Part shown: positions 1 to 64,000 of the stretch, piece by piece
Numbering within the stretch: position 1 is the first letter of the stretch
Layout of the letters: the number at the start of each line of letters is the position of its first letter
DNA from: an uncultured Bacteroidales bacterium
GTDB taxonomy: Bacteria; Bacteroidota; Bacteroidia; Bacteroidales; Muribaculaceae
Direction: 5' to 3'
Length of the DNA: 64,000 nucleotides
Assembly: GCA_902782465.1 (NCBI GenBank)
Contig: CACZNH010000001.1
Location: 186,001 to 250,000 of the forward strand
Program-made: the position numbers and the translations under genes
The notes under the pieces: generated by a model
Database searches by the model: none
Told to the model about the DNA's origin: nothing
The model's input: only the letters and a program-made list of their open reading frames with translations

Positions 1-1223
1 GCTGACTCATAGCTCAGCGGCGTGGCAAAGCGGCTGTAGCCCTTGAAATGGTATTCATGCAGAATGGCATGGCGCGGAGCCGCCTTGATTTCGCGGTCAA
101 TGTTGTCTTCAAAGGTCTTCAGACGGTGCAACACCGTCATGGCATCGGAATAGAAGTAAGCACTCGCGAGAATGCCGAAGACAATTGCTGCCACACGCAG
201 CCATCCACCCCAGTGCCAGCGGTTGAGCAATGCATCTACTGCCATGATCAGGATAATCAGCGATACGGTGGCTATGGGGGCGTAGGCGCGGTCATAGAGA
301 TAACCCAGGCCGAACATCAATATGGCCATGCAGAGCAGGATATAGCTCCAAGGGCAGCGTCTGATGGGGCGGAACCCTTTCCATATCATGACGATGATGC
401 CCACGATGACGGCAGCTATCGGCGTGACGATGCGCAAGTTTTTCTCAGCAAAAATGTAGCTGCGGCTCGACAACAGTTCGCCGAGGCTCATGTTCACCAC
501 GATGCCCCCGTCGGCCGCCCTCTCCCAGATGCCAGGCGATGCCAGGATAATCACGATGCCGAGGAGATAAGCCGTTAGGGCAATTACCGCATTGCGGTCC
601 AGTGCTTGACGGTTGAAGATGTAATACAGCACCAGACCGCCAAAGAATCCGAACGAAGCCGCCTCGTTGAAGCATCCACCAATCAACGAAATCAATATCA
701 GCAATATGGTCATGCCGGCACCGAGCCGCTTCCCCTTGAAACGCTGCAGCAGATAGACCATCAGCAGCGAGGTGGTGATGGACCACATGTAGTTGCAGCT
801 GCCGGCGACAAAGAGCATCGTCTGTCCAGGCACGGGATAGCAGGCACCGACGTAGGTCACAAACATTGTCACTGCCAACAGGGAGCGGCGCCCCGTGCTC
901 AACAGGCTGATTAAATGGGCCATCAAGCCAAACACCAGGGTATTGCAAATGTTGAATACGGGTTTGCCCAAATAGGCGCAAAACAGCGCTGCAAAGGTGT
1001 CGGCGCTGCGGCCATTATGGTCCATGAAACGCTCATACTGCGAACGCAGGAAATCCATGAAACCCGCATCGCTGAGCAGTGAAAACTGCATGTCGTCCTC
1101 CTTGTAGGAAGTCCACACGTTGAGCACATAGAACACGATGCATGCAGCCAGGATTAACCCCCAGTAAGCCAGGTCATGAACTAGAACCGCTTTGTTTCTT
1201 GTGTCGTAATGCTTGCTATCCAT
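1..1223 (-). CDS. DUF6056-like polytopic membrane protein (3' part outside window)
   Basis: The reading frame is open from an ATG at 1223 to the window edge, giving 407 codons with the C-terminus missing. The product begins MDSKHYDTRNK, has a hydrophobic first segment (about residues 19-36), then a conserved KEDD motif at 41-44, then many further hydrophobic segments. It is clearly homologous to the proteins at 1244-2974 and 7754-9409: the KEDD motif, the VPGQTMLFVAGSCNYMWS stretch and the FNEAASFGFFGGL stretch are shared. I assign it to the DUF6056-type family from memory. The acidic motif just after the first membrane segment is typical of GT-C glycosyltransferases, so a sugar-transfer role is an inference. 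Only 20 bp separate it from the upstream paralogue, so the two are probably co-transcribed. Confidence 0.75.
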   Translation of the reverse strand, partial: MDSKHYDTRNKAVLVHDLAYWGLILAACIVFYVLNVWTSYKEDDMQFSLLSDAGFMDFLRSQYERFMDHNGRSADTFAALFCAYLGKPVFNICNTLVFGLMAHLISLLSTGRRSLLAVTMFVTYVGACYPVPGQTMLFVAGSCNYMWSITTSLLMVYLLQRFKGKRLGAGMTILLILISLIGGCFNEAASFGFFGGLVLYYIFNRQALDRNAVIALTAYLLGIVIILASPGIWERAADGGIVVNMSLGELLSSRSYIFAEKNLRIVTPIAAVIVGIIVMIWKGFRPIRRCPWSYILLCMAILMFGLGYLYDRAYAPIATVSLIILIMAVDALLNRWHWGGWLRVAAIVFGILASAYFYSDAMTVLHRLKTFEDNIDREIKAAPRHAILHEYHFKGYSRFATPLSYES

Positions 1224-1243
1224 GAATACTACATTTCAATCGG

Positions 1244-2974
1244 TTATTTATCGAGGATTTGGACCGTTTCGGGATTTGGCGCTTGCCTGAAGAGCGTGAG
1301 GCGTTCATCGCCGGCATAATCCAACAGCAATTCCATGCTTGAAATGCCGTTGTCCACCAGGGGAAGCACCATCATCGTTTTCCCATCGACGCGCAACGGA
1401 TAATAGCCAAAGGGGTCGCTAGTGGTCTGGAGAGCATGCTTCTTGCGGAAATCCTTTTCGCTCTCGGATAAGGCATTGTCCGAGTCGCTGCGGTATGCCG
1501 TGCCAACCTGATAAGCTGTGGGCAGCGTGTCAAGGTTGAGCGTCAGGAGCATGTAATTCTGGTCGGGGAATGCCACTATGGGACCTGTCAGGGCGGGTTT
1601 GTCACTCGTGAACGGCATCTCGACGGCTCCATCGAGCAAGCGTCCGCCGTGGAAGCGGTCATAGACCGAGTCCGAGACGAATTGGATGTTCTGCTTGTCA
1701 AAATAGGCACGCCAGATGTACTCGTTCTGGAAAAACCTGTCGCTTTGCATCGGCAGGGGATAGAGGAAGCGGTTGTATTGCCTGAAGGGTGATTGATGCA
1801 AGACGGCCTGGTCGGTTGCGGCCCGGATTTCGTTAACCACCTGCTCATCAATCACCTTGTAGTCGCGCAAGACTTTTACGCCTTTGCCGAAGGTCATGAC
1901 ACTCAGCGCCAAACAAGCGAGAATGGCGATTGCCCGTAGCCATTGCGGGCGGCGCAGGAGCCAGTCGGCGGCAATGGCCGTGATGATAAGCGAAACGGTC
2001 ACCAGAGGTGCATAGGGACGTTCGGGAATCCATCCCAGGATGAAAAGAAGCAGCATCAGCATGACCAGCAGGTAGGGCCACACGCTGGCAGTGAGCGTTT
2101 TGACTCCTTTCCAAAACAAGGTGATAACGCCAATCACCAAGGCCGCCAGCGGGACAATGAAACGTATCATTTTCTCGCCGAGGATGTGCAGGCGGCTCTG
2201 CAACAAGTCCATGAAGGGCATGTCCACAGCAATGCCGCCCCCTGCTGCCCGTTCCCACGCTGCGGGTGATGCCATGATGAGCAACAAGCCCAGGATGTAG
2301 CCCGTCATGCCGACTACTACGGTACGGTCTATCGACTTGCTGTTGACAAGATAGTATAAGCCCACGCCGCCCACAAAGCCAAACGACATGGCCTCGTTGC
2401 CCGACCCTGCGAGCAATGCCCCGAGCAGGAGCAGAATTCCCTTGCTCCATCCCAATCGGGAACTTCCGTGGTTGAGCAGATAATAGAGCAGCCACAGCGA
2501 ACCGGTAATGCTCCACAGGTAGTTGCAGCTGCCGGCCAGCCATAGCAGGGTCTCGCCCGGAACGGGGAAACAGGTGCCGATGCAGGCATAGAGCATCGTC
2601 TGTGCCAACAGTGAACGCCGCCTTGTCGCCAAGAGGCTCACCACATGTGCCAGCAGGCCGAACATCAGAGTGTTAAACACGTTGAACAGGGGTTTTCCCA
2701 GCAAGCCGCAGAATAGCTCGGCAATCATGTCGGACGAGCGTCCGTTGGTTATCAGGAACTTGTTCCTGTAGCAGTGGAGCAGGTCACCCAGCGAGTTGAT
2801 GTGCGTCAGGTCTCCGATGACCATCGAGTGCAGCATGTCGTCCTCCTTGAGAGGCGTCAACAGGTTCATCCAGTAGAACACGGCACAGGCCACCGCCAGC
2901 AAAGTCCAGTAGGCGATGTCATGCCAGCGTCTGCCCTGTGGCGAATTCAGATAATCGTCATATTTCAAGCCCAT
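1244..2974 (-). CDS. DUF6056-like polytopic membrane protein
   Basis: This 576-residue protein starts at the ATG at 2974 (MGLKYDDYLNSP). A longer frame to 3013 would need a TTG start and adds only 13 residues. There are about ten hydrophobic segments, and the first is followed by LLTPLKEDDMLHS, the same acidic loop motif as in its two paralogues. The last third is soluble and resembles an extracytoplasmic domain. It lies about 90 bp behind frr and 20 bp ahead of another paralogue. Two GtrB-like polyprenyl-phosphate glycosyltransferases are encoded nearby, which makes a membrane-embedded sugar transferase plausible. The substrate cannot be told from sequence. Confidence 0.78.
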   Translation of the reverse strand: MGLKYDDYLNSPQGRRWHDIAYWTLLAVACAVFYWMNLLTPLKEDDMLHSMVIGDLTHINSLGDLLHCYRNKFLITNGRSSDMIAELFCGLLGKPLFNVFNTLMFGLLAHVVSLLATRRRSLLAQTMLYACIGTCFPVPGETLLWLAGSCNYLWSITGSLWLLYYLLNHGSSRLGWSKGILLLLGALLAGSGNEAMSFGFVGGVGLYYLVNSKSIDRTVVVGMTGYILGLLLIMASPAAWERAAGGGIAVDMPFMDLLQSRLHILGEKMIRFIVPLAALVIGVITLFWKGVKTLTASVWPYLLVMLMLLLFILGWIPERPYAPLVTVSLIITAIAADWLLRRPQWLRAIAILACLALSVMTFGKGVKVLRDYKVIDEQVVNEIRAATDQAVLHQSPFRQYNRFLYPLPMQSDRFFQNEYIWRAYFDKQNIQFVSDSVYDRFHGGRLLDGAVEMPFTSDKPALTGPIVAFPDQNYMLLTLNLDTLPTAYQVGTAYRSDSDNALSESEKDFRKKHALQTTSDPFGYYPLRVDGKTMMVLPLVDNGISSMELLLDYAGDERLTLFRQAPNPETVQILDK

Positions 2975-3062
2975 GCGCTCCACACTATCAAGCAAAAAAC
3001 GATGTTGCAGCAAGGTTCACCGCCGCAACACCGTTAAGTGTAAATAATGATGCGTTAACTTG

Positions 3063-3623
3063 TTATACGGTCAGGATTTCCTTCTCTTTAGCGGCAAAGA
3101 TTTCGTCGATTTTCTTCATGAACTTGTCATGAATCTTCTGCACCTTCTCCTCACCGTCCTTGCTGACATCCTCGCTCATGCCTTCCTTGACGGCCTTCTT
3201 CAGGCCCTCGATGGCCTCGCGGCGTGCGTTGCGGATGCTCACGCGGGCTTTCTCGCTCTCGGCCTTGGAGTCCTTCACGAGCAGTTTGCGGCGCTCCTCG
3301 GTCAGGGGCGGGATGTTCAGGCGGATAACCTCACCGTTGTTCACGGGCATGATACCCACGTTGCTGTCGATGATGGCCTTCTCGATGGTTCCAATCATGT
3401 TGCGCTCCCACGGCATGATGGCGATGGTGCGCTGGTCGGGGGTGCTCACGTTGGCCACGTTGTCGATGGGCACGGGGCTGCCATAGTAGTTCACACGGAT
3501 GCCGTCGAGAATCTTCACGTTGGCCTTGCCGGCACGGATGTGTGCCAGGGTGTCATCGAGGAAATCCACGGCTTCCTGCATCTTTTTCTCGGCTGCGTCG
3601 AGATAGAATTTCACGTCATTCAT
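3063..3623 (-). CDS. frr: Ribosome recycling factor
   Basis: This is 186 residues, the normal RRF length. The family landmarks are present: an N-terminal helix, then DDTLAHIRAGKANVKILDG with the conserved RxGxA region, YYGSPVPIDNVANVS, and IPPLTEERRKLLVKDSK near residue 115. RRF releases ribosomes from mRNA together with EF-G after termination. The ATG at 3623 fits family alignments. A promoter-like TTTG-N20-TAATTTCG lies about 50 bp upstream. The gene sits between the AT-rich STAND gene and two membrane-protein genes, so this core gene is embedded in accessory material. Confidence 0.97.
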   Translation of the reverse strand: MNDVKFYLDAAEKKMQEAVDFLDDTLAHIRAGKANVKILDGIRVNYYGSPVPIDNVANVSTPDQRTIAIMPWERNMIGTIEKAIIDSNVGIMPVNNGEVIRLNIPPLTEERRKLLVKDSKAESEKARVSIRNARREAIEGLKKAVKEGMSEDVSKDGEEKVQKIHDKFMKKIDEIFAAKEKEILTV

Positions 3624-3847
3624 AGTCTTGCGTTTTTATTGTTTTTTTCTTGATTTGTGATTTTATTGGTCACGAAATTACACCATTTGCCCCAACCCTG
3701 CAAATATTTTGCCAATTTTTGTGCAAACTGCATGGTTTGAAGCCTGAGCCAATAATATATTAGCTCAGAAATAGTTGTTCTTCTATATTGTTGAAAATGA
3801 TAGAGAAAGGTTCATCTATAGTTTTTTTATCTTTTTTCAGTGATGTT

Positions 3848-6800
3848 CTACGAATCAATATAGTAATAGTAAGAACTATCTGTTTCATAAGAATCCTGCT
3901 GGTAACTTTGATTCAATTTTTTTTGATTAACTAATTCGACGAGGCTTTGAATAATATGAGTGTTTTTATGATCCGTGCCAAATGTTTTTTCACAAATCTC
4001 TAATCCTTTATGACAGAACTGTAATGCCTTGTCGTAGTCACCTTTATCACAGTATATCGTGCCAATATTGCAATAATGGACTGCAGTTTCAGGGTGCCCT
4101 GCACCTAAAATCTGCTCTAAAATATCTAGAGCCTTGAAATAGTATTCTAATGCTTTATCATAATCACCTTTTTTTTGGTATATCGAGCTTATGTTAGAGT
4201 AAGACATAGCAGTATCTGTATGAAAAGTACCCAAGGTTCTTTCAAGAATATCAAGAGCCTTGAAATAATATTCTTCCGCCTTGTCATATTCTCCTAAGCG
4301 AGTGAAAACAGAGCCAATGTTAATGTACGTCATAGCTGTATCAGGATGCTCTATACCTTTGATTTGCTCTAGTATTTTAAGAGCTTTTAAATAATACGTC
4401 AGTGCTTTGTCATAATTGTGTAAGTTAAAGAATACTAAACCGATGTTATTGTAGGAGTAGGCAGTTTCTGCGTGCATAGAACCCAATACTTTTTCTCGGA
4501 TATCAAGTGCTTTGGATGAATACTCTAATGCTTTATCATAATTGCCATCCTTCATGTAGATATCGCTGATGCTGTTATAGGATATGGCTGTTTTGTAATG
4601 GTACACCCCAAAAGATTTCTTAAAAATATCAAGTGCTTTGAGATGGTATTCCAGTGCCTTGTGGTAATCGTATTGTTTTTCGTATACACAGCCGATATTG
4701 AAGTAAGATGTGGCAGTGGCAGGATGCGATGTGCCCAAAATATGTTCAGAAATATCAATTGCTTTTAAAAGGTACTCCAACGCTTTGCCATCTTCGCCTC
4801 GTTCTTTGTAATCACATCCGATGCTATTGTAGGTATTGGCTATATTAGGATGTTCTCTACCCAAAACTTCTTTATCGATTTCAAGTGCTTTGAAATGGTA
4901 TTCCAATGCTTTATCGTAATCACCTTTGCTACTGTAAATTGTGCCGATGTTCATAAAAGTAGTTGCTATTGTGGGATGTTTTGAGTCCATAACTTTTAGA
5001 TTAATTTTCAACGATTTGAATAAAAACTCCAGTGCTTTATCGTAATCTTTTAATTCAGAATAAATTGTGCTGATATTATTATAGGACAACGCGGTAGCTG
5101 GATGCTCTGTACCTAAAACTTGTTCTTTGATGGCCATTGCTTTGAAATGACATTCCAATGCTGTTTTAAAGTTGCCCAATTCACCATATATTAAACCAAT
5201 ATTATTGTAAGACATTGCGATTAAAGGATGCATTGTACCCAGGATATTCAAACGGATTTTGAGTGCTTCGAAATGGTATTCCAGAGCTTTATGATAATCA
5301 CCTTTGCTATTGTATACAGTACCTGTGTTATCATAGGACATCGCAGTTGAAAGGTGTTTTACTCCCAAAATTTTCTTTCGGATTTCTAGTGCCTTGATAG
5401 AAAACTCCAATGCTTTATCGTAATCGCCTTTTGCATCATATACTATGCCTGTGTCATTGTATGAATCAGCGGTATCGGGGTGATCAGTTCCCAATACCTT
5501 TTCTCGAATTTGCAGAGCCTTTATACAATTCTCGAGAGCGTTATCATTATCGCCTTGTTCATGATAAGTCCATCCGATATAATAATAGGCTTTCGCTAAA
5601 ACAATATCATTTTCATTTGAATCAATAATTAGGGATAGGTATGCTTGATTGTACATCATGGCAGTTTTTGAATCCCCAAAATACGTTAAAATCAAATCCC
5701 CAATCTGATTATATGGTACATTGGTGACGGCTATGTTCTCTATCGATAGATCAAGATATGCTTTTAATTGATATTTTTCAGGTGAAGATTTGAGCAGTTT
5801 GCGCCAATAACGAGCTAGTAGCGCTTTACCTTGATCGGTAGCATTGAAATAGCGAAAAGCTTCAAAACTAAGGATAGTCTTGTAGAGCATTTCATCATTG
5901 TCAGTATGATAGCACTGGAATGAAAGTTCCGATATTCTTCTCCATCTAGTGATACGGTTATTGATGGATGTGTGGCTTATTATCTGCAGGCGATAAGGCT
6001 TGGCTTTTTCAGGGTCAGCAAGGTTATAACGCTGCCATACAGCATTGGTAATATATTGGTGAGAGAAGGAAATCAGACCATTGCGGATCACAATATGGTT
6101 ATATAAAACACAGTAGAAGAGATGGAAGTCAAGATTGGATACCCTTGAGATGGTTTGGAGTTCATTTTCTGTCATTCCATTTTCCGATAGTGCAATGAGG
6201 GAAAGAATACGTTGAACTTCAGAATAATCATTCTCCATACGCTGCAGCATGCGGTCGAAAAAATCTTCTGTTGATGCTGCGGAAAGATAGTAGTCGATAC
6301 GTGTGTCAAGTTGTGTGTTTGAGCCAAAACTAATCAATTCGTCCAACAAGGTTTTGAGTACTAGCATATTCTCGTTTTCGGAATCATCAAGAATGCGGTT
6401 GAGCTGCGGTTGGGTAGGTTTTTTGCCAACATTGTGTAAGTAATCAATAATGAACTGCTCCCGCAGGTGTCTGTCAAGTTTCCCAATTGTGTGTATCGAA
6501 TAATCAAGCCGCTTGAAGATTTCCATTGTCACGTCGTCTTCGAGGGTTGAAAATAGGTATTTTGTTGTTTGAGGAGCTTGTGGCAACCAATAGAGCAACT
6601 TGCTTTTGTCTGGACCTATTATTTGATTAACGCCGTCAATGACAATGAGTAACGGCTTGCCTTTTTGTCCTGCCTCAACTAGAATTCGTTGGACCTCATC
6701 CTTCAATTCTTCATTCATGCCCTCTTGTCGCTCAAGGCCATAGAGGTTATATATTTCATCACAGATGTGTTGCAGAATCTGACGGTAGTCATTTCCGCTG

Positions 6801-7699
6801 AACGAATTGCCCACAAAGTGGTAGATGATGTTATAGGGTAATTGTTCTTTCTCATCTTCTTTCTCTTTTAGCCAGTTGGCGATGAGAGCACTTTTTCCCA
6901 TTCCGCTGGGACCAGTAATGATGAGGTGAGTTTCATCTCCTTCGAGAAATTGGTCAAGACGATTAAAATCGGTTTGCAGTCGCTGGTAATGATTATGCTT
7001 GGTGTTCAAATAAGCCTTTTGTGCAGTGCGTTCTCTCCTCAAGCGGCTATATTTTTCCTCCGGAAAATGTTTATTAAGCATATTTCGGATAGCAATCTCC
7101 ACCTTTTTACACAAGTCTTCAATAGACGTATATTCTTCTTTTGCAAAGCGGTCTTGTTTCCAAATCTGTTTTTTCAGCCATGTGAGTTTTTCATTTTCAT
7201 TAGTTTGAATGTCCTGAACATTCTTAATGAAAAAAGCTGCATCAACATCATAAGGGTTGCGCAAGACGCCATACTGCATCTCTATTTCAGTAGTACTCAA
7301 TCTATGTTCGATGTCTTTGCGTAACCATGGGTAACGTTCCTCAAGTTCTGGATTCTTTTCCAACTCAGAAATGTCAGGTGAGGTGCCATAACGGCTGCCC
7401 AAAAGACCAATAAAAAACGGGTGAGAGTGTTCTGTTTCTTCGAGACATACTGAAAGCATTTTGCCCGAACGCATATCTTCTTCTGTAATGCCCCAACGTA
7501 AATCAACCACCGACAACGAAACATTGCGGCGGTTGGCTTCTAATCTGAGCGAGTCAAAAGTCTTGACTAATGCCTCTCTTTCTTCGTTCATGTCGATGAA
7601 GGTAGAAGATAAGAAAATACGCATCTCGCGGTTTTCAATCGCCCGCTTGCTGTCAAATCGTGAAAAATCCTGTTCTGTATAACTATTATTTAGTATCAT
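3848..7699 (-). CDS. STAND-type protein: DUF4062 domain, P-loop NTPase, 13 TPR repeats
   Basis: The protein has 1283 residues. A DUF4062-like domain occupies about residues 26-115 (MRIFLSSTFIDMNEERE, then DLRWGIT and FIGLLGSRYG). A P-loop ATPase follows, with Walker A GPSGMGKSA near 263-270 and Walker B LLIVIDGVNQ near 350. After a helical region come about 13 consecutive 42-residue TPRs of kinesin-light-chain type (GDYDKALEYxxKALxI...LGxxHPxTA) from about 715 to 1260. The same order occurs in STAND sensor proteins of bacteria and in eukaryotic NPHP3/NWD1-like proteins. Many bacterial STAND proteins act in phage defence or signalling, but a defence role here is inference. Codon use is AT-rich, unlike both flanks, suggesting horizontal acquisition. 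The start could also be the internal ATG at residue 26. Confidence 0.9.
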   Translation of the reverse strand: MILNNSYTEQDFSRFDSKRAIENREMRIFLSSTFIDMNEEREALVKTFDSLRLEANRRNVSLSVVDLRWGITEEDMRSGKMLSVCLEETEHSHPFFIGLLGSRYGTSPDISELEKNPELEERYPWLRKDIEHRLSTTEIEMQYGVLRNPYDVDAAFFIKNVQDIQTNENEKLTWLKKQIWKQDRFAKEEYTSIEDLCKKVEIAIRNMLNKHFPEEKYSRLRRERTAQKAYLNTKHNHYQRLQTDFNRLDQFLEGDETHLIITGPSGMGKSALIANWLKEKEDEKEQLPYNIIYHFVGNSFSGNDYRQILQHICDEIYNLYGLERQEGMNEELKDEVQRILVEAGQKGKPLLIVIDGVNQIIGPDKSKLLYWLPQAPQTTKYLFSTLEDDVTMEIFKRLDYSIHTIGKLDRHLREQFIIDYLHNVGKKPTQPQLNRILDDSENENMLVLKTLLDELISFGSNTQLDTRIDYYLSAASTEDFFDRMLQRMENDYSEVQRILSLIALSENGMTENELQTISRVSNLDFHLFYCVLYNHIVIRNGLISFSHQYITNAVWQRYNLADPEKAKPYRLQIISHTSINNRITRWRRISELSFQCYHTDNDEMLYKTILSFEAFRYFNATDQGKALLARYWRKLLKSSPEKYQLKAYLDLSIENIAVTNVPYNQIGDLILTYFGDSKTAMMYNQAYLSLIIDSNENDIVLAKAYYYIGWTYHEQGDNDNALENCIKALQIREKVLGTDHPDTADSYNDTGIVYDAKGDYDKALEFSIKALEIRKKILGVKHLSTAMSYDNTGTVYNSKGDYHKALEYHFEALKIRLNILGTMHPLIAMSYNNIGLIYGELGNFKTALECHFKAMAIKEQVLGTEHPATALSYNNISTIYSELKDYDKALEFLFKSLKINLKVMDSKHPTIATTFMNIGTIYSSKGDYDKALEYHFKALEIDKEVLGREHPNIANTYNSIGCDYKERGEDGKALEYLLKAIDISEHILGTSHPATATSYFNIGCVYEKQYDYHKALEYHLKALDIFKKSFGVYHYKTAISYNSISDIYMKDGNYDKALEYSSKALDIREKVLGSMHAETAYSYNNIGLVFFNLHNYDKALTYYLKALKILEQIKGIEHPDTAMTYINIGSVFTRLGEYDKAEEYYFKALDILERTLGTFHTDTAMSYSNISSIYQKKGDYDKALEYYFKALDILEQILGAGHPETAVHYCNIGTIYCDKGDYDKALQFCHKGLEICEKTFGTDHKNTHIIQSLVELVNQKKLNQSYQQDSYETDSSYYYYIDS

Positions 7700-7753
7700 C
7701 CTGCAATTAGTTTCAAGTTGTTAAAGTTGTATTGAAGAGTGGTGGTGTTGTAT

Positions 7754-9409
7754 TTATTGTTTTTTCTTTAAGCGGTGCAGGGTGATGGGGGTGCCGTCTA
7801 GGGAGTAGGGGGAGAACTCGAGGCGTGTGATGGCGTCATCGAGCGGGGGGAAGATGAGGTATTCGTGCCCCTGGTACAGGAGCGGGAAATAGCCGATGGG
7901 GGCGGCAATGGGTGTGCCGTCGGCCTGATAGGCTTGGGCAAACTGGTAGGAATGCGAGATGGTGTCCTGATGCATTTTCACCGCCCAGTAGTCCTGGCCG
8001 GGGATGGCGAGTATGGCTTCCACGTCGGGGCAGTCGGGGGCCTCCATGGCCATGGGCTGGGCGCCGTCGAGCAGTCGGCCGTTGTGGAAACGGTTATAGA
8101 TGGAGTCGGGGACAAACTGGATATTGTCCTTGTCGTAGTAGTAACACAGGGTCTCCTCGCGGATGAAGAAGGTCCAGGAGTCGAAATTGAAATACTTGAT
8201 GAAGCGGCTGTAGCCCTTGAACTCTCCAGTTGGCAGAATCACTTGACGGTCGCTGGACTGGCGGATGTCGTTCTCGATGTCATTGAAGAACGTCTGGTAG
8301 CGCTTCATCGTGGCGATGTTGGGCGGATAATACTTGACACACAGTGCCAATCCCACGGCAATGACCGCCAGGCGCAGCCACCAGGCGCGTTCTAAAAGCC
8401 GGTCTATCGCCATCACCAGCAGGATGAACCCTGCCATCGATACCGAGAAATACAGGCGCAGCTGCTCTTTTCCCACCACTACGGTGAATGCCAGCAGCAC
8501 AAGGAAAACCCAGGTAAAGGGATGGTCGTTAAAGGTCTTTTTGATCCCGTCTTTCAACATGCCGATCAGGATAACGGCTACTGCTGCCAAGGGAGTGATG
8601 AAATGGCAGGAGCTGTTCCAGAGGATTCTTAGTCTGTCGCTGAGCAGGGTGAGGATGCCTGCCTCGTGCGACACCTCCAGCGAGGCACGGTCCCATGCGC
8701 CGGGGCAGGTGAGCAGGATGAGGACGCCCGTCATGTATCCCGCCATGGCAATCGCCACCGCGCGGTCAACCTTGTCACGGTTGAACAGGTAATACATCAC
8801 CAGGCCGCCAAAGACACCGAAAACCGTCCCCTCGTTGATGCCGCCCACAAACATCGATACCAGGAACACCACTATTCCCATGAGCCAGCCAGGATGGGGA
8901 TTGCGATGTTTCAACAGGTAGATGATAAACAGCATCGAGGCGGTGAATGCCCACAGGTAATTGAATGCTGCCGTGGGCCACAAGAGCGTCTCTCCCGGTA
9001 CGGGCATTGCTGTAACCATGTAGGTGTAAAGCATCACCAGCACCATGGCGCTGTTGCGGCGGGTGGTGATGCGGCTCAACAGATAGGCAAACACGCCGAA
9101 GACCAGCGTATTGACGACATTGAAGACCGTCTTGCCCAGAATGCCGTTGAAGGTGAACGAGATGATGTTGGCCATGCGGGCGTCATATCTGTAATAGGCC
9201 ACCCATGAGCGCAGGACGTCCAGCAGCGTGTTGGTGGGTCGTCCTGAGCCGCCGCCAATGTAGGAATGGAAGATGTCGTCTTCCTTGAGGGGTGTATAGA
9301 GGTTCATCAACAGGAACACGGCGCATCCGCCGAGCAGCAAGCACCAGAAAAGGATGTCTGCCACGCGTTTATAGCGTCGGGGTGTGGTGTCCTGTCGGCT
9401 TGTAATCAT
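7754..9409 (-). CDS. DUF6056-like polytopic membrane protein
   Basis: The product has 551 residues with about ten hydrophobic segments. The first (residues 19-37) is followed by LYTPLKEDDIFHSY, the acidic motif shared with the paralogues at 1-1223 and 1244-2974. Other shared landmarks are VPGETLLWPTAAFNYLWAF and GGINEGTVFGVFGGL. The ATG at 9409 overlaps the stop of the upstream GT2 gene by 4 bp (ATGA), implying translational coupling and a joint pathway. My working model is that the GT2 enzymes charge undecaprenyl phosphate with a sugar and this protein transfers it outside the membrane. That model rests on gene context and the acidic loop only. Confidence 0.8.
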   Translation of the reverse strand: MITSRQDTTPRRYKRVADILFWCLLLGGCAVFLLMNLYTPLKEDDIFHSYIGGGSGRPTNTLLDVLRSWVAYYRYDARMANIISFTFNGILGKTVFNVVNTLVFGVFAYLLSRITTRRNSAMVLVMLYTYMVTAMPVPGETLLWPTAAFNYLWAFTASMLFIIYLLKHRNPHPGWLMGIVVFLVSMFVGGINEGTVFGVFGGLVMYYLFNRDKVDRAVAIAMAGYMTGVLILLTCPGAWDRASLEVSHEAGILTLLSDRLRILWNSSCHFITPLAAVAVILIGMLKDGIKKTFNDHPFTWVFLVLLAFTVVVGKEQLRLYFSVSMAGFILLVMAIDRLLERAWWLRLAVIAVGLALCVKYYPPNIATMKRYQTFFNDIENDIRQSSDRQVILPTGEFKGYSRFIKYFNFDSWTFFIREETLCYYYDKDNIQFVPDSIYNRFHNGRLLDGAQPMAMEAPDCPDVEAILAIPGQDYWAVKMHQDTISHSYQFAQAYQADGTPIAAPIGYFPLLYQGHEYLIFPPLDDAITRLEFSPYSLDGTPITLHRLKKKQ

Positions 9410-10344
9410 AGCACTTTCTCGTTGTTGCGCTCGTCAACGATGTAATCGGGGCGGTTCTTGGTCTCGTTATAGATGCGGCCGATGTATTCACCGATGATGC
9501 CCAGCGAGAGCAGCTGGATGCCGCCCAGGAACAGCATGATGACCAGTAGCGAGGGGTAACCCTGCACGGGATTGCCCCATATCAATGCCCTGATGAAAAC
9601 CACCATCATGTAGATGAACGCCAGCATGGATATGAAGAAGCCCGCAACGGTCGAAATGCGCAGGGGTAGGGAAGAGAACGATGTGATGCCGTCGATGGCC
9701 AGCGAGAAAAGCTGGCGGTAGCTCCAGGCGGATTTTCCCGCTTGGCGGTCGCCGCGGTCAAACTCAATCTCTTTCTTCTTGAAGCCAATCCAGCTGAACA
9801 TCCCCTTGGTGTAGCGTTCACTCTCGCGCATCCGTTTCAGAGCGTTGACGCAACGGCGGTCCAGCAGGCGGAAGTCGCCCACGTTCTGCAGCACGTCGAA
9901 GCGTGATGACTGCTGCAGCATGCGGTAGAACAACATCGACAGTCGCTTGCGCAGCCAGCTCTCGCGGCCACGCGACTTGCGCCGAGCGTACACGTCCTCA
10001 TAGCCCTGCTCCCACCACTTAATCATTTCGGGGATGAGTTCGGGCGGGTCTTGCAGGTCGGCATCGATGATGACCATGCAGTCGCCCGTCACATTGTCGA
10101 AACCTGCCAGCATCGCCGCCTCCTTGCCGAAGTTGCGCGACAGGGAAACATAGCTGACGCGAGAATCCTGTTGACAATACCCGCGCAGCAGGTCCAGTGT
10201 GCCGTCCATGCTGCCGTCGTTGACAAACAGCAGTTCCCAGTCATAGTTCGCATTGCTGTCCATGAGTTTGACCAGTTCGGGGTAGAGCAGCGGCAGGGAC
10301 TGTTCCTCGTTAAAGCAGGGGATGAGTATGGAGATTTTTTTCAT
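9406..10344 (-). CDS. GtrB/DPMS-type family 2 glycosyltransferase
   Basis: A start at the ATG at 10344 gives MKKISILIPCFNEEQ, exactly where family members begin; extending to 10374 needs GTG. The GT-A fold carries FVNDGSMDGT and the metal-binding IDADLQDPPE (about residue 94). Two C-terminal membrane helices precede the LGIIGEYIGRIYNETKNRP tail typical of GtrB-like enzymes. Such enzymes move a sugar from a nucleotide donor to a polyprenyl phosphate on the inner leaflet. The gene is a near duplicate of the one immediately upstream, and overlaps the downstream DUF6056 gene by 4 bp. Confidence 0.92.
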   Translation of the reverse strand: MKKISILIPCFNEEQSLPLLYPELVKLMDSNANYDWELLFVNDGSMDGTLDLLRGYCQQDSRVSYVSLSRNFGKEAAMLAGFDNVTGDCMVIIDADLQDPPELIPEMIKWWEQGYEDVYARRKSRGRESWLRKRLSMLFYRMLQQSSRFDVLQNVGDFRLLDRRCVNALKRMRESERYTKGMFSWIGFKKKEIEFDRGDRQAGKSAWSYRQLFSLAIDGITSFSSLPLRISTVAGFFISMLAFIYMMVVFIRALIWGNPVQGYPSLLVIMLFLGGIQLLSLGIIGEYIGRIYNETKNRPDYIVDERNNEKVL

Positions 10345-10383
10345 TTTTTCGTTCATTTCTTCTGTTTTGTCCACATGTGCGGT

Positions 10384-11337
10384 TTATCGGTCATGGTGAG
10401 GCAAGTCACGGCTGCCGTTGAACTCGCGCACGATGTAGTCGGGTCGGTTCTTGGTCTCGTTATAGATGCGGCCGATGTATTCGCCGATGATGCCCAGCGA
10501 GAGCAGCTGGATGCCGCCCAGGAACAGGATGAGGATAACCAGCGTGGGATAACCCTGCACCGGGTCGCCATAGATGAGCGCCTTGATGAAGACATAAATC
10601 ATGTAGAGGAAGGCACACAGCGACACCACGAATCCCACGATGGTGGATATGCGCAACGGGGCGCTGGTGAACGAGGTAATGCCGTCGATGGCAAACGAGA
10701 ACAGCTGGCGGTAGCTCCACGACGACTCGCCGACCTGACGGTCGCCCTGCTCAAACTCGATTTCCTTCTTCCTGAAGCCTATCCAGGCATACATCCCCTT
10801 GGTGTAACGTTCGCTCTCGCGCATTTGTCTCAAGGCGTTGATGCAACTGCGGTCCAGCAGGCGGAAGTCGCCCACGTTCTGCAGCACGTCGAAGCGGGAC
10901 GAACTCTGCAGGATTTTATAGAACTGCAGCGACAGCCGCTTGCGCAGCCAGCTCTCACGGCCGCGTGTCTTGCGCTTGGCATACACGTCGTCATAGCCCT
11001 GTTCCCACAACTTGAGCATGTCGTGGATGAGCGTGGGCGGGTGCTGCAGGTCGGCATCGATGATGACCATGCAGTCACCGGTCACGTAGTCAAATCCCGC
11101 GAGCATCGCCGCCTCCTTGCCAAAGTTGCGCGACAAGTCTACATAATTGACTCGCGTGTCCTGCTGCCGCAGTTCCTGCAGCACCTTCAACGTATTGTCG
11201 CGGCTGCCGTCATTGACAAACATCAGTTCCCAGTCGTAGTTGGGCTCCGAGTCCATCAGCTTGACCAGCTCGGGGTAGAGTAGCGGCACAGACTTTTCCT
11301 CGTTGTGGCAAGGTATGAGGATGGAAATCCTTTTCAT
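10384..11337 (-). CDS. GtrB/DPMS-type family 2 glycosyltransferase (tandem duplicate)
   Basis: The first ATG, at 11337, gives MKRISILIPCHNEEK; the frame continues to a TTG at 11361 that I do not use. The catalytic landmarks are FVNDGSRDNT and IDADLQHPP, followed by two C-terminal membrane helices and the same GEYIGRIYNETKNRP ending as its neighbour. The two genes are highly similar over their whole length, also at DNA level, and are separated by only about 40 bp, so they arose by tandem duplication. It is the first gene of the minus-strand glycosylation operon, with a promoter-like site at 11523-11554. Different donor or acceptor specificity of the two copies is possible but not visible. Confidence 0.92.
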   Translation of the reverse strand: MKRISILIPCHNEEKSVPLLYPELVKLMDSEPNYDWELMFVNDGSRDNTLKVLQELRQQDTRVNYVDLSRNFGKEAAMLAGFDYVTGDCMVIIDADLQHPPTLIHDMLKLWEQGYDDVYAKRKTRGRESWLRKRLSLQFYKILQSSSRFDVLQNVGDFRLLDRSCINALRQMRESERYTKGMYAWIGFRKKEIEFEQGDRQVGESSWSYRQLFSFAIDGITSFTSAPLRISTIVGFVVSLCAFLYMIYVFIKALIYGDPVQGYPTLVILILFLGGIQLLSLGIIGEYIGRIYNETKNRPDYIVREFNGSRDLPHHDR

Positions 11338-11383
11338 CGTTCTCTTATTTAAGTTTCGCAAGTTGTTAACTTGCTCACTGCAT

Positions 11384-11411
11384 AATGTTTAATGTTTAAA
11401 GGTTAATGAAA
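11384..11411. repeat. 7-bp word array
   Basis: Four consecutive heptamers (AATGTTT, AATGTTT, AAAGGTT, AATGAAA) lie in the leader region between the GT operon promoter and its first gene. It is the leftmost example I found of the heptad arrays described in the findings. Confidence 0.6.
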
Positions 11412-11522
11412 TACAGACTTTAATCTTCAGGTAAAAATCTTTATCCATTAAACTTTATCTTTTATTCTCAAGTTTTTAAAGTGGCATAGCTGCTTTAGAA
11501 ACTTGATTCTTAATTTTGACCA

Positions 11523-11554
11523 CGAAAGTAGTCATTTTTTGATAATGTGACAAA
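11523..11554 (-). promoter_or_regulatory. Promoter-like site, glycosyltransferase operon
   Basis: On the minus strand TTTG is followed after 20 bp by TACTTTCG, one mismatch from the Bacteroidetes -7 consensus TAnnTTTG with the usual -33 TTTG. It lies about 185 bp upstream of the first GT2 gene. The frr promoter-like site has the same TTCG variant. Confidence 0.55.
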
Positions 11555-11567
11555 CTATCCTTAAAAA

Positions 11568-12785
11568 TTATTGGAAGGTTAGTGATGAGAGGCGGTCGGC
11601 GGCAAGATAGGTAGCCGCTTGGGCAATCTCTTCGGGCGTGACGGCCTGGATGCGCTCGATGGTGTCACCGATGCTTGCCACCTGGCCATGATAGAGCATC
11701 CCTCGTCCGGCACGCATAGCCATGAACTCGGTGCTGTCGGCAGCCACCATGAGTTGGCCGCAGTACTGTTTCTTGTAGGCATCGAGACGTCGTGCAGGCA
11801 GTATTTCCTGGCTCAGGCGGCTCGTGATGCGTTCGATGACGCGCAGGCTGGAGCGCACGTCGTCGGGGTCGCAGCCCAGGTAAATCTCTATCCATCCGCA
11901 GTCGGTGAGCAGCGTCAGCGTCGATTCTACGGTATAGACATAGCCCCGTCGTTCACGCAGTTCCACGTTGAGCAGCGAGTTCATGCCCGGACCACCCAGG
12001 ATGTTGTTCAGCAGCATCAGGGCATGACGCAGGGGATGGCTCATGTCGGGAACGCGTGCCCCCACGATGGTGTGTGCCTGATGGGTGCCGATTGGGATGG
12101 TGCGCCTGAACGGTTCGACCGCTGCAGGCATGACGCGTTGCCTGGCCGGCAGTTTGTGGCTCATGGGTGCGAAGTGTTTTTCGGCCAGTCTGAATACACG
12201 TTCGGGCCGTTCGGGTCCCACCGAGAAGAATGCCATGTTACCGGGCACATACAGCGTTTTGAGGTAGCTCATGCAGTCCTCGCGTGTGATGTTCTCCAGG
12301 TCCTCTTTACGTCCTAGGATGTTGTGTCCCAGCTGGCTGCCTGCAAACAGCAGGTCCTCGAAGTCGTCATAGACGGCATCGCTGGGCGTGTCGCGGTAGC
12401 TGGCGGCTTCCTCAAGCACCACGTCGCGCTCGCGGTCCAGCTCCTCTTGCGGGAACACCGACCACTGCACCAGGTCGGCAAGCAGGTCTATCGCCCGCTC
12501 CAGGTGCTGGTGAGGAAATACCGAGTAGAGCATGGTGCCCTCCTTGGTCGTGTAGGCGTTCAATTCGCCGCCCACGCACTCCATGCGGTTCAGGATGTGC
12601 CAGGCGCGGCGGTGTTTCGTGCCCTTGAAGATGGTGTGCTCGACGAAGTGCGCCAGGCCGAATTTCCCTGCGCACTCGTCGCGGCTGCCCGCATTCACGG
12701 CGAGACCGCACCAAGCCACTTGGTTGGTGGTACGGATGTGCACCAGCCGCAGTCCGTTCACCAGCGTATGATAGTAAATGTTCAT
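11568..12785 (-). CDS. M16 family zinc peptidase (pitrilysin-type)
   Basis: The product has 405 residues with no signal peptide. The inverted zinc motif HxxEH is present as HFVEHTIFKGT at about residue 47, with the downstream acidic region ERDVVLEE. The C-terminal half contains LLNNILGGPGMNSLLNVELRERRGYVYTVES, which includes the conserved R/Y region of the second M16 domain. The length matches the single-gene cytoplasmic M16B processing-peptidase type of Bacteroidetes. Its natural substrate is unknown. It is probably transcribed apart from the GT operon, since 206 bp with repeats and a promoter lie downstream. Confidence 0.93.
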   Translation of the reverse strand: MNIYYHTLVNGLRLVHIRTTNQVAWCGLAVNAGSRDECAGKFGLAHFVEHTIFKGTKHRRAWHILNRMECVGGELNAYTTKEGTMLYSVFPHQHLERAIDLLADLVQWSVFPQEELDRERDVVLEEAASYRDTPSDAVYDDFEDLLFAGSQLGHNILGRKEDLENITREDCMSYLKTLYVPGNMAFFSVGPERPERVFRLAEKHFAPMSHKLPARQRVMPAAVEPFRRTIPIGTHQAHTIVGARVPDMSHPLRHALMLLNNILGGPGMNSLLNVELRERRGYVYTVESTLTLLTDCGWIEIYLGCDPDDVRSSLRVIERITSRLSQEILPARRLDAYKKQYCGQLMVAADSTEFMAMRAGRGMLYHGQVASIGDTIERIQAVTPEEIAQAATYLAADRLSSLTFQ

Positions 12786-12792
12786 TTTCTTT

Positions 12793-12813
12793 TTAGTCCT
12801 TAGTCCTTATACG
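12793..12813. repeat. 7-bp word array (TTAGTCC type)
   Basis: Two copies of TTAGTCC plus TTATACG lie just upstream of the M16 start codon. The reverse complement, GGACTAA, is the word used at 16043, 16501 and 59401. Confidence 0.6.
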
Positions 12814-12814
12814 C

Positions 12815-12988
12815 TGTTGCAAAACTTCATTTGACACAGTTTTAATCGGCCTATCGGCCGAGAAATTAAACAAAATTTGTATAAAAATTAAACAAAATAA
12901 ATTTTTATTTATAATTTTGCTTAATTTGGCTTCGCTAAAGGTTCTCGCGCGTAGCGCGATTATCTTTTGAGGCATTAGTTTTGCAACA
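12815..12988. mobile_element. MITE-like element with 12-bp terminal inverted repeats
   Basis: The 174-bp AT-rich segment begins TGTTGCAAAACT and ends AGTTTTGCAACA, a perfect 12-bp terminal inverted repeat. Inside are two strong hairpin words, CGGCCTATCGGCCG and CTCGCGCGTAGCGCGA, which also occur in the 51.5-kb and 59.2-kb repeats. No transposase is encoded and no clear target-site duplication is visible, so mobility is only inferred. An open frame across it (12793-12975, minus) looks accidental. Confidence 0.45.
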
Positions 12989-13009
12989 CCCTATTCTCAC
13001 TGTTCACTG

Positions 13010-13687
13010 TCAAAGGCGGGTGTTCAGGTGGAGGATGTGCTGCACGAGGAGCATCTCATGGATGTCGGCGCGGCGCACGTCCATGTCGTCATAGTTGGGG
13101 TTCTCGCTGCGCAGCACCACCATGTTGGGGTCGCTGTGGCGGCGCACATACTTCACCACCCTGAAATCGTCGAGCTGGACGAGGTAAATCTGTCCCCAGT
13201 AAATCTGGCTCAGGTTGCTCACCTCACGTACGGCGATGAAGTCGCCATCGTTGATGACGGGTGCCATCGAGTCGCCGCTCACGCGCACGATGCGGCAGTT
13301 GGGGCTCATGTTGGGCAGGTTCACCCATCCGATGATGTTTTCGCTGGCAAACAGTTCGGCGCGGCCCGAGGCCACTCCGGCGGTGGCATCCACGTCATAG
13401 ACCGGCGTGCCGGTGTTTGCCAAGGTACCGTCAGTGACTTCGACCTGGGCAGGAGTCTTGGCAAAGGGCAAATCCGTGCCGTCGAGCAGCCATTCCTTGG
13501 ACACGCCCAGGTTCACCACCAGGCGGTTCAGGAACGAGTCGCTGAGTGGCATGTGGCCATTGAGGTATTTTGACAGGTTGGAGGTGTCAACCCCTATGCG
13601 CTCGGCAAACTGGACTTGCTTGACGCCCATTTCCTTCATCAAATACTTGATTCGCGCGATGATTTCGGCATTTTTCTCTGGTTCCAT
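13010..13687 (-). CDS. XRE-family regulator with S24/LexA-like peptidase domain
   Basis: This 225-residue protein has an N-terminal helix-turn-helix (about 8-65; VKQVQFAERIGVDTSNLSKY). It is followed by a LexA/CI-type S24 domain with the catalytic serine in VSGDSMAPVI (about residue 139) and lysine in FRVVKYVRR (about 178). Proteins of this build repress genes and may inactivate themselves by self-cleavage after DNA damage or other stress. A good promoter lies at 13868-13899, giving a leader of about 170 nt. The leader contains two direct copies of GTTGTTCATGTTGTT and a 26-bp motif, which are possible autoregulatory sites. No phage genes are near, so it need not be a prophage repressor. Confidence 0.92.
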   Translation of the reverse strand: MEPEKNAEIIARIKYLMKEMGVKQVQFAERIGVDTSNLSKYLNGHMPLSDSFLNRLVVNLGVSKEWLLDGTDLPFAKTPAQVEVTDGTLANTGTPVYDVDATAGVASGRAELFASENIIGWVNLPNMSPNCRIVRVSGDSMAPVINDGDFIAVREVSNLSQIYWGQIYLVQLDDFRVVKYVRRHSDPNMVVLRSENPNYDDMDVRRADIHEMLLVQHILHLNTRL

Positions 13688-13734
13688 TATTTTTCAGAGT
13701 TTTAAGTTTTAAGTTGGCATCCGCGCCTCTTATT

Positions 13735-13760
13735 CAAACAACTGTAACAACGTTGAACAA
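13735..13760 (+). promoter_or_regulatory. 26-bp motif, copy 1
   Basis: CAAACAAC-N4-ACAACGTTGAACAA, with N4 = TGTA. The same bipartite sequence recurs at 14043, 51480 and (inverted, one mismatch) 59302. Its position in the leader of the XRE-S24 gene makes it a candidate operator. It could equally be part of a repeated intergenic element. Confidence 0.4.
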
Positions 13761-13789
13761 TAAAAACAAATTAATAATCATAAATGAAA

Positions 13790-13823
13790 GTTGTTCATGT
13801 TGTTGTTTGTTGTTCATGTTGTT
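13790..13823. repeat. Direct repeat GTTGTTCATGTTGTT x2
   Basis: Two copies at 13790-13804 and 13809-13823 have a 19-bp period. They lie in the predicted 5' leader of the XRE-S24 regulator gene, where a repressor could block elongation or initiation. Confidence 0.45.
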
Positions 13824-13867
13824 TGAGAAACCTCAAACGCCTGATGCCTTTTATTGTTTTGTTGCGG

Positions 13868-13899
13868 CAAAATTACCACAAAAGTTTGCGTTATGCAAA
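13868..13899 (-). promoter_or_regulatory. Promoter of XRE-S24 regulator
   Basis: The minus strand reads TTTG-N20-TAATTTTG, an exact match to the Bacteroidetes -33/-7 consensus. The predicted start is near 13863, about 175 nt before the ATG. Confidence 0.7.
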
Positions 13900-14310
13900 T
13901 TTTTCCTTGTTTTTTCGTCCATTTTATTGATTTCACGAGCACGCATCAACGAATAAGGAAATTCTAATTTGATAGTTTTTACAATGCATGCGTGTGATTT
14001 CAAACAACTGATAATTCTGATGGGCATCCGCACTCCTTCTTTCAAACAACTATTACAACGTTGAACAACTGAAACAACGTTTTTTATTTGGCCTTTAGGC
14101 CACCCGTTTTCCGTCACTCCTTCGGAGTTTTTTGTTGGGGATTCCCCTTTGCAGGGGTTGCAGTCGGCTGCGCCTCCTTCCACCACCTGCCTATAATCTT
14201 GTCAGGCCTACGGCCTTTTTTATTTGACATTGCACTTGTTTTTGTCGGTTTAGTTGGTGCCTATTTGCTAAAAAACGGAAAAATGCGTTTTGACATGGTG
14301 TTTTGCACTA
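13900..14310. other. Non-coding stretch with serial hairpins
   Basis: I see no credible gene here. The stretch contains the second copy of the 26-bp motif (14043-14068), a GGCATCCGCACTCC core, and then a run of small GC-rich stem-loops: GGCCTTTAGGCC, ACTCCTTCGGAGT followed by T6, CCCCTTTGCAGGGG, and AGGCCTACGGCCT followed by T6. Open frames at 13851-14186 and 14088-14351 have no family features. Confidence 0.5.
14204..14225 (+). terminator. Terminator-like hairpin
   Basis: AGGCC-TAC-GGCCT is followed directly by a T-rich tract on the plus strand, the form of an intrinsic terminator. A similar ACTCC-TTC-GGAGT plus T6 hairpin lies at 14116-14133. No plus-strand gene ends just upstream, so they may instead be repeat modules. 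Confidence 0.35.
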
Positions 14311-14559
14311 CCGTTGACCTGCGGTCGAAGGTAGGCTGCGTCTCGGGATAAAAAAAGAATAAATTCTTTTTGTTCTCCGCTCGACTTGCATTACCGTTGA
14401 CCTGCGGTCGAAGGTAAGCTGCGTCTCGGGATAAAAAAAGAATAAATTCTTTTTGTTCTCCGCTCGACTTGCATTACCGTTGACCTGTGGTCGAAGGTAA
14501 GCTGCGTCTCGGGATAAAAAAAGAATAAATTCTTTTTGTTCTCCGCTCGACTTGCATTA
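14311..14559 (+). repeat. Three 83-bp tandem repeats with promoter-like elements
   Basis: Units begin at 14311, 14394 and 14477 and are almost identical. Each has an inverted repeat TTACC...GACC...GGTC...GGTAA and an A/T hairpin (AAAAAGAAT-AA-ATTCTTTTT). Each also has a TTTG that lies 19 bp before a -7-like box. The box is TACCGTTG after units 1 and 2, and the consensus TACCTTTG after unit 3, just ahead of the CotH gene. Confidence 0.85.
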
Positions 14560-14565
14560 CCTTTG
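14535..14565 (+). promoter_or_regulatory. Promoter of CotH-family gene
   Basis: TTTG-N19-TACCTTTG, at the end of the third 83-bp repeat, matches the Bacteroidetes consensus exactly. Transcription would start near 14570, about 20 nt before the ATG at 14591. Confidence 0.7.
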
Positions 14566-14590
14566 CCTTCTGAAAATAACTGGTAGATAG

Positions 14591-15973
14591 ATGAGAAGCC
14601 TTTTCCTGATGATATTGGCGTTGGTGGCACTGGTGTCGTGCAACAAGCGGGCGGAGAATTTTCCGCCTGACAATACCGGTGTGCGACTGGACTCGACTAA
14701 TCTGCCGATCGTGTGGATTGAGGTGGACGGCGAGGAGATTCATCGCGACCACCGCATTGCCGCGCAGATGAAGGTCATCGACAACGGCGTGGGCAGGATA
14801 AACTATGCCGACACGGTGAAGCACCCCGGACAAAGGGTTGACTACGAGGGGAACATCGCCCTGCGCTACCGCGGCAACTCGACCTACAACGACAGCCCAA
14901 AGAAGGCTTATTCGTTCCGCACGCTGGAACAACCGTTGCACAAGTGCTACAACAAGAAGAAGGTTGTCATCCTGGGGATGGGCAAGGACAACAACTGGGC
15001 GTTGCTGGCTCCCTACAGCGACAAGAGCATGATGCGCGACCTGCTGGCATTTGAGGTATCGCGCCCGTGGATGGAATACACGCCGCAAGGGCGGTTCTGC
15101 GAGGTGTTCCTGGACGGCACCTACTATGGGGTTTATATCCTGTGTGAGGTGGTCTCGAAGGGGAAATACCGCCTGAATCTCAAAGACCCTGGAACGCGGG
15201 GCGACGAACTCACAGGCGGCTACCTGCTGGAGGTGGACTGCAACGATGAGCCGACATACACTTCTAAATACAACCCTGTCACTGCCGACGGTGAGCCCCT
15301 GCGCGACCGCCACATCCTCATCCAGTATAAAGAGCCGGACTACGAGGAAATGAACACTGCCCAGCTCAATTACATCCATGGGCGCATCGACCAGATGGAG
15401 CAGGCCATAGCAGCGGGGTCCTACGCGTGGATTATCGATGAGCTGTCGTTTATCGACTATCAGCTCGCGATGGAATTTGGCCACAATGTAGACGGTTACC
15501 GCCTGAGCGGCAAGTTCTTCAAGCGACGCGACAGCAAAGACCCGCGCTTCAAGATGGTGGTGTGGGACATGAACCAGGCCTACGGCAACACGAACCGCCT
15601 GGATGGCTGGCGCACCGATACGTGGATTTACCAGAACAACGACCTGATGAGCCGCGAGGGAGAGGTTTACCTGGTGCCCTTCTGGTGGCAACGCCTCAAT
15701 ACCGACCCGCAATACACGGCACAGCTCAAGCAGCGCTGGGCGCAGTACCGCCGCAGCAACCTGGACGAGGCACGACTGATGGCGACGGTGGACTCGCTGG
15801 CGAACGTCCTCACGGCCTGCGGTGCCGAGGCGCGCAACAGCCAGGCATGGCCCCGCTGGGGCGTGTGGGTGTGGCCCAACAAGTATGTCGCCAAGGACTT
15901 TGCCGACGAGGTGTCCTACCTGAAGCATTGGCTCCACGACCGCCTCATCTGGATGGATGAGCAGTTGCAATAA
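14591..15973 (+). CDS. CotH-family lipoprotein (CotH kinase-like)
   Basis: The 460-residue product has a lipoprotein signal with lipobox LVSC (Cys about 17), so it is probably membrane-anchored. CotH-family landmarks follow in order: LRYRGNSTYNDSPKKAYSF (about 92-110), GKDNNWALLAPYSDKSMMRD (about 131-150), YYGVYILCEVVSKGKY, GGYLLEVD, and FKMVVWDMNQAYGN. CotH proteins are atypical kinases first known from spore coats; in non-sporulating Bacteroidetes they are surface or extracellular proteins of unclear substrate. The immediate upstream region carries three promoter-like repeats, suggesting unusual expression control. Confidence 0.9.
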   Translation: MRSLFLMILALVALVSCNKRAENFPPDNTGVRLDSTNLPIVWIEVDGEEIHRDHRIAAQMKVIDNGVGRINYADTVKHPGQRVDYEGNIALRYRGNSTYNDSPKKAYSFRTLEQPLHKCYNKKKVVILGMGKDNNWALLAPYSDKSMMRDLLAFEVSRPWMEYTPQGRFCEVFLDGTYYGVYILCEVVSKGKYRLNLKDPGTRGDELTGGYLLEVDCNDEPTYTSKYNPVTADGEPLRDRHILIQYKEPDYEEMNTAQLNYIHGRIDQMEQAIAAGSYAWIIDELSFIDYQLAMEFGHNVDGYRLSGKFFKRRDSKDPRFKMVVWDMNQAYGNTNRLDGWRTDTWIYQNNDLMSREGEVYLVPFWWQRLNTDPQYTAQLKQRWAQYRRSNLDEARLMATVDSLANVLTACGAEARNSQAWPRWGVWVWPNKYVAKDFADEVSYLKHWLHDRLIWMDEQLQ

Positions 15974-16070
15974 AGCGGCTGGCGCCGCTGTGTAAGGTGT
16001 ATTTGCTGGCTAACGCCAGCGTGTATGGTGTATGGAAAACTAAGGACTAAGGACTAAAAACTAAGGACTT
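15974..16070. repeat. Hairpins and 7-bp word array
   Basis: Two perfect stem-loops (GCGGC-TGGC-GCCGC and GCTGGC-TAAC-GCCAGC) are followed by GTGTATG x2, then AAAACTA, AGGACTA, AGGACTA, AAAACTA, AGGACTT in phase, ending three bases before the next ATG. Confidence 0.7.
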
Positions 16071-16072
16071 AA

Positions 16073-16438
16073 ATGATAGGATTACAACATACCAGTCAAC
16101 TGACGGTTACCTATGAGGTGACTGCCGTTGCGATGGGGTCGGGCGACATGGCTGTGCTTGCCACGCCTGCTATGATGGCGCTCATGGAGAATGCCGCGAT
16201 GCTCGCTGTGGCCGACCATCTGCCTGAGGGATGTACCACCGTGGGCGGACATATCGCCTCGTCGCACCTCAAACCCTCGAAAGTGGGCGACACGGTGACG
16301 GCGACCGCCACGGTCATCAAGGCCGAGGGGAAGAAAATCGAGTTCAAGGTCGAGGCACATTGTGGCGACACGCTGCTGGGCGAGGGCACCCACCTGCGCT
16401 TTATCGTCGACCGCGAGAAGTTTTTAAAGAGGCTTTAG
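16073..16438 (+). CDS. Hotdog-fold thioesterase (FlK-like)
   Basis: This 121-residue protein fits the small FlK/4HBT-like hotdog family: ATPAMMALMENAAMLAVADHL is the helix that packs in the hotdog roll, followed by GGHIASSHLKPSKVGDTV and TATATVIKAEGKKIEFKVEA strands. Such enzymes hydrolyse acyl-CoA thioesters, possibly damaged or toxic ones. The substrate is not predictable. The last codons (RL and stop) lie within the first 7-bp words (GGCTTTA, GGCTCTA) of the downstream array. Confidence 0.85.
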   Translation: MIGLQHTSQLTVTYEVTAVAMGSGDMAVLATPAMMALMENAAMLAVADHLPEGCTTVGGHIASSHLKPSKVGDTVTATATVIKAEGKKIEFKVEAHCGDTLLGEGTHLRFIVDREKFLKRL

Positions 16439-16528
16439 GCTCTAGGCTTTAGGCGTTAGGAGTGAACAGTGAACAGTGAACAGTTGGCGGATGCCAAATA
16501 AGGACTAAGGACTAAAAGCTAAGGACTA
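16431..16528. repeat. 7-bp word array around GCGGATGCC core
   Basis: Eight in-phase heptamers (GGCTTTA, GGCTCTA, GGCTTTA, GGCGTTA, GGAGTGA, ACAGTGA, ACAGTGA, ACAGTTG) are followed by a 14-bp core containing GCGGATGCC, then AGGACTA, AGGACTA, AAAGCTA, AGGACTA. The array begins inside the thioesterase gene. Confidence 0.8.
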
Positions 16529-16534
16529 AAAAAT

Positions 16535-17032
16535 ATGAATAAAATCATCAGTATCATCGTGCTTGCCGTCGCACTGTTTACCATGGCGGCCAATGCTCAG
16601 GAGCAGACCGCTCTCAAGAAGGTGTATAACGAGGAAATCAACCCGATGGAGCAGATTGATCAGGCGATAGCTCAGGCCAGTGCCGAGGGTAAATTCGTCG
16701 TCTGCCAGGTGGGCGGCAACTGGTGCCCGTGGTGCCTGCGTTTTGCCGACTTTGTCACCAATGACAGCACCATCAATGCCGTCATCGAGCCGAACTTCGT
16801 CTATATCCACGTTAACTACCATCCTCGCAAGGCTGGCGAGATGGGTGAAGCCATCATGAAGCGCTTCAACAATGCGGGCCGCTTCGGTTTCCCCGTGTTT
16901 GTCGTGCTCGACGAGGAGGGCAACGTGCTGCACATCCAGGATTCGACCTACCTCGAGGAGGGCAAGGGCTATAACAAGGAAAAGGTGCTGCGTTTCTTCC
17001 AGACGTGGACGCCAAAAGCCGTGCGGGAGTGA
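16535..17032 (+). CDS. Secreted thioredoxin-like protein (CPWC)
   Basis: The 165-residue product has a signal peptide (about 1-22, cleaved near NAQ-EQ). A thioredoxin-fold domain of the DUF255/Thioredoxin_7 type has the redox motif GGNWCPWCLRF at about 64-74 and the cis-proline region RFGFPVFVVLDEEGN. It would act as a disulfide reductase or thiol-reactive protein in the periplasm. The gene lies between the thioesterase and rubrerythrin genes, and the rubrerythrin has its own promoter. Confidence 0.88.
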   Translation: MNKIISIIVLAVALFTMAANAQEQTALKKVYNEEINPMEQIDQAIAQASAEGKFVVCQVGGNWCPWCLRFADFVTNDSTINAVIEPNFVYIHVNYHPRKAGEMGEAIMKRFNNAGRFGFPVFVVLDEEGNVLHIQDSTYLEEGKGYNKEKVLRFFQTWTPKAVRE

Positions 17033-17056
17033 TTCCTGACAAAAAATGGCTCTGAG

Positions 17057-17090
17057 TTTGTTGGCGTATGTGTTTTTATTGCTACATTTG
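17057..17090 (+). promoter_or_regulatory. Promoter of rubrerythrin gene
   Basis: TTTG-N22-TACATTTG matches the Bacteroidetes consensus and lies about 50 bp before the ATG at 17143. Confidence 0.65.
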
Positions 17091-17142
17091 TGGCACAATA
17101 GTTTTGACATCAATTAATCACTAATCAACCACTTTTTTTACG

Positions 17143-17685
17143 ATGAAAGAATTAAAAGGAACCAAGACCGAAAAGAACCTGATGGAAGCCTTTGCCGGCG
17201 AGTCACAGGCCCGTAACAAGTACACCTATTACGCCTCCAAGGCTAAGAAGGACGGCTATGTGCAGATTGCTGCCATCTTTGAGGAGACTGCCAACCAGGA
17301 GAAGGAGCATGCCAAGCTGTGGTTCAAACTGCTCCAGGGCGGTGGAATCAAGGGCACCCTCGAGAACCTTGAGGACGCTGCTGCTGGCGAGAACTTCGAG
17401 TGGACCGATATGTACAAGCGCATGGCTCAGGAGGCCCGCGAGGAAGGCTTTGACGAGATTGCCGCCCAGATGGAGGGCGTTGCCGCCATCGAGAAGCTGC
17501 ACGAGGAGCGCTACCTGAAGCTGTTGAACAACATCAAGCAGGACATCGTCTTCTCACGCGACGGTGACACCATCTGGCAGTGCAGCAACTGCGGCCACGT
17601 GGTTATCGGCAAGAAGGCTCCCGAGATGTGCCCCGTGTGCAACCATCCCAAGGCCTACTTCCAGATCAAGGCTGAGAATTATTGA
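17143..17685 (+). CDS. rbr: Rubrerythrin
   Basis: This 180-residue protein has an N-terminal four-helix diiron domain ([20 protein letters not shown] near residue 13, [11 protein letters not shown] near 50, [11 protein letters not shown] near 115). A C-terminal rubredoxin domain has two Cys pairs, CSNCG and CPVCN. Rubrerythrin reduces hydrogen peroxide in anaerobes. It has its own promoter, so it may respond to oxidative stress independently of its neighbours, although no regulator site is recognisable. Confidence 0.97.
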
Positions 17686-17793
17686 TTTTAGGCATTAGGC
17701 TTTAGGCATTAGGCATTAGGCTTTAGGTGTTAGGCTTTAGGCTTTAGGTGTTAGGCATCAGGTGGCATTCGCACCCTAAAGCCTAATGCCTTA
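17686..17793. repeat. 7-bp word array (TTAGG type)
   Basis: Eleven heptamers in perfect phase from 17686 to 17762 (TTTTAGG, CATTAGG, CTTTAGG, CATTAGG, CATTAGG, CTTTAGG, TGTTAGG, CTTTAGG, CTTTAGG, TGTTAGG, CATCAGG) are followed by a core TGGCATTCGCACC and then inverted words CTAAAGC, CTAATGC, CTTATAA. It fills the rbr-NAGLU gap. Confidence 0.85.
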
Positions 17794-17800
17794 TAAATAT

Positions 17801-20011
17801 ATGAAAAAGAGGTTATTCAGTTGGATACTGTTGCTGGCGGTTGCATTGACGGCCAGCATGGCTGTTGCCCAGGGGCAGAATGATGTGGAACAGGCAAGGA
17901 ATCTTGCCGGACGCTTGTCGCAGCGGCTGCTGGACAAGGTGGAGTTTGTGCTTGTCGATGCCGATAGTGGCAAGGATGTCTTTACTCTTGAGAGTAGAGG
18001 CGGCAAGGTGCTCATCAGCGGCAACAATGCCGGGTCGATGGCCGTGGGCTTGAACCGCTACCTGAACCGTTATTGCAAGACGACGGTGTCGTGGTATGCC
18101 GACGTGCCCGTGGATTTGCCGCGTGTGCTGCCTGACGTGCCTGCCGCCGAGCGGGTGACGGCCCGCGTGCCGCAACGCTTTTTCCTGAATTACTGCACCT
18201 GGGGCTACACGATGCCTTTCTGGCAATGGCATGACTGGGAACGCTTCATCGACTGGATGGCCCTCAACGGTGTGAACCTGCCGCTGGCCATCACGGGTCA
18301 GGAAGCGGTGTGGTACAACGTATGGACGAGCCTGGGCATGACCGACAAGCAGGTGCGCTCCTACTTCACCGGTCCCGCCTATCTGCCGTGGCACCGGATG
18401 GCCAATATCGACGGCTGGTGTGGCCCGCTGCCCAAGGAGTGGCTCAAGGGGCAGACCGAGCTGCAGCAGCGCATCGTGGAGCGTGAGCGGGCCCTGAATA
18501 TGCGTCCCGTGCTGCCCGCCTTTGCGGGACATGTGCCCGGGGCGTTGCGTGACCTCTTCCCTGATGCCGATATCCAGGCCCTCTCCTCTTGGGCGGGCTT
18601 TGACGAGCAGTACCGCACCTATTTCCTCAACAGTGAGGACCCGCTCTACAGCCGCATCCAGCGGCTCTTCCTCGAGGAGCAGACGCGCCTGTTCGGTACC
18701 GACCACATCTACGGCATCGACCCCTTCAACGAGGTGGACCCGCCCAGTTTCGAGCCCGACTACCTCAACCAGGTGTCCCGCCACATCTATGAGAGCCTGA
18801 CTGCCGTGGACCCTGCTGCCGAGTGGCTGCAGATGGCCTGGTTCCTGTATTACCAGCGCAAGGACTACACCGGCGAGCGCACCCGTGCCATGCTCACGGG
18901 CGTGCCGCAGGGCAAGATGACGATGCTCGACTATTACTGCGAGTACAAGGAGATGTGGCGCGAGCATAAGGGCTTCTACGGGCAGCCGTTCATCTGGTGC
19001 TACTTGGGCAACTTTGGCGGCAACACCAATGTGCAGGGCCGCGTCAAGGAGGCGGGAGAGCGCATCGAGCGGGCATTGGCCGAAAATGGCGACAACCTGG
19101 TGGGCATCGGCTCCACGCTCGAGGGGCTTGACGTGCAGCAGTTCCCCTACGAATACATCCTCGAAAAAGCATGGGATTTCAACAAGAGCGACGAGCAAGT
19201 CATCAACGAACTTGCCGACCGTCATGCGGGCTGCGAGAGCCGTCCCGTGCGTGAGGCATGGCAACTGCTCTACGACAAGGTGCTGGACATCACCCCCGGC
19301 AATTTTGCCGCCCCGCTGCCGTGCTCCTATCCCGAATTCGGCAAGGAAAGCCGCACCGTCAAGTACAATCCGAGCGAACTGCTTGCCGTATGGGACCAGT
19401 TGCTGGAGCAGGACAAGGTCACTACCGATGCCATGACCATTGACCTCATCTGGGTGGGTCGACAACTGCTGGGCGACCTCTTCCTGGTCGAGAAACAGAA
19501 GCTTGACGAGGCCTATAAACAAAAAGACAAGAATACATACTACCAGCAGTGCGATGTGCTGTTTGAACTCTTGTCTGACCTGGATAACCTCAACAGCCAT
19601 CATCCGCAAGCCATGCTGGAAACCTGGCTGCAGCAGGCCCGCGACTTGGGTTCCACGCCCGCCCTCAAGGATTACTACGAGATGAATGCCCGGCGGCTGA
19701 TTACCACCTGGGGCGGCCATCTGGACAATTATGCCTGCCGCAACTGGAACGGCCTGATGTGGGACTACTACGACAAGCTGTGGGAAAACTATATCCGCGA
19801 ATTGACCGTCGGCGTCATTTCGGGACAGGATTATGACAATGACAAGATGCGCTCAACCATCGACAAGTTCCAGGAGCGTTGGGTCACTTCGACCGAAGAG
19901 CCCATTTGCGGTTCTTCTGATTTGGATATCCTCACCCACTCGCGTGAGCTGCGGGAGAAGTATAGCGAACAATTACACGCTTTCGAGATGGGTAATCGTG
20001 CGCAGGACTGA
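17801..20011 (+). CDS. Alpha-N-acetylglucosaminidase (NAGLU), GH89
   Basis: The start at the ATG at 17801 (MKKRLFSWILLL) gives a proper signal peptide; the upstream frame extension lies in repeat DNA. The GH89 architecture spans 736 residues: a small N-terminal domain, a catalytic barrel with YGIDPFNEVDPP at about 305 and the second acidic site in GSTLEGLDVQ at about 440 (compare FNE and PEGI in human NAGLU), and an alpha-helical C-terminal domain. It cleaves terminal alpha-linked GlcNAc, as on gastric-type mucin glycans or heparan fragments. The 3' end overlaps convergent mfd by 39 bp. Confidence 0.95.
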   Translation: MKKRLFSWILLLAVALTASMAVAQGQNDVEQARNLAGRLSQRLLDKVEFVLVDADSGKDVFTLESRGGKVLISGNNAGSMAVGLNRYLNRYCKTTVSWYADVPVDLPRVLPDVPAAERVTARVPQRFFLNYCTWGYTMPFWQWHDWERFIDWMALNGVNLPLAITGQEAVWYNVWTSLGMTDKQVRSYFTGPAYLPWHRMANIDGWCGPLPKEWLKGQTELQQRIVERERALNMRPVLPAFAGHVPGALRDLFPDADIQALSSWAGFDEQYRTYFLNSEDPLYSRIQRLFLEEQTRLFGTDHIYGIDPFNEVDPPSFEPDYLNQVSRHIYESLTAVDPAAEWLQMAWFLYYQRKDYTGERTRAMLTGVPQGKMTMLDYYCEYKEMWREHKGFYGQPFIWCYLGNFGGNTNVQGRVKEAGERIERALAENGDNLVGIGSTLEGLDVQQFPYEYILEKAWDFNKSDEQVINELADRHAGCESRPVREAWQLLYDKVLDITPGNFAAPLPCSYPEFGKESRTVKYNPSELLAVWDQLLEQDKVTTDAMTIDLIWVGRQLLGDLFLVEKQKLDEAYKQKDKNTYYQQCDVLFELLSDLDNLNSHHPQAMLETWLQQARDLGSTPALKDYYEMNARRLITTWGGHLDNYACRNWNGLMWDYYDKLWENYIRELTVGVISGQDYDNDKMRSTIDKFQERWVTSTEEPICGSSDLDILTHSRELREKYSEQLHAFEMGNRAQD

Positions 20012-23000
20012 CAGGGCAGTGCTCACGCTGGGGATGTTGCTGACGATGATGCTGCGGCGTCCGTTCTTCTGGCTGATGGCACAACGCTTGGGGTTCTGCT
20101 GCAGGTAAGCCAGCAGTCGCCCGAAGGCAGGTGACTGGTAATAAGCTACATTTTCCTCACCGACCATGAACAGGTGCATCCGCGTCTGGCGGATGACCAG
20201 TTTCTCTATGCCCAGACGACGTGCCGTGCGGCGCAGGGGCACGATGCGGATAAGTTCGGCCGCCATGTCGGGGATTTTGCCGAAACGGTCCACCATCCTT
20301 TCCTCGAAGGCCTCGACCTGGTCGTCGGTCTCCATGTTGTCCAGTTCACGGTACAGGGTGATGCGTTCGTTCTCCTGCGGCACATAGCTGGCGGGGAACA
20401 TCAGCTCCAGGTCGGTATCCACGACGCAGTCGGTGACAAACTCGGTGCCACCCTCCTCCATGTCGGCATTATCACTGCCTTGGGCGGTGAACAAGGGAGC
20501 AAACTCCTCGGTACGCAATTCGGTAACCGCCTCCTTGAGGACGCGCTGGTAGGTCTCGTAGCCCAGGTCGGCGATGAAACCGCTCTGCTCGGCGCCCAGC
20601 AGGTTTCCCGCACCACGGATGTCAAGGTCCTGCATGGCGATTTGTATGCCGGCACCCAGGTCGCTGAAACTCTCGATGGCCTGCAGGCGACGGCGGGCAT
20701 CGGTGGCCAGCGGTTTACCCGGCGGCACGAGCAGGTAGCAGAAGGCCTTGCGGCTGCTGCGTCCCACGCGTCCGCGCAGCTGGTGCAGGTCGCTCAGGCC
20801 ATAGCGGTCGGCATTATTGATGATGATGGTGTTGACGTTGGGCATGTCGATACCGTTCTCGATGATGGTGGTCGAGAGCAGCACGTCGTAATCATGGTTT
20901 CCGAAATCGATGATGGTCTGCTCCAGCCGTTCGGGCGGCATCTGGCCATGGCCCACGGCGACGCGGGCATCAGGCACCACGCGGTGAATCATGTTTTCCA
21001 GCTGCTCCAGCTGCTCGATGCGGTGGTTGACGAAGAAGACCTGGCCGTTGCGCGAGAGCTCGAAGTTGATGGCCTCGGCGACGATGTCATCGTTGAGCGT
21101 GCCCACGGTGGTGAGGATGGGATAGCGGTTGGCGGGCGGTGTGGTCAGCGTGCTCAGGTCGCGGGCACCCATCAGCGAGAACTGCAGGGTGCGCGGGATG
21201 GGCGTTGCACTCATCGTCAAGGTATCGACGTTGAGTTTCATCTGCTTGAGTTTGTCCTTGACGGCGACACCAAATTTCTGTTCCTCGTCCACCACCAGCA
21301 GACCCAGGTCATGGAACTGGACGGTCTTGCCGATGAGTTTGTGGGTGCCGATGAGGATGTCGATTTTGCCCTCCTTGAGGTCGGCAAGAATCTGCTTTAC
21401 CTCTTTGGGCTTGCGGGCGCGGCTCAGGTAATCCACGCGAACGGGGAAGTCGTGCAGACGCTCGCTGAAGGTGCGCCAGTGCTGGAACGCCAGCACGGTG
21501 GTTGGCACGAGGACAGCGGTCTGTTTGCCGTCGGTGGCGGCCTTGAAGGCGGCGCGGATGGCGATTTCGGTCTTGCCGAAGCCCACGTCGCCGCAGATGA
21601 GGCGGTCCATCGGCTTGTTGCTTTCCATGTCGGCCTTGACGGCCTGGGTGGCGGTCAACTGGTCGGGCGTGTCCTCGTAGATAAATGAAGCCTCCAACTC
21701 CTGCTGCAGGTAACCGTCGGGGGTGTAGGCAAAGCCTTGCTGCTCGCGGCGGGCGGCATACAGGCGAATGAGTTCGCGTGCGATATCCTTGAGGCGGCTC
21801 TTGGTGCGCGACTTGATCTTTGCCCAGGCGTTGCTGCCCAGGCGGTTCAGGCGCGGTGCCTCGCCCTCCTTGCTGCGGTATTTCGAGAGTTTGTGGAGCG
21901 AGTGGATGGAGACGTAGGCCTCGTCACCGTTCAGGTAGGTGAGTTTAATCATCTCCTGGGGTGTGCCGTTCATCGAGGTGCGGATGAGGCCGCCGAATTT
22001 GCCCACACCCAAGTCCTCATGGACGATGTAGTCGCCCTTCTCGATTTGGTTGAGTTCCTTGAGCGACAGGGCGAGTTTTCCTGAACGGGCGCGGTCGCTC
22101 TTGAGGTTGTACTTGTGGAAACGGTCAAAAATCTGGTGGTCGGTGAAGACGCACAGCTTCAGGTCGTCATCGACAAAGCCCTCGTGCAACGTGCGCAGCA
22201 CCGGCTCAAAGGTGATGGCATCGCCGCGGTCTTCAAAGATGTTGTGCAGACGCTCAATCTGCTTGGCGCTGTCGCTCAGGATGATAAGTTTATAACCCTT
22301 GGCCAGAAAGTCGGTAAACGACTGCCCGATGAGGTCAAAATTCTTGTGGTAGATGCCCTGCGGCTTGCAGTGCAGCGTCAGGCGTTTCACGCCGCGCTCG
22401 GGTGCCGCCTCGCCGTTGACGAAGGCAATGCGCCGCAGTTGGTTCAGGCGATTCTTGAACAGGTCGGCATCCACGACCTTATTGGTCGCCTGGGTGTCAC
22501 CCTCGTCGGCAATGATGGCGCTGGCCGACATCCCCTCGCGGGCAATCTCGGCGATGCGTGTTTTGAGCCACTGCTCGCTGCGGCACAGCACGATGGTGTC
22601 GTCGCCGATGTAGTCCAGCAGCGACACGTTGTCCTCGCGGCCGCCGCTAGTGCTGTTGTTGAGGATGCTCACCTGCTCCAGGCGCTCCTCGCTGAGCTGT
22701 GTCTCGACGTTGAAGGTGCGGATGGAGTCGATGTCGTCGCCCCAGAAGTCGATGCGGTAGGGCAGCTCGTTGCTGTAGGAAAAAACGTCGAGGATGGAGC
22801 CACGCACGCTGTATTGGCCCGGTTCATAGACGTAGTCGGTCGCCGTGAAGCCCAATTCGCGCAGCCGTGAGGTGATTTCGGTCAGGTCGGCACTGCCGCC
22901 AGCCTTCAGCTGGACGGTGCTTGCCTCCACGTCCTCGCGACGGCGCACCCGCTCGGCGAGGGCCTCGGGGTAGGTCACCACCCAACGCACATAGGGGTCG

Positions 23001-23338
23001 TCATACCAGCGGTTGAGTACCTCGGTGCGCAGGATTTCGTTGGGAGCATCGATTTGGCCATATTTGATGTCGCGCTTGTAGCCCGACGGGAAAATCAGCA
23101 CCTGCTTGTCGTCCATGAGCTGGCACAGGTCGTTGTACATATAGCCCGCCTCGTCCAGGTCATTGACCACAATCAGGTAGGGACAAGCCCGTTGCGGCAG
23201 CCGTGCAAACAGCATTGCCGCACTGGACCCCGCCAGCCCGTCAATCACCGCCCGACTGCCGTCGCCATCCAGCAACTTGGATAACGCCGTCACCCGTCCC
23301 TTGCGATTAAATATGTCACACAGCTCCTTAATCTCCAT
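19973..23338 (-). CDS. mfd: Transcription-repair coupling factor
   Basis: The 1121-residue product has the UvrB-like N-terminal domains, an RNA-polymerase-interacting domain (IVHEDLGVGKFGGL near 435), and an SF2 translocase with Walker A CGDVGFGKTE near 580, DEEQKFG near 680 and QLRGRVGRSSRKAF near 850. A C-terminal domain (GNLLGAEQSGFIADLGYETY) follows. Mfd removes RNA polymerase stalled at DNA lesions and recruits UvrA. The ATG at 23338 agrees with the family. The stop lies inside the convergent NAGLU gene. Confidence 0.97.
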   Translation of the reverse strand: MEIKELCDIFNRKGRVTALSKLLDGDGSRAVIDGLAGSSAAMLFARLPQRACPYLIVVNDLDEAGYMYNDLCQLMDDKQVLIFPSGYKRDIKYGQIDAPNEILRTEVLNRWYDDPYVRWVVTYPEALAERVRRREDVEASTVQLKAGGSADLTEITSRLRELGFTATDYVYEPGQYSVRGSILDVFSYSNELPYRIDFWGDDIDSIRTFNVETQLSEERLEQVSILNNSTSGGREDNVSLLDYIGDDTIVLCRSEQWLKTRIAEIAREGMSASAIIADEGDTQATNKVVDADLFKNRLNQLRRIAFVNGEAAPERGVKRLTLHCKPQGIYHKNFDLIGQSFTDFLAKGYKLIILSDSAKQIERLHNIFEDRGDAITFEPVLRTLHEGFVDDDLKLCVFTDHQIFDRFHKYNLKSDRARSGKLALSLKELNQIEKGDYIVHEDLGVGKFGGLIRTSMNGTPQEMIKLTYLNGDEAYVSIHSLHKLSKYRSKEGEAPRLNRLGSNAWAKIKSRTKSRLKDIARELIRLYAARREQQGFAYTPDGYLQQELEASFIYEDTPDQLTATQAVKADMESNKPMDRLICGDVGFGKTEIAIRAAFKAATDGKQTAVLVPTTVLAFQHWRTFSERLHDFPVRVDYLSRARKPKEVKQILADLKEGKIDILIGTHKLIGKTVQFHDLGLLVVDEEQKFGVAVKDKLKQMKLNVDTLTMSATPIPRTLQFSLMGARDLSTLTTPPANRYPILTTVGTLNDDIVAEAINFELSRNGQVFFVNHRIEQLEQLENMIHRVVPDARVAVGHGQMPPERLEQTIIDFGNHDYDVLLSTTIIENGIDMPNVNTIIINNADRYGLSDLHQLRGRVGRSSRKAFCYLLVPPGKPLATDARRRLQAIESFSDLGAGIQIAMQDLDIRGAGNLLGAEQSGFIADLGYETYQRVLKEAVTELRTEEFAPLFTAQGSDNADMEEGGTEFVTDCVVDTDLELMFPASYVPQENERITLYRELDNMETDDQVEAFEERMVDRFGKIPDMAAELIRIVPLRRTARRLGIEKLVIRQTRMHLFMVGEENVAYYQSPAFGRLLAYLQQNPKRCAISQKNGRRSIIVSNIPSVSTALSVLRTITHLESV

Positions 23339-23421
23339 TTTATTTAACCGCGAATTTCACGAATTTAGCGAATGGCATCCGCACGGCTAATCTTAACGAT
23401 TTATTGGTTAGTTCGATGAAT

Positions 23422-24456
23422 TTACTGGATGGTGACTTCGCCGCAGAGGTCGCTGGCCATGTATTTCTTGACCATATTGGGGGTGTAGCGCATGCCGAAG
23501 AGGAACATCAGTTTGGTGATGGCTGCTTCGCTGGTCATGTCGTATCCGCTGATGACGCCTGCCCCGGTGAGGGTGTTGCCCGTCTCGTAGAGGGAGCAGT
23601 TGACACCGCCGTTGACACACTGGGTGACGTTGACGACGACCACGCCGCGGTTAACCGCCTCGCGGATGCGCTCGATGAACCAGGGATGGCTGGGGCTGTT
23701 GCCGGCGCCGTAAGTCTTGAGGACGATGCCCTTGATGCCCGGGGTGTGCAGCATGTAGTCCAGCGTCTGCTCGGTCATGCCAGGGTTGAGCTCGAGGAAC
23801 ATGACTGCAGGATCCATGTCGGTGCAGACCTTGAGGGGACGTGGTGGCATCTGGCGCAGGTAGGGGGTGTTATATTCGATATCGAGGCCGATTTCGGCGA
23901 GTTCGGGATAGTTGAAACTCTTGAAGGCGTTGAAGTTGTCGGCACTCATCTTGGTGGCACGGTTGCCGCGCCACAGGTAGTTCTCGAACAGGATGGCGAC
24001 TTCCTGCACGCGGGGACGTCCGCGCTCGTCGGTGGCGGCAGCGACCTGCAGGGCGGTGATGAGGTTCTCCTCGCCGTCGGTGCGCACCTCGCCGATGGGC
24101 AGCTGCGACCCGGTGATGATGACGGGTTTGCTCAGGTTCTCGAGCATGAAACTCAGTGCCGATGCGGTGAACGCCATCGTGTCGGTGCCGTGGAGCACGA
24201 CGAAGCCGTCGTACTGGTCATAGCGCTCCTCGATGGCGAGAGCAATGTCGCGCCAATGTGACGGGTCCATATTGGAACTGTCGATGGGCGGCGTGAACTG
24301 GACGTTGTCGATGTGGTAGTGCAGTTTCTTAATCTTGGGCACGTTGTCGATGAGATGCGAGAAATCAAAGGGCTGCAGGGCTCCGGTCTCGGGATTCTCA
24401 ATCATGCCGATGGTACCGCCGGTGTAGATAATCAGTATTTTGGGTCGGTTTTGCAT
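23422..24456 (-). CDS. ansA: Type I L-asparaginase
   Basis: The 344-residue product has no signal peptide, so it is cytoplasmic. The two asparaginase signatures are present: IYTGGTIGMIEN at the N-terminus with the nucleophilic Thr, and VLHGTDTMAFTASALSFM near residue 90 with the second Thr-Asp pair. AnsA hydrolyses asparagine to aspartate and ammonia. An 83-bp gap with an ACGAATTTCACGAATT-like stretch and a GGCATCCGCA core separates it from mfd downstream. Confidence 0.95.
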   Translation of the reverse strand: MQNRPKILIIYTGGTIGMIENPETGALQPFDFSHLIDNVPKIKKLHYHIDNVQFTPPIDSSNMDPSHWRDIALAIEERYDQYDGFVVLHGTDTMAFTASALSFMLENLSKPVIITGSQLPIGEVRTDGEENLITALQVAAATDERGRPRVQEVAILFENYLWRGNRATKMSADNFNAFKSFNYPELAEIGLDIEYNTPYLRQMPPRPLKVCTDMDPAVMFLELNPGMTEQTLDYMLHTPGIKGIVLKTYGAGNSPSHPWFIERIREAVNRGVVVVNVTQCVNGGVNCSLYETGNTLTGAGVISGYDMTSEAAITKLMFLFGMRYTPNMVKKYMASDLCGEVTIQ

Positions 24457-24462
24457 AGTTTC

Positions 24463-24490
24463 TAGTTTTAAGTTTTTAGTCCTTAGTTTT
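24463..24490. repeat. 7-bp word array
   Basis: Four in-phase words TAGTTTT, AAGTTTT, TAGTCCT, TAGTTTT lie between ansA and the esterase gene. They run into the last codons of the esterase gene (stop at 24483). Confidence 0.65.
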
Positions 24491-25382
24491 CGGTCGTCTG
24501 CATGAGTTTGGCTCCACGGGTGAAGGCTTTGTGGAAGAACATCAGGTGATAATCCAGCGAGTTTACCCAGTAGTCCCAGCTGTGGCGGCCGGGGCGCACG
24601 GTGAAATCGTGGTCAATGCCTTTCTCCACGAGCTGGTCGTGCAGGGCGATGTTGTTCTTGATGAAGATGTCGTTCAAGCCGTCGTCGAAGATGATATTCT
24701 GGGCTGGCTGCAGGGGGCAGGTCTTCACCTGGTCCACCAGGTTGCACACGGCGTGGTCACGCCAGCGCTGCGGGTTGTCGTCACGGTTGCCCAGACGGTC
24801 CTTGATGTGCCAGCTGTCGGGATACTGGGTGATATCCATATTACCGCTCATACTGCCGCAGGACCAAAAGACGTCAGGATGCCTGAAAGCCAGGAACAGC
24901 GACCCGTGGCCGCCCATACTCAGGCCTGTGATAGCACGCATAAAGCGGTTGGCGTGGGTGCGGTAGTGGCCGTCGATGTACGCCACCAGTTCCTTGCTCA
25001 CGTAGGTCTCGAACTGCATCTTGGGGTCCACGGGCGAGTCAAAGTACCAGCTGTCCTGTCCGTCGGGGCACACGATGATGATATCGTGCAGGTTGGCCAG
25101 CGAGTCGAGATTGGTCTTGCGTGACCAGTCGTTGTAACAGCCGTAGGCGCCATGCAGCAGATAGAGCACGGGGAATCGGGTATCCGATTCAAAGTAGCGC
25201 TCGGGCACGATGACCACGTTCTTGATGTTTCTTCCCATGGCCTGGCTCATCACCTCGATGGTGTCGGCCTGGGGCTGCTGTTGTTGGGCAGCGAGCTGTG
25301 ATGCGGGACGGGCACAGGCGGTGGTGGCCATGAGCATCATAACTACAAGCATCAAAATCGGTTTCAGGAACGATTCTTTCAT
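24483..25382 (-). CDS. Secreted esterase (alpha/beta hydrolase, esterase D/Ag85-like)
   Basis: This 299-residue protein has a signal peptide (about 1-24). The alpha/beta-hydrolase fold includes YLLHGAYGCYNDW (oxyanion region), the nucleophile elbow ITGLSMGGHGS near residue 162, an acidic residue in IFDDGLNDIF and the histidine in RPGRHSWDYW. This is the putative-esterase family that includes feruloyl and acetyl esterases and S-formylglutathione hydrolase. Since it is exported, an action on plant or host glycan esters is plausible. It overlaps tadA by 4 bp. Confidence 0.9.
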   Translation of the reverse strand: MKESFLKPILMLVVMMLMATTACARPASQLAAQQQQPQADTIEVMSQAMGRNIKNVVIVPERYFESDTRFPVLYLLHGAYGCYNDWSRKTNLDSLANLHDIIIVCPDGQDSWYFDSPVDPKMQFETYVSKELVAYIDGHYRTHANRFMRAITGLSMGGHGSLFLAFRHPDVFWSCGSMSGNMDITQYPDSWHIKDRLGNRDDNPQRWRDHAVCNLVDQVKTCPLQPAQNIIFDDGLNDIFIKNNIALHDQLVEKGIDHDFTVRPGRHSWDYWVNSLDYHLMFFHKAFTRGAKLMQTTEN

Positions 25383-25846
25383 TTCTCTTTGGTTTTGAGG
25401 GGTCGTTTTTTCTTGAAAAAGTCAGTCATCAGCTTGGCACACTCGTCGGCGAGGACACCGCGCGTGATGACGGTCTTGGGATGGAAGGGCGCATCGCAAT
25501 GGGTGTGGTAGCCGCGCTTGTCATCGTCGGCACCATAGACGATGCGCGAAATCTGGCTCCATGCCAGCGCTCCGGCACACATCAGGCAGGGCTCGACGGT
25601 GACATAGAGGGTGCAGTCCACCAGATACTTGCCGCCCAGCGTCGCTGCGGCGGCAGTGATGGCCTGCATCTCGGCATGGGCGGTGACGTCGGTGAGCGCT
25701 TCGGTGAGGTTGTGTCCGCGTCCGATGACGCGTCCCTTGCTCACGATGACGGCCCCGATGGGCACCTCGTCGCGTTCCAGCGCCTTGTGCGCCTCGTCGA
25801 GCGCCAAGCGCATGTACTTGATGTCGATATCCTGGTTCTTTTCCAT
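25379..25846 (-). CDS. tadA: tRNA-specific adenosine deaminase (TadA-type)
   Basis: The 155-residue product is a CDA-fold deaminase: the zinc site HAEMQAI (about 57-63) and PCLMCAGAL (about 86-94), with the proton-shuttling Glu in HAE. TadA converts A34 to inosine in tRNA-Arg. Guanine deaminases and other nucleoside deaminases share the fold, but length and motifs favour TadA. The 4-bp overlap with the esterase and 1-bp overlap with the LRR gene indicate one transcript. Confidence 0.9.
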   Translation of the reverse strand: MEKNQDIDIKYMRLALDEAHKALERDEVPIGAVIVSKGRVIGRGHNLTEALTDVTAHAEMQAITAAAATLGGKYLVDCTLYVTVEPCLMCAGALAWSQISRIVYGADDDKRGYHTHCDAPFHPKTVITRGVLADECAKLMTDFFKKKRPLKTKEK

Positions 25847-27015
25847 CAGTTGATCATCACTTTACGCACTGTATCACCTACCTTGACGATATACACCCGC
25901 GGTCCCGGCAGATTAATCCAGTTCCTGTCATACATGCGCTTGTACCACAGGTTGCCGTAAACGTCGTAGATGTAAGTCCACAAGCCGCGCGTTTCGCCCT
26001 CGATGTAGATGGTACCGTCCAGACCGACGATGGAAATCTTGTTTTCGGGGTTGTCCTCGTCAATATCCTCGATGGCAGAGGGCTCGGCAGTGGCTATCAG
26101 CTGCAGGTCCTCGTCATCATACATCAGCGTGGTGGGAACCACCAGATAATCGGTACTCAGGGCACCGATGGGCAGGAAATAGCGGTCGGCGGCAGTTGTC
26201 GCTATCAGATAGCCGTCAGGGCCATAGATTTTGTATGCCAGACCGTTGTACAGCGACAGTGCTGTCCAGTTCTCGCCCAGGGTCTCCTGCTGCATGGTGG
26301 GAATCACCGCCAGTCCCTCGTCAACCCATAGCGAGAACGTCTCCTCGTTGCCCCATAGCGGGTCGTTCCCGTAATTCCATGTCGTTGAGGCATCAGGCAG
26401 CATGACTTGCACGCCTGAGCAACCTTCAAAGGCGTCATCATCGAGGGTGAGGGGTGGGGTAACGGCATCGCTATAGATTTCCTTGAGGTTATTGCAGTAG
26501 CTGAAAGCCCTGTCGCCGATGGTAGCCAATGACATGGGCAGAAACACAGTTTCCAGTGACGTGCAGTCCTCGAACGCCCCCGTACCGATGTCGGTGACCC
26601 CTTCAGGGAGTACGACATTGCGCACGGCAGTGCCGGCGAGCATGTAATTGCTCACGAATTTCAGCCCCAAGGGCAGCGTGATGTTGGAGAGGTCCTCGGC
26701 GTCGGCAAAGGCAGCGTTGCCGATGCGTGTGACGCTGTTGGGAATCTGGATTTCGGTCACATGTGACTGCCAGAAAGCCCTGGGCGCGATGGCTGCGACG
26801 TCATAGTTCACGCCGTCGCAATACACCTTCTCGGGCAGGATGATGCAGCCCTCGTAGCGGTTCACGCCATCTTGCCATGCCGCTGTTACCTCGACCTGGG
26901 TGTCGCTGATGATGTTATAGAAGATGCCATTGGCCTCGATGTCCTGGGCTGTGACCCTAGGGACAAAAGATGCCATCAAGGCAATTATAGTCAATATGTT
27001 GCAGATTCTTCTCAT
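25846..27015 (-). CDS. Secreted leucine-rich-repeat protein (BspA-like) with sorting-like tail
   Basis: The ATG at 27015 (MRRICNILTIIALM) yields a signal peptide cleaved near TAQ-DI; the longer frame is rejected. The product has 389 residues. BspA-type LRRs span about 90-200 (IPNSVTRIGNAAFADAEDL, LPEGVTDIGTGAFEDC, LPMSLATIGDRAFSYC). The C-terminus (YDVYGNLWYKR...PRVYIVKVGDTVRKVMIN) resembles the C-terminal domain used for type IX secretion in Bacteroidetes. BspA-like proteins are surface adhesins. Five bases separate it from murF-alr upstream. Confidence 0.85.
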   Translation of the reverse strand: MRRICNILTIIALMASFVPRVTAQDIEANGIFYNIISDTQVEVTAAWQDGVNRYEGCIILPEKVYCDGVNYDVAAIAPRAFWQSHVTEIQIPNSVTRIGNAAFADAEDLSNITLPLGLKFVSNYMLAGTAVRNVVLPEGVTDIGTGAFEDCTSLETVFLPMSLATIGDRAFSYCNNLKEIYSDAVTPPLTLDDDAFEGCSGVQVMLPDASTTWNYGNDPLWGNEETFSLWVDEGLAVIPTMQQETLGENWTALSLYNGLAYKIYGPDGYLIATTAADRYFLPIGALSTDYLVVPTTLMYDDEDLQLIATAEPSAIEDIDEDNPENKISIVGLDGTIYIEGETRGLWTYIYDVYGNLWYKRMYDRNWINLPGPRVYIVKVGDTVRKVMIN

Positions 27016-27019
27016 TGTC

Positions 27020-29509
27020 TTATTCACGATAGTAAACCCTCTTGACGCGGGGTGCCACGCTGGTGAGGATTTCGTAGGGGATGGTGCCACGGGCCTCGCT
27101 CAACTGCTCGACTGGCACGTGTTCGCCAAAGATTTCGACGGTGTCGCCCACCTTGCATTGTGCGTCGGTCACGTCAATCATCACGGCATCCATGCATACG
27201 TTGCCCACCGTGGGACAAAGCTTGCCGCCCACCCACATGCTCACGCGGCCGTTGCCGAAGTGGCGGTCGAAGCCGTCGGCATAGCCGATGTTGACGGTGG
27301 CGATGCGGCTCTTGCGCTCCAGCACGCCGTGGCGTCCGTAGCCGATGGTCGTTCCAGCGGGCCACTCCTTGATGCTGATGATGATGGAACGCAGCGCTGA
27401 AACGGGCATGAGGGTGTCCTCGCTGCCGTCAAACAGGGTGCGGATGCCGTAGAGGCCGATGCCGATGCGCACCATGTCGTACTGGCGTTCGGGGAAGCGC
27501 ACGATGCCGCTGGTGTTGAGGGCATGGCGCAGAATATGGTGGTCAAACTCGCGCTGCAGCATGTCGCCGCACTCGTCGAAGTAGTCAAACTGCATCTGGG
27601 TGTATTCGTCCTGACCGGGCTCGTCGGCGACGCTCAGGTGAGTGAATACCGATGCGGGTTTGACCACATCCTGCCGCTTGAGCAGGGCAATGAGTTCGGG
27701 CAGCTGTTCGCGCGTGAATCCCAGGCGGTGCATGCCGCTGTCGATCTTGACGTGGATGGGGAATCCCTGTACGCCATAGCGCTGGCCCTCCTTGATGAGG
27801 TCGCGTGCCATGTCCAGGTTGTAAAGTTCGGGCTCCAGTCGATACTGGAACATCGCCTTGTAGTTCACGCCGTTGGGGTTGAGCACGATGATAGGCATGG
27901 TGATGCTTGCCTTGCGCAGTTCCACGCCCTCGTCCTGTACGGCTACTGCCAGATAATCGCAGCCGCAATCCTGCAGCGTCTTGGCAATCTCGTAGCTGCC
28001 GGCACCGTAGCCGCTGGCCTTGACCATGCCCACGGTCTTGGTCTCGGGCATGATGAGGGACTTGAAGAACTTGAAGTTATGCACCAGGGCGTTGAGGTCC
28101 ACCTCCATGACGGTAATGTGCTGTTTGGCCTCCAGCAGGTCGATGATCTGGCTGAAGCCGAACGAGGGGTCTCCCTTGATCAGTACGGTCTCATCCTCGA
28201 AGTCTCCCTTGGCAAATTCCGAGATGAAGTCCTGTGTGTCGTTGAAGAAGCGTGCCATCGGCATCCAGTCAAAGTAGTGGCTGTAGTGACACATGTCCTT
28301 GCCGATGCCGATCAGGTGGCTGACGCGTTTGGTTTTGAGCAGTTCGCTCACGCGGATGTACAGTTCGTCACCGCTGTAGCTCTCGTTGCTCAGGTCGCTC
28401 AGGATGGCAGTACACTTGCGGTTTCCCGCCCGTCGTGTCATGAAGTTGAGCGCCGGTGTCAGCGAGTTGTAGTCGCTGGTATAGCTGTCCACGATGACGG
28501 TGCAGTTGTTCACGCCCTCGATGACGTTAAGACGGGTACCAACGGGGGTGAGTGCCGCCATGCGTTGTGCGATGACCTCGCGGCTCAGTCCCAGATGCAG
28601 CAGCACCGACAGGCACGTGATGGCATTGTTGATATCGCGGTCGGCGGCAAAGGGGATGGTGATGGAACTGGGGTCGCCGTCATAGGTATAATAGATGGTC
28701 GTAGAGCGTTCGGTGCGTTCGGTGGAGTCCACCTGCAGCGGTGCGGGGCAGTGGCTGCGTGACCATGACATTGACAGGGCGACATCGGTCTCGAGCAGCG
28801 GTGCGATGGTGTGGGTCACCAGCGGGTCATCGGCACAATAGACGATGCACTCGCAGTTGAAGAGGATTTTTGCCTTTTCCCGAGCTTTTTCCTGCATGGA
28901 CTCAAAGCCGTTGTTGTGTTCGCTGCCCAGATTGGTGATGATGCCGATGGTGGGGCGTATCATCGCCTGCAGGTTATCCATCTCACCCACTCGCGAGATG
29001 CCCGCCTCGATGATGGCGAGGTCGGTATTGTTGTCGATGTCCCACAACGACAGGGGCACACCAATCTGCGAGTTGTAACTGCGTGGCGAGCGCACGATGC
29101 GGTAGTCGTCCTTGAGCAACTGATAGAGCCACTCCTTGACCGTGGTCTTGCCACGGCTGCCGGTGATGCCGATAACAGGCAGTTCGCGGAAACGGCGTCG
29201 GTGGTAAGTGGCCAGCATCTGCAGGGCATCGAGCGGCGATGCCACGTTTAGGTAGTTGGCGCCCTGGCAGTCGGGTTGCGGGTAATAGTCGCTGGAAACG
29301 ACAAAGTTACGCACGCCCTTCTCGTACAGGTCAGGGATGAAGTTGTGGCCATCGCCGGCATCAGTGCGCAGCGCAAAGAAGATGGTCTCCTCGGGCATCG
29401 TCAGCGACCGCGAATCGGTGAGCAGTTGGCTCACGATGGAATCCTCGTCGATGATGTGTGCTCCATCGATTTCCAGGACATTGGATATTTCGGTAATCGA
29501 GTAGTTCAT
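27020..29509 (-). CDS. murF-alr: Bifunctional MurF ligase / alanine racemase
   Basis: The 829-residue fusion is typical of Bacteroidetes. Residues 1 to about 460 are MurF-like, with the ATP loop GITGSRGKTTVKEW near 112 and the central Mur-ligase fold. Residues about 470-829 are alanine racemase, with EVDLNALVHNF, the PLP lysine in GMVKASGYGAG and the catalytic tyrosine in NIGYADGFDR. The two activities make D-Ala and add D-Ala-D-Ala to the UDP-MurNAc tripeptide for peptidoglycan. No frameshift is visible at the junction. Confidence 0.96.
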   Translation of the reverse strand: MNYSITEISNVLEIDGAHIIDEDSIVSQLLTDSRSLTMPEETIFFALRTDAGDGHNFIPDLYEKGVRNFVVSSDYYPQPDCQGANYLNVASPLDALQMLATYHRRRFRELPVIGITGSRGKTTVKEWLYQLLKDDYRIVRSPRSYNSQIGVPLSLWDIDNNTDLAIIEAGISRVGEMDNLQAMIRPTIGIITNLGSEHNNGFESMQEKAREKAKILFNCECIVYCADDPLVTHTIAPLLETDVALSMSWSRSHCPAPLQVDSTERTERSTTIYYTYDGDPSSITIPFAADRDINNAITCLSVLLHLGLSREVIAQRMAALTPVGTRLNVIEGVNNCTVIVDSYTSDYNSLTPALNFMTRRAGNRKCTAILSDLSNESYSGDELYIRVSELLKTKRVSHLIGIGKDMCHYSHYFDWMPMARFFNDTQDFISEFAKGDFEDETVLIKGDPSFGFSQIIDLLEAKQHITVMEVDLNALVHNFKFFKSLIMPETKTVGMVKASGYGAGSYEIAKTLQDCGCDYLAVAVQDEGVELRKASITMPIIVLNPNGVNYKAMFQYRLEPELYNLDMARDLIKEGQRYGVQGFPIHVKIDSGMHRLGFTREQLPELIALLKRQDVVKPASVFTHLSVADEPGQDEYTQMQFDYFDECGDMLQREFDHHILRHALNTSGIVRFPERQYDMVRIGIGLYGIRTLFDGSEDTLMPVSALRSIIISIKEWPAGTTIGYGRHGVLERKSRIATVNIGYADGFDRHFGNGRVSMWVGGKLCPTVGNVCMDAVMIDVTDAQCKVGDTVEIFGEHVPVEQLSEARGTIPYEILTSVAPRVKRVYYRE

Positions 29510-29518
29510 TTCTCTTGG

Positions 29519-29597
29519 TTTTCAGTTTTCAGTCTTCAGTTTTCAGTTTTCAGTTAATCGCGGATGCCGCTGACAACTGACGACTGCAAAACTGAAA
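29519..29597. repeat. 7-bp word array (TTTTCAG / CTGACAA) around GCGGATGCCG
   Basis: TTTTCAG, TTTTCAG, TCTTCAG, TTTTCAG, TTTTCAG precede a 16-bp core with GCGGATGCCG, then inverted words CTGACAA, CTGACGA, CTGCAAAA, CTGAAAA. The core and right arm encode the C-terminal tail of the GSCFA protein. Confidence 0.85.
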
Positions 29598-30567
29598 ATT
29601 TTTTATTTAGTTCGGGATTGTCGGCCAGGTAGGGATATTCCTTGATGAGGTTGCGGATGACGCTGGCAGTGTCGGCGTTGAAGCGGTCCACCGTTTCGCG
29701 GTTTGCACTCATGGGTCGATGCTGCAGGCGCTTGTGTATGCGCTCGCAGCGTGCCACGGCCAGGGCGCTGCGGTCATCGAGGTAGGTTGCCTGGAAGGCT
29801 TGCCAGATGTATTCTACCGCCATGTCGCTGGGATGAACCATGTCACTGCCATAGAAGCGGTAATCGCGCAGGTCGTCCATCATGATTTCGAAGGCGGGGA
29901 AATAGTCGCAATAGTCGCGGTGGGCGGCTATGACCTCATGAATTGCGACACGCAGCAGCGCCTTGCTCAGCGAGTTGGTGTCCAGCCCGTCGGCAATGTG
30001 GCGGATGGGGCTTACTGTGAGGATAATGCGCAGCTCGGGATTGAACGCATGCAGTCGTGTGAGCATATCGTCCAGGGCATGAACGGCCTCGGTGACGGTT
30101 ACCATTTGGCGCGTGAACTCATGCTGCGGCACCTTGTGGCAGTTGGCGACGACCTCGCCTGTGGAACGCAAGCGGTAGACCATTGCCGTTCCCAGGGTGA
30201 CCGTGAGCAGACTTGCCTGCTTGAGGGCCTCGTGTCCCAACTCGATTTGACGATTCATGTGGTCAATGGTTGCCTGCTTGTCGGGCAGCGAGTGACGTGA
30301 GTGGAAGTCATAGCTGTTCCACACGCCCCCCTGCATGAACAGGTCACGTCCCGCAATGGGCTCTCCCGCGATGAGCAACTGCATGCCGCGGGCGATGCTC
30401 AACGGGTTGTAAAGTGTGCCCATGGGGTTGACCGTAGCGCGGATAAACGCCCCGTGCATCTTGGCACCGATGTTGTCGCTGAAACACGACCCAAGCAGCA
30501 CCACGCCATCGCTATGGTGCAACCAACCACGGTCCTCGCCCGTCTTCACTGTCGTCCTGAACTCCAT
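29554..30567 (-). CDS. GSCFA domain protein
   Basis: The first ATG at 30567 gives MEFRTTVKTGEDRG; the longer frame needs TTG. The 337-residue product has the family hallmark LLGSCFSDNIGAKM near residue 29 and later LTVSPIRHIAD and VHPSDMAVEYIWQAF, which resemble the SGNH/GDSL hydrolase blocks I and V. A carbohydrate- or lipid-esterase role has been supposed for the family but is not established to my knowledge. The last 14 or so residues (SVLQSSVVSGIRD) come from an intergenic repeat element and are likely dispensable. Confidence 0.88.
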   Translation of the reverse strand: MEFRTTVKTGEDRGWLHHSDGVVLLGSCFSDNIGAKMHGAFIRATVNPMGTLYNPLSIARGMQLLIAGEPIAGRDLFMQGGVWNSYDFHSRHSLPDKQATIDHMNRQIELGHEALKQASLLTVTLGTAMVYRLRSTGEVVANCHKVPQHEFTRQMVTVTEAVHALDDMLTRLHAFNPELRIILTVSPIRHIADGLDTNSLSKALLRVAIHEVIAAHRDYCDYFPAFEIMMDDLRDYRFYGSDMVHPSDMAVEYIWQAFQATYLDDRSALAVARCERIHKRLQHRPMSANRETVDRFNADTASVIRNLIKEYPYLADNPELNKKFSVLQSSVVSGIRD

Positions 30568-30657
30568 ACCCCTTCTTTTCAACTACGAATTACGCGAATT
30601 AAAGAAATTTTAATTCTGAAATCCGTTCAGCTTCTTGTAATAGGTTGTTTTAACTTG

Positions 30658-30665
30658 CAAAGGTA
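30658..30665 (-). promoter_or_regulatory. -7 box upstream of GSCFA gene
   Basis: TACCTTTG on the minus strand is an exact -7 match, about 90 bp before the ATG at 30567. The -33 region has ATTG about 19 bp upstream, one mismatch from TTTG. Confidence 0.55.
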
Positions 30666-30728
30666 GTTATTTTTTAGCTATTTGCAATTAGCTAAAGGCA
30701 ATTTCTTGTTTTTTCGCTTGCATTGCGC

Positions 30729-31847
30729 TTACTCGCTCTCGAAGGCTTGGGCGATAAGCTTCAGGTTCTCGATGATGTCGATGTGCTGCGGGCATTGGGC
30801 CTCGCACTGGCCGCACTCAAGGCACTCGCTGGCCTTGCCGTGGCTCTTTGCCACCAGGTTGTAATAGAGGGTGCAGTTGCCCTTTTGCTCGGGGAACTGC
30901 TGCATGGTGTTGTAGAGGCTGAAGTACTCGGGAATGGCAATCTGCTGCGGGCAGCCTTCGCTGCAGTAATGACAGGCTGTGCAGTGGATGGCGATGGAAT
31001 CGCGGATGACATCGGTGGCACGGCCGATGATGGCCTGCTCCTCGTCGTTGAGGGGTTGGAAATCCTGCATGTAGCCTATGTTGTCCTCGAGCTGCTCCAT
31101 ATTGCTCATGCCGCTGAGCACGGTGAACACGCCCGGCAGCGAGGCGCAATAACGTATGGCCCATGAGGCGGGGCTGGCCTCGGGGTTATAGTCCTTGAAC
31201 AGGCGCTCTACCTGCTCGGGGACACGGGCCAGAGAGCCGCCTTTTACAGGTTCCATGACGATGACGGGCCTGCCGTGCTTGACGCATAGCTCATAGCATG
31301 TCCTGCTCTCGATAGCGGGGCTTTCCCAGTCGAGGTAGTTGATTTGCAGCTGCACATATTCCATTTCGGGATGGTTCTCCAAAATTTCGGCCAGCAGCGC
31401 AGAGTCGTCATGGAAGGAGAAGCCGATGTGGCGTATTTTGCCCTCGTCGCGCATGCGGGTGAGGAACCCCCATCCGTCGACGCCATCGATGGCAGCGACG
31501 CGCTCGCGGTTGAGGGCGTGCAGCCAGTAGTAGTCGAAATAGTCCACGCCGCAACGCTGCAGTTGCTCGTTGAAGATGCGCTCCATGTCGCTGGCCTCCT
31601 TGATGGCCCACACGGGCATCTTGCTGGTTACGGTGAAGGCATCGCGCGGATAACGCTTGACGACGGCCTCGCGCAGGGCTTCCTCGCTCTTGCCGCCATG
31701 ATAGGGATAGGCGGTGTCGAAGTAGGTGAAGCCGCGCTCCATGAAGCGGTCGGCCATCTGCTTGAACTGCTCCATGTCGATGCTCGTCTGGTCATCAGGG
31801 TTGGTCAGTGGCAGACGCATGAGTCCAAATCCGAGTTTTTTCATCAT
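30729..31847 (-). CDS. Aldo/keto reductase with C-terminal 4Fe-4S ferredoxin domain
   Basis: The 372-residue product begins with a TIM-barrel aldo/keto reductase domain (LGFGLMRLP; FDTAYPYHGGKSEEALREAV; DYYWLHAL). The C-terminal part has two ferredoxin-type clusters, CTACHYCSEGCPQQI near 292 and CLECGQCEAQCPQHI near 340. This is the Fe-S aldo/keto reductase family common in anaerobes; electron transfer to the barrel active site is likely, substrate unknown. Either of two adjacent ATG codons (31847 or 31844) could start it. Confidence 0.93.
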   Translation of the reverse strand: MMKKLGFGLMRLPLTNPDDQTSIDMEQFKQMADRFMERGFTYFDTAYPYHGGKSEEALREAVVKRYPRDAFTVTSKMPVWAIKEASDMERIFNEQLQRCGVDYFDYYWLHALNRERVAAIDGVDGWGFLTRMRDEGKIRHIGFSFHDDSALLAEILENHPEMEYVQLQINYLDWESPAIESRTCYELCVKHGRPVIVMEPVKGGSLARVPEQVERLFKDYNPEASPASWAIRYCASLPGVFTVLSGMSNMEQLEDNIGYMQDFQPLNDEEQAIIGRATDVIRDSIAIHCTACHYCSEGCPQQIAIPEYFSLYNTMQQFPEQKGNCTLYYNLVAKSHGKASECLECGQCEAQCPQHIDIIENLKLIAQAFESE

Positions 31848-31849
31848 TT

Positions 31850-31940
31850 TAGTTGTAAGTTTTAAGTTTTAAGTAAGATTACTAACGCCTGACACCTAAT
31901 GACTAACGCCTAACGCCTAATGCCTAATGCCTAATGCCTA
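31850..31940. repeat. 13 in-phase 7-bp words
   Basis: TAGTTGT, AAGTTTT, AAGTTTT, AAGTAAG, ATTACTA, ACGCCTG, ACACCTA, ATGACTA, ACGCCTA, ACGCCTA, ATGCCTA, ATGCCTA, ATGCCTA run without any phase break and end exactly at the stop codon of the GT2 gene. This is the clearest array in the window. Confidence 0.9.
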
Positions 31941-32954
31941 TATCTTTAGGTCGGTGAAAAGTTTGATGCCGCGCAGGTAGTGGGCGGTGATGATGTTGAC
32001 ACGCTCTTCGGGCAGTGCCCTAAGCAGGTTGACATCGGGCTGCGAGGTGTAGCGGGCACGCATCTTGCGGAAGTCGCGGTGGGCACGGATTATGGCCCGA
32101 GCGTCACCGAAGTGGAATTTTGCTATTGCCATGCCGAAGGCGAGGGTGTCCATCAGACGGCGGACCAGCAGCAGGCGTTTGCCCTCGTCGTGCGGCAGGT
32201 TTTTGTGCAACAGCAGCAGGTTATTGCGAAAGTTGAGGTAGGTCTTGCGGGGATTGCCCTGAGGCAGGCTGCCGCCGCCCAGATGATAGACGTGGCTCGA
32301 GGGCACCATCATCAGGTCGTTGCCGGCCAGTCGTATGCGCCAGCACAAGTCGATTTCCTCCATGTGGGCGAAAAAGTCTTTATCCAACCCGCCCACTTGG
32401 GTATAGAGCTGGCTGCGCACCATCAGACAGGCTCCCGTCGCCCAAAAGACGCTCTTGGGACCGTCATCATACTGTCCGTGGTCTTCCTCCAGATACTCAA
32501 AAATGCGTCCGCGGCAATAGGGGTAGCCGTGGCAGTCGATGTATCCGCCTGCCGCCCCGGCGTATTCAAACATCTGCTTGCCGTCCTCGCGGTCGTGCAG
32601 CAGTTTGGGCATCACGGCACCCACCTCGGGGTGTGACTCCATGTAATCCAGCAGTGGATTGAGCCAACCCTGTGGCGTGCGCACGTCGCTGTTGAGCAGT
32701 ACGGTGTAAGGGTACATCGTCTGGCGGATGGCCAGGTTATAGCCCTCGGCAAAGCCATAGTTCTTGTCGAATTGCAGCACCTGTACCTGAGGGAACTCCT
32801 CGTGCAGCACCTGCAGGCTGTTGTCGGTGCTGCCGTTGTCGGCGACGATGACGTCGGCGATGTCGGCATCAGTGCCCGCGATGACCGTGGGCAGATAGCG
32901 GCGCAGCAGTTCGGCACCGTTCCAGTTCAATATGATGACAGCGACCTGTTTCAT
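31938..32954 (-). CDS. Family 2 glycosyltransferase (rhamnosyltransferase-like)
   Basis: The 338-residue cytoplasmic GT2 has IILNWNGAELL at the N-terminus, VADNGSTDNSLQVL, LLNSDVRTPQGWL as the DxD-equivalent site, and FFAHMEEIDLCWRIRLAG near residue 210. It most resembles enzymes that add a sugar in O-antigen or capsule synthesis; no further cell-wall sugar genes are adjacent, so the product is unknown. It overlaps the ORF6N gene by 4 bp and ends the rnr-mtaB-orf6n-GT2 cluster. Confidence 0.9.
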   Translation of the reverse strand: MKQVAVIILNWNGAELLRRYLPTVIAGTDADIADVIVADNGSTDNSLQVLHEEFPQVQVLQFDKNYGFAEGYNLAIRQTMYPYTVLLNSDVRTPQGWLNPLLDYMESHPEVGAVMPKLLHDREDGKQMFEYAGAAGGYIDCHGYPYCRGRIFEYLEEDHGQYDDGPKSVFWATGACLMVRSQLYTQVGGLDKDFFAHMEEIDLCWRIRLAGNDLMMVPSSHVYHLGGGSLPQGNPRKTYLNFRNNLLLLHKNLPHDEGKRLLLVRRLMDTLAFGMAIAKFHFGDARAIIRAHRDFRKMRARYTSQPDVNLLRALPEERVNIITAHYLRGIKLFTDLKI

Positions 32955-33487
32955 GATTCTTTTTTGTCTTCTGGTTGTATAAATCCGATGGCCCTGCGAC
33001 GCCTATGGGTGCGATTGTCCTGCAACTCGGCCAGTGCTGTGCTGATGGCGTCAAGTTGGGCGCGGGTGTCCTCGTTTATCTCGTTTTGGTCGGCTAGAAT
33101 CTCGTTCATCTCGTCGCGAACTGCCTGAATTTCCTTCCTGAGTTCGGCATTGCTGTCGGGCAGTGCGAGTGTTGTCGCCATTCGACGGATTTCGGTAAAT
33201 ACCCGCATAATGCCGATGTTCATCTGTATGGCCAGTGGTGACCGCAAAAGGTTATTGTCTTCATTTTCAGATTGATTTGTGGTCGCAATTTGCGACTGCA
33301 GAATTACCCACTCGCCTTTAGTCAGCTGAAACATGAAATCTTCAGGGAAACGTTCAATATTACGTTTTACCTGTTCGTTCAGTCTTTTGGTTTCTACGCC
33401 ATAAAGTGTTGCCAGGTCAAAGTCCAGCATCACCTTTTGGCCACGGATTTCATGAATTCGGTACTGTATTTTTTCGATCTCGTTCAT
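32951..33487 (-). CDS. ORF6N-domain protein with internal deletion
   Basis: The ATG at 33487 (MNEIEKIQYRIHEIRGQ) is chosen; the longer frame overlaps mtaB. The product is 178 residues. The ORF6N DNA-binding region reads VMLDFDLATLYGVETKRLNEQVKRN, then FPEDFMFQLTKGEW. The segment that normally follows in this family (a YAFTEQGV-type block) is missing: the text passes from IATTNQ...LLRSPLA straight into IQMNIGIMRVF. The C-terminal half is a coiled coil. ORF6N proteins are usually phage or mobile-element antirepressor-like factors; this one is probably a degraded remnant. Confidence 0.8.
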   Translation of the reverse strand: MNEIEKIQYRIHEIRGQKVMLDFDLATLYGVETKRLNEQVKRNIERFPEDFMFQLTKGEWVILQSQIATTNQSENEDNNLLRSPLAIQMNIGIMRVFTEIRRMATTLALPDSNAELRKEIQAVRDEMNEILADQNEINEDTRAQLDAISTALAELQDNRTHRRRRAIGFIQPEDKKES

Positions 33488-33497
33488 GTTCTTGGCA

Positions 33498-34814
33498 TCA
33501 GGGCTTGTTTGTGACCACCTGGGCATCGACGCTGAGGTCGTCGTTGAGTGCGAGCAATTTCACGTTGACGATTTGGTTGGCGAGACTCATGTCGGGTTCA
33601 ACGTTGACGCGGATGTAGTTATCGGTGAAGCCGTGCATCTTGCCCTTGCCGCGACCATGTTCGAGCAGTACGGGGCGCACGGTACCCAGGTAGCGGCGGG
33701 TGAAGTCGGCCTGTTTTTGGTCACTCAGGGCTATCATGCGGGCGGCGCGTGCCTGCTTGTCCTTCTGTTGGACGATGTAGGGGATGCGCAGTGCCATGGT
33801 GCCAGGACGCTCGCTGTAGGGGAAGACATGCAGGTGCTGCACGTTGAGTCCCTCGATGAAGCTGTAGCTGTCCTCAAACAGCTCCGGCGTCTCGCCACGT
33901 GTGCCCACCATCACATCCACGCCGATGAAGCAGTCGGGCATCAGCTCGCGGCAGCGTTGCACCTTGTCGGCAAACAGCTGGCGGTCATAGTGACGGCGCA
34001 TGAGCTTGAGGATGGGGTCGCTGCCGCTCTGCAAGGGGATGTGGAAATGTGGCATGAAGGCGCGCGACCGGGCACACCAGTCGATGATTTCGTCGGTGAG
34101 CAGGTCGGGCTCGATGGACGAGATTCGGTAGCGCTCGATGCCCTCGATGTCGTCGAGAGCCTTGAGCAGGTCCAGGAAATCCTCGCCCGTGTTCTTGCCG
34201 AAGTCGCCGATGTTCACGCCCGTGATGACGATTTCCTTGCCGCTGTCGGCTGCCACCTCGCGGGCTTGGGCGGTGAGGTCTGCGATGGTGCCGCTGCGGC
34301 TGCGTCCGCGGGCGGCGGGGATGGTGCAATAGCTGCACCAGTAGTCACAGCCGTCCTGTACCTTGAGCCAGTAGCGGGTGCGGTCACCGCGGTCACACGA
34401 GGGCGAGAAGGTGCGGATGTCGAGCGACGGCGTCACCGCAAGGCGCCTCTGGCAGTCCTCGAACCACTGCAGCACATATTGCGCGATTTCGGCCTTGTGC
34501 TCACTGCCCAGCACGATGTCCACACCGGGGATTTCGGCAATTTCCTTGCCTTGGAGTTGGGCGTAGCAGCCGGTTACCACCATCAGGGCGTCAGGGTACT
34601 GGCGGATGAGGTGGCGGATGTGCTGTCGGCACTTGCTGTCGGCAAGTGCTGTGACGCTGCAGGTGTTCACGATGCACACGTCCGGCACCTCGCCCTTGGC
34701 CACGGGCGTGATGCCGTGGCTGGCGAGCAGCGACTGCATGGTGGCGGTCTCCGAGAAGTTGAGTTTGCAGCCCAGCGTCTCGAGCTTTACCTTGCGTTGA
34801 GGATTGCGGTTCAT
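33498..34814 (-). CDS. mtaB: tRNA t6A37 methylthiotransferase
   Basis: The 438-residue product has an N-terminal UPF0004 domain with LGCKLNFSETATM and further cysteines (VNTCSV, VTGCYA). A radical-SAM domain has the cluster motif CDYWCSYCTIPAARG near residue 163, and a C-terminal TRAM-like domain follows. The spacing and the RGRSRS motif fit MtaB, which makes ms2t6A from t6A37, rather than MiaB or RimO. It lies 49 bp behind rnr on the same strand. Confidence 0.93.
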   Translation of the reverse strand: MNRNPQRKVKLETLGCKLNFSETATMQSLLASHGITPVAKGEVPDVCIVNTCSVTALADSKCRQHIRHLIRQYPDALMVVTGCYAQLQGKEIAEIPGVDIVLGSEHKAEIAQYVLQWFEDCQRRLAVTPSLDIRTFSPSCDRGDRTRYWLKVQDGCDYWCSYCTIPAARGRSRSGTIADLTAQAREVAADSGKEIVITGVNIGDFGKNTGEDFLDLLKALDDIEGIERYRISSIEPDLLTDEIIDWCARSRAFMPHFHIPLQSGSDPILKLMRRHYDRQLFADKVQRCRELMPDCFIGVDVMVGTRGETPELFEDSYSFIEGLNVQHLHVFPYSERPGTMALRIPYIVQQKDKQARAARMIALSDQKQADFTRRYLGTVRPVLLEHGRGKGKMHGFTDNYIRVNVEPDMSLANQIVNVKLLALNDDLSVDAQVVTNKP

Positions 34815-34863
34815 TTATATCTCGTGAACGGATGTAACGGATATTATGGATGTAACGGAAAGC

Positions 34864-37284
34864 TTATTTCTTGCGGCCGCGGGGTTTGCCGCTGCGTGCC
34901 GGTTTGCCGGCTTTGGCTCCGCCACGGGCATTGCGCTTCGTTCGTGGGGCATGACCCTCCTGCACCTGGCGGCGGGTGCTATTGCCGCGTGCGCCGCGCT
35001 GCTGGCGGCGTGATGCGCTGCCGCCCTCGTACTGGATGCGCTGGCGCTCGTCACGTGAGAGCTTGCCGCCTGTGCTGCGGCTGTTCTGCTCGGTGATGGG
35101 TTCGCGGTCGATGCGGTGGCTGTCGGCGGGATTCTCGTCATCGACGATGACAAAGTCGAGCTGTTTCTTGATGAGGTCGGCACGTGCCACCTGTATGGTG
35201 ATGGGGTCGCCCAGGCGATAGACGCGTCCACGGCGACGTCCGCGTATGCAGTAGTTCTTCTCGTCAAACTCATAGAAATCGTCGTCCAGTCCGCGGATGC
35301 CCACCAGACCCTCGCAATGCGTCTCGTCGAGTTCCACATACAGGCCCCACTCGGTCACGCCCGAGATGGTTCCCGTGAAGACACCACCCAGTCGCTGTCC
35401 CATGAACTCGACCTCCTTGTACTTGATGGAGGCGCGCTCGGCATTGGCGGCGAGCTGTTCCTGGGCACTCATGTGCTTGCACTGTTCCTCGAGTTTGACG
35501 GGGTCCACGCTCTTGCCACCAGCAGCATACAGGTCGAGCAGACGGTGTACCGTCAAGTCGGGGTAGCGGCGGATGGGAGAGGTGAAGTGGGTGTAGTAGT
35601 CGAAGGCGAGGCCGTAGTGCCCGATGTTGGTGGCGCTATAGACCGCCTTGGCCATCGAGCGGATGGCAAGAATGGCGAGCATTTCCTCTTCGGGCTTGCC
35701 CTTGCACTGCTCCAGCATCTTGTTGATGGACTTGTTGATGTCGCGTCCGGACCCCTTGGTGCGCACCTTGTAGCCAAAGTGGGCGGCGATGTCGGCAAAG
35801 TTCTGCAGCTTGTCCAGGTCGGGCTGGTCGTGTACACGATAGACAAAACTCTTGGCGGTCCTGTTCTTGGGGACCTTGCCGATGTGCTCAGCTACCTTGC
35901 AGTTGGCCAGCAGCATAAACTCCTCGATGAGTTTGTTGGCATCCTGTGCCACATGGATGTGTACGGCGGTGGGCTTGCCCTGCTCGTCGATGTCAAATTT
36001 CTTTTCCTCGCGGTTGAAGGACACTGAGCCGCCTTCCTCAAAGCGGCGGCTGCGCAGCTGCTTGGCCATCTCGTTGAGCACTGCCAGTTCGTTGGCCAGG
36101 TCGCCCTTGCCGGTCTCGAGGATGTGCTGCGCCTCCTCATAGGAGAAGCGCCTGTCGCTGCGGGTCACGGTGTGGCAGATTTTGTATTTTTTCACCTTGG
36201 CCTCGGCATCCATTTCCATGATGACCGAGTGGGTGAGTTTGTCCTCATCGGGGCGCAACGAACAGATGTTGTTGCACAGTTTCTCGGGCAGCATGGGGAT
36301 GGTGCGGTCCACCAGATAGACCGAGGTGGCGCGTTCATAGGCCTCCTTGTCGATGATGGAGCCGGGGGTGACATAGTGGCTCACGTCGGCGATGTGCACG
36401 CCGATTTCCCAGTTTCCGTTCTTGAGCTTTTCGATAGACAGGGCATCGTCAAAGTCCTTGGCGTCGGCAGGGTCGATGGTGAAGGTAGTCACCTGGCGCA
36501 TATCGCGGCGTCGGGCAATCTCCTCGGGGGTGATGTCGTCATCCAGCGCCTCGGCAGCCTCGGTGACGTTTTCGGGGTACTTGTATGGCAATCCGAATTC
36601 GGCAAGGATGGCGTGGATTTCGGCATTGTTCTCGCCGGCGACGCCCAGCACGTCAACCACCTCGCCGATGGGAGAATTGGCGTCTTCGGGCCAGTCCACG
36701 ATTTTGACCACCGCCTTGTCACCGGTCCTGCCGCCCTGCAGCTTGTCCAGCGGGATAAAGATATCGGTGGCGAGGAACTTGCTGTCGGTCGCGAGTTGGG
36801 CAAAGTATTTCATCACCTGCAGGGTGCCGACAAAGACCTGCGGCTTGCGTTCGAGGATTTTCACCACCTCGGCTTCAGGCTCCATGCCGTGGCGTGCCGC
36901 GCGGATGTGTACCAGCACACGGTCGCCGTTCAGGGCATGCATCGAGTTGCGTTCGGCAACCATGATGGGTTCACCGTCGTCGCTGGCGGTATCCACACTG
37001 TTCTTGCCGTTGCTGCGGCGGATGAAGAGACCCTCGGCTACCGATGAGCGGTTCACCGCCTTGTAGCTGCCTGGTCCTGCCTGGGTCAGGAAACCGTCAA
37101 TGGCGAGTTGCTCCAGTATTTCCACAATGAGTGCTCGGCGCTTGGGCGTGTTGGCCCCCACGGCGGCCGACACCTGCTTGTAGTTATACGATCCTGAGTC
37201 CTGCTCATTGAAGAAGTTAATTACCCTGTCGTGGAATTCACGACGTTCCTGTCTGAACGATTGTAATCCGCTTTTCTTTGCCAT
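34864..37284 (-). CDS. rnr: Ribonuclease R
   Basis: The 806-residue product has an N-terminal winged-helix region, cold-shock/OB domains, and the RNB catalytic domain with FTIDPADAKDFDDALS near residue 267 (catalytic Asp cluster) and YTHFTSPIRRYPDL near 560. An S1 domain (about 645-730) is followed by a Lys/Arg/Gly-rich tail (RGARGNSTRRQ...KPRGRKK). It degrades structured RNA 3' to 5'. A -7 box lies 28 bp upstream of the ATG. Confidence 0.97.
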   Translation of the reverse strand: MAKKSGLQSFRQERREFHDRVINFFNEQDSGSYNYKQVSAAVGANTPKRRALIVEILEQLAIDGFLTQAGPGSYKAVNRSSVAEGLFIRRSNGKNSVDTASDDGEPIMVAERNSMHALNGDRVLVHIRAARHGMEPEAEVVKILERKPQVFVGTLQVMKYFAQLATDSKFLATDIFIPLDKLQGGRTGDKAVVKIVDWPEDANSPIGEVVDVLGVAGENNAEIHAILAEFGLPYKYPENVTEAAEALDDDITPEEIARRRDMRQVTTFTIDPADAKDFDDALSIEKLKNGNWEIGVHIADVSHYVTPGSIIDKEAYERATSVYLVDRTIPMLPEKLCNNICSLRPDEDKLTHSVIMEMDAEAKVKKYKICHTVTRSDRRFSYEEAQHILETGKGDLANELAVLNEMAKQLRSRRFEEGGSVSFNREEKKFDIDEQGKPTAVHIHVAQDANKLIEEFMLLANCKVAEHIGKVPKNRTAKSFVYRVHDQPDLDKLQNFADIAAHFGYKVRTKGSGRDINKSINKMLEQCKGKPEEEMLAILAIRSMAKAVYSATNIGHYGLAFDYYTHFTSPIRRYPDLTVHRLLDLYAAGGKSVDPVKLEEQCKHMSAQEQLAANAERASIKYKEVEFMGQRLGGVFTGTISGVTEWGLYVELDETHCEGLVGIRGLDDDFYEFDEKNYCIRGRRRGRVYRLGDPITIQVARADLIKKQLDFVIVDDENPADSHRIDREPITEQNSRSTGGKLSRDERQRIQYEGGSASRRQQRGARGNSTRRQVQEGHAPRTKRNARGGAKAGKPARSGKPRGRKK

Positions 37285-37312
37285 ATCTAGTGAAAGTATT
37301 GTTCTTAAACCA

Positions 37313-37320
37313 CAAAGATA
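37313..37320 (-). promoter_or_regulatory. -7 box of rnr operon
   Basis: TATCTTTG on the minus strand is an exact -7 match, 28 bp before the rnr ATG. No clear -33 TTTG is seen at normal spacing. Confidence 0.55.
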
Positions 37321-37411
37321 AGGTTTTTTATAGATAAAAACTGCTTTTTTCGCAATTTTTTAGAAATTGTAGTCGCTCTATTAGGATTTATTAGGCTAAA
37401 GAGTGTAATTA

Positions 37412-37446
37412 TTTGCGCTCGGTATGAACATTTTTTTGTAATTTTG
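37412..37446 (+). promoter_or_regulatory. Promoter of first GH25 gene
   Basis: TTTG-N23-TAATTTTG matches the Bacteroidetes consensus, about 50 bp before the ATG at 37498. Confidence 0.65.
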
Positions 37447-37497
37447 CGGCCAACTTTAGATTTTCGCTCACTGCAGCACATGAATACCTAAATAGCA

Positions 37498-39123
37498 ATG
37501 GATTTAATGGTTACACGCAAAATATCAAGCATATATATCACTTTGTTGGTCATCGCCTTGTTTCTGGTGATGCCTGGCATGGACGCTCATGCCCAGTCCA
37601 AAACCGACATCAACAAGCCAACGCGTGAACGCGTCACCAACAAGAAGGACAAGCAAGAGACCAAACAGGAGGCCCCCGCCAAGAAGCAGGAGGCCGCCCC
37701 CACCAAGAAGCAGGAGGCCGCCCCCACCAAGAAACAGGAGGCCAAACCTGCCGAGAAGAAGCCTGAAGCTAAACCAGCCGACAAACAAGAGGTCAAGGCC
37801 GGTGACAAGCAGTCTGCCAATCCTGAAAATGCCAAGTCCGCTACCGACACGGCAGCCAACCCCGCGACACCGCCCAAACCCAAGAAGCAACCGTTGGACA
37901 CCGAGAAAGTGCAGTTCGACGGCATCGACGTGTCCAAGCATCAGGGCGACATCAACTGGGAGGAGCTGAAGAAGAACACCAAGATAAAGTTTGTCTTCAT
38001 CAAGGCGACCGAGGGCAGTGACTATATCGACCCGCGCTACAAACAGAATATCAAGGAGGCCCGCCGTCACGGTTTCAAGGTGGGCAGCTACCACTTCCTG
38101 ACCAACCGCTCGAGTGCCACGTCGCAGTTCATCAACTTTGCCAAGACGGCCAACCGCGACGAGCAGGACCTGATACCCATCATCGATGTGGAGGTGTGCA
38201 AGCAGTGGTCTTCGCAGCAGCTGCGCGACAGCCTCAAGGTGTTTGCCGACCTGCTCGAGGACTATTACGGCTGCAAACCGATGATTTATACCAGCGAGAA
38301 ATTCTTCACCAAGCACTTGGGAAGGGCCTTTGCCGACTATCCGCTGTTCATTGCCAAGTACAACACCGCGCAGCCCAACATCGGTTACAAGTGGATTCTC
38401 TGGCAGTTCTCGGACTGCGGCCTGTTCCGCAAGGCGGTGAAGGGCAATAACGGTGAGGTGGACCTGAGCCGCTTCAACAAGGGTTGCAGCATCACCGACC
38501 TCATCTACAAGCCCGTGAAAGGTAAGCCCAAAATCAGCGTCATGGATGCTGTGGATAAGAACAAGGAGAAACCCGCCACCATCAATCTGACCGAGCAACA
38601 GGGCAAGGCCAAGGAAGCACCCAAGACCACGGCAAAACAGAAAGAAGAGGAGCAAAAGAAGGCCGAGAAAGCCAAACGTGCCAGCGAACGTGAGAAACGC
38701 TTAGCCGAGGAGGAGGCGAAGAAGAAAGCCAAAGAAAAAGCCGATGCTGACAAGAAGGCCAAGGCCAAGGCTGAACAGCAGCAGCGTGAAAAAGAGCGCC
38801 AGCAGGCCAAGGATAAGAAAGCCAAAGAAGAAGCTGCCGCAAAAGAGCGTAAGGCCGCCGAGCAGAAAGCCAAAGCCGATGCCGAAGCCAAGCGCAAAGC
38901 CGCCGAGAAAGCTGAAGCCGATGCAAAGGCCAAGCGTAAAGCTGCAGCCCAGAAGGCCAAGCAGGAAGCCAACCAGAAGAGCAGCACCAGCAAGCAGAAT
39001 AAGTCGGCCAGCCTGCTGGGTTCTTCCTCATCCAAGATGTCGAAGGCCCAACAGGGCGACAGCATCCGCAACGCCCGCTATCAGGGCCGCAAAACCAACA
39101 AGAGTTCGGCGGACAACGATTAA
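37498..39123 (+). CDS. GH25 muramidase with charged N-terminal linker and TolA-like coiled-coil tail
   Basis: The 541-residue product has a signal peptide (about 1-33, ending DAHAQ). Residues about 45-130 are a Lys/Glu/Ala/Pro linker with a 24-bp DNA repeat (unit KKQEAAPT). The GH25 domain (about 138-335) has the catalytic Asp in GIDVSKHQG and the DxE pair in IIDVEVCKQW. From about 360 to the end it is an Ala/Lys/Glu-rich helix resembling TolA. GH25 enzymes cut peptidoglycan between MurNAc and GlcNAc. The tail suggests a role spanning the periplasm or attachment to the wall, which is inference. Confidence 0.9.
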   Translation: MDLMVTRKISSIYITLLVIALFLVMPGMDAHAQSKTDINKPTRERVTNKKDKQETKQEAPAKKQEAAPTKKQEAAPTKKQEAKPAEKKPEAKPADKQEVKAGDKQSANPENAKSATDTAANPATPPKPKKQPLDTEKVQFDGIDVSKHQGDINWEELKKNTKIKFVFIKATEGSDYIDPRYKQNIKEARRHGFKVGSYHFLTNRSSATSQFINFAKTANRDEQDLIPIIDVEVCKQWSSQQLRDSLKVFADLLEDYYGCKPMIYTSEKFFTKHLGRAFADYPLFIAKYNTAQPNIGYKWILWQFSDCGLFRKAVKGNNGEVDLSRFNKGCSITDLIYKPVKGKPKISVMDAVDKNKEKPATINLTEQQGKAKEAPKTTAKQKEEEQKKAEKAKRASEREKRLAEEEAKKKAKEKADADKKAKAKAEQQQREKERQQAKDKKAKEEAAAKERKAAEQKAKADAEAKRKAAEKAEADAKAKRKAAAQKAKQEANQKSSTSKQNKSASLLGSSSSKMSKAQQGDSIRNARYQGRKTNKSSADND

Positions 39124-39132
39124 CAGAGATCA

Positions 39133-39153
39133 GATAATAGATAATAGATATTA
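39133..39153. repeat. 7-bp word array (GATAATA)
   Basis: GATAATA, GATAATA, GATATTA lie in the short gap between the two GH25 genes. Confidence 0.65.
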
Positions 39154-39160
39154 GTTGGGG

Positions 39161-39904
39161 ATGATGGTCGGAGGTTATCAGTTGGCAAAAGGTGATTGGC
39201 GATTAGCGATTGTGCTGATGCTGACTGTGCTGTGTTCCTGCGTTGGCAGCAACAGCCGCCGCATCAACGACGTCATCCGCAACATGCCCTCACGTGATGC
39301 GTCGGCCCCCTACGACGGCATCGACATCTCCAGCTATCAGGGTTATATCGACTGGAACAAGGTGAGCAGCGACAAGAACATCCGTTTTGTGTACATCAAG
39401 GCCACCGAGGGCGCCACCTACCGCTCGACACATTACGTTCATAACCTGACGCAGGCTCGCCGCAACGGCCTGCTCGTGGGCAGCTACCATTACCTCTCGC
39501 CGTCGTCAACCGTCGATGAGCAGTTCCAGAATTTCTCCAGTTTTGCCCTCAAGGATGTGCAGGACCTGGTGCCCATGCTCGATGTTGAGGTGCGTGGCGA
39601 GTGGTCACGCAGCCAGCTCATCGATAGCGTGGACAAGTTCTGCAACCTGATAGAGCGCCACTTTGGCGTGCAGCCCATGATTTACAGCACGATGGAATTT
39701 TACAACAAGAATCTTACCCCCCATTTCAATAAGCACCTCCTGTACATTGGTCGCTATTCCAACGAGGAGCCTGAAATCAACTGGGAAGGCCAGTACACCG
39801 TCTGGCAGTTCAGCGAGACGGGCATCATCCCCGGCATCAACGCCTATGTGGACCTGTGTCACTTCCACAAAGATGCCTGGCTCCAGGATATTATCCTGAA
39901 GTAG
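39161..39904 (+). CDS. GH25 muramidase lipoprotein
   Basis: The ATG at 39161 is preferred over an upstream TTG at 39155. The 247-residue product has a lipoprotein signal with lipobox VLCSC. The GH25 domain has the catalytic YDGIDISSYQGYIDW and MLDVEVRGEW motifs, VGSYHYLSPS, and YTVWQFSETG. It is a shorter paralogue of the preceding gene without linker or tail, and is probably co-transcribed with it. The stop codon TAG is the first three bases of a TAGGCTT word array. Confidence 0.9.
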   Translation: MMVGGYQLAKGDWRLAIVLMLTVLCSCVGSNSRRINDVIRNMPSRDASAPYDGIDISSYQGYIDWNKVSSDKNIRFVYIKATEGATYRSTHYVHNLTQARRNGLLVGSYHYLSPSSTVDEQFQNFSSFALKDVQDLVPMLDVEVRGEWSRSQLIDSVDKFCNLIERHFGVQPMIYSTMEFYNKNLTPHFNKHLLYIGRYSNEEPEINWEGQYTVWQFSETGIIPGINAYVDLCHFHKDAWLQDIILK

Positions 39905-39957
39905 GCTTTAGGTTTTAGGCTTTAGGGGTGCGGATGCCACCTAACGCCTAACCCCCT
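39902..39957. repeat. 7-bp word array around TGCGGATGCC, possible two-way terminator
   Basis: TAGGCTT, TAGGTTT, TAGGCTT are followed by a core GGTGCGGATGCCACC and inverted CTAACGC, CTAAC words. It fills the gap between the convergent GH25 and U32 genes, where its dyad could stop transcription from both sides. Confidence 0.7.
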
Positions 39958-41201
39958 TTGGGGACGACGTGTTGCCACAGGTAGAGTTTGTCGCTGGGGC
40001 GGATTTTCTCGGGGACAGCGATGGAGAAGTGCTCGCCCTTGACGGTTTTTTCCACAGGTTTGAGGTCCACGCGTATTTCCTCGATGGTCAAGGGGATGGC
40101 ACCCGTAGTGGGGCCGATAATCCACACCTCGTCGCCCACGTGCAGTTCGCCCGCTTCCATGAGGAATTCGGCAACGCCCAGTTTGCTGTAATAGCGTATT
40201 CCCTTGGCGGCATAGACCTTTACTCTCGTTGCGCTGGAACCGTATTTTGCTGACCATTCGCCCAGGCGTTGGCCCAAGTAGTAGCCGTCCCAGAATCCGC
40301 GGTTGAAGACTTTGCCCAGGCGCTCGTTCCACTCGTCGATGCGTTCGTCGGTGTAGGTGCCGTCACAGATGGCCTTCAATGCCTCGTCATAGCAGCCGAC
40401 GACGGTGCGCACATACTCAGGTCCGCGCGCCCTGCCCTCAATCTTGAAGACGGTGACACCGGCATCCACCATCTTGTTGAGGAAGTGGATGGTCTTGAGG
40501 TCCTTGGGCGACATGATGTATTTGTTCTCGATGGCCAGCTCGTCGCCGTTCACCAGGTCGGTGACGCGGTAGCCGCGGCGGCAAATCTGGCGGCAGGCGC
40601 CACGGTTGGCGCTGGTGTTTTCCTGATGCAGGCTCATGTAGCACTTGCCCGACACCGCCATGCACAGGGCCCCGTGGCAGAACATCTCCAACCTGACGCG
40701 CTCGCCATGCGGACCACGAAGGTCGTTTTGCTCGATGAAACCGCTGATTTTCTTGACCTGCTCGAGGTTGAGCTCGCGGGCTAGCACCATGACGTCGGCC
40801 CACTGGCTGTAGTAGCGCACCGCCTCGCTGTTGCTCACGTTGACCTGTGTGGAAATGTGCACTTCCACACCGATGCTGCGTGCAAACAGGATGGTTGCCA
40901 TGTCGCTGGCGATGATGGCGCTCACGTCGGCGTCGCGGGCTGCTGTGACAATCTGGCGCATATAGTCCATGTCCTCGTCATAGACGATGGTGTTCACCGT
41001 CAGGTAGCTCTTCATGCCGTGCTCGTGGCACCACTGGGCGATGGTGCGCAGGTCATCGAGCGTGAAATTGACGCTGGAGCGCGAGCGCATGTTCAGTCCC
41101 TCGATGCCGAAGTAGATGGCGTCGGCACCGCCTTGATGGGCGGCATAAAGCGATTCCCAGGAGCCCACAGGGGCCATGATTTCAAAATCAGTTCGTTTCA
41201 T
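39948..41201 (-). CDS. Peptidase U32 family protein
   Basis: The ATG at 41201 gives MKRTDFEIMAPVGSWESL; the longer frame lies in repeat DNA. The product has 417 residues. U32 landmarks are GGADAIYFGIEGLNMRS at the N-terminus and the signature EMFCHGALCMAVSGKCYMS followed by GACRQICRRGY, whose cysteines may bind an Fe-S cluster. Characterised relatives (RlhA, TrhP) hydroxylate rRNA or tRNA, so an RNA-modification role is more likely than proteolysis. It is the last gene of the minus-strand run from 51 kb. Confidence 0.88.
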   Translation of the reverse strand: MKRTDFEIMAPVGSWESLYAAHQGGADAIYFGIEGLNMRSRSSVNFTLDDLRTIAQWCHEHGMKSYLTVNTIVYDEDMDYMRQIVTAARDADVSAIIASDMATILFARSIGVEVHISTQVNVSNSEAVRYYSQWADVMVLARELNLEQVKKISGFIEQNDLRGPHGERVRLEMFCHGALCMAVSGKCYMSLHQENTSANRGACRQICRRGYRVTDLVNGDELAIENKYIMSPKDLKTIHFLNKMVDAGVTVFKIEGRARGPEYVRTVVGCYDEALKAICDGTYTDERIDEWNERLGKVFNRGFWDGYYLGQRLGEWSAKYGSSATRVKVYAAKGIRYYSKLGVAEFLMEAGELHVGDEVWIIGPTTGAIPLTIEEIRVDLKPVEKTVKGEHFSIAVPEKIRPSDKLYLWQHVVPKGG

Positions 41202-41206
41202 ATATT

Positions 41207-41311
41207 TAGTTTTAAGTTTTAAGTTTTTAGTTGTAAGTAATATTACCAATGTCTCTTGGCGTAAAGGCGACAGTAATTGTACTAAAAACTTACAACTTAC
41301 AACTTAAAACT
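41207..41311. repeat. 15 in-phase 7-bp words with AGTAAT-ATTACC core
   Basis: TAGTTTT, AAGTTTT, AAGTTTT, TAGTTGT, AAGTAAT, ATTACCA and so on to TACAACT, TACAACT, TAAAACT are in one phase. The outer words are inverted relative to each other. The right half shares more than 25 bp with the array at 46049-46080. Confidence 0.85.
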
Positions 41312-41314
41312 ATG

Positions 41315-43936
41315 TTATCTTTCCTTCTTGCCGGTGAGGATGCCCTTGATGTCGTAGAGCTTGTTCAGGGCTTCCATGGGCGTGAGGTTGTTGATGTCGA
41401 TGGTAAGGATTTCGTCGCGGATTTGGCTCAGCACGGGGTCATCGAGCTGGAAGATGGAGAGCTGGTAGCCCGAACGGCTGCTGGCGACGTCGCCCAGGTC
41501 CTTGGTGATGGCATTGTCGTTGCGGTTGTTGGCCTCGAGCTGCTTGAGCACCTCGTTAGCTCGTTCGACGATGGTGGGTGGCATGCCGGCGAGTTTGGCG
41601 ACGTGGATACCGAAGCTGTGTTCGCTGCCTCCCTTGACCAACTGGCGCACGAATACCACCTTGCCGTTGATTTCCTTCACGGTCACGTTATAGTTCACGA
41701 TGCGCTTGAAGGACTTCTCCATTTCGTTCAGTTCGTGGTAGTGGGTAGCAAACAGCGTCTTGGGCCTTGTGGCGTGTTCGTGGATGTGCTCAACGATGCT
41801 CCAGGCGATGGATATGCCGTCGTAGGTGCTCGTGCCACGACCCAACTCGTCGAACAGGATGAGGCTGCGCTGGCTCATGTTGTTGAGGATGGCGGCGGCC
41901 TCGGTCATCTCGACCATAAAGGTGGACTCGCCCAGCGAAATGTTGTCGCTGGCTCCCACACGGGTGAAAATCTTGTCCACGATGCCGATGCGGGCCTGCT
42001 CGGCGGGCACGAAGCTGCCCATCTGTGCCATCAGGGTGATGAGCGCCGTCTGACGCAGCAGTGCCGATTTACCCGCCATGTTGGGACCCGTGATGATGAT
42101 GATCTGCTGGTCGTCGTTGCTCAGGCGGATGCTGTTGGGCACGTAGGTTTCGCCAGGCGGCAGCTGGCACTCGATGACGGGATGGCGGCCCATGGCGATG
42201 TCGATGTCCAGGCTGTCGTCCAGCACGGGACGGTTGTAGCGGTTTTCCATCGCCACACGCGTCAGGGCATTGAGGCAGTCGAGCTGGGCGATGATGGCGC
42301 TGTCGTTCTGGATGGCGGGGATATACTCGGTCACGGCGGTCACCAGTTCGTTGAACAGGCGGCCCTCGATGATGAGGATTTTCTCCTCGGCCCCCAGGAT
42401 TTTCTCTTCATATTCCTTGAGTTCCTGCGTCACGTAGCGCTCGGCATTGACCAGCGTCTGCTTACGAATCCACTCGTCGGGCACCTTGTCCTTGTGGGTG
42501 TTGCGCACCTCGATGTAGTAGCCGAACACGTTGTTGTAGGAAATCTTCAGGCTCGGGATGCCCGTTTCATCGCTCAGCGTGCGTTGCATGGCCACCAGGT
42601 AGTCCTTGCCGCTGCACGAGATGTCGCGCAGCTCGTCGAGCTGCGCGTCCACGCCACGGCAGATGACGTTGCCACGGTTGGTCTGGTTGGGGGCGTCAGG
42701 GTTGATTTCGCGCTCGATGCGGTCGCGGATGAGGGCGCAGGGATTCAGCTGCTCGCCCAGGCTGCGCAGCACGTCGCACGGCGATTGTGAGCAATATTGC
42801 TTGATGGGCTCGATGGCCTGCAGGGCACTCTTGAGCTGAACGAGTTCGCGCGGGGTGATGCGTCCCACGGCAGCCTTTGACGTCAGGCGTTCCAGGTCGC
42901 CGATGAGTTCCAGACGCTCCCGAATCAGTTCGCGTCCGTCGGGGTCGCGCATGAACTGCTCCACCACGTCCAGACGACGGTTGATGGCCTTGACATCCTG
43001 CAGGGGGAACAGCACCCAGCGGCGCATCATGCGTCCGCCCATCGGCGAGATGGTGCGGTCGATGACGTCGAGCAGCGACTTGCCGTCGTCGCTCATGGGT
43101 GCCACCAGCTCCAGGTTGCGGATGGTGAATTTGTCGAGGCGCACATAACGCTCGGCCTCGATGCGCGACAGGTGGGTGATGTGGCCCAGCTGGGTGTGCT
43201 GGGTGATGTCGAGATAGTGGAGGATGGCACCGCTGGCGATGATGGCGTTGTCCATGGCCGTGATGCCGAAACCCTTGAGGTTGCGGGTCTCGAAATGCTT
43301 CAACAGGCGGTCGTTGGCCGATTCCAGGGTGAATACCCAGTCCTCGAGTTCAAACGTCAGGTAGCGCGACGAAAAAGTCGCGGCAAAGCGCTGGCGGTTG
43401 CTGCGCTCGATGAGCACCTCCTTGGGCGAGAAGTTGACCAGCAGTTTGTCGATGTATTCCTCGTTGCCCTCGGCGGTGAGGAACTCGCCCGTGCTGATGT
43501 CGAGGAAGGCGATGCCCAGCATCTTCTTGCCGAAGTGCACGGCCGCGAGCCAGTTGTTCTCCTTGCGGTCGAGCATCGTGCCGCCCACGACCACACCAGG
43601 GGTCACCAGTTCGGTGATGCCGCGCTTGACAAGCTTCTTGGTCAGTTTGGGGTCTTCGAGCTGGTCACAGATGGCGACACGCTTGCCGGCACGCACCAGC
43701 TTGGGCAGATAGGTGTCCAGGGCGTGGTGGGGAAATCCCGCCATCTCGGTCGCCGCTGCGGCACCGTTGCTGCGTCGCGTGAGGGTGATGCCCAGGATTT
43801 CGCTGGCCGTCACCGCATCCTCCAGATAGGTCTCATAGAAGTCGCCCACGCGGAACAGCAGCACGGCGTCGGGATGCTTTGCCTTCATCTCGACGAACTG
43901 CTTCATCATGGGAGTATTCAGCGGGTCTTTTGCCAT
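41315..43936 (-). CDS. mutS: DNA mismatch repair protein MutS
   Basis: The 873-residue product has the mismatch-binding [14 protein letters not shown] motif (Phe-x-Glu) near residue 34 and the lever/clamp domains. The ATPase has Walker [14 protein letters not shown] near 616 and [14 protein letters not shown] near 697. MutS recognises mispairs and recruits MutL. It starts 12 bp after the porin gene stop, so the two are probably co-transcribed from the porin promoter. Confidence 0.97.
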
Positions 43937-43948
43937 CGTCTCTCGGGT

Positions 43949-45964
43949 TTAGTTCACGAAGTTTACCGACACGCCGACTTGCAGGCGGGCGGGGTTGAGC
44001 GGATAGTGCGGCGTGGCGAAATAGGCGGTGCCGCTCTTCAGTTTCTGGTTGAAATGTGTCCACATGACGAAGAAGCGCGCCTGTTTCATCCTGAAGTTGG
44101 CATACAGGTTCATGATGGCGAAGTCGCCGCATTTCGTCTCCTGCTGGCTGTGGAACGTCATCGTCGCGGGATTGTAGGCCGGGGCATAGTACTTGGTGTA
44201 GTAGTTGCCGTCAACGCCCATCTGCACGTGCAGCACGCGGGCGATGGTGAACGTGGCATACAGGTTGCTGTAAACGGCGAATTTGGGCAACGGCAGCACC
44301 TGCTCGTTGCTGCTCGTCTGCAGCGTCACGCTGCCCGTCCAGTTGAAGGCCTTGAAGTGCAGCCCCTGATGCCAGCGGGCGCTCAGCACGTGGATGGCGC
44401 CGCCATGCTGTGCTGGCAGTCCGTTCTCGTCCCAATAGATGTAGTCGTTGAGCGTCTCATAGCCCACGCCCAGGTTGGTCCACGTGTGGGGAATGTTCAG
44501 TTCGCCTCCCACACGCACCCGTTTGGTCTTATTGAAGTTGTTCTCCCACACAAAGTGGTTGGAGATGTAGTTCTTAATCAGATAGGGCACCGCCAGGTTC
44601 TTGAAGTAGCCGTAGCCCGTGATGCTCACCGTATCGCCCAGCAGGCGGAAACGTGTGGTCACGTCGCCCGTCACGTCAATCTCGCCCGCAGCCTCGCCCA
44701 GCACGCCGAACTGTGCCGTAGCGTTGTAGCGCAGCAGCGAGCCGCGTTGTTTGGTGAGTTGTCCGCCCAGCCACAGCAGGTTCTGCGTGGTGCGGTGCGG
44801 CACGATGGCGGGGACAGGTTCCAGCCCTTCGGGCAGGGTGGTACCGGTGATGCTGTCAACGGCTTGGGTGTAACGCCTCACCTCGTGGGTGCCATACAGG
44901 GCGAATCCGAATTTGGCGTACTTGTTGAAACCCTCGAGCAGCGACACGCCCACGGTGTTGCGCAGCCGCCAGTAGCTTGTCTCCTCGTCGGTGCCGTCCA
45001 GCGACAGGTAGGTGTGGTCAAAAAAGTTCTTGTCCTGGCTGGCGACGCTGTTCAGGAACTGGTGCTTGGCGTGCTTGAACTCCAGTGTCCAGATGAAGCT
45101 GGTCGCGGGGACGTAGGTGCGGTCAATGATGGTGTCGGTCACGCTGTCGCGGCGGTAGCGGTAGAAGCCCACCTTGTAGCGCTGGTTCACCCACAGCTGG
45201 CTGCCCTCCAGGTGGCTGTGGGCATTGGTCAGCAGGGTGGGGATGCTCTTGTTGTCCACCTTGGTCTCGCCGCCCTGCACCTCGGCAGGGTCGGTGATGA
45301 AGCGGTCGTCGGTGATGCCGCCGCTCTCCTTGGTGGTGTAGTTGTAGTGGTTGAAGAAGGTCTGCAGCTCGTAGCGGTCGCCCATGTGTGAGCCGAACAG
45401 GCGCCAGGTGAAGTCCTTGTCGGCCTGCGCGTCATAGGAGCCCTTGCTGTAGATGTAGTCCAGCCCCGCGCCCACCTGCGTCTTGCGGTCCACGTTGCCC
45501 GAGAACTCCAGACGTGTACGGTCCAGGTTGCTGTACTTGTCGCCGCCGGTGGAGTGGGCGAGCAGTGTCATGGGAATGCGCGTGTTGTAGAAGCGCATGG
45601 TGCGTGTGTCGTGCATCCAAGCCTCGATGGCGTCCTCGAAGAAGAAGTCGCTCATCAAGGGACGCTCCATGAAGATTTGGTTCTGCCCTGGGGCGCCGTA
45701 GTTGCCCGTCGTCAGCCAGGCGTCGCTCACGCCCGTGGGCACCATCGTCAGGTGGTAGTCCAGGTGGATGGTGTCGATGGTCGATGGGTAGTGCAATCCC
45801 AGCGGCTCGCTCACGCTCCACGCCACTGACGGCTCTACCCGCTGCTTCTTGGTAGAGGAAGCCTTGGAACTCTTGCTGCTGGAGTTGCCCAACGACGGCT
45901 GCTGCGCGACTGCAAGGCCGCACGCTGCACACATCAATACCAATATGACCAGAATCTTCTTCAT
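43949..45964 (-). CDS. Putative outer-membrane porin (Bacteroidetes Porin_10-like)
   Basis: The ATG at 45964 (MKKILVILVLMCA) gives a signal peptide cleaved near VAQ-QP; the product has 671 residues. The body is made of alternating amphipathic strands with many aromatic ends (for example TFNHYNYTT-like, RVGGELNIPHTW, NLYATFTIARVLHV, ARFFVMWTHFNQ), and the last strand is RLQVGVSVNFVN ending in aromatic residues. This fits the Bacteroidetes putative-porin family. The substrate is unknown. The -7 box ends only 9 nt before the ATG. Confidence 0.83.
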   Translation of the reverse strand: MKKILVILVLMCAACGLAVAQQPSLGNSSSKSSKASSTKKQRVEPSVAWSVSEPLGLHYPSTIDTIHLDYHLTMVPTGVSDAWLTTGNYGAPGQNQIFMERPLMSDFFFEDAIEAWMHDTRTMRFYNTRIPMTLLAHSTGGDKYSNLDRTRLEFSGNVDRKTQVGAGLDYIYSKGSYDAQADKDFTWRLFGSHMGDRYELQTFFNHYNYTTKESGGITDDRFITDPAEVQGGETKVDNKSIPTLLTNAHSHLEGSQLWVNQRYKVGFYRYRRDSVTDTIIDRTYVPATSFIWTLEFKHAKHQFLNSVASQDKNFFDHTYLSLDGTDEETSYWRLRNTVGVSLLEGFNKYAKFGFALYGTHEVRRYTQAVDSITGTTLPEGLEPVPAIVPHRTTQNLLWLGGQLTKQRGSLLRYNATAQFGVLGEAAGEIDVTGDVTTRFRLLGDTVSITGYGYFKNLAVPYLIKNYISNHFVWENNFNKTKRVRVGGELNIPHTWTNLGVGYETLNDYIYWDENGLPAQHGGAIHVLSARWHQGLHFKAFNWTGSVTLQTSSNEQVLPLPKFAVYSNLYATFTIARVLHVQMGVDGNYYTKYYAPAYNPATMTFHSQQETKCGDFAIMNLYANFRMKQARFFVMWTHFNQKLKSGTAYFATPHYPLNPARLQVGVSVNFVN

Positions 45965-45973
45965 TTCAGCCCA

Positions 45974-45981
45974 CAAAGGTA
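45974..45981 (-). promoter_or_regulatory. -7 box of porin-mutS operon
   Basis: TACCTTTG on the minus strand ends 9 nt before the ATG at 45964, implying a leader of only a few bases. The upstream side is a 7-bp word array, with no -33 TTTG seen. Confidence 0.5.
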
Positions 45982-45986
45982 GTAAA

Positions 45987-46090
45987 AAGTTTTAAGTTTT
46001 AAGTTTTAAGTTTAAGTAATGTTACCTGAATTGTCACTACACCTGCAGGCGACAGTAATTGTACTAAAAACTTACAACTAAAAACTTACA
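45987..46090. repeat. 7-bp word array with AGTAAT-GTTACC core
   Basis: AAGTTTT x3, a 6-bp AAGTTT slip, AAGTAAT, GTTACCT, then further words ending ACTAAAA, ACTTACA, ACTAAAA, ACTTACA. It shares a long stretch with the 41.2-kb array. Confidence 0.8.
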
Positions 46091-46092
46091 AC

Positions 46093-47124
46093 TTATTTTG
46101 CGCCGAAGAGGAAACGGGCGAGGGTGGGGCTCAGGCGGATGATGTTGCTGATGAGTAGGCAGGCGGCGATAATGATGATGGCAATGAGCGAGGAGACGGC
46201 AAACTCGATGATGGGCATGGGGTAATCCTTGAACAGGGTGAACTCGCTCAAATAGCGCGGCAGCAGGAAGAAGTGGATGAGGTAGATGTCGAGGGTGCGG
46301 CGACCCACATACTGCATCGTGCGTCCCAGCCGCGTCTGCTGCGAGAACAGCGCCTGCTTCTGGCGGAAGAACGAGAACAGGATGACCAGGCCCGTCAGCG
46401 CCAGCAGGCCCTTGAAGAGTACGATCTTGACAGGCAACACGTCGCTAAAGACGTTCACCCCAAAGTAGATGGCGATGCACACCGGCAGCAGCCACTTGCT
46501 GTCGAGCCACTGCTGCACCTTGTCAAAATACTGCTTGGTGAACGTGCCCAGCACAAAGAACAGGAAAAAGCGCCACTGGTGGGCACTGATGAGCGCGAGA
46601 AAGTTGTCGGCCGTCTGGTTGTGGACGGTCATCGTGGGCCAGCAGAAGCAGTACATCAGCACGCCCAGTGCGGCAAGGATCCATGACGCCCAGCACCCTC
46701 GCACCGCAAACCTCACGGTGGCATAGAACACGTAGTATTCCAGCAGCACCAGCGTGAACCAGTAGCCCGCCTTGGTCTTGTCCATCACGCCGTCATACAG
46801 TGAGACATGACTCACGTGCAGGAAGAGGACGAAAAAGATAAACGGGCTGATGAGCTGCACGGGAATCTTCTTCTTGAAGAAACTGACAATCTGCTGCCAG
46901 TTCCACATCACGCCGGCCTTGTAGAGCACAAAGCCGCTGATGAAGAAGAACATCGGCATCCTCACCTGGGTGAAATAGTGGTGCAGACTGGGCGTGTCGG
47001 GGCCCAGCTGCCAGCACAGGGCCACCACATGCCCCAGCACCACCAGGAACATGGTGAAACCCCGCATCGCGTCGATGTAGCCGATGCGCTGCGTCACGCC
47101 ACCACCTTGTCTGTTCGTTATCAT
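46093..47124 (-). CDS. Acyltransferase-3 family membrane protein
   Basis: The ATG at 47124 (MITNRQGGG) gives 343 residues with about ten membrane helices. The family entry motif RIGYIDAMRGFTMFLVVLGHVV includes the catalytic-type Arg and His. Acyltransferase-3 proteins move acetyl or other acyl groups onto surface sugars. A -7 box lies 4 nt before this ATG, so either the mRNA is leaderless or translation starts at a GTG at 47097. Confidence 0.88.
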   Translation of the reverse strand: MITNRQGGGVTQRIGYIDAMRGFTMFLVVLGHVVALCWQLGPDTPSLHHYFTQVRMPMFFFISGFVLYKAGVMWNWQQIVSFFKKKIPVQLISPFIFFVLFLHVSHVSLYDGVMDKTKAGYWFTLVLLEYYVFYATVRFAVRGCWASWILAALGVLMYCFCWPTMTVHNQTADNFLALISAHQWRFFLFFVLGTFTKQYFDKVQQWLDSKWLLPVCIAIYFGVNVFSDVLPVKIVLFKGLLALTGLVILFSFFRQKQALFSQQTRLGRTMQYVGRRTLDIYLIHFFLLPRYLSEFTLFKDYPMPIIEFAVSSLIAIIIIAACLLISNIIRLSPTLARFLFGAK

Positions 47125-47128
47125 GCCG

Positions 47129-47136
47129 CAAAGGTA
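47129..47136 (-). promoter_or_regulatory. -7 box of acyltransferase gene
   Basis: TACCTTTG on the minus strand ends 4 nt before the ATG at 47124, so the predicted transcript begins at or next to the start codon. Confidence 0.5.
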
Positions 47137-47181
47137 GTGATTTTCTCTCACGCTAAGGCGCTAAGGCGAGAAGATTTTTAG

Positions 47182-47198
47182 TCGCCCGTCAGGGCGAG
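47182..47198. repeat. TCGC-type hairpin word
   Basis: TCGCCC-GTCA-GGGCGA stem-loop, flanked by TTTTTAG as at 51513. It belongs to a small hairpin family also seen at 12944, 51518 and 59264. Confidence 0.5.
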
Positions 47199-47293
47199 TA
47201 AATATCTTAGCAGCTTAGGTGGGGCAAAGGAATGCGGATGCTCCTTAGATATATCAGTATTTTCGGTTGTTTGATGAGGAAGGAGTGAGGGTG

Positions 47294-50149
47294 TTAGCTG
47301 GTGACGGTGATGTGGCTGGCGGTGTTGTTGCCGGGGTCGCGCTCAACGTGGATTTGTGTGGCGATGCGCTCCTTGAGGGCTTCGACGTGGCTGATGATGC
47401 CCACGCGGCGTCCGCCCAGGTCGTAGAGGTGGTTCAGCGTTTCCATCACGCTGGTGAGGTAGCCCTCGCTCAGGGTGCCGAATCCCTCGTCGATGAAGAT
47501 GGTATCGACGGTGAACACCCGGCCCGTCATCCTCGCTAACGCTAATGCCAATGCCAGCGACACCATGAAGCTCTCGCCGCCCGACAGCGTGGTGACGGCT
47601 GCCAGGTCGCCCTGCAGCATGTCGTGCACGAGGATGGTGAGTGAGCCTGGGCGCGCCTGGAGTTCGTAGCGGTCGTTGAAGCGGTGCAGGTATTCGTTGG
47701 CGATGGTGAGCAGTTCCTCGAGGATGTAGCTCAAGGCGATTTTGCGGAATTTCGCGCCGTCGGCATTGCCCAGCATCTCGTTGAGGCTGGACCAGTGGCG
47801 GTAAACGTCCTCGGCCTCGACCAACTGCTGCTGGCGCTTGCCCGCGAGGTTGCGGTTCTGCTCGTCGGTGGCGAGGTGTGCCGTGCGCAGCGAAATTTCC
47901 TCATTCAGTTCCTGGTCGCGTTTGCTGGCCTGTTCCATGGCTGCCATGAGCAGTTCGGGGTTCTCGATGTCACATTCGGGCTTGAGCGACAGGTGTTCCG
48001 CTTGGCGCTTGTTTAGGGCGGCAGTCTCGCCCTGCAGGTGCTGGATGCGGCCCGTGAGCTGCTGCAATTCGGCCCTGATGGCGGCGATTTCGCCGTTGCT
48101 GTGGGCACCCAATTGTGTGAGTTGGTCCATGGTGATGTCGGGCGTTGCCGCCAGGAAACCGTCCAGTTTGCGTTGTGCCTCTTGGGCCGTTTCCTGCTCG
48201 CGACTGAGGGCGGTCTGCCACTGCAGGTATTGGTTCTCCAACGTGTTCCACTCCGAGATAAGGGAGGAGGGGGGAGAGGTGAGGGGGGAGTGGTGTGGGC
48301 TTTGGCCGCTGGGGAGGGGGGCATTTCTCTCCTCTCTCCTCACTACACTCTCCATAGCGGCGCAGCCGCTTGTATTCCGTTGAGCCTCTTGCATAACGGG
48401 AATCGAGGTCTTGAGTTGGGCGATGGCGGTCATCAGCGTCTGCGCCTCGGTGAGAATGGCGTTGAGCTTCTCCATCTCGCTGTTGATGTCGGCAATCTGG
48501 GCGTCGATGGAATCAGGAGGGAGGAGCGGGGAGGGAGGAGCGGGGAGAGAAGAGGTTGCCTTCTTGATTTGTCCCTGAAGGTGGTTGATGAGTTTCTCGC
48601 TGGCGCTGATGCGGGTCTGTGTCGCCTTCCAGTCCTGGTCGGCATCCTGATATTGCTTCTTGAGCTCGTCGAGCACACTTTGGGACTCGGGGGTGAGCAG
48701 GGTGTCGATGACGTGGCCGCACACGGGGCAAGTGTCGCCCTGATGCAGCGACTTGTGGGCTTGCGTGAGCAGGGCGTTCCAATTCTTGTGCCGCTCGAGC
48801 TCATCGTATGCCTTTTGGGCTATCGTCTTCTTCAGTTCCAGCGTTGCGCTCTCGCGGGCGAACAGTTCGCGTTGCTCCTTGAGGTCATCCGTCATCTCGG
48901 CAATGGCGGCTTGCTGGCGGTTGAAGGCTTCGATTTGCCCCTTGAGGGCTGTGAGGGAGGCCTTGCGCTCGCCCAGTGCGTCCTTGCGGGCGTTCACCTG
49001 GTCGATGGTCATGGCCTTGTCGGGCGCATCTTTGGCAATTTCCTCATAGAGTTGTTCCAGCCGCCTGTTTTTCTCGTCAAGCAGTGCCGTTGTCGCGGCC
49101 AGGGCTGCGCTCAGGCGGCTGTATTCCTTTTCCATCGCGGGCTTCTTGGCCTCGAGTGCGGTGATGTGCCGGCAGGCCTCATGGTGGCGCTTGAGCTCGG
49201 TGCGGGCCTCGGCTGTAGCGTCCCACTGCTCCAGCAGCTGGCGTTTGGCGGTATAGGCGGGTTCCTGGGTCTGTTGCAGCAGGTCCTTGAGCAGGTCGCC
49301 CTGTGTGGTGAGTTCCCGCTCAATCAGGCTTTTGGTGTTGAGCCAGTCGTGCATCGACTTGGCACGGTCATATTGCTGGCGCACGGTGGCCTGCTCCTGC
49401 TTGAATTGCGTGCGCTCGCCCTCGATGGCGGCGATTTCCTCAGGCTTGAGCAGGGTGATGTCCTTCAGGCTCTCCTTGAGCATGTCGCATGCCCGTTTTT
49501 TCTCGGCGGTCAGCTCGTAAATCTTCTTGCCCACCTGGGAATAGATTTCGATGCCCATCATCTTCTCGAGCAGCAGCGACTTCTCGTTGTCGTCAGCCTC
49601 GAGGAACTCTGAAAACTTGCCCTGGGCAAGGACTACAGTGCGGAAGAACTGGTTGACGTCCAGCCCGATGAGGCGGGTGATGAAGGCGTCAATCTCGGTC
49701 TTCTTGGTCAGGAAGACGTTGGGTGTCACGTCGTCTTCGGTCCGCAGGGTGCGTTCCACATCCTGCAGGGCACCCGTCGCACGGTTGCGGGCACGGTGCA
49801 CGTGCCACGTGGCGATGTAGGGCGTGCCCTCGTTGTCGTCAAACGTCAGGCTTACGTCGGCGCTGCCGCAGCCGCGGCGCAGCAGCTGGCGCGGGTCGTT
49901 GGTGAACAGGCTCTTTTCAGCAGAACGGTCCTCGCTGCTGACCTCGTAGTCGGCGCGGCGGGCGGCCTTCATGCGTGGCGTGGTGCCGTACAGCGCCAGG
50001 CACAGGCAGTCGATGATGGTCGATTTTCCCGTGCCCGTGTCGCCCGTGATGAGGAACAGCCGCTCCTCGCTCAAGGGTGCCGCATCGAAGTCGATTTCGG
50101 CCTCCTGAATCGATGCGATATTGCTGATATGTAGCCTTTTCAGTTTCAT
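47294..50149 (-). CDS. sbcC: SbcC/Rad50-type exonuclease subunit
   Basis: The 951-residue product has an N-terminal ATPase half with LITGDTGTGKSTIIDCL, a long coiled coil, the zinc-hook CPVC near residue 474, and a C-terminal half with TLSGGESFMVSLALALALAR and VDTIFIDEGFGTLSEG. With SbcD it opens hairpins and processes double-strand ends. Two unusual in-frame insertions lie in the returning coiled-coil arm, about residues 534-545 (Pro/Ser/Leu) and 600-630 (Ser/Pro/His-rich), both encoded by 7-bp word arrays like those in intergenic DNA. Confidence 0.94.
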   Translation of the reverse strand: MKLKRLHISNIASIQEAEIDFDAAPLSEERLFLITGDTGTGKSTIIDCLCLALYGTTPRMKAARRADYEVSSEDRSAEKSLFTNDPRQLLRRGCGSADVSLTFDDNEGTPYIATWHVHRARNRATGALQDVERTLRTEDDVTPNVFLTKKTEIDAFITRLIGLDVNQFFRTVVLAQGKFSEFLEADDNEKSLLLEKMMGIEIYSQVGKKIYELTAEKKRACDMLKESLKDITLLKPEEIAAIEGERTQFKQEQATVRQQYDRAKSMHDWLNTKSLIERELTTQGDLLKDLLQQTQEPAYTAKRQLLEQWDATAEARTELKRHHEACRHITALEAKKPAMEKEYSRLSAALAATTALLDEKNRRLEQLYEEIAKDAPDKAMTIDQVNARKDALGERKASLTALKGQIEAFNRQQAAIAEMTDDLKEQRELFARESATLELKKTIAQKAYDELERHKNWNALLTQAHKSLHQGDTCPVCGHVIDTLLTPESQSVLDELKKQYQDADQDWKATQTRISASEKLINHLQGQIKKATSSLPAPPSPLLPPDSIDAQIADINSEMEKLNAILTEAQTLMTAIAQLKTSIPVMQEAQRNTSGCAAMESVVRREERNAPLPSGQSPHHSPLTSPPSSLISEWNTLENQYLQWQTALSREQETAQEAQRKLDGFLAATPDITMDQLTQLGAHSNGEIAAIRAELQQLTGRIQHLQGETAALNKRQAEHLSLKPECDIENPELLMAAMEQASKRDQELNEEISLRTAHLATDEQNRNLAGKRQQQLVEAEDVYRHWSSLNEMLGNADGAKFRKIALSYILEELLTIANEYLHRFNDRYELQARPGSLTILVHDMLQGDLAAVTTLSGGESFMVSLALALALARMTGRVFTVDTIFIDEGFGTLSEGYLTSVMETLNHLYDLGGRRVGIISHVEALKERIATQIHVERDPGNNTASHITVTS
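48262..48353. repeat. Intragenic 7-bp word array in sbcC
   Basis: GGGAGGA, GGGGGGA, GAGGTGA, GGGGGGA, GTGGTGT, a spacer, then opposing words TCTCTCC, TCTCTCC, TCACTAC, ACTCTCC. The two arms are purine- and pyrimidine-rich, as in an intergenic element, but lie in frame inside sbcC. Confidence 0.8.
48516..48550. repeat. Second intragenic 7-bp word array in sbcC
   Basis: GGAGGGA, GGAGCGG, GGAGGGA, GGAGCGG, GGAGAGA: five consecutive heptamers that encode a Pro/Ser/Leu-rich stretch. Confidence 0.8.
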
Positions 50150-50155
50150 TTTTTT

Positions 50156-50232
50156 CAGTTTTCAGTTTTCAGTAAGATTACTATCGCCTAAAACTTCTAA
50201 CTTCTAACTCCTAACTTCTAACTCCTAACTCC
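50156..50232. repeat. 11 in-phase 7-bp words with AGTAAG-ATTACT core
   Basis: CAGTTTT, CAGTTTT, CAGTAAG, ATTACTA, TCGCCTA, AAACTTC, TAACTTC, TAACTCC, TAACTTC, TAACTCC, TAACTCC. The last two words encode the C-terminal residues and stop of SbcD. Confidence 0.9.
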
Positions 50233-51414
50233 ATTAAGGACTTGTTGCAGCGCTTCGTTGAAGAGTTCCCGTTGCAGGTCGCTCATCGGGTTGCCGGTCT
50301 TGTCTGCGAAATACTGGTTGGCGACATCCTGCGGGCTCTTGCTGCTCAGCTGCTCGAGGCTCATTGTGGAGCCTTGCGGGCGTGCTGTGGCAGGCAAGGT
50401 GCGCTTGATGCAGCAGTAGCGGCAATGTTTCTCGGCCAGCAGCTGGGCAGCACGCGTCTGGGCGTCGTGAGGCAGATGGCCGTCGACGAGCACGTTGAGG
50501 CGGACGTAGGCATCCTCCTCGCTGATGCCCTGCAGCTGCTCCATCACCGAGTCAAAGTCGGCAGGCACCGTCGGCGGGATGGTGTGCAGCGGACGGATAT
50601 TCCTGATGGCGTGGCGGCTGACAACGGGCGTGGTGCCGTGGGTGGCAATCTCGACGAGGCTCACTGCGTGTTCGCACTGCTCGTCGAAACTCACGGCCAG
50701 CGGCGTGCCGCAGTAACGGGCTTGCTGGCTGAGCTGTTGCGGATGGTGGATGTGCCCTAAGGCGGCATAATCGTAGCCCGTGCCCAGCTCGTTGAGTGCC
50801 ACGCTGTCCATCAGCACCGTGCTGTCATGACCCGTGATGTTGCTGCCGCTCACGGCCAGGTGGGCCATCAGCGCCACGGGCAGCCCGTCGGGGTTCAATT
50901 CGGCAGCACGGTCCAGCAGCGCCTGGAAATAGGCCTGCTGGCGTTGGTCGCGTGTGGCGGTGTTTCCTGCAATGTGCGGAAAATTGGCCGCGTAGCCAAA
51001 GGGCACCGCCGCGACGATTCCCTTGTCGCCGACGCGCACCAGGTGGCGGTCCAGGTCGGCCGTTCCGTCGCCGTTGCGGGCGATGCCTCCCAGCACAGTC
51101 ACTCCCGCCAGTCGCCACAGCAGGCTGTCGCTCTCCAGACGTGCCGCACTGTCGTGGTTGCCTGCAATGACGATAATGGCCATCTCGGGGCAGGCCTCGT
51201 GGATGTCCAGCATCGACTTGACATACAGGCTCACGGCACTGTTCGAGGGCGAGGGTGTGTGATAGACGTCACCGCTCACAAGCAGGGCATCAGGGCGCTG
51301 CTCGGCCACGATGGCGGCGAGCTGCTGCAGGAAGTCGCGCTGCTCGGCACTGCGGTCGTAGCCGTAGAAATTCTGGCCCAGGTGCCAGTCACTGGTATGG
51401 ATAAATCGGAACAT
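50218..51414 (-). CDS. sbcD: SbcD nuclease subunit (Mre11-like)
   Basis: The ATG at 51414 gives MFRFIHTSDWHLGQNF, where the family begins; the 27-residue extension lies within the upstream inverted repeat and is rejected. The 398-residue product has the metallophosphoesterase motifs SDWHLG, LVSGDVYHT, IAGNHDSAAR and GHIHHPQQL. It forms the nuclease of the SbcCD complex with the adjacent sbcC product. The -7 box ends 5 nt before the ATG. Confidence 0.95.
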   Translation of the reverse strand: MFRFIHTSDWHLGQNFYGYDRSAEQRDFLQQLAAIVAEQRPDALLVSGDVYHTPSPSNSAVSLYVKSMLDIHEACPEMAIIVIAGNHDSAARLESDSLLWRLAGVTVLGGIARNGDGTADLDRHLVRVGDKGIVAAVPFGYAANFPHIAGNTATRDQRQQAYFQALLDRAAELNPDGLPVALMAHLAVSGSNITGHDSTVLMDSVALNELGTGYDYAALGHIHHPQQLSQQARYCGTPLAVSFDEQCEHAVSLVEIATHGTTPVVSRHAIRNIRPLHTIPPTVPADFDSVMEQLQGISEEDAYVRLNVLVDGHLPHDAQTRAAQLLAEKHCRYCCIKRTLPATARPQGSTMSLEQLSSKSPQDVANQYFADKTGNPMSDLQRELFNEALQQVLNGVRS

Positions 51415-51419
51415 AGCTG

Positions 51420-51427
51420 CAAAGATA
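51420..51427 (-). promoter_or_regulatory. -7 box of sbcDC
   Basis: TATCTTTG on the minus strand, 5 nt before the sbcD ATG at 51414, implies a leaderless or near-leaderless mRNA. The identical box, with the same flanks, drives the phosphatase gene at 59434. Confidence 0.55.
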
Positions 51428-51479
51428 ATAATTTTTCTCTCACCAACCCTCATCAAACAACTCAGACAACATTTTTGTT

Positions 51480-51505
51480 CAAACAACATGGACAACGTTG
51501 AACAA
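51480..51505 (+). promoter_or_regulatory. 26-bp motif, copy 3
   Basis: CAAACAAC-ATGG-ACAACGTTGAACAA, upstream of the sbcD -7 box. Copy 4 lies inverted at 59302-59327 with one mismatch. Copies 1 and 2 lie upstream of the XRE-S24 regulator gene. Confidence 0.4.
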
Positions 51506-51649
51506 CTGATATTTTAGTCGCGCTGACGCGCGAGAACCTTTAGCTCGGCGTAGCCAAATCATGCAAATCTTAGCAAATCAAGCAAATTAAATGAAGAGAT
51601 TTGTTCAATTTGAACAGATTTTGTTGGATTTCTCGGCCGATAGGCCGAC

Positions 51650-51689
51650 AAAAAAGACATCCGCACTCCTGTAGCAGGAATGCGGATGC
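51650..51689 (-). terminator. Terminator of dockerin gene
   Basis: On the minus strand GCATCCGCATTCCTG...CAGGAGTGCGGATGTC forms a long hairpin followed by TTTTTT. It lies about 85 bp behind the stop of the dockerin gene, the form of an intrinsic terminator. Confidence 0.7.
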
Positions 51690-51774
51690 AATTAGTTAAA
51701 TTAGCGTAATTGGCTTCGCTAAAGGTTCGTAGTTTAAACCCGAATGCGGATGCTAACAGCTAATGGCTTAGAAA
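51690..51774. other. Short non-coding stretch with repeat words
   Basis: It contains TGGCTTCGCTAAAGGTTCG, also found in the MITE-like element at 12928, and another TGCGGATGC core. I see no gene. Confidence 0.4.
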
Positions 51775-52203
51775 TTATGGCCAAACCTCATTGAGGATGT
51801 AGTCAATCAGTACAGTAATGTCGCCGATGCTTACCTCGCCGTCGAGGTCCACGTCGGCCGACGTGGCATCGGCACCAGGAGCATAGCCATTAAGTATGTA
51901 GTCAATGAGTGAGGTTACATCACTGATGGTGACCTGGCCGTCGTTGTCCACATCACCACGCAGTGGGTTGCTGCCAGCCTCGTTGCTGAAGTACATGTCC
52001 TGTACCTCGGCAAGGGCGATGGTGGCAGTGCCATCCACGTTGGTGACGGTCACATTCGTGTTATCGTAGGTGAGCTTGAGACCCTGTGCCGAATAGGTCA
52101 CGGTCGAACCATTGGTCTTGGTGAACTTCAGGTAGTTATAGGTCTCGGCGCTGGCGATCATGGCCACCAGTGCGATGAGCATCGTTATAATCGTCTTTTT
52201 CAT
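51775..52203 (-). CDS. Small secreted protein with type I dockerin
   Basis: The 142-residue product has a signal peptide (about 1-19, ASA-ET). A short strand-rich domain (about 20-75) is followed by a C-terminal dockerin with two calcium-loop repeats, GDVDNDGQVTISDVTSLIDYIL and VDLDGEVSIGDITVLIDYIL. Dockerins bind cohesins in cellulosomes, but no cohesin is seen here and dockerin-like tails are common in Bacteroidales without a known partner. It is downstream of the Cthe_2159-like gene, with a 92-bp gap made of 7-bp words. Confidence 0.88.
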   Translation of the reverse strand: MKKTIITMLIALVAMIASAETYNYLKFTKTNGSTVTYSAQGLKLTYDNTNVTVTNVDGTATIALAEVQDMYFSNEAGSNPLRGDVDNDGQVTISDVTSLIDYILNGYAPGADATSADVDLDGEVSIGDITVLIDYILNEVWP

Positions 52204-52218
52204 AATCTTTGTTGTTTT

Positions 52219-52295
52219 AAGTTTTAAGTTTTTAGTTTTAAGTAAGGTTACTATCGCCTAAAACTTCTAACTCCTAACTTTTAACTTCTAACGTA
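52219..52295. repeat. 11 in-phase 7-bp words with AGTAAG-GTTACT core
   Basis: AAGTTTT, AAGTTTT, TAGTTTT, AAGTAAG, GTTACTA, TCGCCTA, AAACTTC, TAACTCC, TAACTTT, TAACTTC, TAACGTA end exactly at the stop codon at 52296. It is strikingly similar to the array at 50156. Confidence 0.9.
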
Positions 52296-54740
52296 TTACA
52301 TGGGTGAGCCTGTTGAACCGGTATAGGTCGTGAGTGTTACCGACGAGCCGCCCGTTGCATTGGTGCTGCCCTTGCCGCTCCACAGCGTGGTGCCGCTGAA
52401 GGTCACGCCCGACTTGAGCGTCGTGCCAGACGGTGTCGAGACGATGAAGGTTGCGCTCTGACCACCACCGCCAGGACCTCCACCGCCAGGTCCACTGCCC
52501 GCGAGCCAACCGGATCCGCCGCCACCGCTGATGGTCGGTGCCGTGACAGCAAATGCCACAGTGCCGTTGCTCAGCAGGGCATAACGTGTGCCGCCCGAAT
52601 AGGTGGACGCCTTGTAGCAGGTCTGACCCAGGCTTGCGCCGCTCTCGAGTGCGCCCATGCTACGGCCGTAGGCCATGAGGTAAACACCAGGCTCGATATA
52701 GAGTTTCTTGCGTCCCTCGGTGTTGGCGTCGGCGCCTTCCTCGCTACCAGCGCAGAAGATGTAGCCGCCGCTCAGGTGCATGTCGCCGTTGGCGTCAAGT
52801 GCGTCGTTGTTGGTGGCTACAGCGTAGATGTAACCGCCCTGGATGTACATGTCGCCAGCGGAGTTCATGGCATCGTCATAGCAGGTGGACTCGATGTAAC
52901 CGTCCGTGACGGTAATCATGGACTTGGACTCGATGCCCTCGGCGCCCTCACCGCCCGTACAGGAAACGGTGAACGTGCCGCCGTTGATGGTGACGGTGCC
53001 CTCGGCGCGGATGCCCTTGGGCGAGGAGCTGGTGTCACCACTGCTCTCACCGCCGCCCCACGGGTTCCAACCGCCGCCACCGCCACTGGTGCCATACTTG
53101 GAGCCCGTGGTGGTCACCTTGATGTTGCCGTCGTTGATGGTGAGCGTGCCGTCGATGTTCATGCCCTTGCCACCGGCGCCGGTAGCCTTCAGGTCGAAGG
53201 TGCCGCCGTCGATGATGACGTTGCCGTCGCACTTGATGCCGGCACAGGCACTCGTGGTGTTGTCGTTATAGGTCTCGCCCCCGCCGCTCACGGTTCCCGT
53301 GATGGTGCCGCCCGTGATGTGCAGATTGCCGATAGGCTTGATGGCCTTGCTGGCAGCGCCGGTCACGGTGAAGTTGATGGTTCCGCCGGTGATGTCCATG
53401 TCGCCGTCGGTCTTGATGCCGTGGTCATAGGTGTTGAGCGTCAAGGTTCCGCCGCTGATGAGTGCGGTGCCCTCGCTACGCACGCCCATGGCCTCGTCCT
53501 TGATGGTGGTGCACTTCATGGTGGCACCGTTCAGGATAAAGGCATAGTCGGCCTTGGCACAGGCTACCTTGGTGGTGTCCACGGTGCCGTAAGCCCAAGG
53601 CTCGCCCTGGCATTTAATGTCGATGTTGCCGGCGGTGCAGGTCATGGTGCTGTCGCACTTCATGCCGCGCGTGCCGTTGCCTGTCATCGTGATGTTGATA
53701 ACTGCTGCGTCACCATTGATGGTGAGGTTGCGGTCGGTGCCCAAGCCGGTAGCTTCCTTGATTTTGCTCTTGTCGGCATCCCATACAGCGTTACCGCTGT
53801 GGTTGAGCATCAGTGTGCCGCCCTGGATGTCGATGTTGCCCTCGGCCTTGATGCACTTGGTGCCTGCTGCACTGCCGTTGATGGTAAGCGTGCCGCCCTT
53901 GATGAGGACGTGGCCGTCAAGTTCGGGGTCGGTGGCATCTTCGGCATCAACCTGGATGCCGTCGTCACCGCAGCTCTGGATGTTGATGGTTCCGCCGTTC
54001 ATCAGGAAGTACTGGGCCACGTTGATGGCGTCGGCCACAGCACCCGTGATGGTGATGGTGCCCACGGTCTTCTTGACCTCCATGTACTCGTTGCAGGCCA
54101 GCGCGTGCTTCTTGTTGCCCGTGATGGTCAATGAGCCGCCCTTGCTGAACTCGGCATGGCCCTTCACCAGGAAGGCAGCCTTCTTGGTGTTGTTGGCGCC
54201 GTCCTTCAGCGTGTTGGTCGTACCGTCGGCCAGCTGCACGGCGATGCGCTTGCTGTTCTGGATGTTGATGGCGGCGCTGTCAGGGTTGGTAAGGTTAACA
54301 CCGTTCAGCACCAGCGTCATCTTGTAGTAACCTGCATGGTAGAAGCAGCCGCTGGTGCTTGTGCCCTGCAAGGTGTAGGTGTACTCGGTGGCCACGTCGG
54401 CGTCCTGCATGACGGCCACGCGTGCGCCGGTCACCTGAGCGGTAATGTGGTTGGCGATGTTACCTGCCACATACACGTCCGCCGTGTTGCCCGTGTACTT
54501 GACCAGCACGTTGTCGTCGGCGAACGTCTCGTCGGCGACTGTCACGCTGTCCACATCGGCAAGGGCGAACCCCTTCTCCAGCACGGTGAGCATGTTGGCC
54601 GAGCTGTACGGCATCGTGCCCACCGTCTCGGTGTTGTAGGCCCAGTGCACTTGACCTGTGTGAACCCACATCGTCTGCTGTGCATAGCCCAAAACACCCG
54701 CCATGGCAATCAGTGTTGCCAATAGGAATCGTTTCTTCAT
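52296..54740 (-). CDS. Secreted Cthe_2159-like beta-helix carbohydrate-binding protein
   Basis: The 814-residue product has a signal peptide (about 1-21, GYA-QQ). Most of the chain is repeated beta-helix rungs of the form GGTLTINGSA, GNIDIQGGTLML, GTVTINGGTF, DMDITGGTINF, as in the calcium-dependent polygalacturonate-binding protein Cthe_2159. A Gly-rich insert (near 555-575) and a Gly/Ser/Thr-rich tail (from about 740) interrupt the pattern. It probably binds acidic glycans at the cell surface. It is the first gene of a two-gene minus-strand unit with the dockerin protein. Confidence 0.88.
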   Translation of the reverse strand: MKKRFLLATLIAMAGVLGYAQQTMWVHTGQVHWAYNTETVGTMPYSSANMLTVLEKGFALADVDSVTVADETFADDNVLVKYTGNTADVYVAGNIANHITAQVTGARVAVMQDADVATEYTYTLQGTSTSGCFYHAGYYKMTLVLNGVNLTNPDSAAINIQNSKRIAVQLADGTTNTLKDGANNTKKAAFLVKGHAEFSKGGSLTITGNKKHALACNEYMEVKKTVGTITITGAVADAINVAQYFLMNGGTINIQSCGDDGIQVDAEDATDPELDGHVLIKGGTLTINGSAAGTKCIKAEGNIDIQGGTLMLNHSGNAVWDADKSKIKEATGLGTDRNLTINGDAAVINITMTGNGTRGMKCDSTMTCTAGNIDIKCQGEPWAYGTVDTTKVACAKADYAFILNGATMKCTTIKDEAMGVRSEGTALISGGTLTLNTYDHGIKTDGDMDITGGTINFTVTGAASKAIKPIGNLHITGGTITGTVSGGGETYNDNTTSACAGIKCDGNVIIDGGTFDLKATGAGGKGMNIDGTLTINDGNIKVTTTGSKYGTSGGGGGWNPWGGGESSGDTSSSPKGIRAEGTVTINGGTFTVSCTGGEGAEGIESKSMITVTDGYIESTCYDDAMNSAGDMYIQGGYIYAVATNNDALDANGDMHLSGGYIFCAGSEEGADANTEGRKKLYIEPGVYLMAYGRSMGALESGASLGQTCYKASTYSGGTRYALLSNGTVAFAVTAPTISGGGGSGWLAGSGPGGGGPGGGGQSATFIVSTPSGTTLKSGVTFSGTTLWSGKGSTNATGGSSVTLTTYTGSTGSPM

Positions 54741-55273
54741 AAATACTAAATGTTAGTTTGTCGTTTAAAGTGATTAAAACATGATTATTTGTTGCAAAAT
54801 AATGTAATATTTGTGGTATACTGCAATTATTTTCAACAAAGCCCCGTTTTTCATCGGTTAAATGCTACCGAAAAGTGTTTTTTTTATTGAATTTAATGGG
54901 TCGTTACTGTTGGCTCATGAGGGGGTGTTGATAAAATAAAGATGATGATTACGTGTACATTTCAAATATATAATCAGACAGCATTCATGTTCATTGTTTA
55001 TGTGAGACCTTGGCTCCATTTTGGGGTGGAGGTTATGCCTTTTTATTATCTTTCGTGATGATTTTAAGAATAATTTGTAATTATTTTAGGTATTTTAAGT
55101 TGATTTGTTGTCGGAAACGTGTACATTTGCACCACTTTGTTATTTTAAAAAGACTATTTATTAACCATTCGTGGTGGTGAATGCGGCGGTTTTTCCTACT
55201 CTCTCTACACCCCCGTCTCGCCTCTCTCCCGCATGAGTCTCAGGCATCATCACGTATTATCAACATTACAACA
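54741..55273. other. Divergent intergenic region, AT-rich
   Basis: It separates the divergent Cthe_2159-like and Ig-like genes. A plus-strand TACATTTG lies at 55123. ACGTGTACATTT occurs twice (near 54951 and 55118). I see no 7-bp word array, no RNA gene and no convincing ORF; the frame upstream of 55274 has no family support. Confidence 0.5.
55123..55130 (+). promoter_or_regulatory. -7 box of Ig-like protein gene
   Basis: TACATTTG is an exact -7 match, about 140 nt upstream of the ATG at 55274. TTTG occurs 14 bp upstream, shorter than usual spacing. Confidence 0.5.
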
Positions 55274-56152
55274 ATGAAGACAAGTTTACGATTTTTGGTA
55301 TTGCTGATGGCACTCGTGTGTGGCACATCAGCTTGGTCTGCTGTGGACCCCTATTCGGCCCTGACCGTGACTCCCGCCGAAGGCAATGTGGAGAGCCTGC
55401 AACACTTCACTATCACCTTTGCCGACCTGCCCGTGGTAGTCAATGAGAATTCCATCCCGACGCTGGAGAAGGGCGGTGGCGGAACCATCGAGGGCACCAT
55501 CAGTGCCGGTGCCGACGGCAAGAGTGTGCTGATTGACTTTGACGAGTGTGTGACCACCCCGGGACATTACTTCCTGAACATCCCCGAGAACACCCTCACC
55601 GTCAACAACCAGCGCCTGCTGCCGCTGACCCTCAGGTTCATCATTCCTGTCACCCCCGAGTCGTTCTACGAGCAGATTACCGTCGACCCTGCCGAGGGCA
55701 CCGTCGAGAGCCTGCAGAACTTTATCGTATCGTTCCCGCTGAGCGTGGGCGAGATTGAATACGGCATGGAGGCCACGCTGACCAATACCACCACGGGACA
55801 GTCGTGGAGCACCGACATATATGACGTGCGCTACACCGTGCTGATGTACTTCCCCGAGGAGGTGACCGAGCCCGGTGAGTATGTGCTGACGATTCCCGCC
55901 GGTGCCGTGATATTCTACACCCTGGACGCCCAGGTGCATGAACTCAACTTCCATTACACCATCCCCGGCGCCGAGCTGTTGCTGGGCGACGTGGACCTTG
56001 ATGGCAAGGTGGGCATTGCCGACGTGACCCTTCTCATCGACCTCATCCTGGATGGCAGCTCCGCTCCCGCCGAGGCCGACGTTGACCAAAACGGAAGCGT
56101 GAGCATCGGCGACGTGACCGCCCTCATCGACTGGCTCCTCTCGATAAACTGA
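55274..56152 (+). CDS. Secreted protein: two Ig-like repeats plus type I dockerin
   Basis: The ATG at 55274 (MKTSLRFLVLLMALV) gives a signal peptide; the upstream 31 residues lack support. Residues about 22-220 are two repeats that begin VTPAEGNVESLQHFTITF and VDPAEGTVESLQNFIVSF and end in a strand pair, an Ig-like fold by appearance. The C-terminus is a dockerin (GDVDLDGKVGIADVTLLIDLIL, VDQNGSVSIGDVTALIDWLL). The repeats are very similar to those of the next gene, a recent duplication with exchange of C-termini. Its role is unknown, probably at the cell surface. Confidence 0.85.
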   Translation: MKTSLRFLVLLMALVCGTSAWSAVDPYSALTVTPAEGNVESLQHFTITFADLPVVVNENSIPTLEKGGGGTIEGTISAGADGKSVLIDFDECVTTPGHYFLNIPENTLTVNNQRLLPLTLRFIIPVTPESFYEQITVDPAEGTVESLQNFIVSFPLSVGEIEYGMEATLTNTTTGQSWSTDIYDVRYTVLMYFPEEVTEPGEYVLTIPAGAVIFYTLDAQVHELNFHYTIPGAELLLGDVDLDGKVGIADVTLLIDLILDGSSAPAEADVDQNGSVSIGDVTALIDWLLSIN

Positions 56153-56199
56153 TAACATAAAGATCTTTCTATAGCATCTATCACTATAAACTTTAAAAA

Positions 56200-59082
56200 A
56201 TGAACCAAGTCCATAGACTATTCACCATGTTGATGGTCATCGCGCTGAGCAGCGCGACGGCTTTTGCCGTGGTTGACCCTTACGAGGTCATGGCTGTCAC
56301 CCCTGCCGAGGGCACGGTGGAGAGCCTGCAGCATTTTACCATCACCTTTGCCGACCTGCCGGTGACGGTGAACGAGAATGCCGTCCCCACGCTGGAGAAG
56401 GGCGGTGGGGCGACCCTCAAGGGCACCATGCGTGCCGATGAAGAGGGCAAGACCGTGATTATCGACTTTGACGAGTGCTGCACCGCCTCGGGACATTACT
56501 ACCTGAACATCCCCGAGAACTCCCTTACCGTCAATGGCCAGCGGCTGCTGCCCATGACGCTCAGGTTTGACATCAGCGGCACCACAGAATCATTTTACGA
56601 GCAGATTACCATCAACCCCGCCGAGGGTACTGTGGAAAGCCTGCAGAATTTCACCCTTTCCCTGCCCGAGTATGTGGGTGAGATAGAGTACGGCATGCGT
56701 GCAACGCTCACCAACACCACCACGGGCAAGAGCTGGCAGGCCGAGATGTATGATGTGCGCTACACCGTGCTGATGTACTTCCCACAGGAAGTGACCGAGG
56801 CCGGCGAATACACGCTGACGATTCCCGCTGGCGCCATCATCATCTACAGCATGGACGAGGCGGTGCATGAACTCAACTTCCACTACACCATCGAGGGCGG
56901 CAGTGTGCAGCAGTTCTATGACCAGATAACCATCAACCCTCTCGAGGGCTTTGAGGAGATGTTGCAGCGCTTCACCATCACCTTCCCGATGGCGGTGGAC
57001 AGCATTGCCGACGGCAGTGTGGCCACGCTGGGCAATATCACTAAGGGCCATACCTGGCAGACGACGATGAGTGCCGACGGCAACCAGGTGACGATGGACT
57101 TTGGCAACCGGATTGAAGAGTCGGGCCGATACGCCTTGATTATCCCCGCTGGCGCTGTCATCGTGAATGCCCTGGGCGAAGAGGTGCATGAACTCAGGTT
57201 TGAATACACGATTTCTGGTGAGGGCATGCCCGACTACACCATCAATCCTCCCGAGGGCGAACTGTATATCCTGCAGAACTTCACCCTCGCCTATGGGGAA
57301 AAGGTGGAAGTCCTGGAGAGCGTCCACCCCGTACTGGCCAACGATTCAACCGGCGAGGAATTCCTGTGCAACATGATGGAGATTGGAGAGAATGCCGTGG
57401 TCTATCTGGAGTATCCCACGAGCGTGGTGGGAAACTATACGCTCACCATCCCTGCGGGCTGCATCATGGTGCAGGCCACAGGCCAACTCAATCCCGAGAT
57501 GGTCTTCCACTACACCGTTGTAGAGAAGGACATCTATATTCCCCCCGTCATCGAAGCCCAGCCCGAGGGCGAACTGCACCTGTACATGCGCTCGGGAAGC
57601 ATTGTCAGGGAAGTCGAGCGTGAGGACGCCCAGGAGGGCGAGGACGTCTATGAGATTATCTACGGCGACCAGGAAGGCGTGTTGAGCTTTGTGTTTGCCG
57701 ACAGCAACAAGGTGTACATCCAGCGCCCCGTCTCCTGGACCTATTATGACGGATGGGTGGAAGGTACCTTGAGCGAGGACGGCAAGACCATCACCGTGCC
57801 CATGGGACAGTATATCGCCTACACCAAGTCGCTGGAGATGGCGGTTCAGGTCGCCATGTTTGCCTACGACGAGGAGCGCGACAGCTACTTCTATGACGAC
57901 TCCATCACCGAGGTGACCTACACCATCAACGACGATGGCTCCATCAGCCTCAACGGCACCGACATGAACCTGGTGATGGGAACCATGAACCGGGCCTTCG
58001 GCCAGAATTTCCAGTACCTCGACTACGAGTGGCTGCAGGCCGGCGACTTCGGGTCAACCTATCTGCCCATTGATGAGGCCCCCTTGTCACCGCCCGCCGA
58101 CATGGAAATCGAGACCTACTACCTGACCACCGCCATCAACGATGGCTATGCATGGGATCCCTATCGCGCCACCGTCAATGTGGGATTCTATGGCGACGAG
58201 GTGTGGATCCAGGGCATCTCCGAGTATCTGCCTAAGGCGTGGATTAAGGGCGAGAGCAAGGGCAACACTGTCACCTTCGCCAACCCGCAGCTGCTGGGCT
58301 CCAACGATGTGCTCTTCTACTTCAAGTGTGCCCACTACAATCCCGTTGACGGCAGCACGACGCAGAAGGATATGGTGCTGACGTTCAATGATGCGCGCGA
58401 CCTGACGACGTTTGATTACATCTTCATCACCGTCGACAAGGACAACCTGTACTATGTCAATTACTACCAAGGACTCACCCTCTCCAGGCATCCCGACGCG
58501 CTGCTCCAGGCCCCCGAGGACCTCGAGTTCAAGGAGTATGAGTTCTCTTACCAGACCCAGTACAATGTCAACCGCCCCCCCGTCGAGGACAGCCACACCG
58601 TCAAGGTGGGCTTCACCGATGAGTATGTGTACATCCAGGGCATCTGGCCCGGTCTGCCCGAGGCATGGGTAGCCGGTGTGCTTAGGAACGGAAAAATCGA
58701 GTTCACCCTGCCGCAGTACATGGGCCGCTATGAGGATGAGTATGAAGGGACTTACCCCATCTACCTCGGCACCTTTGACAAGAACAACGGCTCAGTGCTG
58801 ACGCAAGTCGTCTTTGATTACGACAGCAACACCGGCGTGTTCAGTAACCTGACCATGCCCTTCAGCATCGGCATCAACAAGACCGGTTACCTGAGCGTGC
58901 AGGACTACAGTAAGCTGGTGTTCACCCCCGTGAACTCTGCGGTCGAGGAGGTGAAGGCCGGTGTCAACGGTCCTGTCGAGTACTACGACCTGCAGGGCCG
59001 CCGCTTGACCGATATCAGCAATGCCACCGGCATCATCATCGTCAAGAATGCCGACGGCACCGCTACCAAGATCCTCAAGTAA
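56200..59082 (+). CDS. Large secreted protein with four Ig-like repeats and C-terminal sorting-like tail
   Basis: The 960-residue product has a signal peptide (about 1-24). Four repeats of about 110 residues follow, starting VTPAEGTVESLQHF, INPAEGTVESLQNF, INPLEGFEEMLQRF and INPPEGELYILQNF. A middle/C-terminal part (about 450-920) is rich in Tyr and Asp, with two similar blocks (DMEIETYYLTT...VNVGFYGDEVWIQGI and DLEFKEYEFSY...VKVGFTDEYVYIQGI). The end, YYDLQGRRLTDISNATGIIIVKN, is like type IX sorting domains. It follows the dockerin paralogue by 47 bp and ends in a 7-bp array with a terminator. Confidence 0.85.
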   Translation: MNQVHRLFTMLMVIALSSATAFAVVDPYEVMAVTPAEGTVESLQHFTITFADLPVTVNENAVPTLEKGGGATLKGTMRADEEGKTVIIDFDECCTASGHYYLNIPENSLTVNGQRLLPMTLRFDISGTTESFYEQITINPAEGTVESLQNFTLSLPEYVGEIEYGMRATLTNTTTGKSWQAEMYDVRYTVLMYFPQEVTEAGEYTLTIPAGAIIIYSMDEAVHELNFHYTIEGGSVQQFYDQITINPLEGFEEMLQRFTITFPMAVDSIADGSVATLGNITKGHTWQTTMSADGNQVTMDFGNRIEESGRYALIIPAGAVIVNALGEEVHELRFEYTISGEGMPDYTINPPEGELYILQNFTLAYGEKVEVLESVHPVLANDSTGEEFLCNMMEIGENAVVYLEYPTSVVGNYTLTIPAGCIMVQATGQLNPEMVFHYTVVEKDIYIPPVIEAQPEGELHLYMRSGSIVREVEREDAQEGEDVYEIIYGDQEGVLSFVFADSNKVYIQRPVSWTYYDGWVEGTLSEDGKTITVPMGQYIAYTKSLEMAVQVAMFAYDEERDSYFYDDSITEVTYTINDDGSISLNGTDMNLVMGTMNRAFGQNFQYLDYEWLQAGDFGSTYLPIDEAPLSPPADMEIETYYLTTAINDGYAWDPYRATVNVGFYGDEVWIQGISEYLPKAWIKGESKGNTVTFANPQLLGSNDVLFYFKCAHYNPVDGSTTQKDMVLTFNDARDLTTFDYIFITVDKDNLYYVNYYQGLTLSRHPDALLQAPEDLEFKEYEFSYQTQYNVNRPPVEDSHTVKVGFTDEYVYIQGIWPGLPEAWVAGVLRNGKIEFTLPQYMGRYEDEYEGTYPIYLGTFDKNNGSVLTQVVFDYDSNTGVFSNLTMPFSIGINKTGYLSVQDYSKLVFTPVNSAVEEVKAGVNGPVEYYDLQGRRLTDISNATGIIIVKNADGTATKILK

Positions 59083-59110
59083 GGTTTCAGGCTTTAGGTT
59101 TTAGGTTTTA
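59083..59110. repeat. 7-bp word array (GGTTTTA)
   Basis: GGTTTCA, GGCTTTA, GGTTTTA, GGTTTTA follow directly after the stop codon and lead into the GGGGCATCCGCA terminator. Confidence 0.75.
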
Positions 59111-59113
59111 GGG

Positions 59114-59148
59114 GCATCCGCATTCAATTGAGTGCGGATGTCTTTTTT
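59114..59148 (+). terminator. Terminator of the large Ig-like protein gene
   Basis: GCATCCGCATT-CAATTG-AGTGCGGATG is followed by TCTTTTTT. The loop differs from the mirror copy at 51650-51689, but the stem is the same, so pairing is conserved. Confidence 0.75.
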
Positions 59149-59379
59149 GTCGGCCTGGCGGCCGAGAAATCCAACAAAATCTGTTCAAATTGAACAAATC
59201 TCTTCATTTAATTTGCTTGATTTGCTAAGATTTGCATGATTTGGCTACGCCGAGCAAAAGGCTCTCGCGCGTCAGCGCGACTAAAATAACAGTTGTTCAA
59301 GTTATTCAACGTTGTCCATGTTGTTTGAACAAAAATGTTGTCTGAGTTGTTTGATGAGGGTTGGTGAGAGAAAAATTAT

Positions 59380-59387
59380 TATCTTTG
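59380..59387 (+). promoter_or_regulatory. -7 box of histidine phosphatase gene
   Basis: TATCTTTG at the outer end of the inverted-repeat arm, about 45 bp before the ATG at 59434. A 7-bp word array (GGACTAA x2, AAACTAA, GGACTAA) lies between box and gene. Confidence 0.6.
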
Positions 59388-59400
59388 CAGCATCGACTAC

Positions 59401-59428
59401 GGACTAAGGACTAAAAACTAAGGACTAA
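59401..59428. repeat. 7-bp word array (GGACTAA)
   Basis: GGACTAA, GGACTAA, AAACTAA, GGACTAA in phase, in the 5' leader of the first phosphatase gene. The same word set precedes the genes at 16073 and 16535. Confidence 0.75.
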
Positions 59429-59433
59429 ATAAT

Positions 59434-60726
59434 ATGAAACGAATTGTCTTACTTTTCACTGTGGCGATGGTGGGGTGGCTGTGCCTCACGGCTGGGGTGC
59501 GCGAGGATTTCAAGGCCAACCCCAAACTGAGCGCCAACAACTATCAGGCCTATCCTGACAAGGCACTGCCCGCCATTCCGGCGGCGCCTGCAGGCTATGA
59601 GCCGTTTTTCATCAACCACTACGGCCGCCACGGCAGCCGCTGGCTTATCAACAGGACGAAATATTCCTATCCCCTGCAGATGCTGGAAATGGGTGAGCGC
59701 AACGGCAAACTCACTCCCCGCGGCCAGCAGGTACTCAACATCCTGCGTGAGGTGAATGAGGCCAGCCAGGGCCGCCTGGGCGAACTCAGCGACATCGGCC
59801 ACGAGCAGCACCAGGGCATCGCCCGTCGCATGTTCCAGAACTTCCCGCAGGTGTTCAAGGATGGGGCACCCGTGAATGCCCGTTCGACGATCGTCATCCG
59901 CTGCATCCTGTCGATGCAGAACGAGGTGGATGTGCTGGCATCGCTCAATCCCAAGCTCAACATCACCACCGACGCCAGCGAGGCGACGATGTATTATATG
60001 AACTATAAGGACACCGTGGTCAGGTCCCTGCGTGAGCAGATGGCGCCGCTGCGCGAGCAGTACATGAACAAGTGGCTCAACCCCAAGCACATGTTCAAAA
60101 AGCTGTTCAAGGACCAGAAGTTTGCCCGCGACAGCGTGACCGATGGCCGCAAGATGCTCCTCTACCTGATGGAGGTGGCCGGCAACATGCAGAGTCATCA
60201 CCAGTTTGAGCAGGTGGACCTGTATGACTTGTTCAGTGCCGATGATATTTATAATGTGTGGCGCTACAATAACCTCTACTGGTATGTATGGTCGGGCGAG
60301 ACGCCGCTGACGCAGAATCGCGTGGACTATATGGAAGCCAACCTGCTGCGCAACTTCATCGAGGATGCCGACCGTGCCACCACTACCGACAACCGCACGC
60401 CTGGCGCGTCGCTGCGCTTCGGCCACGAGAGCGTGGTGCTGCCTCTGTGCTGTCTGATGGGCCTGAACGGCGCTGACTACCGCACGTCCGACGTCGAGAC
60501 GCTGGACCAGCACTGGCAGACCTACAAAATCTTCCCGATGGCCGCCAACATCCAGTTCGTGTACTTCCGCAAGGCGGGCAACGACGATGTGCTGATGCTG
60601 CCGCTGCTCAATGAGCGCGTTGCAACGCTGCCTGTTGAGACCGATGTCGCCCCCTTCTACCACTGGACCGATGTGCGCGACTATTTCATCGATAAACTCT
60701 CCCGTCAACCCATTGTGAAACAATAG
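59434..60726 (+). CDS. Secreted histidine phosphatase (Minpp/phytase-like)
   Basis: The 430-residue product has a signal peptide (about 1-22). The clade-2 histidine phosphatase motif NHYGRHGSRW lies at about 61-70, with the second catalytic region RFGHESVVLPLCCL near 329 giving the HE pair. NARSTIVIRCILSMQNE is a conserved middle block. Relatives include Bacteroides Minpp-type phytases, which remove phosphates from inositol hexakisphosphate; phytase activity is inferred, not shown. It is the first of a tandem pair and has its own promoter in the inverted-repeat arm. Confidence 0.88.
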   Translation: MKRIVLLFTVAMVGWLCLTAGVREDFKANPKLSANNYQAYPDKALPAIPAAPAGYEPFFINHYGRHGSRWLINRTKYSYPLQMLEMGERNGKLTPRGQQVLNILREVNEASQGRLGELSDIGHEQHQGIARRMFQNFPQVFKDGAPVNARSTIVIRCILSMQNEVDVLASLNPKLNITTDASEATMYYMNYKDTVVRSLREQMAPLREQYMNKWLNPKHMFKKLFKDQKFARDSVTDGRKMLLYLMEVAGNMQSHHQFEQVDLYDLFSADDIYNVWRYNNLYWYVWSGETPLTQNRVDYMEANLLRNFIEDADRATTTDNRTPGASLRFGHESVVLPLCCLMGLNGADYRTSDVETLDQHWQTYKIFPMAANIQFVYFRKAGNDDVLMLPLLNERVATLPVETDVAPFYHWTDVRDYFIDKLSRQPIVKQ

Positions 60727-60812
60727 TTTTCAGTCTTCAGTCTTCAGTTTTCAGCGGCATCCGCATTTTACTGAAAACTGAAAACTGAAAACTGACAACT
60801 GACAACTGAAAT
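60727..60812. repeat. Inverted 7-bp word array (TTTTCAG / CTGAAAA) around GGCATCCGCA
   Basis: TTTTCAG, TCTTCAG, TCTTCAG, TTTTCAG, then CGGCATCCGCATTTTA, then CTGAAAA x3, CTGACAA x2, CTGAAAT. The left and right arms can pair into a hairpin of about 28 bp with the GGCATCCGCA core in the loop. It fills the gap between the two phosphatase genes. Confidence 0.9.
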
Positions 60813-60815
60813 AAA

Positions 60816-62135
60816 ATGAAAAAGTTCATCACATACATTACCATTCTGGCATTTGCCGTCATGACGGTGAGCGCCCAAACGCCGCACAAGCAGGTCATCA
60901 GCAACTTTGACCGCTCGGCCAGTAACCACTATGCCTACCCCTACGGCACCGACGTGAAGGTGCCCGTGTTGACGGCAGCACCAGCGGGTTATGAGCCTTT
61001 CTATATCGACCACTACGGCCGCCACGGCAGCCGCTGGCTGACCAATGCCAAGTATTATGAACGCCCCTGCAAGGAACTTGCCAAGGCCAAAGAGGCGGGT
61101 ATGCTCAACCTGCAAGGCGAACTGTTGCGCCGCCAACTGAGCATGGTGTATGAGACCTCCAAGCAGCGTGCCGGTGACCTGAGCGACGAGGGCGCCCTGC
61201 AGCATCAGGAAATCGCCCAGCGCATGTTTGATAACTTCCCCGAGGTGTTTGCCGGCGATGCCCGCGTGGATGCCCGCTCAACCGTCATCATCCGCTGCAT
61301 CCTGTCGATGCAGAACGAGACAATGCGCCTGCGCTCGCTCAACCCTGACCTGCGCATCACCACAGACGCCAGCTACCACGACATGTACTACATGGGGTGG
61401 GGCTACGGCGAGGACACCCTGGCCAACGACCTGCGCAAGAGCGTGGACCCGATTTCCAACGGGATGTATGACAAGCACCTGAATCCCCAGCGCTTCATTG
61501 CCCAACTGGTGAACGACACCGCATGGGCTGCTGCCAACCTGAACGGACGTCAACTGATGCGTGACGTGTTCGACGTGGCTGGCTCGCTGCAGGGACACCA
61601 GTTCTTTGACGACGTTAACCTGTACCACTACTTCAGCAACAACGAGATTTTTGAGCTGTGGCGCCTCAAGAACATCTACTGGTACATCCATTGGGCCAAT
61701 GCGCCCCAGAACGGCAACCGCATGCCCTTTATCGAGCGCGCCCTGCTGCGCGACATGATTGAGAAGGCCGACGAGGCCATCGCCACGGGCGAACGCGGCG
61801 CCTCGCTGCGCTTTGGCCACGAGACCTGTGTGCTGCCGCTGGCCTGCCTCATGGAGCTCGACAGCGTCAACTACAGTTGTGAGAACCTTGACGAACTGCA
61901 TGAGCATTGGCAGGACTACAATACCATCCCCAAGGCCTGCAACATTCAGATGGTCTTCTACCGCCCCATCGGCTCAACTGGCAACAATCCCGACGACATT
62001 CTGGTCAAGGTCCTGCTCAACGAACACGAGGCACTGCTGCCAGTCACCCCCGCCCAGGGACCCTACTACCGCTGGAGCGATCTGCGCCGCTACTACGACA
62101 AGAAACTCCAGACCGTCATCGACTGGAGGGTTTGA
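60816..62135 (+). CDS. Secreted histidine phosphatase (Minpp/phytase-like), second copy
   Basis: The 439-residue product has a signal peptide (about 1-22, VSA-QT). It has DHYGRHGSRWLTN at about 65, DARSTVIIRCILSMQNE, and RFGHETCVLPLACL near 333, aligned with its upstream neighbour throughout. The two proteins are clearly paralogous but diverged, so the duplication is not recent and may reflect different substrates or cleavage positions. A strong terminator follows. Confidence 0.88.
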   Translation: MKKFITYITILAFAVMTVSAQTPHKQVISNFDRSASNHYAYPYGTDVKVPVLTAAPAGYEPFYIDHYGRHGSRWLTNAKYYERPCKELAKAKEAGMLNLQGELLRRQLSMVYETSKQRAGDLSDEGALQHQEIAQRMFDNFPEVFAGDARVDARSTVIIRCILSMQNETMRLRSLNPDLRITTDASYHDMYYMGWGYGEDTLANDLRKSVDPISNGMYDKHLNPQRFIAQLVNDTAWAAANLNGRQLMRDVFDVAGSLQGHQFFDDVNLYHYFSNNEIFELWRLKNIYWYIHWANAPQNGNRMPFIERALLRDMIEKADEAIATGERGASLRFGHETCVLPLACLMELDSVNYSCENLDELHEHWQDYNTIPKACNIQMVFYRPIGSTGNNPDDILVKVLLNEHEALLPVTPAQGPYYRWSDLRRYYDKKLQTVIDWRV

Positions 62136-62136
62136 T

Positions 62137-62170
62137 AAAAAAAGGTGCCGCGATTGCGGCATCTTTTTTT
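62137..62170 (+). terminator. Intrinsic terminator after phosphatase pair
   Basis: AAAAAAAGGTGCCGC-GATT-GCGGCATCTTTTTTT is a near-perfect hairpin with A and T tracts on both sides. It would end transcription from the plus strand and also from the convergent GT4 gene. Confidence 0.85.
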
Positions 62171-62205
62171 GATTAGTGATTAGTGGTTAGTGATTAGTGA
62201 TCGGT
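62171..62205. repeat. 7-bp word array (GATTAGT)
   Basis: GATTAGT, GATTAGT, GGTTAGT, GATTAGT, GATCGGT. The array overlaps the stop and last codons (LTDH) of the GT4 gene. Confidence 0.75.
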
Positions 62206-63453
62206 GAGGGCGAGCTGGTAGATGGCCTGGTAGCGGCGGGCGGCGGCCTGTTCGCTGTAGGTAGCGACGGCGGCTGCGCGGGCTGCAGCACTCAAGGCGG
62301 GCTGGCGCTGCTCGTCAAGGCACCAGGCGATGCCTTGGGCGAAGTCGATGCTGTCGCAGTAGTCGGCCACATAGCCGTCCTGGCGGTGCGTAATCATCTC
62401 GGGGATGCCGCCCACGTTGAAGCCCACGCAGGGCACGCCGCACGACATCGCCTCGACGATGGTGTTGGGCAGGTTGTCCTGCAGCGAGGGCGTGACAAAC
62501 AGGTCGGCGGCATTATACAGTTCGGCAATCTCTTTCTCGTTATTCAGGTAACCCACAGAATAGACGGGCAACGGCAAGGCCTCCTTGACGCTCTGCGCGT
62601 CACCGCCCAGCACAACGATGCCCAACCTGTCGGGCAGGGTGGGGTGGTGCATCTTGATGTGCTCACAGGCCTCGACCAGAAAGCGGAAACCTTTGCGCTC
62701 GTCGGTGATGCGTTGGGCACCGAACAGCAGCAGCTTCTTGTCCAGAGGCAGGTTGTGGCGACGGCGTGCCTCTTGCTTATCGATGGGCTTGAAGACATCG
62801 GTGTCGATGGCGTTGGGGATATTGGTCACGGTGTGGCCCTGCGTCAGGCGGCTCTGGCGCGCCATGTCGGCCATCCAGCGGCTGCAGCCCACAAAGGTCA
62901 GATTCCGCCCTTGATACATCGCCCGCTTGCGGTCAAACACGCGTTGTGTCACGTCCCACGTGCCGCCGCCCTTGAGCATCGGGCAGTGCTGGCACTGCGT
63001 CTGGTACTTGTCGCAGCCACCCGAGTAGTGGCAGATGCCCGTGAAGTACCACTGGTCGTGCATTGTCACCACGACGGGCTTGCCGCTGGTCAGGATGCGT
63101 TCCAAGTCATTCAGCGACAGGAAACCCTGGTTGACCCAGTGCAGGTGGATGACGTCGGCCCATTGGAACTCGGGCATCGCGGTGATGTCGGTTCCCGCAT
63201 TGGCGATATCGACCTGGAAAATGCCTTGTTTCTTTAATCCGTTGGCAAGCCAGATGACGCCGCGCTCCCACAGGAAATTGGCCTTAAGCCGTAGCGACTG
63301 GGGGATGTTGACCACCTCAGGGGCATCGGTCTTGCGGTCGCGCACCAGCATCCGCGTCTCGACACCATTGTGGTTCAAGGCGTGCATCAGACGGTTGGCG
63401 GCAATCGCCGCGCCCCCCGTCCTCTCGGCAGTATTGACAATCAGTACCCGCAT
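62194..63453 (-). CDS. Family 4 glycosyltransferase
   Basis: The 419-residue product has a GT-B fold: N-terminal TGGAAIAANRLMHALNHNGVE with a Gly-rich loop, WADVIHLHWVNQGFLS, and the C-terminal nucleotide-sugar site LQDNLPNTIVEAMSCGVPCVGFNVGGIPEM near residue 335 with the conserved Glu. A Cys/His cluster (GICHYSGGCDKYQTQCQHCPML) in the middle is typical of one GT4 subgroup in polysaccharide loci. No other polysaccharide gene is visible upstream within the window, so its pathway is unknown. Confidence 0.9.
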   Translation of the reverse strand: MRVLIVNTAERTGGAAIAANRLMHALNHNGVETRMLVRDRKTDAPEVVNIPQSLRLKANFLWERGVIWLANGLKKQGIFQVDIANAGTDITAMPEFQWADVIHLHWVNQGFLSLNDLERILTSGKPVVVTMHDQWYFTGICHYSGGCDKYQTQCQHCPMLKGGGTWDVTQRVFDRKRAMYQGRNLTFVGCSRWMADMARQSRLTQGHTVTNIPNAIDTDVFKPIDKQEARRRHNLPLDKKLLLFGAQRITDERKGFRFLVEACEHIKMHHPTLPDRLGIVVLGGDAQSVKEALPLPVYSVGYLNNEKEIAELYNAADLFVTPSLQDNLPNTIVEAMSCGVPCVGFNVGGIPEMITHRQDGYVADYCDSIDFAQGIAWCLDEQRQPALSAAARAAAVATYSEQAAARRYQAIYQLALTDH

Positions 63454-63472
63454 GATTGATCTACAAAATTAT

Positions 63473-63513
63473 AAAAAGTTACATGGATGTAAGTTACATT
63501 GATGTAACTTTTT
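63473..63513. terminator. Nested hairpin in GT4-upstream gap
   Basis: AAAAAGTTACAT and ATGTAACTTTTT flank a 17-nt loop that itself contains ATGTAA-G-TTACAT. The outer stem with A/T tracts could stop transcription of the ATPase-like gene on the minus strand. Confidence 0.5.
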
Positions 63514-63527
63514 AAGGATAAATGATT

Positions 63528-64000
63528 TTAGTTGTTATACTCTTGATTGAACCACAGTTGGAAAATCGGGTCCACAAATTCAAACCGATGCCCTCGTTGT
63601 TCAATGTAATCCTTGTCTTGCAGGATGCGCTTGTTGCGTGCGATGGTGTTGGCATTGCCCATCGCATATAGCCGTTTGGTCTCGTCAGCAGCAAACTGGT
63701 AGCGGCCATCGTTCACTGCCCGCAGCATGGCTTTTTGGCTGGCTGTGAGCTGTTCAATGTCGTTTTGGAACATCGGCGCGTTGGTGTCAATCAAGCGCTG
63801 TAACGACCGATTGAAGATTTCCTCGGTCACCTCGGTGTCGGTAGCATTCCAAATGAAGAAACTCAACTGTTGCACATACCACGAGTGGCATTTGGTGACG
63901 TCGCAAATGCGTCGGGCAAACTCGGTCGAGATGCTTTTTCCAGTTCTTTCAAAAGCGCTGACGATAAATTCTACCCAATAGCGCTCCTCGATTTTCTTGA
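63528..64000 (-). CDS. C-terminal part of an ATPase-like protein (5' end outside window)
   Basis: The frame is open from the right window edge to a stop at 63528, 157 codons (KKIEERYWVEFIVSAF...WFNQEYNN); there is no internal start before it. The sequence, with a helical winged-helix-like region (LTASQKAMLRAVNDGRYQF) and the end GHRFEFVDPIFQLWF, looks like the C-terminus of AAA/archaeal-type ATPases common in Bacteroidetes. The P-loop would lie beyond the window, so the identification is tentative. Confidence 0.6.
   Translation of the reverse strand, partial: KKIEERYWVEFIVSAFERTGKSISTEFARRICDVTKCHSWYVQQLSFFIWNATDTEVTEEIFNRSLQRLIDTNAPMFQNDIEQLTASQKAMLRAVNDGRYQFAADETKRLYAMGNANTIARNKRILQDKDYIEQRGHRFEFVDPIFQLWFNQEYNN

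Follow-up and report, generated by a model that had tools for sequence, protein, structure and literature searches.

The window (the whole 64,000-nucleotide stretch of DNA analysed here, from an uncultured Bacteroidales bacterium) carries tandem 7-bp arrays in many of its intergenic gaps. A sequence-only reading had placed them in about 18 gaps, and the lag-7 scan bears this out, scoring 24 arrays in 17 window gaps. Genes were called with a home-made caller, and the gene at 17786-20011, for which the script favoured an antisense frame, was set by hand. Where arrays are paired we describe them as opposed arms around a core, in a layout that would read (NNNTHAG)n, short core, (CTDANNN)n over roughly 60-140 bp.

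Several sites consist of a single array. The array scan picked up a weak array of the word TGTTTAA (11383..11406, +), which falls outside the NNNTHAG rule, as does the GATAATA array at 39132..39154 (+). Arrays of TCCTTAG lie 7 bp from the start of the minus-strand gene 11568-12785 (12793..12809, +) and, reading CTAAGGA on the plus strand, 8 bp before the start of the plus-strand gene 16073-16438 (16039..16064, -). A TTTTTAG array occupies the whole of a 26-bp gap (24456..24487, +), a TGATTAG array lies in a convergent gap (62170..62201, +), and the GCNTTAG array at 17688..17762 (+), which has a 21-bp higher-order repeat, measures 10.7 copies, in agreement with the 11 words counted before (17686-17762).

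Other sites show two arms, a core, or both. A left arm of GCGTTAG/GCTTTAG and TGAACAG words (16430..16484, +) overlaps the TAG stop of 16073-16438 and faces a right arm of TCCTTAG/TTTTTAG (16499..16531, -), with the core GCGGATGCC between them. The same core recurs in a convergent gap beside a GCTTTAG array and a short opposed arm recognised by eye (39902..39947, +), and in a gap with period-9 AATT-type arms, also seen by eye, and no 7-bp array (23339..23421, -). Two further sites had been counted as 13 words at 31850-31940 and as 15 words at 41207-41311; arrays are present at both, but each resolves into two. The first comprises two blocks whose words differ (4.0 and 8.4 copies), namely a TTTTAAG arm before the start of 30729-31847 (-) (31851..31874, +) and a GCGTTAG/GCATTAG arm after the stop of 31938-32954 (-) (31882..31940, -). 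The second is a complete element between mutS and the next gene (41202..41314, -), in which opposed arrays of 4.4 and 3.6 copies flank a core with TTACTGTCGCC; a copy of its family lies at 45965..46092 (-). The core GGCGATAGTAA marks elements at 52204..52295 (-) and 50150..50232 (-), the latter with an AAGTTAG/GAGTTAG arm after a stop and a CTGAAAA arm before a start. Another complete element, with a TTTTCAG arm, GGCATCCGC core, CTGAAAA arm and a strong predicted hairpin, lies at 60727..60815 (+). In its copy at 29518..29598 (-), the TTTTCAG array (29518-29555) occupies the whole gap, and the remainder, with the GGCATCCGC core, covers the end of the called gene 29554-30567. A GTTTTAG arm followed by GGCATCCGC (59082..59112, +) has its TCCTTAG partner arm at 59395..59428 (-). 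A separate 224-bp dispersed repeat lies between these two arms.

Period, vocabulary and polarity

The lag-7 excess proposed as a check was found in intergenic DNA and was absent from coding DNA, both in the window and in a further 400 kb of the same genome (including 72 kb masked as N). In the window gaps (37 gaps, 10-700 bp) the lag-7 base match was 0.357, with secondary peaks at lags 14 and 21; mononucleotide shuffles gave 0.274 and coding DNA 0.244. In the additional sequence the match was 0.320 across 188 gaps, and coding DNA was without a peak. Since lags 1-3, 6 and 8 likewise stood above shuffle in these 400 kb (z 6-25), the array scan is a cleaner test than autocorrelation. With N removed, it returned 78 non-coding arrays and 1 coding array at period 7, and 0-6 non-coding arrays at each of periods 4-6 and 8-13. 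Four successive THAG motifs spaced at period 7 occurred 145 times and never at periods 5, 6 or 8-13, and the reversed motif, also taken four times, gave no occurrence at any period.

That a constant period is combined with a changing word is true, yet the variation is not arbitrary: the NNNTHAG rule is fitted by 64/71 arrays, among which there are 16 words in all, and by 16% of heptamers in array-free intergenic DNA. Polarity is inward, away from the gene borders, in 56 of the 64 rule-fitting arrays. Congeners gave similar figures, with 67/88 arrays fitting the word rule and 57/67 pointing inward. Copied arrays are not independent, and these word and polarity counts therefore overstate the number of separate events.

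Gene context and folding

Arrays in this genome occupy 51/145 co-directional, 5/34 convergent and 0/21 divergent gaps. This distribution, together with array starts within 8 nt of a stop codon in 27/51 cases, is what might be expected of selected RNA elements, that is, intercistronic hairpins or leader arrays that set the translation, processing or stability of the adjacent genes, or, in a variant, sites at which an RNA-binding protein is bound at THAG/CTDA every 7 nt. Folding adds something to the same side, as z fell below -2 in 16/39 array-bearing co-directional gaps against 14/53 array-free ones. We nonetheless consider such selection rather unlikely as the general explanation. Exclusion from divergent gaps does not hold as a general rule, being non-significant among congeners (7/91 divergent vs 59/455, p 0.22) and in G007 and G017, the two congeners with the most sequence sampled irrespective of arrays (1/46 vs 26/245, p 0.09). 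On the start side the distances are no shorter than in one random uniform placement (23/51 vs 19/51 arrays within 8 nt; median 14 vs 13), 4/7 window sites fold no better than shuffles, and array presence and words are poorly conserved across species. Seeding of arrays by the stop codon was considered separately and is unsupported, since phase 0 accounts for 8 of 24 cases and phases 1 and 5 for 6 each.

Hairpin-forming arms, which had been suggested for many sites, were recovered at 3/7 folded window sites, where the native fold beat all 200 shuffles, but not at the other 4, including the site at 31850, so that a single hairpin function for all arrays appears unlikely from these predicted folds. 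A comparison of arm words ruled out arms that are exact complements everywhere; within a gap they match slightly better than shuffled words (15 two-arm gaps, p ~0.1). Bidirectional transcription termination, one of the roles initially put forward, is scarcely credible, even though some hairpins are strong and symmetrical: arrays occupy a smaller share of convergent than of co-directional gaps, the poorly folding sites lack the stable hairpin that, with a following U tract, makes an intrinsic terminator, and the 40 kb scanned (window 11001-31000 and 44001-64000) held 25 terminator-like sites, a number no higher than in shuffles, of which none fell on an array. Searched against Rfam 15, the window gave no match at gathering score.

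Dispersed copies, turnover and origin

The changing word had been taken to speak against a single dispersed repeat, a view that the copies of the two gaps searched do not support. Elsewhere in the genome the element at 60727-60815 has 34 further long copies (alignments of 59-88 nt, 79-93% identity), and that at 41202-41314 has 11 (97-112 nt of the query aligned, 75-85%); with rows merged by place by hand and 40/128 and 40/104 first-look candidates scored, respectively, these counts are lower bounds. Comparing gaps with one another by blastn, similar pairs numbered 267/1596 among 57 array gaps, 40/8151 among mixed pairs and 23/10153 among 143 array-free gaps. Likeness between array gaps stems partly from the common words themselves. 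Cores are likewise concentrated, with GGCATCCGC in 12/62 array gaps vs 1/131 others and the type GGCGAYAGTAA in 7/62 vs 0/131. Because 43/62 array gaps carry neither exact core, and 14 of the 27 GGCATCCGC occurrences in 464 kb lie outside the counted gaps, some arrays may be free-standing rather than element arms.

Taken together, the dispersed long copies and common cores, the word rule and the polarity argue that the arrays are probably the arms of dispersed quasi-palindromic repeat families, spread by copying and with arms that change by slippage. An element would be copied to new gene junctions by transposition, as a non-autonomous element, or by conversion between sites, and its arms would then lengthen, shorten and drift in slippage steps of 7, 14 or 21. 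Insertions would persist mainly in short co-directional gaps, where the arms could supply stop codons and an A-rich leader and no gene would be broken. In RNA, some copies would form hairpins in the stretch between genes that are transcribed together, though this is not the function that the copies share, and the elements are most likely selfish or near-neutral DNA.

The principal rival is local replication slippage with a 7-nt bias, acting independently in each gap, with selection for stops and A-rich leaders shaping the words. In most bacterial genomes heptamers outnumbered every other long simple repeat (Mrazek 2007, as cited in PMC4679880), and a polymerase contact of 7 nt has been put forward (PMC4679880, PMC4692102). 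Within our own data, other Bacteroidales carry period-7 arrays with different words (13/80 named loci inspected closely), 14- and 21-bp block repeats occur inside arrays, and TAG stops are commoner before arrays (14/51 vs 6/94, p 0.0008). As sole cause slippage is nevertheless unlikely, as it is disfavoured by the common cores and dozens of long copies, by a vocabulary that is small and common to many sites, and by an inward polarity that it does not predict. Slippage is a likely means by which the arms change length.

Arrays of this type also occur in independent genomes of the genus, which disposes of the concern that they are an assembly artefact. The form with the GGCATCCGC core was found in 1 Bacteroidales genus of 25 searched. 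The element families turn over fast between species: at the same gene junction, sister species have elements present, absent or with other words. Of 31 comparisons of orthologous gaps with an array in this genome, 6 gave an array in the relative as well, against 4 of 32 comparisons with none here. The mutS gap of G007 retains both arms and the core, by eye, though it went unscored by the array scan. The orthologous gaps compared are too diverged for target-site duplications or clean empty/filled pairs to be visible.

Neither of two candidate copying enzymes could be tied to the elements. Reverse transcriptase (PF00078) has no match in this genome, which is 95% complete, and across 37 genomes of the genus its counts are uncorrelated with the number of arrays. 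For Y1/RAYT transposase that correlation is weak (Spearman 0.31, p 0.06, n 37), and both full-length Y1 genes of this genome lie away from elements. A broken Y1 gene is flanked by arrays on both sides; three Y1 loci were examined, and a fourth match is weak.

Relation to known heptamer repeats

No named family had come to mind for these arrays, yet heptamer arrays have been described in cyanobacteria, Xanthomonas, Beggiatoaceae and a few Bacteroidetes, and those reported here are a Bacteroidales counterpart of such repeats rather than a wholly new kind of DNA. The nearest of the known systems are the heptamers of cyanobacteria in which SDR elements are embedded, and the TAACTGA repeats. Tandem heptamers of heterocystous cyanobacteria are called STRR, and the arrays here likewise consist of tandem 7-bp units, intergenic and at many sites. 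The SDR elements of Nostoc punctiforme, described by Elhai and colleagues in 2008, are reportedly very small, recently mobile dispersed repeats, several with a hairpin and often embedded within tandem heptamer repeats. Set against that description, the likeness is a small dispersed core inside heptamer arrays, found here in only 19/62 array gaps; the differences are another phylum, the cores GGCATCCGC and GGCGAYAGTAA, and opposed arms with inward polarity. To our knowledge, heptamer arms are not a feature of REP sequences. The REP/BIME/REPIN systems with RAYT resemble the present elements as short dispersed intergenic palindromes (PMC3116915), and Y1 transposase genes are present in this genome, but the 3.3-kb loci of its two full-length copies contain neither an array nor a core.

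Passages on the three heptanucleotides of Calothrix (PMC4692102) share the tandem heptamers and make no mention of the paired inward arms and NNNTHAG rule seen here. As described in the same source, the GGGAATC and GGGGA(C/T)T heptamers of Xanthomonas and Nostoc (Rehm 2015, PMC4692102) form imperfect intergenic arrays, some inverted, that vary in length and sequence between related strains; their words differ in being G-rich with quadruplex potential. A Porphyromonas gingivalis MITE with a minisatellite is, by description only, another Bacteroidales inverted-repeat element with tandem repeats (PMC4596501). TAACTGA direct repeats form 7-bp arrays between genes in Beggiatoaceae, Cyanobacteria and five Bacteroidetes; in one of the genomes most of them immediately precede a start codon, in forward orientation (MacGregor 2015, PMC4679880). 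The rotation CTGATAA fits the CTDANNN of our elements; that work, in the part bearing on this comparison, concerns one word, whereas ours combine many words with opposed arms, cores and the dispersal of whole elements. Among the matches listed in a literature search, there was no apparent report of these elements in this group.

A more speculative proposal, which we regard as distinctly improbable, is a modular palindromic element with the constant tip GGCATCCGC. A copying activity would write its arms in fixed steps, each with an invariant tetramer and three free bases; the step would measure 7 nt where arrays abound and perhaps 9 nt (AATTNNNNN) in other genomes, and each species would have its own vocabulary. 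The evidence for 9 nt is thin. With all stretches pooled, three successive AATT motifs at period 9 occur 10 times, against 0-4 at other periods, but the lag profiles of single genomes are not decisive: G018 peaks at 9 (4 sites), and G017 has equal values at 6, 9 and 12, a pattern expected of coding DNA. Were the proposal true, the THAG/CTDA class, the inward polarity and the TAACTGA fit would indicate an element type that crosses phyla.

A single genus with dozens of species thus offers arrays that bear on why repeats in bacteria favour a period of 7 nt. Because the word rule, polarity, linked cores and rapid turnover are found together in that genus, the growth of arrays by 7-nt steps, their spread from site to site and their effects on neighbouring genes become separable and testable.

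Period seven in the intergenic gaps

The sequence-only reading had reported tandem heptamers in intergenic gaps of the window and asked for a lag-7 autocorrelation check, which bears the observation out: base match at lag 7 is 0.357 in the window gaps, against 0.274 after shuffling and 0.244 in coding DNA, and 0.320 in the 188 gaps of a further 400 kb of the same genome (G000), against 0.242 in coding DNA. Lags 14 and 21 also peak in gaps, and period 3 is the signal of coding DNA; in the 400 kb, gaps exceed the mononucleotide shuffle at lags 1-3, 6 and 8 as well. Across the combined 464 kb, an array scan returned 78 non-coding arrays and one coding array of period 7, compared with 0 to 6 non-coding arrays for periods 4-6 and 8-13; within the window, 24 arrays are spread over 17 gaps.

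The window also carries an 83-bp tandem repeat (14303-14565; 3.2 copies, 97%) directly ahead of the gene at 14591-15973, and intergenic repeats of periods 9 (AACGGATGT, 34827-34859) and 15 (AAGTTACATGGATGT, 63476-63507). Stretches from other Bacteroidales (L049, L061, L030, L055 and L060) hold 7-bp arrays of different words, such as TCGAAAG, GAATTAT and AGTTGAG.

Words, cores and dispersed copies

After rotation and orientation, NNNTHAG (H = A, C or T) fits 64 of 71 array words, as against 16% of array-free intergenic heptamers, and the vocabulary of these 64 arrays comprises 16 words, led by TTTTCAG (12), TTTTAAG (10) and GCTTTAG (9). THAG points inward, into the gap, in 56 of the 64 (29/30 where the nearest gene end is a start codon, 27/34 where it is a stop codon); among congeners, 67 of 88 arrays follow the word rule and 57 of those 67 the polarity. 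Because many arrays are each other's copies, the word and polarity counts represent non-independent events. G000 is a 3.13-Mb draft of 45 contigs, 95% complete, from a genus within Bacteroidales, and the top named match of its MutS in a single scan is a Muribaculaceae MAG (78% identity). Three consecutive TTTTCAG words match 90 times in the whole genome (reversed controls, 0) and not at all in 29 of the 36 congeners searched. Four THAG units at period 7 match 821 times in G000 (45 in reversed controls), the highest of 101 genomes searched, and 0 to 560 times in 60 other congeners; among the 40 genomes from other families, most have a low count or one that does not exceed the control, with G023, G030 and G096 as examples of genomes that do exceed it.

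Two short cores are tied to these gaps: GGCATCCGC, counted on both strands, occurs in 12 of 62 array gaps vs 1 of 131 array-free gaps, and a GGCGAYAGTAA-type core in 7/62 vs 0/131. Of 27 GGCATCCGC sites in the 464 kb, 13 lie inside these counted gaps, and at least one further site overlaps the end of a called gene, in an element copy at 29518-29598; the best lag in the flanks is 7 at 15 sites and 9 at five. GGCATCCGC followed by two CTDA units matches 45 times in G000; out of 61 genomes, the 15 that carry it all belong to the same genus (reversed controls total 2). The flanks of GGCATCCGC in four compared genomes (G043, G044, G047 and G048) likewise peak at lag 7, at 3-10 sites each in stretches picked for arrays.

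The arrays are dispersed repeat families having heptamer arms, and the earlier dismissal of a dispersed repeat came too early. With rows merged by hand, the complete gap 60727-60815 recurs at at least 34 other genomic places (alignments of at least 59 nt) and gap 41202-41314 at at least 11 (at least 97 nt). Among 200 gaps, similar pairs number 267/1596 between array gaps, partly through common words, 40/8151 in mixed pairs and 23/10153 between array-free gaps.

A second dispersed repeat, of 224 bp, is 94% identical between gaps 51454-51774 and 59083-59466, sitting in the latter between both arms of an array element; by eye, gap 12786-13009 contains a similar sequence. Elsewhere in G000 (L223 and L225, on contigs C11 and C13), Y1 transposase genes are adjoined by other REP-like palindromes, by eye CTGTCGCCCC or similar, which have the letters CTGTCGCC in common with the longer core at 41202-41314, perhaps by chance. 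The Y1 gene of L225 is broken and flanked by two inward-facing heptamer arrays (1132-1188 and 1899-1938 of that locus).

Gene context and RNA folding

Arrays in G000 occupy 51 of 145 co-directional, 5 of 34 convergent and 0 of 21 divergent gaps (co-directional vs divergent, p = 0.0003), with a weaker contrast in congeners (59/455, 6/84 and 7/91). Among the 51 co-directional gaps, 27 have an array beginning within 8 nt of the stop, compared with 18 in one random uniform placement, and 23 have one ending within 8 nt of the start, compared with 19, so there is no clear anchoring on the start side. TAG stops precede arrays in 14/51 co-directional gaps vs 6/94 without arrays (p 0.0008), the pattern that would follow if an array could extend into the end of a gene and provide its stop.

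Folding of seven window sites gave z-scores of -6.65 at 60720, -4.50 at 41200 and -3.38 at 17680, and from -0.98 to +1.03 at 16430, 31845, 39900 and 50146; among co-directional gaps of 40-200 bp, z falls below -2 in 16/39 with arrays vs 14/53 without. Rfam yielded no matches within the window. In 40 kb of it, 25 terminator-like sites were found, no more than in shuffles, and none falls on an array.

Turnover between species

In the stretches examined, little gene order survives in congeners whose MutS is 94-96% identical; conserved junctions allowed 63 comparisons: the relative scores an array in 6 of 31 where G000 has one and in 4 of 32 where it has none. At the mutS junction, as judged by eye, G007 retains both arms and the core with changed words, G006 and G018 carry a different palindromic element (GCGGATGCC, with period-9 arms), which in G018 surrounds a small gene, and G017 has an ATPase-like gene. 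At this junction in G018 (L145), inverted GGCATCCGC / AATT-type arms enclose the small gene, by eye encoding a GxxExxY-type protein, in a one-gene-cassette-like arrangement. At another junction (L095, 7757), G000 and G007 have the core in common and differ in their words. Arm change is likely to proceed by slippage in steps of 7; two papers report that slippage has been put forward for heptamers in general (PMC4679880, PMC4692102). The poor conservation of the arrays speaks against a general function of the elements, and arrays and elements alike can be explained without the need to invoke one.
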